Part shown: piece after piece, positions 1-44,904 of the stretch
How positions within the stretch are numbered: position 1 is the first letter of the stretch
Layout of the letters: each line of letters opens with the position of its first letter
From: Bacteroidales bacterium
GTDB lineage: Bacteria > Bacteroidota > Bacteroidia > Bacteroidales > GCA-2748055
Assembly (NCBI GenBank): GCA_023138875.1
Contig: JAGLOO010000026.1
Location: 1 to 44,904 of the forward strand
DNA length: 44,904 nucleotides
Direction of reading: 5' to 3'
Made by a program: the position numbers and the translations under genes
The notes under the pieces: generated by a model
What the model was told of the DNA's origin: nothing
Seen by the model: the letters and a program-made list of their open reading frames with translations, nothing else
Database searches by the model: none

Positions 1-60
1 CTTACATTTAATTGGGGCTAATATATATGCACATATAATTGCAGCAGTTAGTCGCTTCAT
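1..60 (-). CDS. Start of a secreted or membrane protein (partial)
   Basis: An ATG at 58-60 on the minus strand opens a frame that runs off the window edge. The 20 visible residues begin MKRLTAAIICAYILAP and look like the basic N-region and hydrophobic core of a signal peptide. The rest of the gene lies outside the window, so no function can be given. It points the same way as the LytTR gene upstream of it, with about 146 nt between them. Confidence 0.45.
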   Translation of the reverse strand, partial: MKRLTAAIICAYILAPIKCK

Positions 61-206
61 GATTTTTAGTTTTATCATTTCTGTTTGACAAAACTACGCT
101 TGATGGTTTGTACTGAAAAATTTTAGGGATTAGCACGTAGCAAATAGGGACGTTATCAAAGATTAGGGGCGAAAGGGATAGATTTAGGGATGAATCTAAA
201 CCCTGT
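61..206. other. AT-rich intergenic stretch
   Basis: This stretch separates the LytTR gene from the partial secreted-protein gene. A small inverted repeat (TAGATT at 179-184, AATCTA at 193-198) sits just downstream of the LytTR stop. It is too weak and lacks a T-run, so I do not call it a terminator. No coding potential was seen. Confidence 0.4.
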
Positions 207-1040
207 TTAAATTATTTTATTAAAATCTTTGATGTATTTTTGAGATACCAATGCAGGAGAATCAAGATTTTTAAAGTCTAACTTATAGCCCTGTGAATTT
301 CCTTGTATTTCTTTAATATGGTTTATGTTCACTATAAATGTTCTATGACATTTAATTATAAAATCGAAGTCCCGAATGGTTTCTTCTGCCTTTTTAAGTG
401 AACTTCTAATCATTTGTTTTTTTACAATGTCTTCACTTTCATAATAAACTTCTATGTAGTTATCTGCGGATTTAATTAATATCAATGAGTCCGATTTAAT
501 AATAAGATTATCTTTCTTGTAGTCAGATTCAAAATGAATCAGCTTTTCTTTTTGTTGTTTGCTTTCAATTACCTTTTTATTTAGCTGCTGTGCATATTTC
601 AAATGAGAACGCAGCAATCTCTCCTGATTTATGGTAATAAGAACTGCAACAGGAAGAAGACCGAGCAAAACAATTTTTCCAATATCGAAAAAAGTAATAT
701 CAATTACACCAAACAATTTTGAGTAAAATAAAAAATCGATACTTGAAATTGCCAATAGTATCCATATATTCCAAATAATTTCCCGTTTTATGTTCCATAC
801 GTTGAATATTTTAGGAAATAGACTTGGTAAAACAATCAAGTTTAAACTAAGAACCAAAAATGTAGATGCAGCAATTCCTGTTACTAAATAGAAAATTTCC
901 TTTTTTGAAAAAGAATTAATCTCAATCGGCTGAAAAATCAGCAAAAAAACTAAAACACCTAAGCTGATAAAAAAAATAATCTTAGCATTATGTCTTAAAT
1001 CATCATTAAAAGGGTATGGTTTATTTAAAAATTTCAGCAT
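207..1040 (-). CDS. LytTR-family regulator with N-terminal membrane domain
   Basis: This 277-residue protein starts at an ATG (1038-1040). The first ~140 residues hold four hydrophobic segments (about 22-40, 51-72, 90-106 and 117-137), followed by a charged, probably coiled-coil stretch. From about 170 comes a LytTR DNA-binding domain, with the family hallmarks SADNYIEVYY, IRSSLKKAEE and CHRTFIVNINHI. The family binds direct repeats in promoters. With no receiver domain, this type is thought to sense at the membrane directly; that is family knowledge, not visible here. It stands alone and is AT-rich like its neighbours, unlike the big operon further right. No cognate histidine kinase is adjacent. 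Confidence 0.88.
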   Translation of the reverse strand: MLKFLNKPYPFNDDLRHNAKIIFFISLGVLVFLLIFQPIEINSFSKKEIFYLVTGIAASTFLVLSLNLIVLPSLFPKIFNVWNIKREIIWNIWILLAISSIDFLFYSKLFGVIDITFFDIGKIVLLGLLPVAVLITINQERLLRSHLKYAQQLNKKVIESKQQKEKLIHFESDYKKDNLIIKSDSLILIKSADNYIEVYYESEDIVKKQMIRSSLKKAEETIRDFDFIIKCHRTFIVNINHIKEIQGNSQGYKLDFKNLDSPALVSQKYIKDFNKII

Positions 1041-1109
1041 ATCACATTTTTTTCTCTATTGGCAAATAGTTTACTATTAGCACTTTCCCCGCCATTTGCT
1101 ATATTGCGT

Positions 1110-1123
1110 GTTGAACTAAATCC
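1110..1123 (+). repeat. Left terminal inverted repeat of the IS91-type element
   Basis: The 14 bases GTTGAACTAAATCC here recur exactly as the reverse complement at 3429-3442. They bracket the recombinase and transposase genes. The repeat contains GAAC, a tetranucleotide linked to IS91-family insertion. Confidence 0.65.
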
Positions 1124-1205
1124 CGCTACCGCGGGCTGGCTCTAACTCAAATCTACACAAAATCCATAAATTACTGTTTGATATTCACCTTCAAAACTTT
1201 AAGCT

Positions 1206-2102
1206 ATGAAAAAAAAGGAGTGAGCCCACTATTGTAGATAAAGCCATTCAGACGATCCCCGGCTTTGAGAACGTTTACAAGACCCTTCATCAGCAGGTCA
1301 CTATGCAGGGTCAAGCACGCTTAACAATTACATCCGCAGGATAGCGAGCATCAGCCTTCACTTTCAGCTTTTACCTGAGTATATCTCGGATGATGAATTA
1401 AAAGAATACCTGACCTCTCTGGCCCTGGATAAGAACTCCCCTTCACGCAGCAGCTTCAAGCATATGGTTTATGGCCTTCGTTACTATTTCCGGCACATCG
1501 GAGATAACCATCGAGCCATTAACCTGCCATCGTTGAAAGGGGATACCAAGCTTCCGGTAATCCTAAACCGTAGTGAACTCAAAGAACTATTCCGTGCACC
1601 CACACTGTTGAAGCACAGAATTGTCCTCACGTTGATCTATTCTGCCGGTTTGCGGGGCCAGGAGGTGATCAATCTAAAGCAGTCAGACATCGATTTTGAG
1701 CGCAAGACAATCCATATCCGTCAGAGCAAATACAAGAAGGACCGCATTGTACCCCTGTCGGAGTACATGTCCAGGGGACTGCAGAAATATCTCTCTATAG
1801 AGCACCCACATATCTGGCTGTTTAATGGCAAAGAGGTTGATGGGCGCTACAGTGTTCGTGGTCTGAGCTGGGTAATGCGTGTAGCCCTGAAGAAGACGGG
1901 GATAAAGAAGAAGGTCTGCCTCCATTCACTCCGGCACAGCTACGCGACCCATCTGCTGGAAGAGGGAGTCGATATCGTTACCCTTAAAGAACTACTGGGC
2001 CATTCAGATGTAAGCACCACGATGATCTATCTTCATGTGGCCCGTTGTGCGATTAGCCAGGCACACAGCCCACTGGATACGCTCTATAAGGATGCCTTAT
2101 GA
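1206..2102 (+). pseudogene. Tyrosine recombinase/integrase, frameshifted N-terminus
   Basis: The catalytic part is intact from about 1269 to the TGA at 2100-2102, with an internal ATG at 1464. It shows the expected residues: Arg in SAGLRGQEV, the lysine region SKYKKDRIVPL, HSLRHSYATHLLEEG, GHSDVSTT and the catalytic Tyr in MIYLHV. Upstream, an ATG at 1206 hits a stop after five codons. Removing one A from the A-run at 1209-1216 opens a frame reading IQTIPGFENVYKTLHQQV, and a second shift between about 1300 and 1320 joins it to TLNNYIRRIASISLHF, the SAM-like core-binding domain. So two shifts break the N-terminus. A shortened protein starting at 1464 would lack most of the arm-binding domain. 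Confidence 0.75.
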
Positions 2103-3218
2103 GCCGACCGAAGCACGAGGTAGCTGAGGTCATTGAACGATTTGGCGAAAGGTTCATCGAAAAACACCAGCCCAATGGATATCAGCTCAGGGTTCTGGGG
2201 CATTGGCCAAATGTAGGACCTCCGCCCTGGGCGGTCATAAGTACCGATGTGACCATTGTGGTAGCGATCAGATCAGCTACAATAGCTGTCGCAACCGTCA
2301 CTGTCCAAAGTGTCAGGGATCCAACCAGGCGTTCTGGGTCGAGGATCGAATAAATAATGCCTACCCAGTCAGTCATTATCATATTGTCTTTACCATACCT
2401 GAGGCACTCCATGGTATCTGTATGCTGGATAGCAAATGGTTTTACAAGCATCTGTTTGCTGCTGTGTGGGACACATTGCGCTCTTTTGGCTATACCCATT
2501 ACTCCATAGAGAGCGGGGCCATCTGTGTTCTTCATACCTGGGGGCAGAACCTGAGCCTGCATCCACACATCCATTGCCTTGTTCCCTCGTTAGGGTACAC
2601 CCTGAGAGGAAAAATGAAACATATCAGGAAACATGGAAAGTATCTGTACCCGATAACCCAGTTAAGCAAAAAGTTCCAGGGCAAGTTCATGGCAGAGATA
2701 AAGGGTCAGCTTATCAAGGGCGGGTTATTATCCAAGTACCGATCATCGATTAAAAAGGCATGGAGTACCCCTGGGTGGTTCACTGTGAGCCATCACTGGG
2801 CAAGCCTGAACATGTGGTGGGTTACCTGGGACAATATATCCACCGGGTAGCTATCAGCAACCACCGTATTGTTGAAGTGAATGACCAGCAGGTTCGCTTT
2901 ATGCTCAAAGACAACCGGGATCAGGGTAAGGTAAAAACAACTACCCTTACCGGAGAAGAGTTCTTACGCCGGTTTTGTCTGCACATCTTGCCATCGAGGT
3001 TTGTTAAGATACGATACTACGGAATCTATAGTACACGCTTTAGAACCACCATCCTGAATGACAAGCAGAAGATGGTCATTAAGGCTTTGGAAACCGTCAT
3101 TGAGAGAATCTTCCGCCTGACAGGCATTGATGTTCTCCTGTGTCCCGGTTGCTACGGTGCCGCGTATTCGTCCACCACCGGTTCATGTTCTAATGGTAAC
3201 AAATTAATGATCAAGTGA
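2099..3218 (+). pseudogene. IS91-family HUH transposase, multiply frameshifted
   Basis: The ATG at 2099 overlaps the recombinase stop (ATGA). Three or four frames are needed to read the protein. EVAEVIERFGERFIEKHQP lies in frame 2 up to about 2200. A zinc-ribbon (CDHCG, CRNRHCPKC) and the HUH motif HPHIHCLVP lie in frame 1 to about 2760. GKPEHVVGYLGQYIHRVAIS, with the IS91 catalytic Tyr region, lies in frame 0. The usual C-terminal PRIR-type motif (TVPRIRPPPVHVLMVTN) appears only after a further shift near 3141, ending at 3207. The family nicks DNA for rolling-circle transposition; this copy cannot make a full protein without corrections. Confidence 0.85.
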
Positions 3219-3551
3219 TAACACCTGCACAAGCGGGCAGGGATTGGATTGCCATTGATAAAGAAAAACACCTGCAAAACCGTGCCATGTTGCCAGGAAG
3301 TGGAATATTTACCTGATTGAAAGCTAAATGAAATGATCATTTTCAATAACAATACCAGCTCTTTGAAGAAATCGTTCAGAAAACACCCCAGATAAAAATT
3401 ATGCAATCCCCATAGAAGCGCTACTCCTGGATTTAGTTCAACCGGGGCTTCATTACTGGGCCCTTCGCACCGTATGAAGCCCTATGTATTGTATGCCGTT
3501 ATTCCTTTTTTTAAATGACAGTAAATTACTTATTACATTATATTTATTGCT
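3219..3551. other. Non-coding right end of the IS91-type element and flank
   Basis: No ORF of note lies in this 333-nt stretch. It holds the right inverted repeat at 3429-3442. The sequence from 3443 to 3551 is flank that becomes AT-rich toward the ferric-reductase-like gene. Confidence 0.5.
3429..3442 (-). repeat. Right terminal inverted repeat of the IS91-type element
   Basis: GGATTTAGTTCAAC is the exact reverse complement of 1110-1123. It lies about 210 nt past the transposase end and so probably marks the origin end of the element. Confidence 0.65.
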
Positions 3552-4853
3552 TTACCTGAAAGCAAATTCTTCATCATAAATATCATCTCTTTTCACTCCC
3601 TTTTCAGAAAGTTGCTTGATGATACTCTTTTTTAATGTTCCCGGGCCACAAATAAGGTAACCCTTATCCTTAAATTCGCTTATTCCAAATTGATCAGCAG
3701 TTAGAAATCCACTATCATTAGAAGACCAAATAATGAATTGAAAGTTTGGGTTTTCATTAGCAATCGAAGTTAATTCTTCCGAATATTTTGCTTCCTCTTT
3801 ATTTATTACAGACCAAATTAGCTTAACCTTATGAGTGTAAATATCTTTAGAAAGAGAAAAAAATGGTGTGATACCAATACCTCCAGCTATCCAAATTTGC
3901 TCTTTCTCTTTTGCATACCTCGAAGAGAAAAGTCCAAATGGACCTTCAATTTTTGCAGCAGCCCCTTCTTTCAAATTCTCTGTTATTTTATTTGTGTAAT
4001 CTCCAAGCCCTTTAACAGTTACTCTAATCTCATCATTTAAATGATGGCTACTAATAGTAAATGGATGTTGCTCCCGTTTACTTAATGATGGAAAAGTAAA
4101 GAAAGCAAATTGCCCTGCTTTAAATTTTAATTTTATACCTGTGGCATTAAGATATATTTCTGTAATGCCATTTCCTAAATTATTGACAGAACTAACGACA
4201 TAGTCCAATTTCTTATTAAAAACTCCATAAAAAAAGGCTTTGTAAAACCATGCTCCGACTCCAATAATTGCCATACCAAAAACATATGTTCTTACCAACG
4301 GAAGTTCCTTTATTAAACTATGAACCATTGCGCCATGTATCACTGCCAGAATATAAAATGGTCCCATTAATTTATGGAAGTTTATCCATTTGTGATAAGG
4401 AATTTTCTTTTTGAAAACAGGTGTGGCAGATATAATAACTCCAACAAGTATCAAAATAAGTGCACATAAACCAAGTGGTTTTCCGATATTGAATGCAACT
4501 AAATCTTTTGGTACTACAATAAAGTGGGCAATGAGTAAAACGACAGCAATAACTCCAGCCCGCCTATGTATCATGTACATTTTGTCTAATCCACCAAATA
4601 TTTTTTCAATCCATCGAGCCCTTGTTGCCATTAAAAAATTTATTGCAAAAACAGTTACGACCCAAGAAGATAATACTTCTCCTAATATCCTATGAACATT
4701 CAACCATGGTTGATTTGTCAACTCACCAAAAAACAATGTGTCTGATTTTACTTCCATAAAGGTTCCGTTATAGAAATAAAGTGCAACTACCCAAATAATA
4801 AAGTGAATCCCGATGATTAAAGGGAAATATAACTCTTGTTTAAGTATTCTCAT
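3552..4853 (-). CDS. Ferric-reductase-like transmembrane flavocytochrome
   Basis: The longest frame reaches 4892 but opens with TTG; the ATG at 4851-4853 gives 433 residues and is my choice. The N-terminal half has about six membrane helices with histidines placed for two b hemes (MIHRRAGV, LIAHFIVV, FHKLMGPFYILAVIHG). The C-terminal half is a ferredoxin-NADP-reductase-type module: the FAD motif HPFTISS, the nucleotide-binding GGIGITPF and a late CGPG. The family passes electrons from NAD(P)H through FAD and heme across the membrane to metals or oxygen; the acceptor here is unknown. It sits about 110 nt downstream of the SDR gene, on the same strand, and may be co-transcribed with it. Confidence 0.88.
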   Translation of the reverse strand: MRILKQELYFPLIIGIHFIIWVVALYFYNGTFMEVKSDTLFFGELTNQPWLNVHRILGEVLSSWVVTVFAINFLMATRARWIEKIFGGLDKMYMIHRRAGVIAVVLLIAHFIVVPKDLVAFNIGKPLGLCALILILVGVIISATPVFKKKIPYHKWINFHKLMGPFYILAVIHGAMVHSLIKELPLVRTYVFGMAIIGVGAWFYKAFFYGVFNKKLDYVVSSVNNLGNGITEIYLNATGIKLKFKAGQFAFFTFPSLSKREQHPFTISSHHLNDEIRVTVKGLGDYTNKITENLKEGAAAKIEGPFGLFSSRYAKEKEQIWIAGGIGITPFFSLSKDIYTHKVKLIWSVINKEEAKYSEELTSIANENPNFQFIIWSSNDSGFLTADQFGISEFKDKGYLICGPGTLKKSIIKQLSEKGVKRDDIYDEEFAFR

Positions 4854-4961
4854 GATTTTTTTTATAGTAATTATTGTTCTATTTACATCCAAAAGACTCC
4901 AGCCTGGAAAGCGGTTTATTAGACGTTCGACATCATGCGTCCCAACGAAATCTGGTCAATC

Positions 4962-5807
4962 TTATTCCATTTTTTGAATGCGTTTATAAAACATCCAATC
5001 CAAAAAACGTTTGGGGAATTTAGCAGCTATAGAAACGCCTTTAGCATCCTTCCCTACAAGGTAATAATGTTTCGGTTTCTTTGTTTTCAATGAAGTTGCT
5101 ACGACTTTTGCCACTTCGTTTGCCGGAATTCTCTCCATTTCAGCAGTTAGTTTATTACCAAATTTAATAAGCGGAGCATATTGCTGAGCGATTTCAGGGT
5201 CGATAGTCTTATGTAACTTATCCTTATATTTCTCCTCTTTATTCCACATTACTGTTTCAACATGACCGGGAACAACTAAAACGACCGACATATCGAACAG
5301 TTTTAATTCAACGCGAAGGGAATCGGTAAACGCACGAACTGCAAATTTTGAAGCTGCATAAATGGATGCTCCGGGAAAGGCTATTATACTCGTGCTGGAA
5401 CCAATATTAACTATTCTTCCTTTACTTTTGCGAAGCATTGGAAGAAATGCCTGAGTCACTGCCATGAGTCCGACAACGTTGATTTCCATAACTTTCCGAA
5501 TTTCCGATACCGGGGTAACCTCCAACGGACCACCTTGTCCAATACCAGCATTATTGATAAGACCAAACACATTGCCGCCTGTTTCTTTTTCGATAACGCT
5601 GGCCGCTGTACTAATCGATTCGGCATCGCAGACGTCAAGAATGATAGGCGTCAGTCGGGCAGATGCTTCCTTCCTTAGATTATCGCCGTCAGCTTGTTTA
5701 CGAACACCAGCGTAAACTTTGAAGCCCATTTTATCAAGATATAGGGCACATGCTTTGCCAATACCACTAGATGTTCCGGTGATTACAACCGCTTTACTGT
5801 TTTCCAT
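4962..5807 (-). CDS. Short-chain dehydrogenase/reductase (SDR)
   Basis: This 281-residue classical SDR has the cofactor motif TGTSSGIG at residues 10-17, NNAGIG near 88 and the catalytic YAASK with an upstream Ser (IGSSTS). The ATG at 5805-5807 is preceded by AAGGAG (5815-5820, minus strand) with 7 nt spacing, a rare strong ribosome site for this region. Such enzymes oxidise or reduce alcohol/keto groups with NAD(P)(H); the substrate cannot be told from sequence. The AraC gene upstream on the same strand is a plausible regulator by position only. Confidence 0.9.
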   Translation of the reverse strand: MENSKAVVITGTSSGIGKACALYLDKMGFKVYAGVRKQADGDNLRKEASARLTPIILDVCDAESISTAASVIEKETGGNVFGLINNAGIGQGGPLEVTPVSEIRKVMEINVVGLMAVTQAFLPMLRKSKGRIVNIGSSTSIIAFPGASIYAASKFAVRAFTDSLRVELKLFDMSVVLVVPGHVETVMWNKEEKYKDKLHKTIDPEIAQQYAPLIKFGNKLTAEMERIPANEVAKVVATSLKTKKPKHYYLVGKDAKGVSIAAKFPKRFLDWMFYKRIQKME

Positions 5808-5933
5808 TTTACCACTCCTTTTTAGCTTTTTGTTTTTTTACGTCTAAACTGAATGCTATTTAATAAGCAATTTTAATATTCATCAATCTATTATCAATAA
5901 TACTTTTTCAAGATTTTTTTTAATCATTTTTAA

Positions 5934-5949
5934 CCGACATGGATGTCGG
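5934..5949. promoter_or_regulatory. Perfect palindrome, candidate operator
   Basis: CCGACAT, two bases, ATGTCGG: a 7-bp inverted repeat about 130 nt upstream of the SDR start and 12 nt past the stop of the small lipoprotein ORF. No T-run follows it on the minus strand, so a terminator is unlikely. A related half-site (ACCGACATTAAACGG) occurs near 6886 upstream of the AraC gene. It could bind a dimeric regulator, perhaps the AraC protein; this is inference. Confidence 0.4.
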
Positions 5950-5961
5950 CTATTTTACCAT

Positions 5962-6051
5962 CTATTTCTTACCCACAAAGGGGCGGGGCAATGGCACTTT
6001 ACATGCAAATAATAGGAATCCAATCACAACAAAACTTAATATTTTATTCAT
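5962..6051 (-). CDS. Tiny putative lipoprotein (29 residues)
   Basis: An ATG at 6049-6051 opens a 29-codon frame ending at TAG 5962-5964. It begins MNKILSFVVIGFLLFAC, a short basic start, a hydrophobic core and a lipobox-like LFAC, followed by only a dozen residues (KVPLPRPFVGKK). It lies between the AraC and SDR genes on the same strand, about 28 nt after the AraC stop. It could be a real small lipoprotein, a remnant of a larger one, or chance; the signal-peptide pattern favours translation but does not prove it. Confidence 0.35.
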   Translation of the reverse strand: MNKILSFVVIGFLLFACKVPLPRPFVGKK

Positions 6052-6079
6052 GAAGTATAGTTTTAAATTTGAGGCAAAA

Positions 6080-6847
6080 CTATTTCTTCTGAATCAGTTT
6101 TAATTGTATAAATCGGTCATTTTGGTTCTCGTATAGTTCTTTAGGGGTTTTTCCTGTGTGCTTTTTAACTTCCCTAATAAAATGTGCTTGGTCGTAATAA
6201 CCATCATCTGGAAAGAACCTGCCTTCTTGTATTTGTTTGTAAGCAGTGTAGCACTTCTGGATATTTAGATAGGTTTTAAGGGAAACACCAAGGTATTTAT
6301 TCAGGTAACGGTTAATTTGTCGATTGCTCCAATTGATTTGATTGGAAACTTCTTCTGCCGAAATATAACCATTCATCAAATATAGCAATTGAGATAGCTG
6401 AAGTTTTTTAGGCTGTATTTTTTTTTGATTTATGTTCTTGAATAATTTTAATTCTATTTGCTTAACAAATTCCTGAAAATTACCCAGTATAACATCTCTA
6501 ATATTCCAGAAGCTTAATTGCAAATCCTTATGAGAGAGAATTAAAGGAGCTATCTCCTTCTGAAATATGTATTCAGGTGCAAGAATTTTGAATTTAATTC
6601 CGTACATTGAAGTATGTGCAGGAATTGCTATTTCGACTTCTTTGGTCCACAATCCCGTTAGAAAATAGCTTGTTATATTAGCTCCCCGAAATTCAATAAT
6701 TATTTTGAAAAAGCTATCTGGGATAATAGTCACTCTCTTAACCTGATTTGTAAGGTTCTGATGTGCCCAATAGGAATCTACCAATTCTTCTAATCCTTTT
6801 GCAGGACTTAAATGGCTAAACTTTATATTACCTTCATTTCGTATCAT
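6080..6847 (-). CDS. AraC-family transcriptional regulator
   Basis: This 255-residue protein has an N-terminal sensing half of the type often placed before AraC domains in Bacteroidota (FSHLSPAKGLEELVDSYWAH near the start, TIIPDSFFKIIIEF near 40-55). The C-terminal HTH_18-type domain shows ISAEEVSNQINWSNRQINR as the first helix-turn-helix and FFPDDGYYDQAHFIREVKKH followed by TGKTPKELYE as the second. The ATG is at 6845-6847. It is followed on the same strand by the small lipoprotein ORF, the SDR and the flavocytochrome, which it may control. The inducer is unknown. Confidence 0.88.
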   Translation of the reverse strand: MIRNEGNIKFSHLSPAKGLEELVDSYWAHQNLTNQVKRVTIIPDSFFKIIIEFRGANITSYFLTGLWTKEVEIAIPAHTSMYGIKFKILAPEYIFQKEIAPLILSHKDLQLSFWNIRDVILGNFQEFVKQIELKLFKNINQKKIQPKKLQLSQLLYLMNGYISAEEVSNQINWSNRQINRYLNKYLGVSLKTYLNIQKCYTAYKQIQEGRFFPDDGYYDQAHFIREVKKHTGKTPKELYENQNDRFIQLKLIQKK

Positions 6848-6982
6848 TTATTCTAATGGCATACAACGGTTTCGGTATGATTAGTACCGACATTAAACGG
6901 CAGTTTTTGGGTTTAGGTTATAGTTAATAATTTCGTTATATATCTTTCTAAATGGCTGATTAGGTATTAATTATAACGCTTG
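6848..6982. other. AT-rich spacer with inverted motifs
   Basis: No gene is seen. The stretch begins with GCATACAACGG and ends with TTATAACGCTTGTTACC, imperfectly complementary ends that recall recombination-site (attC-like) spacers seen around accessory genes. The match is loose and I do not call an integron site. Confidence 0.25.
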
Positions 6983-7306
6983 TTACCTGCCTGTGCTTTT
7001 ATTATTTTCCCTTAACGTCAAAGTATCAAGTTTTAAGTTGTCATTAAACTTGTCAAGTTCCACACTTATTATCAAAGTATCATTGTCAATTTCAAAATTA
7101 AATTTGTCATTGACGATTTCTATTTTGTCAATATAGGACTTTGCAATTATAACTGGACAGTCTGTTTCTAAATTCAGTTTAATATAGAAGTTGGGATATA
7201 GTTCAAAGTCAATGATATTACCGAGAACATTAAGTCCTCCTGGGATTTCTTCAATCTCGACAAGTTTTGATAGTATTTTCTTTTCGTATTCGCTAAATTC
7301 TTTCAT
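6983..7306 (-). CDS. Hypothetical protein, 107 residues
   Basis: The ATG is at 7304-7306. The protein is acidic and beta-rich in appearance (alternating hydrophobic residues such as YIDKIEIVNDKFNFEIDNDT), without a signal peptide or membrane helix. I do not recognise a family. The gene is bracketed by a 9-bp inverted repeat: TTACCTGCC at 6983-6991, overlapping its stop codon, and GGCAGGTAA at 7324-7332, 18 nt before its start. It resembles a self-contained mobile-cassette gene by layout only. Confidence 0.6.
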   Translation of the reverse strand: MKEFSEYEKKILSKLVEIEEIPGGLNVLGNIIDFELYPNFYIKLNLETDCPVIIAKSYIDKIEIVNDKFNFEIDNDTLIISVELDKFNDNLKLDTLTLRENNKSTGR

Positions 7307-7470
7307 TTTCTATTTTTTTGCATGGCAGGTAAGGTGTGTTTATTACATCTAATTCAGTGAAATATGTGCACCTTTTACTCCTGTGTTACAGTATTAAGTT
7401 AATTAAATTTAAGCATTATTCCTGGAATCTGGGGTCGCTACATAATAAAGTAACCTGTTCTTTAAAATGG
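7307..7470. other. Intergenic boundary between AT-rich island and the large operon
   Basis: Base composition changes around 7430, from AT-rich accessory DNA to the more GC-balanced operon. No clear terminator for the operon was found; only a 5-bp palindrome (ATTCC A GGAAT near 7420) is visible. Confidence 0.4.
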
Positions 7471-10400
7471 TTAATCGTTTCTGAGTGCAGCGTGGATGGT
7501 TTTCTCTTTCAGTGCTGAGCTGGTGACAGTAAAGATCCACAGCCAGCCGTTAAGGATAAGGGCAAGCAGGATAACCAGGATGGTAATAATTGATGTATCC
7601 GTATTTGGGCTCAGAATGGATGGCAGGGTGGCAATAACGGCCGCAAGGAACCCTGTGCCGATGCCTCCCTGAAGCAGGAACATATACTCTTTCACAATAA
7701 GTCTCCGTATGCTTTTCCTGCTGTAACCCACTGCCTTCAGTAATGCAATCTCCTGCCTGCGCTCCAGCATGCTCCTGGACAGAACAACCACCAGTCCAAA
7801 TGTTCCAAGTAATAGTCCCAGGGCCCCCAACACAAGGAAGATGGAGAGATACGTATTGGTGACAGAATTAAATTCTGCAAGACGGGTGGCACTCATTTGC
7901 ATGTCCCAGCCAAAGTCACGCATGCCCCGGTTCAGTTCCGTGCGGATCAGGGCTGTATCAGCCACCTCTCCATCTATCAGAAAGATATGAGTCCCGCTGC
8001 TTTCGGGAAACTGTTCCAGGAACCTGTCATTGGAAATGATCACGTTACCCTGGAAGATAGAGGGGGCCAGTCCGCCGATCAATAAAAGTTCCATAATCCC
8101 CCCATTGGAGTTTATATAGCGGAGTGTATCTCCCACTTTTAATCCTAGTCCCCATTGGATCACCGTTTCATCAGCAATGGCCGGAATAAGCCCCCCTGGT
8201 AATTCATTCTGAAGTGACATCCACGGTTGATCCACATCCAGGTATGGGGTCCGGGTTACAAATGAGTTCCTTCCGTCCAGCATACCGGGATCCACTCCCA
8301 GCACCTGTGGATTGATAACTTTATTCAGATTCAGACAACTGGCATCATCCCCCGCAGCCTTTCGCAACTGTACAAATGAGGTTTCACTTTCCAGTCCGAA
8401 TTCAAATCTTATTTTCGGGTCATTAAGGTTCTGGAGCACCGGTAGTGTGGATTCTGCAAAATATAGAAAGCCTCCTGTTCCGCTATTGGGATCTTCTGCA
8501 TTTTGAAAAAGATCTTTGCGGTTACTGCCTGTGGAGATAACCAGGAAAGTTCCAATTGCAAAAAGGATCACGATACTCATGCTCCGGGTCCGGTTCCGCA
8601 TTGCATTCCTTCGACTGAGAATTTTCAGATGAAAACCATAAACACTCTTCTGTTTTACCCCCCCCAGGTACCAGGCAAAAAAGAAAATGGAGGAGAGTAG
8701 TAATAACCCGCCAGCTGCGAAGAAAATGGATGTATTGACCACTTCCCCGCTGATCAGCTGGGAAATTATAAGGGCAATGGCGGCCAAACCGGAAATACCT
8801 GAAACTATTGCCGGAACGCCCCGGCGCATTCCCGGGGAGTTTAATCCGGACTGAAGTTTAAACCTGCCTGCCACCCTTCTCAGGAATCTGTTCAGCGGGA
8901 AAAAGAGTGTAAGAAAAGAGACTCCCATGATAACAGCAAAGCCGGTAATCAGGGTATCCATACGAATATGGATCTCAAGCATTTCCGTCCGCACCACATC
9001 CATCCAGACACCGTTCAGTGCATGAAATACACCTCTGTTATAAAATATGGCGAGGAACTGACCCAACACAGCACCTGCAAGAGCAACAAGCATTCCCTCC
9101 CATAGCATGATCCGGCGGATGATCTTTACCGGAATACCAACAACAGCGAGGGTGCGCATCTGTTCCTCCCTGCTTTCAAGGTTAAGCAGGAAAAGCAGAA
9201 TTGTCAGAATGACACTTGCAAGCAACAGGAAGAAACTGAGCCCGCCAAAGAGCTGACTGAAGTCCACACCTTCACCCGCAGCTGTGTGGCCCAGCTCCAT
9301 AACAGGTTCCAGTGTAAAACCGAGCACCCGCGGATCAAACCTGTCCAATATCTCCTTTCTCAGCTCTTCCTGATCGGTTTCCAGGGCTGAATAACGAAAT
9401 CCTGTAAAGGTACCGAACCGGTTTTTCCATAATTCTTTTCCCGTGGAGAGCGCAATAAAAGCTTTAGGTGTTCCTTTGAAACGTTTCCAGTAGTCCTCAT
9501 CAATATCCCGGATACTTTCCAGTTTAATGGGTACACCCGTCTCCCAGTCCCTGCAATTCCCTGCATCAGATAGTCCGGGCAGGTCGGGCATCAGGTTTAC
9601 ATCATTAAATATCCCCTCCATGGGAACTACGGACTTCACTATAAAGGATGTGATCTCCTCGCTTAATTCCCTGAGCGGACCCACTACAAAATATTTTACA
9701 TGTATGGTATCTCCCTCTACAGCAGAAAGATCCCGGGACAACCAGGTATTGATAATGATCTCATCCGGCTGCATTGTGTGATCAGGTAGTGTGGAGATAA
9801 AGGAATAAGGAGTCGTATTTCCGGCCGACTGCATTGCATTAACAAAATAGGTCAGGATGCCACTCTGAAAACCTGTTGCTTTTTCCAGCGGATCAATAAG
9901 TACGTCGTCAAAAAAGACCCTTTCACTGATGATCTCAATGGTCTGAAGTTCATCTATAACCCTTGATCTCAATCCTGCATCATCCAGTGTAAAGTTCTCC
10001 CTGATGGCATTCCATATGGCCTGTTCGCTTTGGTCAGTTCCATCACGCAGCAGCAATGCATTGGATCTGTCATCGAATTCCATCAGATCCGCAAGCCTTT
10101 GTGATGAAATAAAAACATTGAATGGAGCCGTTTGTGATACCTTCAGGTTAAATCTCCCCAGGTGATCGGCATCAGAAATCTCCTTAATACTCACCCTGAG
10201 CGATACCATGCTTTCTGCATCCGATACAAAGGGTGCATTAAGGGGAATCAGACTGGCTCTTTTAATCCCCAGTACAATTTCCTCTCCTTTCGAAACACCC
10301 AGCCGGTTGGCCAGGTTCTGACTGATGATCACACTATCGCCCGCCAGGTTTTCATAATAATGATTCAAACCAGCCACGCGGTCAAACGATTCATCCACCC

Positions 10401-10728
10401 CAACGATCTGTATATTGTTGATCCGTTTTTGTCCCCCACCGGCAACTCCCATTCCTTCAAGCAGGAGAATGGATGAGACCGGCAGATCCAGCTCAGCACC
10501 TACTTTCTCACCCAGTGAGCGTGTAAAATAGCGGTCACCCGCCTTCAACACATGGCTCACCTCACCCAACCGGCGATCTACGATACGGTTCAGGCTGTAT
10601 TCCACCGAATTACCTACAATAAGCGCCCCTGTGAGCACAGCAGCGCTTATTGCAATCCCCAGGGAAAGTAAAAAATTCCTTTTCCAATAAAATACAAGAT
10701 TATTCAATATGAGCCGGGAGACTTTCAT
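7471..10728 (-). CDS. FtsX/MacB-type ABC transporter permease, double-length
   Basis: This 1085-residue permease has an N-terminal membrane segment (about 17-40), a long extracytoplasmic MacB_PCD-like domain, three helices near 500-625 forming the first FtsX core, a mid-protein helix pair, a second periplasmic domain and a final three-helix FtsX core (about 965-1075, with the typical RRQEIALLKAVGYSRKSIRR). This duplicated layout is that of large lipoprotein- or precursor-handling permeases. It lies 11 nt downstream of its ATPase and is the last gene of the 16-gene operon. MacB/Lol-type systems use ATP for mechanotransmission in the periplasm rather than classical substrate import; the substrate here is unknown. 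Confidence 0.9.
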   Translation of the reverse strand: MKVSRLILNNLVFYWKRNFLLSLGIAISAAVLTGALIVGNSVEYSLNRIVDRRLGEVSHVLKAGDRYFTRSLGEKVGAELDLPVSSILLLEGMGVAGGGQKRINNIQIVGVDESFDRVAGLNHYYENLAGDSVIISQNLANRLGVSKGEEIVLGIKRASLIPLNAPFVSDAESMVSLRVSIKEISDADHLGRFNLKVSQTAPFNVFISSQRLADLMEFDDRSNALLLRDGTDQSEQAIWNAIRENFTLDDAGLRSRVIDELQTIEIISERVFFDDVLIDPLEKATGFQSGILTYFVNAMQSAGNTTPYSFISTLPDHTMQPDEIIINTWLSRDLSAVEGDTIHVKYFVVGPLRELSEEITSFIVKSVVPMEGIFNDVNLMPDLPGLSDAGNCRDWETGVPIKLESIRDIDEDYWKRFKGTPKAFIALSTGKELWKNRFGTFTGFRYSALETDQEELRKEILDRFDPRVLGFTLEPVMELGHTAAGEGVDFSQLFGGLSFFLLLASVILTILLFLLNLESREEQMRTLAVVGIPVKIIRRIMLWEGMLVALAGAVLGQFLAIFYNRGVFHALNGVWMDVVRTEMLEIHIRMDTLITGFAVIMGVSFLTLFFPLNRFLRRVAGRFKLQSGLNSPGMRRGVPAIVSGISGLAAIALIISQLISGEVVNTSIFFAAGGLLLLSSIFFFAWYLGGVKQKSVYGFHLKILSRRNAMRNRTRSMSIVILFAIGTFLVISTGSNRKDLFQNAEDPNSGTGGFLYFAESTLPVLQNLNDPKIRFEFGLESETSFVQLRKAAGDDASCLNLNKVINPQVLGVDPGMLDGRNSFVTRTPYLDVDQPWMSLQNELPGGLIPAIADETVIQWGLGLKVGDTLRYINSNGGIMELLLIGGLAPSIFQGNVIISNDRFLEQFPESSGTHIFLIDGEVADTALIRTELNRGMRDFGWDMQMSATRLAEFNSVTNTYLSIFLVLGALGLLLGTFGLVVVLSRSMLERRQEIALLKAVGYSRKSIRRLIVKEYMFLLQGGIGTGFLAAVIATLPSILSPNTDTSIITILVILLALILNGWLWIFTVTSSALKEKTIHAALRND

Positions 10729-10739
10729 GGGATGGTAAA

Positions 10740-11423
10740 TTAATTCCGGGTAATTTTTCCTTCCCGTATTTCGTAGGTTTGTCCCATTTGTCCGGCCAGG
10801 TCCTGAGAATGAGTCACCACCAGAAGTGTAAGTCCATCGTTCTTGTTGAGATCGATGAGCAAGTCTGACATTTTTTTCACATTGTCCCTGTCAAGTGCTC
10901 CCGTGGGTTCATCTGCAAGCAGAAGTGAAGGCCGGTTGATCATGGCCCTGACAACAGCAGCTCGCTGGCACTCCCCTCCCGACAGTTTCCCCGGCAGTTT
11001 ATCCCTGTGATCCCAGATCCCCACCCGGTTCAACAGGTGTTCTGCCCATTCAAGCTTTTCATTGCGAGCAGCCCTGTCGCGGATCATCAGGGTCGGGATC
11101 AACACATTTTCCATCACTGTGCACTGGGGCAGGAGGTGGTGAAACTGAAACACAAAGCCGATTCTTTGATTCCTGAAGTTATCCATCTCCTTCCGGGAAA
11201 GGGAAGTGATATTCTCACCCCGGAATACAACCGATCCGGCATCAGGATGATCCAGTGCCCCGATCAGGTTCAGTAGTGTGGTTTTCCCTGAGCCGGAAGG
11301 GCCCAGAATAGCAATGCGTTCTCCCTCGCTGACCTGCAGGGAAAGATCATCAAGTACCTTCCGGTATGTCTGGTCGGCCGGATTCCCGAATCCTTTGTGG
11401 ATATTCTCAAGTTGTAACAGCAT
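10740..11423 (-). CDS. ABC transporter ATP-binding protein, LolD/MacB type
   Basis: This 227-residue ATPase has Walker A GPSGSGKTT (about 40-48), the Q-loop region VFQFHHLLPQ, signature LSGGECQRAAVVRAM, Walker B LLLADEPTGALD and H-loop VVTHSQDLA. The sequence is closest in style to LolD/MacB ATPases that partner FtsX-fold permeases, and its partner is the next gene. The signature reads GGECQR where GGQQQR or GGEQQR is commoner. The glycosyltransferase gene ends 20 nt upstream. Confidence 0.93.
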   Translation of the reverse strand: MLLQLENIHKGFGNPADQTYRKVLDDLSLQVSEGERIAILGPSGSGKTTLLNLIGALDHPDAGSVVFRGENITSLSRKEMDNFRNQRIGFVFQFHHLLPQCTVMENVLIPTLMIRDRAARNEKLEWAEHLLNRVGIWDHRDKLPGKLSGGECQRAAVVRAMINRPSLLLADEPTGALDRDNVKKMSDLLIDLNKNDGLTLLVVTHSQDLAGQMGQTYEIREGKITRN

Positions 11424-11443
11424 ATGTAAGTTTAAATCTGAAG

Positions 11444-12757
11444 CTAATCTTGCTCACTGAGCACCTCTATTCCCAGCGCTTCATTGTATACAGTAATCAT
11501 CTCTTCTGCCTGTAACCTGATATGAAAATGTTTCTCCACTCCCTCTCTCCCGGCCCTGCTCAGACGGTCCAGTTCAGCCGGATCGGACAATAATTTTTCA
11601 AGCAATTCTGATAGTTTCTGCGGATCGTTTGGTTCAAAGGTGATCCCGCCGCCAGCTGTTTCAATAATTTCAGGGAAGGCGCCCAGGGCAGGCTGTACCA
11701 CAGGAACTCCCGATACCATACACTCCAGCAGGTATATACCGAACGCTTCCCCGTTACGAACCGGTACTGAGACAACAGTCACTTTTTCCAGGAAATCCCT
11801 CAATCCTTCTTCCTCAAAATCATCGTGAAACTCCACGTATTCAGCGATTCCTTCTTCCCTTATCTTTCTCCTTATTTCGGATAAAAACTTCCGGTCGTCC
11901 CCTGTGGATCCTCCTGTAAGGACCAGATTCACATCTTCAAAAGCGGATTTCTGTTTTAAAATAATAAATGCATCAATGAGGATATCAAATCCGTTTCCGT
12001 AGCACATTCTGGAGACGAATCCAATATTCCTTCCCTTTTCACCAACAGGCTTAAAGATGTAGTCATCCGGATCCACCCCAATATGCACACTTTTCAGCTT
12101 GGTGTCAGGAATGTCCATTTTCCCCTTCATAACATCGGCATAATAGTCACTTACCGAGATAAAAGCACTTACATGTTCAGCCTTTTTTGACATAAGTTTC
12201 CATACACTCTCCCTGGCGCTGGGTTTCATCACGTCCACCCAAACATCTTCGTCCTGTAAAGAGCAAATCACAGGCACATGCATCCGTTCGGAAAGCCGGT
12301 GAGCCAGTCCCAGTAAAAGTGCGTTTGAAAGGTGGATCACATCGGGATCACAATTCTCCACGATCCAGTCCACCATCCGTTCCAGCTCATCTCGCTGCTG
12401 ACCTTCCTCACCAAGCAGCATGGAGACGGTCATCTCCTCCAACCCTTTGGCCCTGGTAGATCCGGCAAACTTAGAGGCCAGCTTGAGCATGGGCTTGGAA
12501 TTCAATAATTTATCGATCCATTCAGGTGCTTTCCTGAATATGGGGAACAGTTGCTTGAGATAAATACTGATGGCCCCGTAAAATACCGGGATCTCCCTGC
12601 TCAGGTCATGTTCATCTGCAAACAAAGGCAGGTACATGGGCAACTTCACCACCTGGTGACCGGATTTCCGAAGGGCTTCCACATATTTTGAATCCCTGAG
12701 ACAGTTCCCGCAATAAAAGCTTCCCCCCGATCCGGGGATAATGTGCATGATTTTCAT
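11444..12757 (-). CDS. GT4-family glycosyltransferase
   Basis: The frame is open to 12862, but the ATG at 12755-12757 (MKIMHIIPGSGGSFYCGNC) fits the GT-B fold start and lies 4 nt after the preceding stop, giving 437 residues. The N-terminal domain has the glycine loop PGSGGSFYCGNCLRD. The C-terminal nucleotide-sugar domain has NIGFVSRMCYGNGFDILIDA and the E-x7-E motif in EAFGIYLLE. It is cytoplasmic and probably transfers a sugar from a nucleotide donor to a lipid or protein acceptor; neither is identifiable. The cysteine-bearing N-terminal motif is unusual for GT4 enzymes. Confidence 0.88.
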   Translation of the reverse strand: MKIMHIIPGSGGSFYCGNCLRDSKYVEALRKSGHQVVKLPMYLPLFADEHDLSREIPVFYGAISIYLKQLFPIFRKAPEWIDKLLNSKPMLKLASKFAGSTRAKGLEEMTVSMLLGEEGQQRDELERMVDWIVENCDPDVIHLSNALLLGLAHRLSERMHVPVICSLQDEDVWVDVMKPSARESVWKLMSKKAEHVSAFISVSDYYADVMKGKMDIPDTKLKSVHIGVDPDDYIFKPVGEKGRNIGFVSRMCYGNGFDILIDAFIILKQKSAFEDVNLVLTGGSTGDDRKFLSEIRRKIREEGIAEYVEFHDDFEEEGLRDFLEKVTVVSVPVRNGEAFGIYLLECMVSGVPVVQPALGAFPEIIETAGGGITFEPNDPQKLSELLEKLLSDPAELDRLSRAGREGVEKHFHIRLQAEEMITVYNEALGIEVLSEQD

Positions 12758-12761
12758 ATTC

Positions 12762-13880
12762 CTATTTTTTTCCAAAACAATATAACCTGCCGTCGTCTCC
12801 TGCAACATAGAACCGGTGATCCACCACGGCGGGATTGGCATGCACCGGTGTCCCCAGTTCATAGGTCCACAAAGGCTTACCCGTCTTGATATCCAACAGG
12901 AACAGGTCCCCCCTCATATTGGCTGTAAGCACCCTGTTCCGGATCACTACCGGCGAAGCATCCACCCTGCCGCCGGTATTGTATTTCCAAACCAACTCAC
13001 CGCTCGTTTTGTTCAGGCAATACATGAATTTATCGCGGTTCCCGATATAAACATGTTCCCTGTAAACAGCCGGAGATCCGAGAAAAGGCAGGTTGGCCTC
13101 TTTGTTTTCAAATACCCAGCTGATTGTCTGACCCTCCAGGTCCACCGAAGAGAAACGACCGTCATAATCCCCAACCAGTGCATGATGACCGTCAATGCAG
13201 GCCGAACTGGCCACAAAAGTAGAGATCTCCATGCTGGCAGTTGACTTACCACTGGAAACATCCACCAGGTGAATGTAGCCATCGCAACCTCCGAATACAG
13301 CCTTTCCTTCGTACAGGGCGCAAGCCCCATTGATGAAATTATCAGTTTCATATTTCCACAATCCTTCACCCGTTTCCGCATCTACACCATGGAGATAGTA
13401 GTCATAGCTACCCACCAGTATCACTTTTTTATTTCCGGCTTCATGAAAGGCCGGTGATCCCATGATCTGGTTTTCAGTTTTGTAGGTCCATTTGATGTTT
13501 CCGGTTTTCAAATCAATGGCATAAAGGGTGCCATCCAGGTTCCCTGCATATACGATTCCACCCACTATGAGCGCCGGTGCTTCAATGCTGTTCTCGGTGA
13601 CAATTTTCCATTGAAGGGTCCCATCGGTCTTGATACCATACAGGTTGCCTTTGACCGTACCAACCACAATGATCCCGTCACATACCACAGGTGCGGCCTT
13701 GATGGCATCACCTGTCTTGAAGCTCCACAGCAGGACTGGCTGATCGGGAATGGTAGCCCGACTCACACCCGTTAACCTGGAATCTCCCCTGAAATTGCTC
13801 CAGCAGTCACCCGTCTGGGCCAGCGTTACGGTCCAGGATAATACACCCAGAAATGCGAAAAGCAAGATCGTTGATTTCAT
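12762..13880 (-). CDS. Exported PQQ-like beta-propeller protein
   Basis: An ATG at 13878-13880 (MKSTILLFAFLGVLSWT) starts a signal peptide ending near LAQ; the frame extends ten codons further but without a better start. The 372-residue protein then shows about seven repeats of the PQQ_2/BamB type, e.g. NLYGIKTDGTLQWK, TLYAIDLKTGNIKWTYKT, YLHGVDAETGEGLWKYET and YCLNKTSGELVWKYNT. I see no quinoprotein catalytic Asp/Glu or vicinal disulfide, so PQQ binding should not be assumed. It lies 4 nt before the glycosyltransferase gene and 45 nt after the FAD protein gene. Confidence 0.87.
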   Translation of the reverse strand: MKSTILLFAFLGVLSWTVTLAQTGDCWSNFRGDSRLTGVSRATIPDQPVLLWSFKTGDAIKAAPVVCDGIIVVGTVKGNLYGIKTDGTLQWKIVTENSIEAPALIVGGIVYAGNLDGTLYAIDLKTGNIKWTYKTENQIMGSPAFHEAGNKKVILVGSYDYYLHGVDAETGEGLWKYETDNFINGACALYEGKAVFGGCDGYIHLVDVSSGKSTASMEISTFVASSACIDGHHALVGDYDGRFSSVDLEGQTISWVFENKEANLPFLGSPAVYREHVYIGNRDKFMYCLNKTSGELVWKYNTGGRVDASPVVIRNRVLTANMRGDLFLLDIKTGKPLWTYELGTPVHANPAVVDHRFYVAGDDGRLYCFGKK

Positions 13881-13925
13881 ATTGGGTTTTATATAATAAT
13901 GTATTCTCAAAGGCTGTATGTTGCT

Positions 13926-15479
13926 CTATTTTAATGACAAGGCACCGGTGGGGCAAGAAGTAACTACTTCATCAGCAGCTATTTTCAAACCGTTCCTCAG
14001 CGTTTCATTGAACGGGATCCCGATTACTACATCAAAACCCCTGCCAATGAACGTGAGGCCGAAATCCTCCTTATACTTCTCCGTAATCCGGACACAGATA
14101 CCACACTTGATACACTTGGAAGGTTCATAGATCACCCTGTCATGCTGGTCCAGCTTCCTGCACAACAACCGTTCCTCAGATCTAAACCTTTTCTGGTCGG
14201 CATGGTATTCATCTGAATAGGCACGTAGTTTACAGCTTTGCAGATCCCGGCAATCGCAATGCAAACAACGCCTGGCTTCTTCCATCACCTGTTCCGCACT
14301 AAAGCCCCTGGCCGCCACTTCCGGTTCCAACCTCACACCCTCTTTCGATTCCTTCAGGTATTCAGCATATTCACCGGGCAATAGTTTTCCAAAGCGTGAA
14401 TTGAATATGAATTTTTCTCCTGAAACCGGTTTCTTCGCAAGGAACTGATCAACACTGAATGCAACTTCTTTTCCCTGTCCAAGCACCCGGATGGCCATTT
14501 TTGAAGGTTTCAGTGCACTTCCCACCACGAATACGTTTGAATCACCTATTCTGTAAGTGCGCCCTTCAGTCTCCACTCCTTTCGAATGCATGGGGAGTCC
14601 CCACTCCGACACTCCGCTTTCACCCTTTCCTACAGCCACCACCACTGCATCACAGGATCGGGTCAGCTCCATAAACCCTTTTGCATCCACACTGGTGTTC
14701 AGCTTGAATGCAACTCCGGTCTGTCCGATCAGGCTAATCTCATGCTGAAGCACATCGGCAGGAAGCTCCTCTGTGGAAACCTCCTTTAACAGGCTTCCTC
14801 CTGCCTTCCTGTTTCGATCTAAAATGGTGCAATTGTGCCCTTTCAATGCCAGGTGATATGCAGCGGCAAGACCCGCAGGCCCTGCCCCGATAATGGTTAC
14901 CTGCTTACCGGTATCCGGTTCATTCTCAGGAATCCATTGTGCGTCGGACCCGATATCACAATCGCCGGCAAACCTTTTTAGCAGGCAGATGGAGATGGGT
15001 TCATCGATTGATTTCCTTCTGCAGGCCCCTTCACAGGGTGCCGGGCAGATCCTTCCAAGTACAGAAGGTAAGGCAATATCTTTTTTGACGACTTTGAGGG
15101 CCTCAAGAAATTTCCCTTCAGCCAGAAGCCGATTCATCAGGGGAATATCCATATGGGCCGGACAGGTAATCTGACAGGGTGCCTCACAATCTCCCACATG
15201 TTCGCTAAGCAACAGCTCAAGGGCTGTTTTCCGGGCCTCCTGGACCTCCTCATCCATGGAGATGATATCCATGCCCTCCTCCGCTTTTAATGAACAGGAA
15301 GGAATGATCGTCCCCGTTGTTTTGTCTTTTACCACACATACCATGCAGGAAGTAAAATGCTCCGCATCCTTCAGGTAACACATGGAGGGTACCTCCGTTC
15401 CCTCCCCTCTAATGACATCAATCAGAACAGATCCGATCTCTGCTTCCACCTCCCTGTTATCGATCTTCAGTTTAACCAT
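13926..15479 (-). CDS. GltD/NuoG-like FAD and Fe-S electron-transfer protein lacking the NAD(P)H domain
   Basis: This 517-residue protein has several modules in order. An N-terminal [2Fe-2S] ferredoxin has Cys 34, 45, 48 and 62 (C-x10-C-x2-C-x13-C). A GltD-type Fe-S helical domain has HVGDCEAPCQITCP and LGRICPAPCEGACRR. An FAD-binding Rossmann fold has IIGAGPAGLAAA (~195). A Cys-rich link has CLHCDCRDLQSC. The C-terminal ferredoxin shows CIKCGIC and a distant CP. In GltD and NfnB a second Rossmann fold for NAD(P)H interrupts the FAD domain; here the FAD domain spans only ~160 residues and that insert is missing. The C-terminal ferredoxin also keeps Cys for one cluster, not two. It resembles the StnC-type subunit of Stn transhydrogenases and pairs with the NuoEF fusion upstream (14-nt gap). 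Confidence 0.85.
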   Translation of the reverse strand: MVKLKIDNREVEAEIGSVLIDVIRGEGTEVPSMCYLKDAEHFTSCMVCVVKDKTTGTIIPSCSLKAEEGMDIISMDEEVQEARKTALELLLSEHVGDCEAPCQITCPAHMDIPLMNRLLAEGKFLEALKVVKKDIALPSVLGRICPAPCEGACRRKSIDEPISICLLKRFAGDCDIGSDAQWIPENEPDTGKQVTIIGAGPAGLAAAYHLALKGHNCTILDRNRKAGGSLLKEVSTEELPADVLQHEISLIGQTGVAFKLNTSVDAKGFMELTRSCDAVVVAVGKGESGVSEWGLPMHSKGVETEGRTYRIGDSNVFVVGSALKPSKMAIRVLGQGKEVAFSVDQFLAKKPVSGEKFIFNSRFGKLLPGEYAEYLKESKEGVRLEPEVAARGFSAEQVMEEARRCLHCDCRDLQSCKLRAYSDEYHADQKRFRSEERLLCRKLDQHDRVIYEPSKCIKCGICVRITEKYKEDFGLTFIGRGFDVVIGIPFNETLRNGLKIAADEVVTSCPTGALSLK

Positions 15480-15493
15480 GAAACCGGATGTTA

Positions 15494-17836
15494 TTACTTT
15501 GTAATTACTGCATCCTCAGGACAAACCTGTCTGCAGCCGTCACATTTTATACATAGTTCATTATTCACTTCATGCTTCTCATGGGGCCTGAATGCAATGG
15601 CATCCACCGGACAATCCTGTGCACAGAGCGTACAGCCGATACAGTCATCGGTGATCTCATACCTGATCAGCTCCTTGCATTTTCCGACTGGACATTCTCC
15701 CCTGATGTGGGCCTCATATTCATCCCTGAAATACTTTAATGTGGAGAGTATGGGATTGGGCGCTGTACTGCAAAGTCCGCATAAACTCCCCTTCTTTGTC
15801 CAATGAGCCAGGTGTTCCAGGTTCTCAATGTCTTTTTCTGTACCCCTTCCTGAAGTAATCTTCTCCAGGATCTCCAGCATTCGTTTGGTCCCGATACGGC
15901 CGAAACTGCATTTCCCACATGCTTCATTCTGGGTAAAAGTCAGAAAATACCGGGCTATATCCACCATGCAATCGGTATCATCCAGCACCACAAGTCCGCC
16001 TGAACCCATCATAGCTCCAACCTCTTTGAGAGACTCAAAATCGATGGCAGTACCGGATTTCCATGAAGGAACACATCCCCCCGACGGACCTCCGATCTGT
16101 ACCGCCTTAAAGGTCCTCCCATTGGCTACCCCACCCCCAATCTCCTCCACCACTTCCCTGATGGTCATCCCCATGGGCACCTCAATCAATCCTCCCCTGA
16201 CCACTTTGCCAGCCAGGGCGAATACCTTGGTTCCCCTGGAAGTTTCCGTGCCAATACGGTTAAACGCCTGTGCGGAATTCTTTAAAATATATGCAATCTG
16301 TGCAAAAGACTCTGTATTATTCACCAGTGTGGGCTTACCCCATAATCCCTGTACTGCCGGGAAAGGCGGCCGTATCCTGGGGAATCCCCGTTTCCCTTCG
16401 ATGGACTCTATCAGGGCTGTCTCCTCTCCACAAACAAATGCACCCGCTCCCTGGTAAACAGTCAGATCAAAGTCAAATCCACTGCCAAGGATATTCTTTC
16501 CCAGGTAGCCCTGCTCGCGACAGATTTCAAGGGCCTGCATAATCCGGTTCACTGCCAGCGGATATTCTGCCCTGATGTAAAGGATCCCTTCAGTGGCACC
16601 CACTGCATATCCAGCAGCAATCATCCCCTCAATGATCCGGTAGGGATACGACTCCAGCAACATGCGGTCCATGAAAGCCCCGGGATCACCCTCATCGCCA
16701 TTACAGATCACGTATTTTGTTTTGCTGTCGCCGGCAGCTACCAGACTCCATTTTTTCCCTGTGGGGAATCCGGCTCCTCCCCTTCCCCTGATCCCGCTTT
16801 CAGTGATCTCATGGATCACCTGCCCTGGGGTCATTTCGCTGAGAACCCGGGCCAATCCCCTGAATCCATTCCGCTCCTTATACTCCTCCACATCAATGGG
16901 ATTGATGATCCCCCTGAATTCAGTGGCCATGGGAACCTGCTTCCCTAGGAAAGATGATACATGCTTCTCCCTGACGTCCAAAGAGTACCTGTCCACCCCT
17001 ATCCACCTGCTGTCGTCCCTGATATTATCCGCTGCCCGCAAGATCCTGTTTGATATCCGTTTCAATAATCTTTCCGGTTGAAAATGCTGTTCCACGATCT
17101 GCTCCACATCAGCTGCCTTCACTTTTGAATATAGGGTTGTCTCACCCTTACTGGGAACGATCTCAACCAGGGGTACCTGGTGGCACATCCCCACACAGCC
17201 CACTTGTTTCAGCTTCACATTCAATCCATTCCTGTCGATGGTATCCTTTACGGCATCCCTGATCTCGTCACTCCCGCTGGCCACACAGCAAGAACCCAGC
17301 CCGATCCTGATCTCTCCCTTTACTTCCCCACCATCTGCATATTTGAATTGCTTTTTACCGGCGGCTCCTTTCTGACTCTCAAAATCAGACAGGATGGATG
17401 CCACCTGTGAAGTGGACACATGCCCATAGGTAACATGGTCGATCTGGACCACAGGGGCCAGTGTGCAGCAACCCAGGCAGTTTACCTTTTCTATTGTATA
17501 CTTCCCCGATGCAGTGGTATCCTCCGTCTCATCCAGATCGAGTTCCCGCTTCATGGCATCATATACCTGTTCTGCACCTTTCACATGGCAGGCTGTACCC
17601 ACACACACCTTGATCATATGATCCCCGGCCGGATGGAACCTGAACTGTGAATAAAAACTGGCCACACCGACGATCCGGGCCGGTGTGATGCCGGATATCT
17701 CACATACCCTCCTCAGAGCTTCCTCAGGAAGGTAATTATACCGCTTCTGAATGGCTTGAAGTATAGGAATTACAGCATGCTGCTGAATACCCACTTCACC
17801 CACAATCCTGTCTATATCCTTAATATCTATCTGCAC
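15494..17836 (-). CDS. Fused NuoE-NuoF-like NADH dehydrogenase subunit with C-terminal ferredoxin
   Basis: This 780-residue protein starts with GTG (17834-17836). Residues ~1-155 are NuoE-like, with CVGTAC and NCLGCC for a [2Fe-2S] cluster. Residues ~175-255 form a second thioredoxin-like [2Fe-2S] domain (GSCCVASG, GCVGMC). From ~300 comes NuoF: GRGGAGFPTGKKW and NGDEGDPGAFMDR for FMN/NADH, GAGAFVCGEETALIESIEG, then the SLBB domain. The last ~65 residues are a 2x[4Fe-4S] ferredoxin (CIGCTLCAQDCP, CIKCDGCRQVCP). The usual NuoF cluster motif CGKCxxCR is altered to CGKCSFGR, while the later CGLG has become CGLC. The family oxidises NADH and feeds Fe-S chains, as in NuoEF, HndC, HydB and StnAB. 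No hydrogenase or formate dehydrogenase subunit is near. Confidence 0.92.
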   Translation of the reverse strand: MQIDIKDIDRIVGEVGIQQHAVIPILQAIQKRYNYLPEEALRRVCEISGITPARIVGVASFYSQFRFHPAGDHMIKVCVGTACHVKGAEQVYDAMKRELDLDETEDTTASGKYTIEKVNCLGCCTLAPVVQIDHVTYGHVSTSQVASILSDFESQKGAAGKKQFKYADGGEVKGEIRIGLGSCCVASGSDEIRDAVKDTIDRNGLNVKLKQVGCVGMCHQVPLVEIVPSKGETTLYSKVKAADVEQIVEQHFQPERLLKRISNRILRAADNIRDDSRWIGVDRYSLDVREKHVSSFLGKQVPMATEFRGIINPIDVEEYKERNGFRGLARVLSEMTPGQVIHEITESGIRGRGGAGFPTGKKWSLVAAGDSKTKYVICNGDEGDPGAFMDRMLLESYPYRIIEGMIAAGYAVGATEGILYIRAEYPLAVNRIMQALEICREQGYLGKNILGSGFDFDLTVYQGAGAFVCGEETALIESIEGKRGFPRIRPPFPAVQGLWGKPTLVNNTESFAQIAYILKNSAQAFNRIGTETSRGTKVFALAGKVVRGGLIEVPMGMTIREVVEEIGGGVANGRTFKAVQIGGPSGGCVPSWKSGTAIDFESLKEVGAMMGSGGLVVLDDTDCMVDIARYFLTFTQNEACGKCSFGRIGTKRMLEILEKITSGRGTEKDIENLEHLAHWTKKGSLCGLCSTAPNPILSTLKYFRDEYEAHIRGECPVGKCKELIRYEITDDCIGCTLCAQDCPVDAIAFRPHEKHEVNNELCIKCDGCRQVCPEDAVITK

Positions 17837-17882
17837 AACGCTGTCACATCCAATTTACTTTCCTAACATCTGACTTCTAACA

Positions 17883-19757
17883 TTATTCCCCTATGCAATA
17901 GAGGTGCTCGGTACCCCTTAAATAGATCACCCCATCGGCAAAGGCCGGCAACGCAAATCCACCTTCACCCAGTTCCGGTTCGCCGATGATGGTCCCTGTC
18001 TTATCGGCCTTCAAAATATGGGTAATGCCCCCCATATCTATAATATAAAGGTTCCCATCTGCGATCATAGGTGAGGAATAAAAACCCTCGTTAAATTCTT
18101 TCTCCCAGTACTTTTCACCTGTCTTCGCATCATAACAGACCAGCACTCCGTAGCTGGTAGCTATATAGAGCAAGCCTTTATAAGCCACAGGACTGGCCAC
18201 CTCGGCAAGGTATTCATCGTCTTCCCAGATGAACCCGGCACCCGGTTCGGGTTTCACGGCAATGAGCCTGGCGTATTCATTGGTGGCAAAAACAACACCA
18301 TCATCAAAAGCAATGGAGGGCGCTACCTCTCCCATCATGGCCTCCACCTTCCAAAGCTCTGCGCCCGTTTCAAGATCATAACCTGATACATACGGATCGG
18401 AGGAAGTCACTACCTGCATTTTCCCGTCCAATTCAATCAGTGTGGGTGATGCCCAGGATATATGAACGGACCTGTCTACATCCCAGAGCGTTTCACCTGT
18501 GACAGTGCTGAGAGCCAGCATCCTGCCTTTTGTATTGGTGTCATATTGAACCACAACCCTATTTTCCCATACCAGGAGTGAGGATGAATGGCCATAATGG
18601 TTGTTGGGCACGCCCAGGTTTCTGCCCCAGACTTTTTTTCCTTCCAGGTCAAATGCTATAATATCACCTGTGGCAAAGATGGCATAGACGCGGTGGCCAT
18701 CCACTGACATGGTAGGTGCTGCCAGGCCTGTATCATCGGTTACCCGTGGTGGCGAAGCGGGAGACCCGGGAATATCCTTCACTTCACTTTCCCAGAGCAG
18801 CTGTCCGGTATGACGGTTGTAGCAGGCAACTACCCTGGCCTGGCTGTCACCACCGGATATAAAAAGTTTATCCCCCCAGATCACAGGTGAATTATAACCA
18901 GGCCTGGAGAAGGCCACCTTCCATTTGATGTTTTCGCCTGATGTGCCATTCCATTGAACCGGAATGTTCTTATGGAATGAGACGCCCTGCCCCAGGTATC
19001 CCCTGAAAGTGCTATGATTCTTTTTAAAATCCTCAATTCCATAAACGATTGAAGCAGAGACAGGTTGGGCTGATTCAGAGACGGGTTGGGCTGATTCAGA
19101 CACGGATTGTTCTATTGACACAGCCTCCTGGGTACCCGGCTGGCCCTCAGTTGTCAATGGTGTTGAGGGTTCCGTTTCCTGAACAGGATCAGTTTTCGAA
19201 GCTTGCTGTTCTGATGGGAAAACTTCAATGACTTCCACATCACTGCTTACCTCAGCGGGCACTTCATTCACAGCCATCTGCTGATATTCTTTTAGAAAAT
19301 CATTGCTCAGGTACGCGGCAGTGAGTGCAAGTCCGAGTACCAGTCCACCCGTCAGCAGCAACCAGTACTGGGCATTTGCCCTTGCTTTCAGCAGTTCTTC
19401 AGTTATCTCTTCAGGCTGCCCGATCCTGGCCCTGAGATCCGTGTAGATTTTCAGTGAGATGGCCAGCAAAATACCACCGAACAGAAGCAGGTAGGTACCC
19501 GTCTTGATCTGCCAGCGGCTGGTAAAATATGCCTTGCGCGCAAGGAGATCAAAACTGCGGATCTCCTGCTTCAACTCATCGTTGTTGGGCTCCTCTGCCA
19601 ACCTGCTGACCAGTGCTTTGATGGTGGCACTCTCCAGTGGTTCATGCTGTTTCATGTGCCAGAAGTTCAACAATAGCAGCAATGCCACCACCCCGCAGAA
19701 AATACCTGATACAACGGCTACCCGGTACGTGAGTTTTATTTTAGTTTCCTGATTCAT
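17883..19757 (-). CDS. Membrane-anchored PQQ-like beta-propeller protein
   Basis: This 624-residue protein starts at an ATG (19755-19757). It has three N-terminal membrane helices (about 10-30, 86-105 and 130-148), with a soluble helix pair between the first two. A Pro/Glu/Ser-rich linker (about 165-235) includes the tandem SESAQPV. The rest is a C-terminal propeller with blades such as KVVACYN-type repeats, YAIFATGDIIAFDLEGKKVW, MLALSTVTGETLWDVD and GYDLETGAELWKVE. The topology places the propeller outside the cytoplasmic membrane, tethered by the linker. Position between the NapH/NosR-like gene (34 nt away) and the NADH dehydrogenase gene (46 nt) suggests it docks periplasmic partners at the electron-transfer complex; this is inference. 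Confidence 0.86.
   Translation of the reverse strand: MNQETKIKLTYRVAVVSGIFCGVVALLLLLNFWHMKQHEPLESATIKALVSRLAEEPNNDELKQEIRSFDLLARKAYFTSRWQIKTGTYLLLFGGILLAISLKIYTDLRARIGQPEEITEELLKARANAQYWLLLTGGLVLGLALTAAYLSNDFLKEYQQMAVNEVPAEVSSDVEVIEVFPSEQQASKTDPVQETEPSTPLTTEGQPGTQEAVSIEQSVSESAQPVSESAQPVSASIVYGIEDFKKNHSTFRGYLGQGVSFHKNIPVQWNGTSGENIKWKVAFSRPGYNSPVIWGDKLFISGGDSQARVVACYNRHTGQLLWESEVKDIPGSPASPPRVTDDTGLAAPTMSVDGHRVYAIFATGDIIAFDLEGKKVWGRNLGVPNNHYGHSSSLLVWENRVVVQYDTNTKGRMLALSTVTGETLWDVDRSVHISWASPTLIELDGKMQVVTSSDPYVSGYDLETGAELWKVEAMMGEVAPSIAFDDGVVFATNEYARLIAVKPEPGAGFIWEDDEYLAEVASPVAYKGLLYIATSYGVLVCYDAKTGEKYWEKEFNEGFYSSPMIADGNLYIIDMGGITHILKADKTGTIIGEPELGEGGFALPAFADGVIYLRGTEHLYCIGE
19057..19098 (-). repeat. 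21-bp tandem repeat coding the propeller linker
   Basis: Two 21-bp units (19057-19077 and 19078-19098) differ at one base, and a degenerate third follows at 19099-19119. They encode SESAQPV copies in the linker between the membrane domain and the propeller. Slippage could change linker length in frame. Confidence 0.7.
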
Positions 19758-19791
19758 ACAATCTAACTTTTCAATTTGTTCTTTTTACTCT

Positions 19792-21081
19792 TTACTTGCC
19801 ACGGAGCGGCCTTTCGACTGGACAGTAATCCATACATCTGCCACAGCTAAAACAATCTCCCTTATGAGGTTCGTAGTCCTCCCGCCGTCGGAACACCACC
19901 TGGTTCATCAGTGTAATACCAAGGACCAGGCCAATAAATCCTCCCAGTGCCCAGCCACCCTTCTTGAACTTACTCCGGATCACTACCGCTTCTTCAACCA
20001 GCTGTTCAAATGATTTACCGGCCTCAAGGAATGCCTGGATATCCAGGTTTGCTTCATCCTCCTTCAATTCCGGATTGGTGATGATCAATTCGGCCAGGTA
20101 AACATCGGGATGCACCCTGCTCAAATATATATGAGAGCGGGAACCTATCCATCCACCCAGCAGTGTAAGAAGGGGGATCAATCCAATATAAAGAATAAAC
20201 CTTCTCAGGTTTTTTCTGGAAACCTCAGGGATCCTGTACTCCTGTTCCACGGGCTTTTCGATGGTATCAAATGGACAGGAGTCTTTGCAAAGTTTGCACT
20301 TGATACATGCTGAGGGGGTTATGGTCATATGCCACTTTGAAAACTTTGACATCCAGCTCAGCAATACACCATACGGACAGAACACCCGGCAGTAGGGCCT
20401 GGCATAAAACATGCCCAGAAGGAGGAAGGTTATCCCCAGGAAGATCATCAGGAAAGGGCCATCCATTCGGAATATCCCCACAAATGGATCGTAGCGGCAG
20501 ATGATGAAGTCACTCCCCGTGGCAGCCAGGAGCACCGCAAGCCCCAGGTAAATTACAGGAATGAATCCCAGGGTTTTCCGTATCCAGCTGGGAAGTGAAA
20601 TGGGATGGATCACCAGCAGGTCCTGTATGGCACCAAGCGGACAGGCTGCCGCACAGAAGGTCCGCCCGAAGAAGAGGGCAAACAGAAGCGGCAGCAGAAA
20701 GAACAATAGTGCAGTGATTGAGATGGCATAGGTGGGATCGAATATGGACAGGGCCACATTCTGAATGGCTCCTATTGAACAGATACAACCATCGCGGTAA
20801 AAGCCAAAATATACCAGTGAAAAGATGGATATCCAGAGCAATCCCCGTCTGGAGCGCTTGCGGATGGCCAGCCAGGAAGCCAGTGAAAGTACAGCAAGCA
20901 ATACAGCTACATCGAAGTATTCAAGGGCAATGGACCTGGGTTCGGGAGTGGTGGGACTGGGCTGTACATACCCGGTCTCAAATTCAGGTTTCGGGAATCG
21001 CTGCTGGGCCTGCATGAAATTCCCCACCATAACCAGGAAAAGAAAAAATACAAATATGCGTGTTGGGATCTTTTTTATCAT
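19792..21081 (-). CDS. NosR/NapH-type polytopic membrane Fe-S protein
   Basis: The frame is open to 21177, but the ATG at 21079-21081 (MIKKIPTRIFVFFLFLVMVG), one base after the upstream stop, gives 429 residues and a sensible signal/anchor. There are about six further membrane helices, with the NosR/NapH/CcoG-type motifs FCAAACPLGA and CRVFCPYGV at helix ends. A [4Fe-4S] motif CIKCKLCKDSCP follows (~265). After a last pair of helices with a soluble segment comes a C-terminal CFSCGRCMDYCP. An extra motif, GCICSIGAIQNV near 100, adds two Cys. Such proteins move electrons between quinol or cytoplasmic donors and exported Fe-S partners. It lies directly between the exported ferredoxin and the tethered propeller. 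Confidence 0.9.
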   Translation of the reverse strand: MIKKIPTRIFVFFLFLVMVGNFMQAQQRFPKPEFETGYVQPSPTTPEPRSIALEYFDVAVLLAVLSLASWLAIRKRSRRGLLWISIFSLVYFGFYRDGCICSIGAIQNVALSIFDPTYAISITALLFFLLPLLFALFFGRTFCAAACPLGAIQDLLVIHPISLPSWIRKTLGFIPVIYLGLAVLLAATGSDFIICRYDPFVGIFRMDGPFLMIFLGITFLLLGMFYARPYCRVFCPYGVLLSWMSKFSKWHMTITPSACIKCKLCKDSCPFDTIEKPVEQEYRIPEVSRKNLRRFILYIGLIPLLTLLGGWIGSRSHIYLSRVHPDVYLAELIITNPELKEDEANLDIQAFLEAGKSFEQLVEEAVVIRSKFKKGGWALGGFIGLVLGITLMNQVVFRRREDYEPHKGDCFSCGRCMDYCPVERPLRGK

Positions 21082-21082
21082 A

Positions 21083-21658
21083 TCAGCCTTCCTCCCCACT
21101 TGTAAAGTCTCCCTTGATGATATAAGGCTTATCGGCCGGAACCCTGCTGATGGCATCCGAAGGACAGGTACTGGCAATGGAGCACTGGTTACAATTCAGA
21201 CAGAGGTCGTGGCGAATCTGCAGTTGAAATGATCCGTTCCCAAATGCAGAGCATCCCTTTACGCACTTGGCACAACCGATGCAGAGTTCTTCATCAATAA
21301 TATATTCAAAATATGGCTCCTCGATAAACTTGCGCTGAATGGCAGCCGTAGGACACAGCTGGTTCTCTGCCCCGGTCTCCAGTTTGGCCCCGGGTTTGAA
21401 ATAACCTCCGCACAGATCGCAATACCCACACAGGTCATAGGCATGGACGCACTTTACTGCCGAGGTGGCTTTCACACACTCCGTAGCACATCGGCCGCAC
21501 TGGGTGCACTTGAACGGATCGATCTGCCAGACATAATCCTTCCCGGTCGTCGACTGTGTCAGCGCAAATGCTCCTGTTCCAACTACAGTAAGGCCCAGGG
21601 TGATGCGAACTCCGTTGTTGATAAAATCGCGCCTGTTATATCCCTTATCCTTTTTCAT
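21083..21658 (-). CDS. Exported polyferredoxin with Tat-like signal
   Basis: This 191-residue protein begins MKKDKGYNRRDFINNGVRIT, with RRDF followed by a hydrophobic stretch, a likely Tat signal for pre-folded Fe-S proteins. Cys groups follow: CTQCGRCATEC, then CVHAYDLCGYCDLC with a later LCP, CIGCAKCVKGC, and CLNCNQCSIASTCP. These could hold about four [4Fe-4S] clusters. The layout is that of NapG/NrfC-type periplasmic or membrane-side electron carriers. It overlaps the small Cys protein gene upstream by 14 nt and is 1 nt from the NosR/NapH-like gene, so the two are probably made together. Confidence 0.9.
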   Translation of the reverse strand: MKKDKGYNRRDFINNGVRITLGLTVVGTGAFALTQSTTGKDYVWQIDPFKCTQCGRCATECVKATSAVKCVHAYDLCGYCDLCGGYFKPGAKLETGAENQLCPTAAIQRKFIEEPYFEYIIDEELCIGCAKCVKGCSAFGNGSFQLQIRHDLCLNCNQCSIASTCPSDAISRVPADKPYIIKGDFTSGEEG

Positions 21659-21848
21659 CTACACGTGCTTTATCGGCTTCAGGCAATGTACAGTTGTTCA
21701 GTTTCCTGCAATTCCTGCATTGAAAATCATCGAAACAGTCATCCTGCAAAGCAACCTGACGCCTCGAAAACAGGATCCCTGATATCACCGCAAGGGAGGC
21801 CAGCAAGCCCCCTCTAAAAATTCGATTTATGAAATCTCTTCTATCCAT
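21645..21848 (-). CDS. Small Tat-motif, Cys-rich protein (67 residues)
   Basis: The ATG at 21846-21848 overlaps the NHL gene stop by 8 nt; a TTG at 21861-21863 is an alternative. The protein begins MDRRDFINRIFRGG, continues with a hydrophobic core, and so has a Tat-like RRDF signal like the ferredoxin after it. The short mature part carries C-x5-C-x2-C-x5-C (DDCFDDFQCRNCRKLNNC), enough to bind one Fe-S cluster or a metal, then LPEADKAR. I do not recognise a named family. The overlap on both sides places it firmly within the electron-transfer part of the operon. Confidence 0.75.
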   Translation of the reverse strand: MDRRDFINRIFRGGLLASLAVISGILFSRRQVALQDDCFDDFQCRNCRKLNNCTLPEADKARVDEKG

Positions 21849-22809
21849 TTCCTTTAAGTTCAAAAACCCTCACTACATTCCTGTCAAAATCCAGGGCATA
21901 AACGATGTTCTGCTCATCCACACAAACTTCCGGAGCCTTACCCCCTTCCTTAAATTGGTTGGGCGAAGCCACCACACTAAGAAGTGTTCCCGACTGGTCA
22001 TAGATCTTAATCCTTACCATGCCCTTCTCGCTGGTAATGAACGATCCATCCTCCTTAACTGTGATTTCAGCAGGATTACAGCATCCCAGGAATCCCTCAA
22101 TATCATAGGAGGCATTTTGCCAGAATCCACGCATCTGCCCATCATCAGTATAATTCTCAATGGCATGTTTACCCGGGTTCACTACCCATAGTTCACCGTA
22201 GCTATTGACAACTACGTCAAAATTAGGACTGGGAATGATGAACCCATGCCCGGCTTCGGTAACTGCTTTCCCCTCAAAATCTCCCATGATCTCTCCTTCC
22301 CTGCTAAAAATCACCACCCTCCTGTTCCCCGCATCAGCAGCATAAATGCGGTTGTCTTTAATGGCCAGGGAAGTGATTACGGTACTTTCCCCCAGATCTG
22401 GCCATCGTTGCAACAATTTGCCCGACGTGTCGTACTTTGCTACATGGGTCAAATAACCGATGAATATATTGTCTCCATCGGTCTCAATGCACGTGGGATT
22501 GGGCAGGATCTCATACATTCCGACAGGTGAACCGTCAGGGGATATCACCACCAGCGAAGAATCCCCCACAAGGAACAACCTGTCATTATAATAACAGATT
22601 CCGGTGGCAGTGAGTGTTCCCAGCGAAAAGTTGCGTGTCTCTTTATGGGATATGAGATTTTCATCCACCTTCTTGTATTCGTCCACATCCAGGGCATATG
22701 GATTATCACCCCGGCGATCGGGCCGGTTATTCATGAAATCAATGACAATCACTCCTATGATCACCGCCAGGATCGCCAATACAACAACTGTCAGACTTCG
22801 CTTTTTCAT
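21841..22809 (-). CDS. Membrane-anchored NHL-repeat beta-propeller protein
   Basis: The ATG at 22807-22809 gives 322 residues, starting MKKRSLTVVVLAILAVIIGV, an uncleaved N-terminal anchor. The remainder has NHL-type blades, e.g. SLAIKDNRIYAADAGNRRVV and FVNPGKHAIENYTDDGQ-like repeats, and near the fifth blade a paired-cysteine motif GFLGCCNPAEI. The vicinal CC inside a propeller next to Fe-S partners is notable. It lies 27 nt downstream of a PQQ-like gene and overlaps the next gene by 8 nt. NHL propellers generally bind proteins or ligands; a specific role is not visible. Confidence 0.85.
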   Translation of the reverse strand: MKKRSLTVVVLAILAVIIGVIVIDFMNNRPDRRGDNPYALDVDEYKKVDENLISHKETRNFSLGTLTATGICYYNDRLFLVGDSSLVVISPDGSPVGMYEILPNPTCIETDGDNIFIGYLTHVAKYDTSGKLLQRWPDLGESTVITSLAIKDNRIYAADAGNRRVVIFSREGEIMGDFEGKAVTEAGHGFIIPSPNFDVVVNSYGELWVVNPGKHAIENYTDDGQMRGFWQNASYDIEGFLGCCNPAEITVKEDGSFITSEKGMVRIKIYDQSGTLLSVVASPNQFKEGGKAPEVCVDEQNIVYALDFDRNVVRVFELKGNG

Positions 22810-22836
22810 CAACCTTTTGTTTCTATTACATCTGCA

Positions 22837-24264
22837 TTACTGTCGGTCAGCGGCCATGTCAAGACATACCATCGATTTGGAATCGCGCATGACCAGGTAT
22901 CCATCAGCAACAGCAAGCGGGCCCCATGCATCGTGCCCCTCCAGTACCCGGTAGCTGTCCAGTTCAATATACTCCCGGGTGCTGGGTCTGGCTATGGTGA
23001 GGGTTCCGTCGTCGCTCACAATGAAGAGTTTATTATCGGCTATCATATAAGGCCCCAGCCCAAACCGCCTGGTTTGTCCGCTGGACCAGATCACCTTTGT
23101 AAAATCATCGGGGTGGACACAAACCAGCTGATTCCTCAACGGACCAGCGTCCTTAGGCAGGATTCCCAACAGGTGACCATCAAATACCACGGGTGTCTGC
23201 TGTTCGCAGGCTAAACCTTCTTTCGGGGTAAACTCCTGCAAAATATCCAAATCAAATTGGTTTCCTGCCTTTTTAAGCTGCAATACCATACTTCCCGCAC
23301 CATAACCCGCAGTCAATAATATCTTGCCATCTGGCATACACACCGGCGAGGGAGCTACCACCTGGTGGTTCCACGCAGAGGTTTCCCACAGAATCTCGCC
23401 TGCATTCTCACCGTCAGCAGCTACTCCACAGACACCGCCATATGCACTGTACACGTACATCTTCACACCTCCGAATTCATAGGGCATCACGGAAGAATGT
23501 GACATTTGCCAATGCTGCGTATTGGGGGTTTCCCACAGGATCTGGCCACTTTCCAGATCAACTGCTACAATTAATGAGGTCCCGCCTGTGGCTATGATGG
23601 CTTTCCCTTCATGGATGAGCGGACACTGACCTGTGTACCAGAGCGGGATCTCAGAATTGTACTCCTTTTCCACATTGAGGCCCCATATGAAATCGCCGTC
23701 CTGCCTGCGGACACACATGACATGGCTGCGCGGACCAATGGTTACAATGTAATCCTCGGTCACCGCCGGAACTGTTCGTGACATGCCGTGGTTTCGCTTC
23801 AGGTTTATATAATAGCCCCTTCTCCAAAGCTCCTCACCATCTTCAAGGGAAAAACAGCGCAGCAGGTCTGCGCGCTCCTCTTCATCATAATCCAGCACAT
23901 AAACCGCCCCTTTGTATATAGCTGCCCCTGCATGCCCTTCTCCCAGGTCCACCTTCCACTTTATTTCAGGACCATCGGAAGGAAAAGCTTCAATCAATGG
24001 GACTTTAGACCGGCTAATGTTATCAAAATGCTCCCCCCTGAACCGTGGCCAGGTTTCTTCAAGCTCATGTACGAGGGTACCCATGGACTCATAATAGGCT
24101 CCGATATCAATATCAGCAACAACTGCATGCTCTCCCCGGTTATCCAAACCTGGCTGGGTGGTAATAAATCCGTTTACCGGGTCCTTTACCATCCACCATC
24201 CGATGGAGACAAGTCCGATAAGGACGAGTGATCCTGTAACAATATTTGAAACCTGTAACTTCAA
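22837..24264 (-). CDS. Membrane-anchored PQQ-like beta-propeller protein
   Basis: This 475-residue frame opens with TTG (24262-24264), 2 nt after the previous stop, with no ATG before the membrane segment, so TTG is taken as the start. Residues 6-25 form an anchor (IVTGSLVLIGLVSIGWWMV). The propeller begins near 70 with TWPRFRGEHFDNISRSKVP, and blades such as LLRCFSLEDGEELWRRGYY and VAVDLESGQILWETPN follow. It is more divergent from the four genes upstream than they are from each other, and resembles the WPxFRG type of Planctomycetes and Bacteroidota. Confidence 0.82.
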   Translation of the reverse strand: MKLQVSNIVTGSLVLIGLVSIGWWMVKDPVNGFITTQPGLDNRGEHAVVADIDIGAYYESMGTLVHELEETWPRFRGEHFDNISRSKVPLIEAFPSDGPEIKWKVDLGEGHAGAAIYKGAVYVLDYDEEERADLLRCFSLEDGEELWRRGYYINLKRNHGMSRTVPAVTEDYIVTIGPRSHVMCVRRQDGDFIWGLNVEKEYNSEIPLWYTGQCPLIHEGKAIIATGGTSLIVAVDLESGQILWETPNTQHWQMSHSSVMPYEFGGVKMYVYSAYGGVCGVAADGENAGEILWETSAWNHQVVAPSPVCMPDGKILLTAGYGAGSMVLQLKKAGNQFDLDILQEFTPKEGLACEQQTPVVFDGHLLGILPKDAGPLRNQLVCVHPDDFTKVIWSSGQTRRFGLGPYMIADNKLFIVSDDGTLTIARPSTREYIELDSYRVLEGHDAWGPLAVADGYLVMRDSKSMVCLDMAADRQ

Positions 24265-24266
24265 AA

Positions 24267-25127
24267 CTACAATGCAATATCGTAAACGAACAGCACTTCA
24301 CCATGCCTGATAAAGAGTTTCTTATCGTAGATGGACATATGCGCCCAGTGCGGGCCGGAACCCCCATCTATTTTGAAAGAGCTGATAACCCTGAAGCCTT
24401 CAGGCGTCGGTTCCACAAGTCCCACATGTCCCCGTTTCTCCTCGTACACATAAAGGAGTCCGTCTGCATAGATGATGGAACCTTTGTTGTACCATTTCTC
24501 TTCATACATTACTTTTCCGGTTTCCCACAACAACGAACCATCCTTTTTATCCAATGCCACCACTGCTGTCCGGTTGCCCACCGGAGAAGAGATCACTGCA
24601 TCCCCTGTCAGCAACAGGGACTCCGCCATCCCCCAGATATGAAACTCACCCCCGTATTCCTCATGGGTATTCACTTTCCAAATGATATCCCCCGATTCAA
24701 TTTCCATACAAACGACTGTCCCCAGGCCACCCATGATGTATAAGCGATCATCTTCAATGGTCGGGGTACTCCTGGTTTCCGGAAATGATTGATTCCAGGC
24801 ATTACCGCAAACTGTTTCCCACTTGACGTTCCCCTTCGTATCAAGTTTGGTTACCACATCCCGGCTGTCCCTCCTGCCGCTAATGTAGACCATACCGTTA
24901 TGAAGTATGGGTGTGGAATAGCCATTGCCCAGCCCCTCTTTTTTTAAAATGAGTTCAGGGTCCCCTTCAGGCCACTGTTTTAACAAACCGGTATCATGAT
25001 ATTTTCCATCCCGTTCAGGTCCCCTCCACTGTGTATCCTGTGCCTGAACCGCAGCGCACTGAGCAACAATGAGCAGCAAAAAGGCAACACCATTCCCTAA
25101 TATTCTATATCCTAACTTCTTCAACAT
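24267..25127 (-). CDS. PQQ-like beta-propeller paralog, blade-deleted but in frame
   Basis: ATGs at 25143-25145 and 25125-25127 are both possible; the second (MLKKLGYRILGNG) matches the start of the next paralog and gives 286 residues. A signal peptide ends at AVQAQ and the WRGPERDGKYHDTGLLKQWP domain start follows. Compared with the 423-residue neighbour at 25156-26427, about 135 residues are missing between VVALDKKDGSLLWETGK and YNKGSIIYADGLLYVYEEKRG, joining two blade-type repeats. The reading frame survives. It may be a smaller functional propeller or a decaying copy. Confidence 0.75.
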   Translation of the reverse strand: MLKKLGYRILGNGVAFLLLIVAQCAAVQAQDTQWRGPERDGKYHDTGLLKQWPEGDPELILKKEGLGNGYSTPILHNGMVYISGRRDSRDVVTKLDTKGNVKWETVCGNAWNQSFPETRSTPTIEDDRLYIMGGLGTVVCMEIESGDIIWKVNTHEEYGGEFHIWGMAESLLLTGDAVISSPVGNRTAVVALDKKDGSLLWETGKVMYEEKWYNKGSIIYADGLLYVYEEKRGHVGLVEPTPEGFRVISSFKIDGGSGPHWAHMSIYDKKLFIRHGEVLFVYDIAL

Positions 25128-25155
25128 ACCTAACTTCCCTATCATATCTAACTCA

Positions 25156-26427
25156 CTAACTTTTAACTTTATAACTAATTAACAATTCCCCATGCCGGAC
25201 CAGCAGCATTCCGTTATATATTGCAGGCCTCGCCCAGTGGGGTCCATTGCCATCCTTCACACGAAAAGAACTGATTACTTTGAATCCATCAGGATCGGCC
25301 TTCACCAGGGCCATATTTCCCCGCTTTTCTTCGTAACAGTAAAGCATCCCATCGGCATAGATGATGGGGCCCTTATTATGCCATTTTGCCAACCAGATGA
25401 TCTCCCCCGTGTGCCAGTTCAAACAGACCCATTTGCCCGATTGTCGCCCTGTAAAATTTGAACCATAAACGTGACCATCCACCACAACCACACCATGGTT
25501 CTGGTTATCGAAAGTGTGGTCAATGTACTTTTCTGTGACCGACCGGCCATCGGGAGCGATCTCCAGCATGACAGATTCCTTATCCCAGCCGCTGGTGATC
25601 CACAGGCAACTATCAAGGTAGACTGGCGTATTGGACTGGATGGTGGTATTCTCGTCCTTCTCATCCAGGATGTTGTAATGATAGGTCCACAGGATCTCTC
25701 CATTTTCGGGATCCACACCAAGGGTATGGGTTCGGGTAGCTGTAATGATATATTTTTGCCCACAATGCTCAATAAGAGCCGGCGACAAGTTGGAGCGTTG
25801 TGCTCCCATAGATTCTGATTTCCAGACCAGTTCTCCGGTCATCTTATCCAGCGCGATTACTGTTGTACTTTCTCCTGCAGGTGTGGCGATTACTTTATCA
25901 TCCACCAGTAACAGGGATTCTGAGACACCGAACATATCCCAGTGACTGTTATACTTCTCATGGATATCCACACTCCAGATCTCTGCTCCGGTTTTTGCAT
26001 TGAAGCATACCATATTGTCCATACCTGTGAGCACATAAACCCTGTCTCCATCCACTGCAGGTGTACAACGGGATTCCGGGAAAGACTGGTTCCAGGACCG
26101 GCCGAATGGTTTTTGCCAGAGAATGTTCCCTTCAAGATCCATTGCCGTCACGTATTCAATGGTATCCTTGATCCCGGTCACATAGATCATATCGCGGGTG
26201 GCAACAGCCGAGGAAAAACCTTTCCCAATCCCTTCTGTTGTAAAAAGCAATTCGGGTCCTTCTTCCGGCCATTCCCTGAGCAATAACAGATCTGGAAATT
26301 TTCCATCCCGGTCCGGCCCACGCCACTGAGCATCTTGCGCATATACTGCACCACAATGAGCAAAAAAGAACAGCAGAACGACAATAGCCCGTTCCAGCTG
26401 CCCATATCCTGACTTTCTTTCTAACAT
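25156..26427 (-). CDS. Exported PQQ-like beta-propeller paralog, full length
   Basis: The ATG at 26425-26427 (MLERKSGYGQLERAIVVLL) is preferred over the one at 26452-26454, because it aligns with its paralog and does not overlap the restored end of the upstream gene. The 423-residue protein has a signal peptide ending at AVYAQ, then WRGPDRDGKFPDLLLLREWP and a full set of blades, e.g. MVCFNAKTGAEIWSVDIH, VIALDKMTGELVWKSE and LGVDPENGEILWTYHYN. It ends with the shared tail in which YADGMLYCYEEKRG precedes MALVKADPDGF and HWARPAIYNGMLLVRHGE. No catalytic quinoprotein residues were recognised. Confidence 0.85.
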   Translation of the reverse strand: MLERKSGYGQLERAIVVLLFFFAHCGAVYAQDAQWRGPDRDGKFPDLLLLREWPEEGPELLFTTEGIGKGFSSAVATRDMIYVTGIKDTIEYVTAMDLEGNILWQKPFGRSWNQSFPESRCTPAVDGDRVYVLTGMDNMVCFNAKTGAEIWSVDIHEKYNSHWDMFGVSESLLLVDDKVIATPAGESTTVIALDKMTGELVWKSESMGAQRSNLSPALIEHCGQKYIITATRTHTLGVDPENGEILWTYHYNILDEKDENTTIQSNTPVYLDSCLWITSGWDKESVMLEIAPDGRSVTEKYIDHTFDNQNHGVVVVDGHVYGSNFTGRQSGKWVCLNWHTGEIIWLAKWHNKGPIIYADGMLYCYEEKRGNMALVKADPDGFKVISSFRVKDGNGPHWARPAIYNGMLLVRHGELLISYKVKS

Positions 26428-26437
26428 TTCTAACTGC

Positions 26438-27537
26438 CTAATCTTTAACCTCATATGCTATAAGCACATTCCCATGTCTCAGATAGAGAACTCCCTCATG
26501 GATCGTGGGATACGCAATGTGGAGACCGGAACCCTGGGTGACTTTTGTCTGGCTGACAACCTCGAATCCGGCCGGATCCGGTTTAACCAATGCCAGTTCA
26601 CCCTCTTGTCCTCACCAAAGGATTCATAAATATATCCGTCATACAGAACTGCTCCATACCGGTAATCACACACCTGGTTCTCCCAGACAAGCGATACGGA
26701 ACTTCCATCCTCGTTTAGTTTTAGTTTTCCTCCACCCTTCTCATGACCGCTCATATAGTAGAGTTCTCCTTCCTGATAAAGAGGTGTACTGGAATGCACC
26801 GACCATTCCCATGGACGGTCCTCTGACCAGAGCAATTCACCCGTGGAAGCATCCAGTCCAAGCAAATGCGACTTGGTGTAGGTGGACAGTATCTTTCTTC
26901 CGTTATGTTCAAACAACAGCGGTGTGCAGTAAGCAGATACTTCACCCTCCCCCTTGCAGCTCCATATGAGGTTACCGGAATGCCTGTCCAGTGCAACCAC
27001 ATTGTACTCTACCCCCCCGGGGGTGGCATAGATTATGTTTTCGTCCACAACAGGTGTTTCGTTTAAACCCCATCGAATATTTTTTCCATCAAATGCAGTG
27101 AACAAATCTTTGCTCCATAGAACGGATCCGTCCTCGTTGTTGAAACAGATCAGTTGCCCCCTGCCGCTCTCCAGGTAGATCTTCTTACCAACCACTACCG
27201 GTGATCCCCTTGTCCCTTTATAACTGCCGGTAAATTCAATTCCATACGGGACATTATAAACCAGATCTCCCTGTAAATTGAATTTAAACAGGTAGCCTGT
27301 GCTGTCGATCATGCCCGTGGTAAACAAGAATCCGTTCTGTATAACTGCAGAGGAGTATCCGATTCCCAGGCTGTCAAATGTCCATAAGATCTCGGGGCCA
27401 CCGGTAGGCCACTCTTTCAGTAAACCGGTTTCCTGGTAGATCCCGTTCCCTGAGGGTCCCCTCCAGCGCGTGGGTTCCTGTGTCTGACAACTGAACAAAA
27501 TCCCTGAGACCAGAAAAATTAAAATATTCTTGCTCAT
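26438..27537 (-). pseudogene. PQQ-like lipoprotein paralog with internal deletion and frameshift
   Basis: The ATG is at 27535-27537, with a lipoprotein signal (FLVSGILFSC). It aligns well with the 404-residue paralog at 27558-28772 up to GAVLYDGYIYESFGEDKR. There about 40 residues are missing and the frame slips. The nominal ORF ends at 26479 with an unrelated tail, but one extra G in the run at 26601-26603 (plus-strand C3) restores GELALVKPDPAGFEVVSQTK, the family tail and a stop at 26438-26440. The first ~315 residues could still make a truncated lipoprotein. The restored stop sits 10 nt before the next start. Confidence 0.8.
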
Positions 27538-27557
27538 GACCGTGGGCTAAAAAATTG

Positions 27558-28772
27558 TCATTTGACTTTGTACGCTATCAGTGCCTTCCCATGCCTCAGA
27601 TAGAGAACTCCATCATGGATCATGGTGTGAGCCCAGTGTTGTTCGGAACCAAGCGCTACCTTTGTCTTGCTGACCACCTCGAATCCGGCAGGATCTGCTT
27701 TTACAAGGACAAGTTCACCCTTTTCACTATAACAATAAAGCATTCCGTCGGCATAGATCACATTCCCTTTGCCAATAGCACTGGAAGCATATATTTCCTT
27801 ACCGGTTTTCCATTCAAGGCATCTCCATTGGCGGTTGTCATCCCCTGATCCATACAGGTACCCGTCCACCAGAACTGCCCCTCCCATGCGGCTATCCAGC
27901 TTCCTGTTCTTCCATATTACGGTGACCGAACTTCCGTCATTATTCAATCTGAGTTTTCCGCCACCCTGGCCATAACCACTGAAATAATAGAGTTCCCCGT
28001 CACGATAAATGGGTGTATTGGCATGAATGGAATACTTGTTGGGCTGACTCTGTGACCATAGGAGTTTACCAGTAGCAGCATCCAGTCCCATGAAATGTGA
28101 AGCAGTATGTGTGGCCAGTATTTTCCTTCCATTGTGTTCAAATAGAAGGGGAGTACAGTAGGCCGAAAGCTCGCCCTTCCCCTTGCTGGTCCAGATCAGT
28201 TTGCCTGTATGCCTGTCCAGTGCAACCACATTGTTGTTCTTTCCGCCGGGAGTGGCATATACCACATCCCCGTCTACCACCACCGTTTCATTAACACCCC
28301 ACCGGATATTCGTTCCATCCAGGTCCCCGAACAGCTCCTTACTCCACAGGATCTTACCGTCAGAATTATTGAAACATACCAGTTTTCCGTTACCACTCTC
28401 CACGTATATCTTATCTCCAACAACCACAGGGGTTCCCCTTGTACCATACCAGCTTTCTGTAAACTCGGGCCCGTAGGGTTTCTTATAGATAAGTTTTCCA
28501 TCGAGGCTGAATTTAAAAAGGAAGCCTGTGCTATTTATCATTCCGGTAGTAAAAAGGTATCCACTCTGTACCGATGCAGAAGAGTGACCCTGTCCAAGTT
28601 CTTCAAAGGTCCAGATAATATCAGGGCCTTTTGCAGGCCATTGCTTTAATAATCCCGTTTCAGCGTATATTCCATCACCAGAAGAGCCCCTCCATCGTGT
28701 TGGTTCCTGTGCCCGGCAACTTAGAACAATCCATACCACAAGCATCATTATTGCTATTCTTTTCATCTTCAT
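27558..28772 (-). CDS. PQQ-like beta-propeller lipoprotein, first gene of the operon
   Basis: This 404-residue protein (ATG at 28770-28772) has a lipoprotein-type signal with the lipobox Cys at VLSC (about residue 19), followed by AQEPTRWRGSSGDGIYAETG. Blades include LVCFNNSDGKILWSKELF, VALDRHTGKLIWTSKGK and MGLDAATGKLLWSQSQ, and the C-terminal tail ends HWAHTMIHDGVLYLRHGK. As a lipoprotein it probably sits in the outer or inner membrane leaflet facing the periplasm. It is the intact member of the lipoprotein pair and the promoter-proximal gene of the 16-gene run. A promoter on the minus strand was not clearly recognised. Confidence 0.86.
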   Translation of the reverse strand: MKMKRIAIMMLVVWIVLSCRAQEPTRWRGSSGDGIYAETGLLKQWPAKGPDIIWTFEELGQGHSSASVQSGYLFTTGMINSTGFLFKFSLDGKLIYKKPYGPEFTESWYGTRGTPVVVGDKIYVESGNGKLVCFNNSDGKILWSKELFGDLDGTNIRWGVNETVVVDGDVVYATPGGKNNNVVALDRHTGKLIWTSKGKGELSAYCTPLLFEHNGRKILATHTASHFMGLDAATGKLLWSQSQPNKYSIHANTPIYRDGELYYFSGYGQGGGKLRLNNDGSSVTVIWKNRKLDSRMGGAVLVDGYLYGSGDDNRQWRCLEWKTGKEIYASSAIGKGNVIYADGMLYCYSEKGELVLVKADPAGFEVVSKTKVALGSEQHWAHTMIHDGVLYLRHGKALIAYKVK

Positions 28773-29069
28773 TCACTTTAGTTGATTACAATTCTAAAAC
28801 CCTTAAAAATAATACTATTCACCCATATAGCACGGTTTCATTGGGTTGGCCTGAACTATTCAGAATGAATCTAATCTCCACCCCTATACGCCCCATAACC
28901 ACCTCAGAATCTTTTTTTTACGTTGTCACAGAAAGTCACGCATATTCCAGCTGTATGATAATTTTTGCACAGTAGTTTGGATAATAAGCTTTTATTATTA
29001 TAAATTTGGCGTCTAATATTTTTCACTAATAATATCCGGAATACCCGATATAATTTTATTTAGATTGAA
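28773..29069. other. Divergent intergenic region
   Basis: This 297-nt stretch lies between the first gene of the big operon (minus) and the SatD-family gene (plus). It contains one convincing plus-strand promoter (28976-29008). On the minus strand I found only a near-match TAGAATTG close to 28790 with no matching -33 element. No coding sequence was seen. Confidence 0.6.
28976..29008 (+). promoter_or_regulatory. Bacteroidota sigma-type promoter for satD-GH2
   Basis: TTTG at 28976-28979 and TAAATTTG at 29001-29008, separated by 21 nt, fit the established Bacteroidota consensus TTTG-N19-21-TAnnTTTG. A start a few bases later would leave a leader of roughly 50 nt before the ATG at 29070. Confidence 0.65.
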
Positions 29070-29732
29070 ATGACGAAAAAGGCACATTACGCTGTTGTCG
29101 CGGGGGAACTCGCCCCTGGTGCCAGGGTATCGGATGAACAGTTCAGCAAGATCCCCGACCTCATCAGGGCTTCCTTCCAGGCTGTGAACAGGATGGTTCC
29201 GGAAGCAGGTAAGCTCAAATATGAGATTATCAGGATGGATGAATTTCTTGCCCTGTCGGATTCACCTGTCCACTCCCTCAGATCAGTGATTATGCTGTTC
29301 AGTGCATTCCGGTTCCTTTCATATAAAGAGCTTGCTGAGAGATTGGATCTGAGGGCGTGTGAAGGGATCGGTCCCGTTGAATTTGCTCAGGACCACCTGA
29401 GGGAATCCGATGGCACTGCATTCAGAATGGCTACCAATAAGATCGGAAAAATGAAGCGGAACCAGCGTATAAGCATCATTACTCCGGATAAATCATTGAA
29501 TGCCGAATTTGAACTGACCTGCAGCTTCATGGATATTTTGATACATGACTGGTCGGATGAACAGGCCGAGGCCATGTTCCTGAACCTGACAGGCAAAAAT
29601 CAGATGGAGATCAGCCAGATGCTCGGGATCTCACAACCTGCAGTAAACCGCAGGCTAAAAGCCGCTCATTTTGATACTATTCATAAGTTCATTAACCGAT
29701 TCGAACACCTGTTAAAGACTCCTGGTAACTGA
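29070..29732 (+). CDS. SatD-family protein with C-terminal helix-turn-helix
   Basis: This 220-residue protein has the N-terminal start HYAVVAGELAPGARVS and the internal ESDGTAFRMATNKI characteristic of SatD-like proteins. The C-terminal part ends in a helix-turn-helix-like stretch, ISQMLGISQPAVNRRLKAAH. SatD comes from the Streptococcus sat (acid-tolerance) locus and its biochemical role is not settled; the HTH suggests a regulator. The stop TGA (29730-29732) shares one base with the ATG of the glycosidase after it, so the two are translationally coupled. Confidence 0.75.
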   Translation: MTKKAHYAVVAGELAPGARVSDEQFSKIPDLIRASFQAVNRMVPEAGKLKYEIIRMDEFLALSDSPVHSLRSVIMLFSAFRFLSYKELAERLDLRACEGIGPVEFAQDHLRESDGTAFRMATNKIGKMKRNQRISIITPDKSLNAEFELTCSFMDILIHDWSDEQAEAMFLNLTGKNQMEISQMLGISQPAVNRRLKAAHFDTIHKFINRFEHLLKTPGN

Positions 29733-32155
29733 TGAAAACCATTCATTGGATCATACTCAGTATCGCCTTTATCCTGGCCACATGGTTTATCTACCGTACC
29801 AGAGAAACCCAACCCCGGATCGATACAACTGTGGATCTCAACTGGAGGTTCATTCATGGAGATCCTGACGGAGCTGCAAACCCGGATTTCGACGATTCCG
29901 GATGGAGGTACGTTTCATTGCCCCACGACTGGATGATCGAACAGCCGGTAAACCAGACCAATGCATCGGGAACACATGGCGGATATTACCCCGAGGGTGT
30001 GGGCTGGTACAGAAAAACGATTGACCTGACCGAATACCAGTACAAAGAGCAGTTTTACCTGCTTTTTGAAGGTGTCCAGATGAATGCGGATGTATACTTC
30101 AATGGGACTCACCTTGGGAAACAGATCAACGGGTATGCCAGTTTCTATCATGACATCACGACTCTCGTGAGAACCGATACACTGAATGTTATCGCTGTCA
30201 GGACCGACTGCAGTAAATTGCCTGTGGACCGTTGGTATTCCGGGGCTGGAATATACAGGCACGTAAGGCTAATCGCCACAAGTTCTCTGCATCTGCCTCT
30301 GTGGGGAAACTCCGTTTTTTCATTCATCGATAGCACCGGGGATGCGGATTTGACTGTTTCCCTGGAACTGCTCAACAATGGTACTAAGTCACAGCGATTT
30401 GAGATTCTCTATGATATTGTTGATCCCCGGGGGCGTGTGGTGGCTGAAGGAAAGAGCAGCGAATTCCTGGAACCAATGGAACGGGGTAATTCCGAACGTA
30501 CATTCAGGATCGTGGATCCCTTGCTCTGGTCGCCCGACCAACCGAACCTGTATGCGGTCAACTGTTACCTTATGGATAGGAACAAACAGATCGACCATAA
30601 CAGGACACTGCATGGTTTCCGCTCTGTAAAATTTGACCCGGACAGGGGTTTTTTACTGAATGGTGAAAAAGTGATGATGAAAGGTGTATGCCTGCATCAC
30701 GATGGAGGAGAACTGGGTGCTGCAATTCCACTTGAAAGCTGGAGAAGGAGATTTAATCTGCTGAAGGAACTGGGGGTGAATGCCCTCAGGTTCGCTCACA
30801 ATCCACATGCTCCGGAAGTACTTGACCTGTGCGATCAGATGGGTTTCCTGGTTATTGGTGAGATGTACGATAAATGGGAGCAGAGCTGGCATGGGGCGAA
30901 TGATTTGGTTCAGTTCACAGACACATGGAAAACCGACCTGACAAATTTTATCAGGCGCGACCGGAACCATCCCTCGGTGGTTTTATGGAGTGTGGGCAAC
31001 GAAACGATGGAACAACTCAACGATCCGGGAAAGGGAGTGGAATGGTATAACGATTTGATGGAGCTGGTTCATTCCATTGATCCAACCCGTATGGTAACCT
31101 CGGCACTTCATCCGGGAAATGCCGGCCATGGCCATGAAGTACCTTCCCGGATGATGCACGTATCCCCCGTCGTGTCCTATAACTACAGAACCGATTCATT
31201 TAAGACCTGGCATGAACAATACCCGGATCTGGTATTCATTGCCACGGAAACAAAGGCATACGGGACCAAGCGGAAGGAAGACTACCAGGTGATTAGTTTC
31301 GCCGACAATTCCTGGAATGACATGGAAGAGTTTGTGGCAGGGCAATTCATATGGGCCGGCTTTGATTACCTGGGCGAATCAGCCGGATGGCCCGACAGAG
31401 GTATAAGGCATGGGCTTATACTGACCAACGGATTTATTAAACCACATGCATGGTATATTGGCTCGCAATACAGGGAAGATCCGATTGTAAAACTTACTGT
31501 GAAGGATTCCCTTCTGGCCGATTCACTGAACAGGCTGGACAGCTGGCAGACAAGCTGGGTAGGCGCTCCGCTGGTTGACCACTGGACATTTGATGATGAC
31601 TCTACTTCCAAGAAGGTGGTGGTATTTACCAATTGTACCCGTGTAGAGCTGCATCTCAATAACCGTCTGATCCGTACCCTTGAGAAGGAATCATTTGCCG
31701 ATGGAGTGATTAAGACCAGCATTGTGTATGAACCCGGGGAACTTGTGGCACATGCTTTCTATGAGGATGAGCGAGGCCGGGATCAAAAGGTTTCAGATAC
31801 ATTGATAACTTCCTCGGCACCTTTTGCGCTTGCCATGCATCCCGACCGGCGACAGATCAAACCCAACAGCCGTGACCTGGTGCATATTACCACGAAGGTT
31901 GTGGACAGCGCGAATGTACTTAATCCCCACAGCAATCACCTGGTGAATTACCAGCTTAATGGTCCTGGAAGGATCAGAGTAATTGATAATGGAGATCTTG
32001 CCGATCATTCAGACTACAAATCGATCTCAAAGGAAGTCAGGAAGGGGAAACAGCTATTGATTCTGCAGGCGGGGAGCGAACCCGGAGACCTGATCATCAG
32101 TGCCAGTGCCGAAGGCTTGAAACCTACCCGGGTCAAGATCAAATCCAAAGAATAA
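29732..32155 (+). CDS. GH2 glycosidase, beta-galactosidase-like, membrane-anchored
   Basis: This 807-residue enzyme begins with an N-terminal hydrophobic segment (WIILSIAFILATWFIY) and no clear cleavage site. A GH2 sugar-binding domain (DDSGWRYVSLPHDW, GVGWYRKTIDL), an immunoglobulin-like domain and a TIM barrel follow. The barrel has FLLNGEKVMMKGVCLHHDGG, the acid/base Glu in LWSVGNETM and a likely nucleophile Glu in FIATETKAYG. C-terminal beta domains of the DUF4982 style end the protein. The barrel hydrolyses beta-linked sugars; GH2 also includes glucuronidases and mannosidases, so galactose is likely but not proven. It converges on the small gene at 32166 with a 10-nt gap. Confidence 0.9.
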   Translation: MKTIHWIILSIAFILATWFIYRTRETQPRIDTTVDLNWRFIHGDPDGAANPDFDDSGWRYVSLPHDWMIEQPVNQTNASGTHGGYYPEGVGWYRKTIDLTEYQYKEQFYLLFEGVQMNADVYFNGTHLGKQINGYASFYHDITTLVRTDTLNVIAVRTDCSKLPVDRWYSGAGIYRHVRLIATSSLHLPLWGNSVFSFIDSTGDADLTVSLELLNNGTKSQRFEILYDIVDPRGRVVAEGKSSEFLEPMERGNSERTFRIVDPLLWSPDQPNLYAVNCYLMDRNKQIDHNRTLHGFRSVKFDPDRGFLLNGEKVMMKGVCLHHDGGELGAAIPLESWRRRFNLLKELGVNALRFAHNPHAPEVLDLCDQMGFLVIGEMYDKWEQSWHGANDLVQFTDTWKTDLTNFIRRDRNHPSVVLWSVGNETMEQLNDPGKGVEWYNDLMELVHSIDPTRMVTSALHPGNAGHGHEVPSRMMHVSPVVSYNYRTDSFKTWHEQYPDLVFIATETKAYGTKRKEDYQVISFADNSWNDMEEFVAGQFIWAGFDYLGESAGWPDRGIRHGLILTNGFIKPHAWYIGSQYREDPIVKLTVKDSLLADSLNRLDSWQTSWVGAPLVDHWTFDDDSTSKKVVVFTNCTRVELHLNNRLIRTLEKESFADGVIKTSIVYEPGELVAHAFYEDERGRDQKVSDTLITSSAPFALAMHPDRRQIKPNSRDLVHITTKVVDSANVLNPHSNHLVNYQLNGPGRIRVIDNGDLADHSDYKSISKEVRKGKQLLILQAGSEPGDLIISASAEGLKPTRVKIKSKE

Positions 32156-32165
32156 ATACTGGCCC

Positions 32166-32480
32166 CTATTTGTCCCATTCCCAACCTGACCGGAGCTTTT
32201 CTACAATGCTGCCATTTTTCACCCGGTACCTGTCAATGCTGTTTTGCTCCATGTCCAGGTCATCGATCAGGAACTCATGCTCGGGGAAAGAGACACTTCT
32301 TGACTCAATATTGCTGATGACACCGGAACTCTCCTCAAGTACAATGGTTGCCGAGTATTTCCGGTCACCCCTTGGTTTGAATACATAATCGGTATAATGT
32401 TCCATTCCAAAGGTATGGTGAACATCTGTCTGCTTGGCTTCGTCAAGGACTTCAGCTGATTTGATGGTAAGGACTTTCAT
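32166..32480 (-). CDS. Hypothetical protein, 104 residues
   Basis: The ATG is at 32478-32480, 9 nt after the histidine kinase stop, so it is probably co-transcribed with the kinase. The protein is acidic, without signal or membrane segments. It starts MKVLTIKSAEVLDEAKQTDV and contains YVFKPRGDRKYSATIVLEES. I do not recognise a family. A role linked to the kinase is possible from position alone. Confidence 0.6.
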   Translation of the reverse strand: MKVLTIKSAEVLDEAKQTDVHHTFGMEHYTDYVFKPRGDRKYSATIVLEESSGVISNIESRSVSFPEHEFLIDDLDMEQNSIDRYRVKNGSIVEKLRSGWEWDK

Positions 32481-32489
32481 TGCTATGGA

Positions 32490-34535
32490 TTATTTTCTAC
32501 CTGTTTTGATACCGATCATAATGGTAGAGCCTGAGGCCGATTCACTGTCAATCTTCATCCATCCCTGGTTGGACTGAATGATCTCATTACATATCTTCAA
32601 ACCAAGCCCCGATCCCTTTTCTCCTTTTGTACCACCGGTAGAAACATTAGTTTTAGCATCAAAAAGCTTTTCTTTAATGGCTTTGGGAATGCCGATCCCT
32701 GTATCCCGGATGGAAATGACCACCTCCCCTTTCTGTTTTTTTGAGGAGATATAAATGCTGCCATTATCAGGTGTGAATTTGATGGCATTACTGAGCAGGT
32801 TCCTGATCACAATAAACATCTGGTCCCTGTCCGCATCCAGGTAATGGTCCTCACTCACATACACTTCCACTTTCAGGTTCTTTTCATGTAACCCGATATT
32901 GACCAGCTCAAGGCTCTCATCGAGCAGTGGCTTCAACTTGAATTTCACGGGTGTTACCTTCAATTTCCCGGTTTGCGACCGTCCCCAGACCAGCAGGTTA
33001 TCGAGCAGGTTGTAAGTAATCTCCGAGGAACTTGCCATCATTCTCAGGAGCTCATCCCGTTCTTTGTCTGACATCTCCCTGTTCTCCAATATCATTTCCA
33101 GCGCCTGCCTGGTGTACCCTATGGGGGCTCTCACATCATGTCCAATGATGGCGAACAACCTGTTGCGGGCATTCATGGCTTCCACCAGGTCCCGGTTGGT
33201 TGATTCAAGTTTCCTTTTTTGCCGTTCCAGTTGTTTTGACATGGATTGCAATTCGGTGGTCCGTTCCTCAACCAGGTTCTCCAGGTTATTCCTTACCTGG
33301 CTGATTTCCATAGCCAGTTTTTCAGCTTTCTTTTGCAGGTGGTTCGATTTGTCTGCAAAAATATAGGCATAGACGAGCAGGTAGATGAACATGGTATACT
33401 GAACAATGTAGACCGTGTCTATGGCTTCAATCTCGTTCAGCATGTCATTCAGCGTTCCAGCAAACAGGATCAGCAATCCAAAGGTAAATGCAGGGGTGTG
33501 ACTTCTTCCGCGGTTCCATGCAAGGACCACCACATAAAGGAATACCAGGCTCACCAGGATGAAGAAAATAAAGAAATAAGGAAGGGTATAAGAAAACAGG
33601 CTGATGGGTGAAACAACCACAATTGCAATGAACAACGCGGAAATCCATATAACTATTCTGAAGATCCAATCCGGAAAATCAATGGGAAAAATAGATCGAA
33701 TCATCAGCGTAAAGAACGGCGCAAAGAAATAGATATTGAGTAAATCAAGCCTTGCTGTAGTCAATCCATTCAGGTTTAAGGCACCAATTATTGGCAGTTC
33801 AAGAATCATTACCACACGGAGTGCCATCAACAGACAGAGGAGTGAAAAATAGAGCCTGTAGTGCTCGGAGCGGATCAGGTATAGACCGAGAAAGTAGATC
33901 CCTATGATCAAGAACGCACCGATCAGAAAATGGCCTCTGAAAAGGTCCTTCTGTCTTTCATTCTGCATCTGATCGGGCATACCCATTTTTATCCCGCCAA
34001 CAATCCCGCTGTACCTGTGATCGAAATTTGATACCCTGATCAGCAATTCTGCTTCCGGGTTATTCACCGATCCGGAAACCAGTGGACGGCTGTATTTGAT
34101 AACTGTCTGATACTTATTTACACCAGGGAACCCCAGATATTCGAGGGCCTTCCCGTTGAGGAAATATCCGGAAGCAGATAACACGTCTTCAATCTTGAAA
34201 GAAACTTCAGACACCCGTTCAGGAAGCAGAAGGATCAACCTGTAGGTTGCAAATCCATACCGGGTAATCTCGGGGTACTCTTTTCTCAACCTGTACCAGG
34301 AGCCCGGGACCTCCACATAGATCATTTCACCGGTATCCCCTTCAATGGCAGGGTTCAGCATCTGGTTCCAGTAAAATTCGTATTCACCCTTAAGATCCAG
34401 TGGACCATCCGCTTTAAAATTATACTCCCTGAGATCGATCACTCCCTTTACCGCCACAGGGGAATCCTGGGCATGGAGGTTCGCCAGAGCAATAAAAACG
34501 AACGCGAAAAGATATGTGAGGGTCAGAATTCGCAT
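32490..34535 (-). CDS. 7TMR-DISM sensor histidine kinase
   Basis: The frame opens at 34718, but the ATG at 34533-34535 (MRILTLTYLFAFVFIALANL) gives a clean signal peptide and 681 residues; the sequence before it is debris of other genes. An extracytoplasmic 7TMR-DISMED2-like beta domain (about 25-170) is followed by seven membrane helices (about 180-395) and a coiled coil. HisKA comes next with the phospho-acceptor in IIGHDVRAP, then HATPase_c with NLLSNAIKFTP (N box), DTGIGIPK (G1) and GSGLGLKI (G2). Such kinases often sense carbohydrate-related ligands. No response regulator gene is adjacent. Confidence 0.93.
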   Translation of the reverse strand: MRILTLTYLFAFVFIALANLHAQDSPVAVKGVIDLREYNFKADGPLDLKGEYEFYWNQMLNPAIEGDTGEMIYVEVPGSWYRLRKEYPEITRYGFATYRLILLLPERVSEVSFKIEDVLSASGYFLNGKALEYLGFPGVNKYQTVIKYSRPLVSGSVNNPEAELLIRVSNFDHRYSGIVGGIKMGMPDQMQNERQKDLFRGHFLIGAFLIIGIYFLGLYLIRSEHYRLYFSLLCLLMALRVVMILELPIIGALNLNGLTTARLDLLNIYFFAPFFTLMIRSIFPIDFPDWIFRIVIWISALFIAIVVVSPISLFSYTLPYFFIFFILVSLVFLYVVVLAWNRGRSHTPAFTFGLLILFAGTLNDMLNEIEAIDTVYIVQYTMFIYLLVYAYIFADKSNHLQKKAEKLAMEISQVRNNLENLVEERTTELQSMSKQLERQKRKLESTNRDLVEAMNARNRLFAIIGHDVRAPIGYTRQALEMILENREMSDKERDELLRMMASSSEITYNLLDNLLVWGRSQTGKLKVTPVKFKLKPLLDESLELVNIGLHEKNLKVEVYVSEDHYLDADRDQMFIVIRNLLSNAIKFTPDNGSIYISSKKQKGEVVISIRDTGIGIPKAIKEKLFDAKTNVSTGGTKGEKGSGLGLKICNEIIQSNQGWMKIDSESASGSTIMIGIKTGRK

Positions 34536-34555
34536 GCAGTAATAACCTGATAAAG

Positions 34556-34730
34556 TTATGTTTTTTCTTGGATGATCGCATGATTTTTCCTGTGAACCAG
34601 GTTCAATATCACCAATGACGAAGCAATGACAACCATCCCGGCCAGTGAGAGCAGCTCGGTTCGATGGAACGTTCCGATAGCGAAGTGATGGCACTCCAGG
34701 CTGCAACATCATATGCATCCAGGGGAGCTA
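34556..34730 (-). pseudogene. Debris of two genes: Gfo/Idh/MocA-like and DMT transporter-like C-termini
   Basis: On the minus strand, about 34730-34661 reads APLDAYDVAAWSAITSLSER, typical of the C-terminal end of Gfo/Idh/MocA oxidoreductases. In another frame, 34690-34556 reads HFAIGTFHRTELLSLAGMVV and then VIASSLVILNLVHRK before TAA, like the last helix of an EamA/DMT transporter. Neither has a start. They explain the apparent N-terminal extension of the kinase frame. The assignments rest on short motifs. Confidence 0.35.
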
Positions 34731-34802
34731 TTCTCTTATGAATCCGGAAAAATCAGAATATATAAAGAACTGGCTATTTCGTGCAATTGCTTTCATAATC
34801 AC

Positions 34803-35582
34803 CTAAAGATCGACCTGCATAATATACTCCTTAAATGAAGTCACTTTATTTACATCCTTACTTCTTAAGAGAAACGGCCTGACATCCTCGGTCAATAATT
34901 CCATATCCAAACCATCCAGTTTTTCAAGGATCACTGCTTTCAACTGAAAACCATTCTTGATCGCAGCTTTTTGATTCAGAAAATTATAGTCGGGATTAAC
35001 TCCCTTTCCCATCAGGAACACTACATCATAGAAGTCCCGGCCCTTACACTGTTTACGTTCAAGGATGGTGCAGAATTTCTGAGCCAGCAGTAAATCCGGA
35101 GGGGTGACTTTAATTCCAGTAAAAACATCGAACCTATTCAGTAAGAAATCCTCAGGCTTGAAATCAAAACGCTGAGCTTTAGTATCCAGTCTTATCAGAA
35201 TCTTCTCTTCTTCATGACCAGACAGCTTATAGTCATAGAGCAATTTCGGAAACCTGATGTAGCAGTGGAAGGCTATCCGCGAAACACTACGGATTTGAAC
35301 CTGGTATCCCTCAAGTTGCAGGCCATGTTGAATGACTTTGGTCACCTCAGAAAACAGCTCCGGAGTGAGATCGAAATGATCAAAATCAAGGTATTCTGAA
35401 AACCTTTCATTACCATGGACAATTCTCAAAGCTGTACCACCAATAAAAGCAAACTTATTGGCGTATTTGCTATCAAACAGTATTTCCAGGATCTTATACT
35501 GCAGATATTCCCTGAGCATAAATCGCTCATAGCCATGAAGACTCTCAGGATAATGCTGTTTTATTTGATCAAGGCTCAGCAT
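34803..35582 (-). CDS. AbiEii-type nucleotidyltransferase toxin
   Basis: This 259-residue protein belongs to the AbiEii/AbiGii (PF08843-like) nucleotidyltransferases. It has the motif FIGGTALRIVHGNERFSEYL, which leads into the catalytic DFD, a C-terminal KGRDFYDVVFLMGKG and a Lys-bearing PPDLLLAQKFC. In type IV AbiE systems this toxin blocks growth during phage infection by acting on tRNA or nucleotides. The ATG at 35580-35582 overlaps the antitoxin gene end by 14 nt, so expression is coupled. Confidence 0.88.
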   Translation of the reverse strand: MLSLDQIKQHYPESLHGYERFMLREYLQYKILEILFDSKYANKFAFIGGTALRIVHGNERFSEYLDFDHFDLTPELFSEVTKVIQHGLQLEGYQVQIRSVSRIAFHCYIRFPKLLYDYKLSGHEEEKILIRLDTKAQRFDFKPEDFLLNRFDVFTGIKVTPPDLLLAQKFCTILERKQCKGRDFYDVVFLMGKGVNPDYNFLNQKAAIKNGFQLKAVILEKLDGLDMELLTEDVRPFLLRSKDVNKVTSFKEYIMQVDL

Positions 35583-36186
35583 CTATGTATTCCAAAAATA
35601 ATTCTATCCGTTGCTCCATTTTATAAGAACTATACAGTGCCAAATAAGCAATCAGCTTGTCTGCCTGTATAAGCTCTCTGGCTTCCAAGCGGTTTATTCG
35701 AAGCCCATCCAGCATATCCATATCGCTGATTTTATTAAAGTATAAAAAGTCCAATACGGCTTTCTCCGGATCTGCAATCCTTATCTTGTACCCACCCAAT
35801 TGAATCAAGTTGAATCCAAAGAACAGCCCATTTTTAATGGATCTGAAATTATAATTACCCAGAGAGGTTTCGAACATGATAGTTTTTCGCGTTGAAACTC
35901 CCGTATAGATAAAGACTGCCTCAGGAATCAGGTTGTAATATGACAATGCTGATTCAAGTGAAATGTAGGATGGTCTATAGATCCTGTTTGATATATACAT
36001 GTGATAACTCTCACTCAGATCGCCACCCTGAAAGCGGTAATAGCCGTTTCTGATTTTTTGAATGTGGTTTTTTACCTGCCATTCAACCAGTCGGCGGCGA
36101 TCAAATCCCGGATCTATTTTCAGAATGTCCGGATATGAAAAAACCGGGTATGTAATAAGTGCTTCCCGAAACTCCATGTACCTCAT
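35569..36186 (-). CDS. AbiEi-type antitoxin/repressor
   Basis: The longest frame begins with a TTG at 36219 inside the promoter, so the ATG at 36184-36186 (or 36175-36177) is the likely start, giving about 205 residues. The N-terminal winged-helix part (YPVFSYPDILKIDPGFDRRR, LVEWQVKNHIQKIRNGYYRF) matches AbiEi-type antitoxins, and SYISLESALSYYNLIPE is typical of that family. Position directly before the AbiEii gene supports this. AbiEi proteins neutralise the toxin and repress their own promoter; the inverted repeat at 36194-36223 fits that. Confidence 0.85.
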   Translation of the reverse strand: MRYMEFREALITYPVFSYPDILKIDPGFDRRRLVEWQVKNHIQKIRNGYYRFQGGDLSESYHMYISNRIYRPSYISLESALSYYNLIPEAVFIYTGVSTRKTIMFETSLGNYNFRSIKNGLFFGFNLIQLGGYKIRIADPEKAVLDFLYFNKISDMDMLDGLRINRLEARELIQADKLIAYLALYSSYKMEQRIELFLEYIDAEP

Positions 36187-36193
36187 TTCATTT

Positions 36194-36223
36194 CTATTTG
36201 TTGTCAAATATAACAACAAATAG
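36194..36223 (-). promoter_or_regulatory. Inverted-repeat operator of the AbiE-type operon
   Basis: CTATTTGTTGT (36194-36204) and its exact reverse complement (36213-36223) are separated by 8 nt. Read on the minus strand, those 8 nt are TATATTTG, the TAnnTTTG -7 box. A bound repressor would therefore cover the -7 element. Confidence 0.7.
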
Positions 36224-36235
36224 AATTCATTGCAA
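36205..36235 (-). promoter_or_regulatory. Promoter of the AbiE-type operon
   Basis: On the minus strand, TTG (36235-36233) is followed after 20 nt by TATATTTG (36212-36205), fitting the Bacteroidota promoter. Transcription would begin just before the ATG at 36186, which rules out the upstream TTG start of the antitoxin frame. Confidence 0.65.
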
Positions 36236-36281
36236 GTATACGAGTTGATAACTGAGGTTCTGCAATTAAATTAAGACGGTA

Positions 36282-39455
<3,174 letters not shown>

Positions 39456-39481
39456 TTAGGTTCGTTCAAAATCTCATTACA

Positions 39482-40390
39482 CTAGCCCCATAAAGATCCC
39501 GGATAGACTCCGGCATCCACAAGGGCACGAATCGTTTTTAAAACAATGGGTTTATCCTCCTGGTAAGTAACTCCAAACCAGGACTCAGAAGTTTGAAGAA
39601 CCGTCATCCTTGCTGTTCCGGAATTGATCAGGTTATCAACCACAACGGGAATAAAAAGTTCAGCCTTGGGATTCTCTAAGTTATCCTGAATAAATATCTT
39701 GAAATTGTCTTCAATGTGACCAAAAAAATCAGGTGTAAAACCAAACAGGTTCATTGAGACAGTATCCATCTGATCCAGTGAATGCACCGAACCGTCTTCC
39801 TCCTCGTAGACGATCCCTCCATCCTGAAGGAAGATCTTTGTGCGTTCTACAATCCTTTTCAGAAATCCCTGATCATCCACCTTACAGGTTCCGCGTGCCA
39901 CAGATCCATGCTCTGAAACTGTCTTCTGAAGTTCAAATCCGACCATACAATACCGGCCTGGTACCACTTCTGTGGTGCCTGCCAGGAATTCCTGCATGAT
40001 CTTATAGGATTCCCTGCCATAAAAGTCATCTGCATTGATTACAGCAAACGGTTCCCTGATAGCCTCCTTTGCCATCAGTACAGCATGGGCTGTACCCCAT
40101 GGTTTGATCCGGTTGTTTGGCAGGACTATTCCTTCAGGGATGTGATCAATTGACTGGATCACATAATCAACTTTCAAATGTGACGGAAACTTCTTAACAA
40201 AATTGGTACGGAAGTCCTCTTCCATGCCTGGTGATATGACAAATACGAATCGATCAAAACCCGCCAGCAAGGCATCGTAAATCGAATAATCGGTTATGGT
40301 TTCCCCGGAAGGTCCGAAGGGATCAACCTGTTTCATTCCGCCATAGCGGCTTCCCATCCCGGCTGCTAAAATTAAAAGTGTTATGTTCAT
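39482..40390 (-). CDS. Sugar-phosphate nucleotidyltransferase
   Basis: The ATG at 40388-40390 (MNITLLILAAGMGSRYGG) places the nucleotide-binding motif LAAGMGSRYGGMKQVDPFG at the very N-terminus, as the family requires; the frame extends 11 codons further. It has 302 residues with GTAHAVLMA and the metal-binding NADDFYG. NTP_transferase enzymes make NDP-sugars from sugar 1-phosphates. The HexNAc 1-kinase-like gene in the divergent operon makes a sugar 1-phosphate, so this enzyme may use it; the nucleotide is unknown. Confidence 0.85.
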   Translation of the reverse strand: MNITLLILAAGMGSRYGGMKQVDPFGPSGETITDYSIYDALLAGFDRFVFVISPGMEEDFRTNFVKKFPSHLKVDYVIQSIDHIPEGIVLPNNRIKPWGTAHAVLMAKEAIREPFAVINADDFYGRESYKIMQEFLAGTTEVVPGRYCMVGFELQKTVSEHGSVARGTCKVDDQGFLKRIVERTKIFLQDGGIVYEEEDGSVHSLDQMDTVSMNLFGFTPDFFGHIEDNFKIFIQDNLENPKAELFIPVVVDNLINSGTARMTVLQTSESWFGVTYQEDKPIVLKTIRALVDAGVYPGSLWG

Positions 40391-40473
40391 ATAAATGAAG
40401 GATCCAAAATTGGTTAAACGCAAACGTAAAAGTAATTATCCATTGAAATAAAATCCAATTTTCTGTTTAAAAC

Positions 40474-40494
40474 ATTTAATTTAATTTAATTTAG
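40474..40494. repeat. Short TTTAA tandem repeat
   Basis: About four copies of TTTAA lie between the nucleotidyltransferase and permease genes, just upstream of the likely promoter. An AT-rich tract like this can aid transcription, but nothing more can be said. Confidence 0.5.
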
Positions 40495-40507
40495 GAAATT
40501 ATTTTTT

Positions 40508-40538
40508 TTTGCAGATCAGATTGTACTCCGTATAATAA
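40508..40538 (+). promoter_or_regulatory. Possible promoter for the permease-kinase operon
   Basis: TTTG at 40508-40511 is followed after 19 nt by TATAATAA (40531-40538). The -33 element and spacing fit Bacteroidota promoters, but the -7 box deviates from TAnnTTTG. The ATG at 40554 is very near, so the leader would be short. Confidence 0.35.
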
Positions 40539-40553
40539 CTAAAACAACCTGCT

Positions 40554-41801
40554 ATGAACAATTCAACCAATAAAAAGACCGGCACCGTAATTCCTTTGAT
40601 GATTGTTGGTGTTATGTTTTTTGTGATCGGCTTTGGAATCGGCATCAGCGGATTCCTCATACCGGCCCTGAAATCGGCTTTTAACCTGACCACCGCACAA
40701 TCATACCTGGTAACAGCGGCCATTTTTTCAGCTTTCGTAATATTTGGCCGCCCCACCGGTTGGGTCATCAAAAAAATCGGATACCGCAAGTCCATGGTGC
40801 TCGCCTTTTTTATCATGGCACTGGGAATGTTAATGTTTGTACCTTCATCCAACGCTGTGAGTTTCCCATTATTCCTGCTGGCACTGTTTGTGGGGGGTAT
40901 TGGAAACACCCTGTTACAGGGAGCGGTAAATCCTTATGTAACAATTCTCGGACCCCTTGATACTGCTGCAGTGAGGATGAGCCTGATGGGTATCATGAAT
41001 AAACTGGCCTGGTGGATAGCCCCCGTGTTCCTGGGGATTTTCATCGACCTGAAAGATGTTCAGGTTGCTGATATTATACTCCCTTTTTACATTGTAACCG
41101 GTATCCTGGTCGTTCTCGGAATCTCTATCTATTTCGCCCCCTTACCTGAGGTCAAGGCAGAGGGTGAAGATGATGAAAGTGGAGCTGGAGAATCATCTTA
41201 TGCAGCTGGGAAAACAAGTATCCTACAATTTCCACACCTTATTCTGGGTGTAATTGCCTTATTCCTGTATGTGGGAATTGAAACCCTCCCCATGGCCTCC
41301 ATCATTGATTTTGCCAGGGCTACTTTCGGTGATGTGGCCAACCTGGAGTCATACGCGAAGTTCGTCACCCTGGGCCTTGTGCTGGGATACGTGTTTGGTG
41401 TGATTACTATACCCCGGTTCATCTCGCAAACAAAAGCGCTGATTTCATTTGCCATTCTGGGCATCATATCCTCATTGTTGCTTATCTACTTCCCCCCTAA
41501 ATATGCGTTTTATGCCATCCTGCTTATCAGTTTTTCCAACTCCCTGATGTGGCCTGCCATCTGGCCACTGGCCATAAAAGACCTGGGCAGGTTCACAAAA
41601 GCCGGAGCCTCAATGCTGGTGATGGCCATAGTGGGTGGAGCGGTTATTCCACTGATCTTTGGAGTTATTGTGGACACGGTTAAAACGACCGAGGTAGCCA
41701 TCGTCTCTGACTATCAATCGGCCTACTGGGTTTTGATCCCATGTTATCTCTTCATCCTCTATTTCGCAATTTCAGGATATAAAGTAAGAACCAAGAAGTA
41801 A
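40554..41801 (+). CDS. FHS-type sugar MFS permease
   Basis: This 415-residue protein has twelve predicted membrane helices and the Fuc/Glc/GlcNAc-permease style motif GNTLLQGAVNPYVTILGP, with RPTGWVIKKIGYRKS between helices 2 and 3. A charged central loop (EVKAEGEDDESGAG) separates the halves. The fucose:H+ symporter family takes up monosaccharides in Bacteroidota, including N-acetylhexosamines. Its gene lies 6 nt before the ROK kinase gene, so phosphorylation after uptake is likely. Confidence 0.88.
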   Translation: MNNSTNKKTGTVIPLMIVGVMFFVIGFGIGISGFLIPALKSAFNLTTAQSYLVTAAIFSAFVIFGRPTGWVIKKIGYRKSMVLAFFIMALGMLMFVPSSNAVSFPLFLLALFVGGIGNTLLQGAVNPYVTILGPLDTAAVRMSLMGIMNKLAWWIAPVFLGIFIDLKDVQVADIILPFYIVTGILVVLGISIYFAPLPEVKAEGEDDESGAGESSYAAGKTSILQFPHLILGVIALFLYVGIETLPMASIIDFARATFGDVANLESYAKFVTLGLVLGYVFGVITIPRFISQTKALISFAILGIISSLLLIYFPPKYAFYAILLISFSNSLMWPAIWPLAIKDLGRFTKAGASMLVMAIVGGAVIPLIFGVIVDTVKTTEVAIVSDYQSAYWVLIPCYLFILYFAISGYKVRTKK

Positions 41802-41807
41802 CAAATT

Positions 41808-42656
41808 ATGAATCGATTATATATTGGTATTGATATTGGTGGAACTTCTATGGTGGCCGCCAGGTTTTCTGAAAGTGAAATGCTCGACCAGTCCGAAGTT
41901 CCCTCTGGAGCGGATCGGCCAGCTGAGGAGATTATGGAGTCCTTGTTTGAAGCCATAGATAAAGTGATAACCGATGAAGTTGTGGGTATCGGTATAGGCA
42001 TGCCGGGATTTATGGACACCGTGACCGGTGAAATATTACAAATCAATAATATCCCGTCATTCAATGGTTTTTCAGTAAAACAGGCTGTGGAGAAAAAGTT
42101 CGGCCTACCCACATTCCAGAACAATGATGCCAATTGTTTTGCCCTGGGTGAAACATGGTTCGGTGCAGGCAAAGGATATACCAACCTGGTTGGAGTCACA
42201 CTGGGGACTGGCCTCGGAGGCGGGATCATCATCAATCGTAAGATCCACACCGGGCTGGTTGGAGGTGCAGGCGAACTGGGTTGCGTGCCTTTCAGGGGTG
42301 GAATCGTAGAGGATCTCTGTAGCGCCGCACTGTTTGCAAATAAATACAGCAAGACTGGAGCAGAACTCTACAATGAAGCCAAAAGCGGCAATAAAGAATC
42401 ACTAATGGTCTTCGATGAACTGGCAAGAAACATTGGAGAACTTCTTAACATCATCATGTATATCCTGGCCCCGGAAGCATTCATAATTGGCGGATCAGTG
42501 GCCAAAGCCTGGGAATTCCTGGAGAAACCACTAAGGGAAGAGGTAGATAAGTTCCCGGTAGAACTGATCAGTAAGAAGGTAAAACTGTTGCCTGCTCAAC
42601 TTGACAATGCCGGACTGTATGGAGCTGCAGCTCTGTGTATTTCCCAAATGCAATAA
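41808..42656 (+). CDS. ROK-family sugar kinase
   Basis: This 282-residue ROK protein has the ATP-binding start YIGIDIGGTSMVAARF, NNDANCFALGE with the catalytic Asp, LGTGLGGGIIINRKI, and GGAGELGC. The zinc motif of most ROK proteins (CxCGxxGCxE) is absent; the corresponding stretch is VPFRGGIVEDLCSA. This zinc-free form is common in Bacteroidota glucokinase-like ROKs. It most likely phosphorylates glucose or a related hexose at C6. The gene is 5 nt before the HexNAc 1-kinase-like gene. Confidence 0.88.
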   Translation: MNRLYIGIDIGGTSMVAARFSESEMLDQSEVPSGADRPAEEIMESLFEAIDKVITDEVVGIGIGMPGFMDTVTGEILQINNIPSFNGFSVKQAVEKKFGLPTFQNNDANCFALGETWFGAGKGYTNLVGVTLGTGLGGGIIINRKIHTGLVGGAGELGCVPFRGGIVEDLCSAALFANKYSKTGAELYNEAKSGNKESLMVFDELARNIGELLNIIMYILAPEAFIIGGSVAKAWEFLEKPLREEVDKFPVELISKKVKLLPAQLDNAGLYGAAALCISQMQ

Positions 42657-42661
42657 GTATT

Positions 42662-43750
42662 ATGACTTTAGATGAAATTACAAAACAATTTGCCACTGCA
42701 GGCAGTATAGGTAAGATTCAACCGCATGGAGGAGGGCATATCAATGACAGCTACCACCTTGTGAACAACCAGGAGAATGAATCAGACTACCTCCTGCAGA
42801 AGATAAACCACTATGTTTTCAAGGATGTTGATCTGTTGATGAATAATATTTCGATGGTAACGTACCATATCACAGACCATCTTAAGAAAGATAACCAGAA
42901 AGATCTTAACAGAAGATCCCTGACCATTGTTCCAACAACAGATGGCGCACTCTATTTTAAAGATCCTGATGGGAACTACTGGCGTATTTTCAACTTCATT
43001 AAAGATCATGTAGTCTTTGAAGCGACATCTGATCCTGAACTTGCCTACGAGGGTGCACGTATGTTTGGCAGTTTCACGAATATGTTGTCTGGAATCAACC
43101 CATCGGACCTGGGTGACACGATCCCTAAATTCCACAGCATAAAATGGAGATTTTCAAACCTGAAAGAGAGCATTGCCGAAGATGCAGTTGATCGTGTGAA
43201 ACTTGTGCGGGATGAAATCCGCTATGTCGAGACCAGCATAGGATTAATGAGTAAAATCCAGGAACTGGGAGAGAAAGGATCCATTCCCCTGCGGGTCACA
43301 CATAACGACACAAAGATCAATAATGTACTTTTTGACAGGGATCACAAAGGACTTTGCGTAATTGATCTTGATACGGTTATGCCCGGGTATGTCCATTATG
43401 ATTTCGGGGATGGAATTCGCACTTTTACCAATACCGGTGAGGAAGATGATGAGGACCTGAACAACATCAGCATGGACCTTGACCTATACCGCGCTTTTGC
43501 ATCCGGATTTCTCGAATCGACCCGTGAGATCCTGAACAAGACCGAGATTGAAACGCTGGTATATGCCGGATTGCTCTTTCCATATATCATGGGTGTCAGG
43601 TTTCTCACTGATTATATAGCAGGTGATGTCTACTACAAGACCAAACACAAGGAGCATAACCTGGTAAGGGCAAAGGCCCAATTGAAACTGGCCATGGACG
43701 GCGAATCAAAACTGGAAAAAACACAGGAGATCATCAAAGGGCTTGTATAA
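42662..43750 (+). CDS. nahK: N-acetylhexosamine 1-kinase-like phosphotransferase
   Basis: The ATG at 42662-42664, five bases after the ROK stop, gives 362 residues; the frame opens earlier, inside the ROK gene. The protein-kinase-like fold has the nucleotide-binding GGGHINDSYHLV and YLLQKIN, the catalytic loop VTHNDTKINNVLFD and the metal-binding VIDLDTVMPG. These match NahK/LnpB-type kinases that make GalNAc- or GlcNAc-1-phosphate. The symbol is given by family resemblance; the exact substrate is not proven. Uptake and nucleotidyltransferase genes nearby support a salvage role. Confidence 0.8.
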   Translation: MTLDEITKQFATAGSIGKIQPHGGGHINDSYHLVNNQENESDYLLQKINHYVFKDVDLLMNNISMVTYHITDHLKKDNQKDLNRRSLTIVPTTDGALYFKDPDGNYWRIFNFIKDHVVFEATSDPELAYEGARMFGSFTNMLSGINPSDLGDTIPKFHSIKWRFSNLKESIAEDAVDRVKLVRDEIRYVETSIGLMSKIQELGEKGSIPLRVTHNDTKINNVLFDRDHKGLCVIDLDTVMPGYVHYDFGDGIRTFTNTGEEDDEDLNNISMDLDLYRAFASGFLESTREILNKTEIETLVYAGLLFPYIMGVRFLTDYIAGDVYYKTKHKEHNLVRAKAQLKLAMDGESKLEKTQEIIKGLV

Positions 43751-43767
43751 TCCTATGATTAACAACC

Positions 43768-44532
43768 ATGGGGAAAACTCCAGAACAGATCCTGTCAGAC
43801 AAGCTTTTCAAGAAAATCTGCAGAAAGGTTGGGACTACCCTGAGGGACCACTCTATGATCGAAAATGGAGATCATGTGCTTGTGGGACTTTCCGGGGGAA
43901 AAGACTCCATGATCCTGCTGCAGGCGCTGGTTGAGAGACGCAATGCAGTTCCGTTTGATTTCCGGATCACTGCCGCCCATGTCGCCGCCCTCGGAATCGG
44001 GTACCACATTGATAAGGATAAGATTACCTCCTTCTGCGCCGACCTGGATATTCCCCTTGTTTTACGCACCATCGAACCAGATTTGAACAAAGATCCCTCA
44101 AAATCAGCCTGCTTCATCTGTTCATGGCATCGCCGGAAAGTCCTTTTCTCACTTACCCGGGAACTGGATTGCAACAAGCTCTCATTGGGGCACCACAGGA
44201 ATGATGCAGTGGAAACCCTCCTGCTCAATATGATCTTCCATGGTTCCATCAGTTCACTCCCTTATGCACTTGAGATGTTCGATGGCCGTTTACAACTCAT
44301 CCGGCCACTGATGGACCTGGATGAAAGACTGCTCATCGAATACTCTGATTTGAACAACCTTGTAAAGATTGAAAAAAGCTGTCCCCACGAAAACCGTACA
44401 AGGAGAGATAATGTGGCACGACTGATTGAGGAGGTTGAAAAAATGCATGGCAAAGGGCCCTATAACATGTTCAGATCCATGGGCAAGATCTTTGAGGAAT
44501 ACCTTCCACAAAAAAACGGACATTCGGGATAA
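43768..44532 (+). CDS. TtcA-like PP-loop ATPase (tRNA thiolation type)
   Basis: This 254-residue protein has the PP-loop LVGLSGGKDSMILLQ, a CFICSWHRRK Cys pair and a third Cys in SCPHENRTRRDN, the pattern of TtcA/TtuA-type Fe-S tRNA sulfurtransferases. GHHRNDAVETLLLNM is the second conserved loop. It probably adds sulfur to a tRNA base such as C32. The gene follows the kinase gene by 17 nt, perhaps only by chance of position, since no metabolic link to sugars is apparent. Confidence 0.85.
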   Translation: MGKTPEQILSDKLFKKICRKVGTTLRDHSMIENGDHVLVGLSGGKDSMILLQALVERRNAVPFDFRITAAHVAALGIGYHIDKDKITSFCADLDIPLVLRTIEPDLNKDPSKSACFICSWHRRKVLFSLTRELDCNKLSLGHHRNDAVETLLLNMIFHGSISSLPYALEMFDGRLQLIRPLMDLDERLLIEYSDLNNLVKIEKSCPHENRTRRDNVARLIEEVEKMHGKGPYNMFRSMGKIFEEYLPQKNGHSG

Positions 44533-44723
44533 TATATCCGAAGCTATTCGTCCATACACTTGTTTATTTTTTACCTTAATTTCCTGAGCCTTTATTGGGG
44601 AGAGTTCAAGTTGTCTAGAATTAATCTGATTTTAAATTATATACCTCACAATATTTCTTGAATATAAGTGTTGATAAGAACAATGATGTTATTATCTTCA
44701 CAACCAGCCATATTTGAGAAGGA
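44533..44723. other. AT-rich intergenic stretch
   Basis: No gene, repeat or clear terminator was recognised between the TtcA-like gene and the sigma-like ORF. Confidence 0.4.
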
Positions 44724-44897
44724 ATGTCCCCAGAAATATTTGATCCCGCGCTCTACCCAAGAGCTTTGAGGTTAGTAAGATCTCATGTCCTGCAGAACTG
44801 CGGCAGCATCCACGATGCCGAAGATGTATTGCAGGATGGATTGCTTATTTATTTTCAATCAACCTCGAAAGAAGGTTTTACGGATCACTTGATATAG
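44724..44897 (+). pseudogene. Truncated ECF sigma factor region 2-like ORF
   Basis: An ATG at 44724 opens 57 codons ending in TAG at 44895-44897. The sequence YPRALRLVRSHVLQNCGSIH, continuing DAEDVLQDGLLIYFQ, is the core of sigma-70 region 2 of ECF-type factors. The frame stops just where the conserved aromatic helix (of the type YLYxIxRNLW) should follow. A frameshift or nonsense mutation is likely, though a continuing gene beyond the window edge in another frame cannot be excluded. Confidence 0.5.
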
Positions 44898-44904
44898 TTG
44901 TGGA

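Follow-up and report, generated by a model that had tools for sequence, protein, structure and literature searches.

A conserved operon of Bacteroidota that may couple a Bfu-type NADH core across the inner membrane to periplasmic beta-propellers

Introduction

The operon studied here raises the question of why an NADH dehydrogenase-like Fe-S protein, membrane-bound and exported Fe-S proteins, a series of beta-propellers, a glycosyltransferase and an ABC exporter should be encoded together. It lies within a 44,904-nt stretch of Bacteroidales DNA, which is referred to as the window. A first-pass annotation, made from the sequence alone, was aware of no described system with this set, and our literature searches agree, since none of the matches listed represented a described system with this gene combination.

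Results

Organisation of the operon

According to the ORF list of the window, 16 ORFs run on the minus strand from 28772 to 7471. The largest intergenic gap comprises 46 nt (P6 to NuoEF) and several neighbouring genes overlap, so that the initial description of sixteen co-directional, tightly spaced and partly overlapping genes holds on the ORF coordinates. The Pfam/NCBIfam domain calls for the 16 genes likewise match the first assignments. The genes, in the order of transcription, are as follows.

27558..28772, minus: P1, PQQ-like (BamB-type) beta-propeller, lipoprotein-like signal (LSC, by eye); PQQ_2 E 1.6e-24
26479..27537, minus: P2, damaged P1 paralogue; 64.5% to P1 over 1-312, remainder out of frame
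25156..26454, minus: P3, PQQ-like propeller, signal-peptide-like N-terminus; PQQ_2 E 3e-25
24267..25145, minus: P4, damaged P3 paralogue with an internal deletion of ~137 residues (comparison with P3)
22837..24264, minus: P5, propeller with N-terminal anchor (alignment, model)
21841..22812, minus: NHL propeller, N-terminal anchor, C244-C245 (GCCNP) (domain search, alignment)
21645..21848, minus: 4-Cys protein, 67 residues, C-x5-C-x2-C-x5-C, N-terminal hydrophobic segment (comparison with relatives)
21083..21658, minus: PFd, Tat-type polyferredoxin, 16 Cys, four predicted [4Fe-4S] clusters (domain search, alignment)
19792..21081, minus: NapH/NosR-like membrane Fe-S protein; Fer4_5 E 8.6e-13
17883..19757, minus: P6, three predicted TM helices and a BamB-like propeller (domains, predicted TM)
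15494..17836, minus: NuoEF, fused BfuC-BfuB-like core with FMN domain and Fe-S ligand positions (domains, structure matches, alignment)
13926..15479, minus: FAD/Fe-S protein, BfuA/StnC/NfnA-like, without NADP domain (domains, structure matches, motif count)
12762..13880, minus: P7, BamB-like propeller, signal-peptide-like N-terminus; Beta-prop_ACSF4 E 8.9e-69, over cut-off
11444..12757, minus: GT4 glycosyltransferase, conserved YCxNCLRD motif (domain search, alignment)
10740..11423, minus: LolD/MacB-type ABC ATPase (Pfam/NCBIfam)
7471..10728, minus: FtsX/MacB-type duplicated ABC permease (Pfam/NCBIfam)

The N-termini favour start codons at 21081 (NapH), 12757 (GT4), 13880 (P7) and 21848 (4-Cys protein); the last agrees with the 67 residues originally given for this protein, and the P7 start results in a spacing of 45 nt downstream of the FAD gene. 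The c-type haem motif CxxCH is absent from all 16 proteins.

Conservation of the gene set

The gene set stays together in many uncultured and some cultured Bacteroidota, and the case for the gene order is based on its recurrence in relatives. Considering genes on the same strand and within 4 kb, PFd precedes NapH in 89 of 89 related loci, NHL precedes PFd in 88 of 88, P6 precedes NuoEF in 78 of 78 and NapH precedes P6 in 83 of 84. The succession from the FAD gene to P7 is missing in 5 of 66 loci and that from GT4 to the ABC genes in 3 of 29; GT4 sits behind the ABC genes in one locus (L152), and the order breaks after PFd in another (L172). Co-occurrence was counted in 118 good genomes, 28 P5-positive and 90 P5-negative, as raw numbers uncorrected for phylogeny. 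GT4 and the ABC permease were each present in 25 of the 28 P5-positive genomes vs none of the 90 P5-negative ones, the exceptions being G014, G042 and G084 for GT4 and G014, G021 and G036 for the permease. The ortholog search retrieved no FAD-protein ortholog from five P5-positive good genomes, and two incomplete genomes (G004, G043) contain GT4 and permease with no P5 match. One genome (G111) keeps the parts of the system despite their dispersal, and the copy number of P1-P4-type propellers differs among relatives. Order in relatives and co-occurrence thus bear out one conserved gene set, and they rule out a free separation of the Fe-S block from the propeller/ABC block, which the first-pass annotation had named as incompatible with a single machine and which was not seen.

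Relatives also carry inserts between the core genes, which appear to be unrelated passengers (names by eye). These were set aside as a functional clue because none recurs widely, the largest group comprising 8 loci.

Of 393 genomes sampled from the order, 69 gave a match to PFd; two of these 69 (G553, G632) harbour a smaller paralogous set instead. Among 395 genomes sampled across the phylum, the window's own genome alone matched at E<=1e-20, so this sample provides no distant outgroup, and a plasmid search gave no match at the same threshold. Genes of a similar kind may exist in Planctomycetota. A scan of named genomes identified isolates that encode the NapH protein, belonging to Draconibacterium, Maribellus, Mariniphaga, Sunxiuqinia and Gaoshiqia, which makes the function proposed below testable in culture.

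The cytosolic module

NuoEF contains PF01257 (twice), PF01512, PF10589 and PF14697 and thereby goes beyond NuoE plus NuoF, since it includes two thioredoxin-like [2Fe-2S] regions and, at the C-terminus, a dicluster ferredoxin. Across 12 family rows the cysteine positions of Stn/HydB-type Bfu proteins are kept, with one ligand relocated; the naming of individual clusters is our assumption from homology. The top solved chain is NfnB (9n5u), followed by 8oh5_B (8oh5 being, we presume, Stn), 9bov_B and HydB. This extended form, seen in domains and cysteines, rules out an ordinary complex I NADH module. NADH oxidation by a NuoEF fusion, as first suggested, is therefore retained as far as the NADH-type Fe-S core is concerned and revised in that the core, judged from its sequence, is Bfu-like, from which it follows that reduced ferredoxin is probably a second donor beside NADH. 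The same genome encodes an Rnf-type cluster and a FeFe-hydrogenase gene adjoining NuoE/NuoF-type genes, which indicates a ferredoxin economy.

The FAD/Fe-S protein matches 9bov_A, 9n5u_A (NfnA) and 8oh5_C among solved chains. The NADP-type motif GGGNxA occurs in 0 of 84 orthologs vs 3 of 3 long homologues, and the alignment to the long homologue L068 skips from its residue 285 to 453, the region of the NADP domain. In three aligned members (L067, L152, L153) the FAD domain is missing as well and the Fe-S cysteines are retained; the protein is also short in L169 and L171. These losses rule out FAD as an obligatory electron carrier, so that of the carrier role assigned to this protein at first the Fe-S part stands, and the protein looks like an Fe-S wire with a dispensable FAD domain.

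Membrane and periplasmic Fe-S proteins

The polytopic NapH-like protein has 15 invariant Cys in 51 rows. It contains CxxxCP motifs and ferredoxin-like Cys sets, two of each, which are a mark of the NapH/MauN family. Three further invariant Cys are placed in the periplasm, and to our knowledge NapH lacks them. The score against TIGR02163 (NapH/MauN) is 42.1 bits, below the curated cut-off of 213, and the structure model is moderate (pLDDT 75.7), with no match at E<=0.001 in a fold search. None of the 16 proteins matched an FMN-binding (NosR-type) domain at E<=0.01, and the earlier label NosR/NapH-like is accordingly narrowed to a NapH-like Fe-S protein.

PFd is the slowest-evolving part of the core (median identity 68%), and its 16 Cys are present in all 101 aligned rows. 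A twin Arg, seen in no fewer than 97% of these rows, together with TatC encoded in the genome, supports the annotation as an exported Tat-type polyferredoxin. The x5 spacing of the 4-Cys protein is found in the window and 14 of 15 relatives and is x4 in one; it may be an Fe-S, or possibly a Zn, protein. It is fused to PFd in L058 and L062 (by eye), and in L166 the 4-Cys protein, PFd and NapH form a single polypeptide.

Propellers, glycosyltransferase and transporter

The operon encodes eight propellers in total, as the seven plus one decayed counted initially would add up to, although two appear damaged: the match of P2 to P1 continues in a different frame after residue ~312, and P4 differs from P3 by 140 residues in overall length. 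The propellers bear signal peptides or anchors (P5, NHL and P6 being anchored N-terminally), in line with their proposed location outside the membrane. PQQ_2 blades were found in P1-P7. P5 shows a mean column identity of 64% in an alignment of 41 rows, made up of the window and 40 of the 64 loci available, and its model (pLDDT 90.8) is closest to the tetrathionate hydrolase and BamB folds. An NCBIfam scan covered P1, P5, P6, P7 and NHL. All scores of these five were below the cut-offs, both for PQQ-dehydrogenase (TIGR03075, 480 bits: P1 48.6, P6 50.1, P7 71.7; P5 and NHL not listed) and for BamB (TIGR03300, 285.2 bits: P1 61.3, P7 130, P6 92, P5 27.9). An adjacent Cys pair is a feature of PQQ-dependent dehydrogenases; among the window propellers it occurs only in NHL, a different family, where C244-C245 is invariant in 96 of 96 rows. 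Matches to pqqC were found in 0 of 61 genomes, a weak count since the control was silent everywhere too. Domain searches agree with the assignment of a GT4 enzyme, whose C40 and C43 are conserved in 57 of 57 rows, and of a MacB/Lol-type transporter, which misses the curated cut-offs for LolD (240.5 vs 307.75 bits) and LolC/E (17.6 vs 362.45 bits).

Discussion

We propose with moderate confidence that the operon products constitute an inner-membrane electron-transfer complex, in which a Bfu-type core using NADH, and possibly ferredoxin, is wired via a NapH/NapG-like conduit to periplasmic propellers. NuoEF would act as a fused BfuC-BfuB-like electron-bifurcating core in the confurcating direction, oxidising cytosolic NADH and probably reduced ferredoxin, and the electrons would next be relayed by the Fe-S chain within the BfuA-like subunit, which has lost its NADP site and can dispense with its FAD domain. 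They would enter the NapH-like protein at its cytosolic clusters, cross the membrane and be received by PFd and the small 4-Cys protein, both of which can occur fused to NapH in a single protein. Membrane-anchored P5, NHL and P6 may form a periplasmic platform, with P5 as the best candidate for a substrate-binding subunit, and GT4 and the LolD/FtsX-type exporter would belong to the same functional unit, probably making or positioning a needed envelope component; the substrate could, as suggested at first, be glycosylated or a lipid. The operon encodes no reductase of a known type. A more far-reaching version, which we regard as rather doubtful, combines the NADH/ferredoxin-confurcating Bfu core, a quinone-independent NapH-PFd wire, catalytic propellers and a GT/exporter supplying substrate or cofactor into a new class of periplasmic reductase.

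The chain might also run inward: a quinoprotein-like propeller would oxidise a substrate in the periplasm, and the electrons would be split by the Bfu core to NAD+ and ferredoxin. This would fit the PQQ-like folds seen in domain searches and the P5 model, the NapH-like clusters with alcohol oxidase genes, which imply inward flow (passages of PMC8238504), and the reversibility described for Bfu reactions (passages of PMC9304861). Yet the scanned propellers fall short of the PQQ-dehydrogenase cut-off, the only adjacent Cys pair lies in NHL, pqqC was not matched, for what that count is worth, and reducing ferredoxin too would require a donor near -400 mV; we consider inward flow unlikely. NapH-like proteins are classically quinol-linked (passages of PMC8238504 and PMC5449189), and by analogy the real partner of NapH could be menaquinone. 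The products would then be a Bfu-type NADH/ferredoxin:menaquinone oxidoreductase, with NapH as quinone site and periplasmic proteins that merely stabilise or regulate. The slow evolution of PFd and its fusion to NapH in L166 point instead to electrons moving past the membrane, which leaves this version with a distinctly low probability. A role mainly in envelope assembly, the redox chain powering one modification step (e.g. the reductive alteration of a disulfide, a lipid or a glycan), partly overlaps with the outward wire favoured here, and the probabilities need not sum to one. The resemblance of the P5 model to tetrathionate hydrolase and BamB, the LolD/MacB-type ABC genes and the co-inheritance of GT4 and permease with P5 speak for it, but P1, P5, P6 and P7 stay under the BamB cut-off, and we judge it improbable as the main function.

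If the outward wire is correct, it would represent a third mode of membrane coupling for a Bfu core. The Bfu survey (passages of PMC9304861) names two types that are bound to a membrane, Mbh-Bfu and Nuo-Bfu, the latter resembling complex I, and leaves 17 BfuB clades without obvious function. Judged from the genes, it would further be an outward electron route without c-type haem or a bound FMN domain.

Comparison with known systems

The electron-bifurcating Bfu enzymes (HydABC, Nfn-Bfu/Stn, Nuo-Bfu and Mbh-Bfu; passages of PMC9304861 and PMC10482914) share the BfuBC-like core with its FMN domain and Fe-S cysteines and the adjoining BfuA-like Fe-S subunit, the nearest structures being 9n5u, 9bov and 8oh5. 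In contrast to them, BfuC and BfuB are fused here, and the BfuA-like subunit is without NADP domain and at times without FAD domain; the NADP(H)-binding domain of BfuA/StnC also sets the Nfn-Bfu/Stn transhydrogenase apart. The partner genes of our operon, which encode a NapH-like membrane protein and a periplasmic polyferredoxin, correspond to none of the types described in section 5 of PMC9304861, a paper whose main text does not contain the term NapH. NapGH and the fused NapH-NapG of MLMS-1 (passages of PMC5449189) resemble it in the membrane protein, which bears CxxxCP motifs as well as Cys sets of ferredoxin type, in the Tat-type protein with four predicted clusters and in the natural fusion, which recurs in L166, whereas the NADH-type cytosolic module encoded alongside and the three extra periplasmically placed Cys distinguish the present system from NapGH. 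Flavinylated NapH-like systems (NosR, PceC and relatives; passages of PMC8238504) have a membrane Fer4_5 protein, transmembrane electron transfer and modular partners in common with it, but differ in the FMN-binding domain. Unlike LolCDE, the ABC genes stay under the curated LolD and LolC/E cut-offs. The propellers recall BamB, PQQ dehydrogenases and tetrathionate hydrolase in the fold of the P5 model and the PQQ_2 blades, and they depart from BamB and the PQQ dehydrogenases in their scores and in the N-terminal anchors of P5, NHL and P6.

Sixteen genes on one strand

The contig analyzed here (C19) belongs to a 4.79-Mb genome with a completeness of 99.6%. The sixteen genes that the first-pass annotation had described as one operon are indeed closely spaced on one strand, with intergenic gaps of at most 46 nt. 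Its count of seven propellers and a decayed one holds for the total of eight, of which two, P2 and P4, are damaged.

Features of the operon and its upstream neighbor.
28772-7471 (-): operon of sixteen genes
genes 1-8, 28772 side first (-): PQQ-like propellers P1, P2, P3 and P4; anchored propeller P5; NHL propeller; 67-residue 4-Cys protein; Tat-type polyferredoxin (PFd)
genes 9-16, ending at 7471 (-): NapH/NosR-like membrane Fe-S protein (NapH); P6, a propeller with three predicted TM helices; NuoEF fusion; FAD/Fe-S protein; propeller P7; glycosyltransferase GT4; ABC ATPase; ABC permease
29070-29732 (+): divergent gene of 220 residues, helix-turn-helix match at the C-terminus

The divergent gene is a candidate regulator; an ORF of 216-221 residues, matched by length and orientation only, lies divergently at the same place or nearby in a dozen related loci. 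The GC content is about 0.36 at the operon end and just downstream (4001-8000), versus 0.45-0.51 along the operon (8001-32000).

Conservation of gene order

Gene order was compared in 110 loci distinct by marker sequence, leaving out three Stn-like loci; some genomes contribute more than one locus, and one later batch is outside the count. A locus was scored where it left 1.5 kb or more of room, and the next core gene had to be same-stranded and no more than 4 kb away, inserts being tolerated. The order was kept for P5>NHL in 81/84 loci, NHL>PFd in 88/88, PFd>NapH in 89/89, NapH>P6 in 83/84, P6>NuoEF in 78/78, NuoEF>FAD in 68/71, FAD>P7 in 61/66, P7>GT4 in 50/51 (counting L152, in which the ABC genes separate the two), GT4>ATPase in 26/29 and ATPase>permease in 13/15. 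All eleven core genes are present in 20 of the 110 loci, many others being cut by contig ends. Five loci in which FAD is not followed by P7, and L172, in which the order is broken after PFd, count against the functional reading given below for the co-inheritance. Median identities to the window are 68% for PFd, 67% for NuoEF, 64% for NapH, 61% for GT4 and 59% for P5.

In L146 the ABC pair is upstream and divergent, still adjoining the cluster. Passenger genes occur within the core order, for example after NuoEF in L087, L107, L118 and L131, and include, as named by eye, an SGNH-like protein, four-helix interval-type proteins and nuclease-like genes.

Co-inheritance of the parts

The FAD/Fe-S protein matched 67 of 149 related genomes (E≤1e-40), 33 of which were taken as carrying orthologs. 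The remaining matches fall in the N-terminal region of homologues whose open frames are 1,083-1,268 residues long; all three such loci inspected have separate NuoE- and NuoF-type genes alongside, and the long homologue of L068 is, by eye, Stn/formate-dehydrogenase-like. When GT4, P5 and the permease were searched in the same genomes (E≤1e-50), the 118 good genomes contained P5 in 28, GT4 and the permease in 25 each and FAD orthologs in 23. GT4 and the permease were confined to P5-positive genomes (0/90 without P5; Fisher p ~1e-22, not corrected for phylogeny). Together with the gene order, this speaks against free separation of the Fe-S and propeller/ABC parts.

At these thresholds, P5-positive good genomes without a match were G014, G042 and G084 for GT4 and G014, G021 and G036 for the permease. 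The ortholog search retrieved no FAD ortholog from G017, G021, G049, G084 and G116, of which G049 and G116 do have short orthologs and G084 has a contig stopping within NuoEF. The incomplete genomes G004 and G043 have GT4 and the permease, with P5 absent from the matches.

In G063, P1 and P5 lie on a separate contig from the remaining genes, and in G111 the parts are spread over five contigs (C20, C112, C225, C1, C245), where P5, P6 and P7 are each followed by non-core genes; G111 nonetheless has P1, P5, NHL, PFd, NapH, P6, NuoEF, FAD, P7, GT4 and the permease. Loci L050, L052 and L110 have no ABC genes after GT4, and their genomes (G024, G019, G026) carry a permease elsewhere. This dispersal speaks for function more than mere linkage behind the co-inheritance.

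More widely, a NapH profile found at least 577 relatives in a named genome collection, the best 80 all bearing Bacteroidota names except one Chlorobiota. PFd was found in 69/393 sampled genomes of the order, including G553 and G632 with a smaller paralogous set. Of 395 genomes drawn from the whole phylum, one had NapH, namely the genome of the window.

A bifurcation-type core with a shortened partner

NuoEF combines the FMN and 4Fe-4S domains of NuoF with two thioredoxin-like [2Fe-2S] stretches and, at the C-terminus, a dicluster ferredoxin. Among solved chains, NfnB (9n5u), 8oh5_B, 9bov_B and HydB are the nearest to it. In PMC9304861 the clusters B2-B5 are said to be missing from non-bifurcating homologues. 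Twelve family rows keep every cysteine at the tabulated positions of three Stn-type BfuB rows, one being relocated, and these cysteines are present in 85/85 aligned NuoEF rows, cross-collection duplicates included, except at position 646 (71/85). Judged by these residues, NuoEF is a core resembling those of the electron-bifurcating (Bfu) family. Nine of the 76 distinct sequences carry Gly at position 646 and Cys at position 689, and all nine stem from genomes assigned to the window's genus; the other 67 show the reverse arrangement; the covarying residues 646/689 (gene at 15494-17836) correspond to one B1/N3-type cluster cysteine.

The alignment of the FAD/Fe-S protein, a BfuA-like subunit, to a full-length homologue passes from 285 straight to 453 and skips the NADP domain, which it also does against 9bov. 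The NADP-type GGGNxA motif occurs in 0/84 ortholog rows (75 distinct, 323-558 residues) versus 3/3 long homologues. In L067, L152 and L153 (366, 323 and 350 residues) the FAD domain is also missing, with the aligned Fe-S cysteines kept; L169 (327) and L171 (340) are short too, by length only. The subunit thus appears to be becoming a pure electron wire. In Stn, according to PMC10482914, electrons pass from FAD through the Fe-S chain of the BfuA-like subunit to B1 of StnB. Since the NADP contact, and in some the FAD contact, is lost, another partner is expected at the far end of the wire, for which NapH would be the obvious one. In L173 (2448-5051) the FAD/Fe-S protein and P7 form one frame of 867 residues through the signal-peptide-like segment of P7, which may be a true fusion that spans the membrane or may result from misassembly.

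Membrane proteins and propellers

Across 51 rows, made up of the window and 50 of 74 available loci, 15 cysteines of NapH are invariant. They form two CxxxCP pairs and two ferredoxin-like sets; the remaining three are C90, C92 and C186, which hydropathy would place on the periplasmic side. PFd has 16 cysteines in 101/101 rows and twin arginines in at least 97%, and the genome encodes TatC. L058 and L062 encode the 4-Cys protein and PFd as a fusion, and in L166 both are joined with NapH in a single 637-residue protein. L167 and L168 hold a smaller paralogous set with diverged PFd (37-39%) and NapH (29-33%). Adjoining these are an NHL propeller of the GCCNP type and a lipoprotein with conserved Cys that resembles, by eye, a PhnD-type binding protein; their 5-kb contigs show no Bfu core.

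The P5 model (pLDDT 90.8) is nearest in fold to tetrathionate hydrolase and BamB, PQQ dehydrogenases being lower in the list. P1, P5, P6, P7 and NHL, the propellers scanned against NCBIfam, fall below its cut-offs for PQQ enzymes and BamB. Mean column identity is 64% for P5 (41 rows, 40/64 loci plus the window) and 52% for P6 (31 rows, 30/66 loci plus the window), and C244-C245 of NHL is present in 96/96 rows.

Proposed electron route and comparison with known systems

We propose that NADH, probably with reduced ferredoxin, would deliver electrons to NuoEF, from which they would pass through the BfuA-like wire to NapH, on to PFd and the 4-Cys protein, and finally to an acceptor bound by P5, P6 or NHL. 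Elsewhere in the genome, C17 carries an Rnf-type cluster, C24 another pair of Rnf/Nqr type (Nqr presumptively) and C32 a FeFe-hydrogenase gene adjoining NuoE/NuoF-type genes, a set that fits a ferredoxin economy. With the potentials given in Table 1 of PMC9304861, about -280 mV for NADH and about -500 mV for ferredoxin, export of mid-potential electrons would be downhill.

Among the papers listed in literature searches, no title or abstract dealt with this gene combination, and the operon may catalyze a new class of reaction. The closest of the works consulted are a survey of the Bfu family, the Stn structure, a survey of NapH-like flavinylation and a paper on a NapH-NapG fusion.
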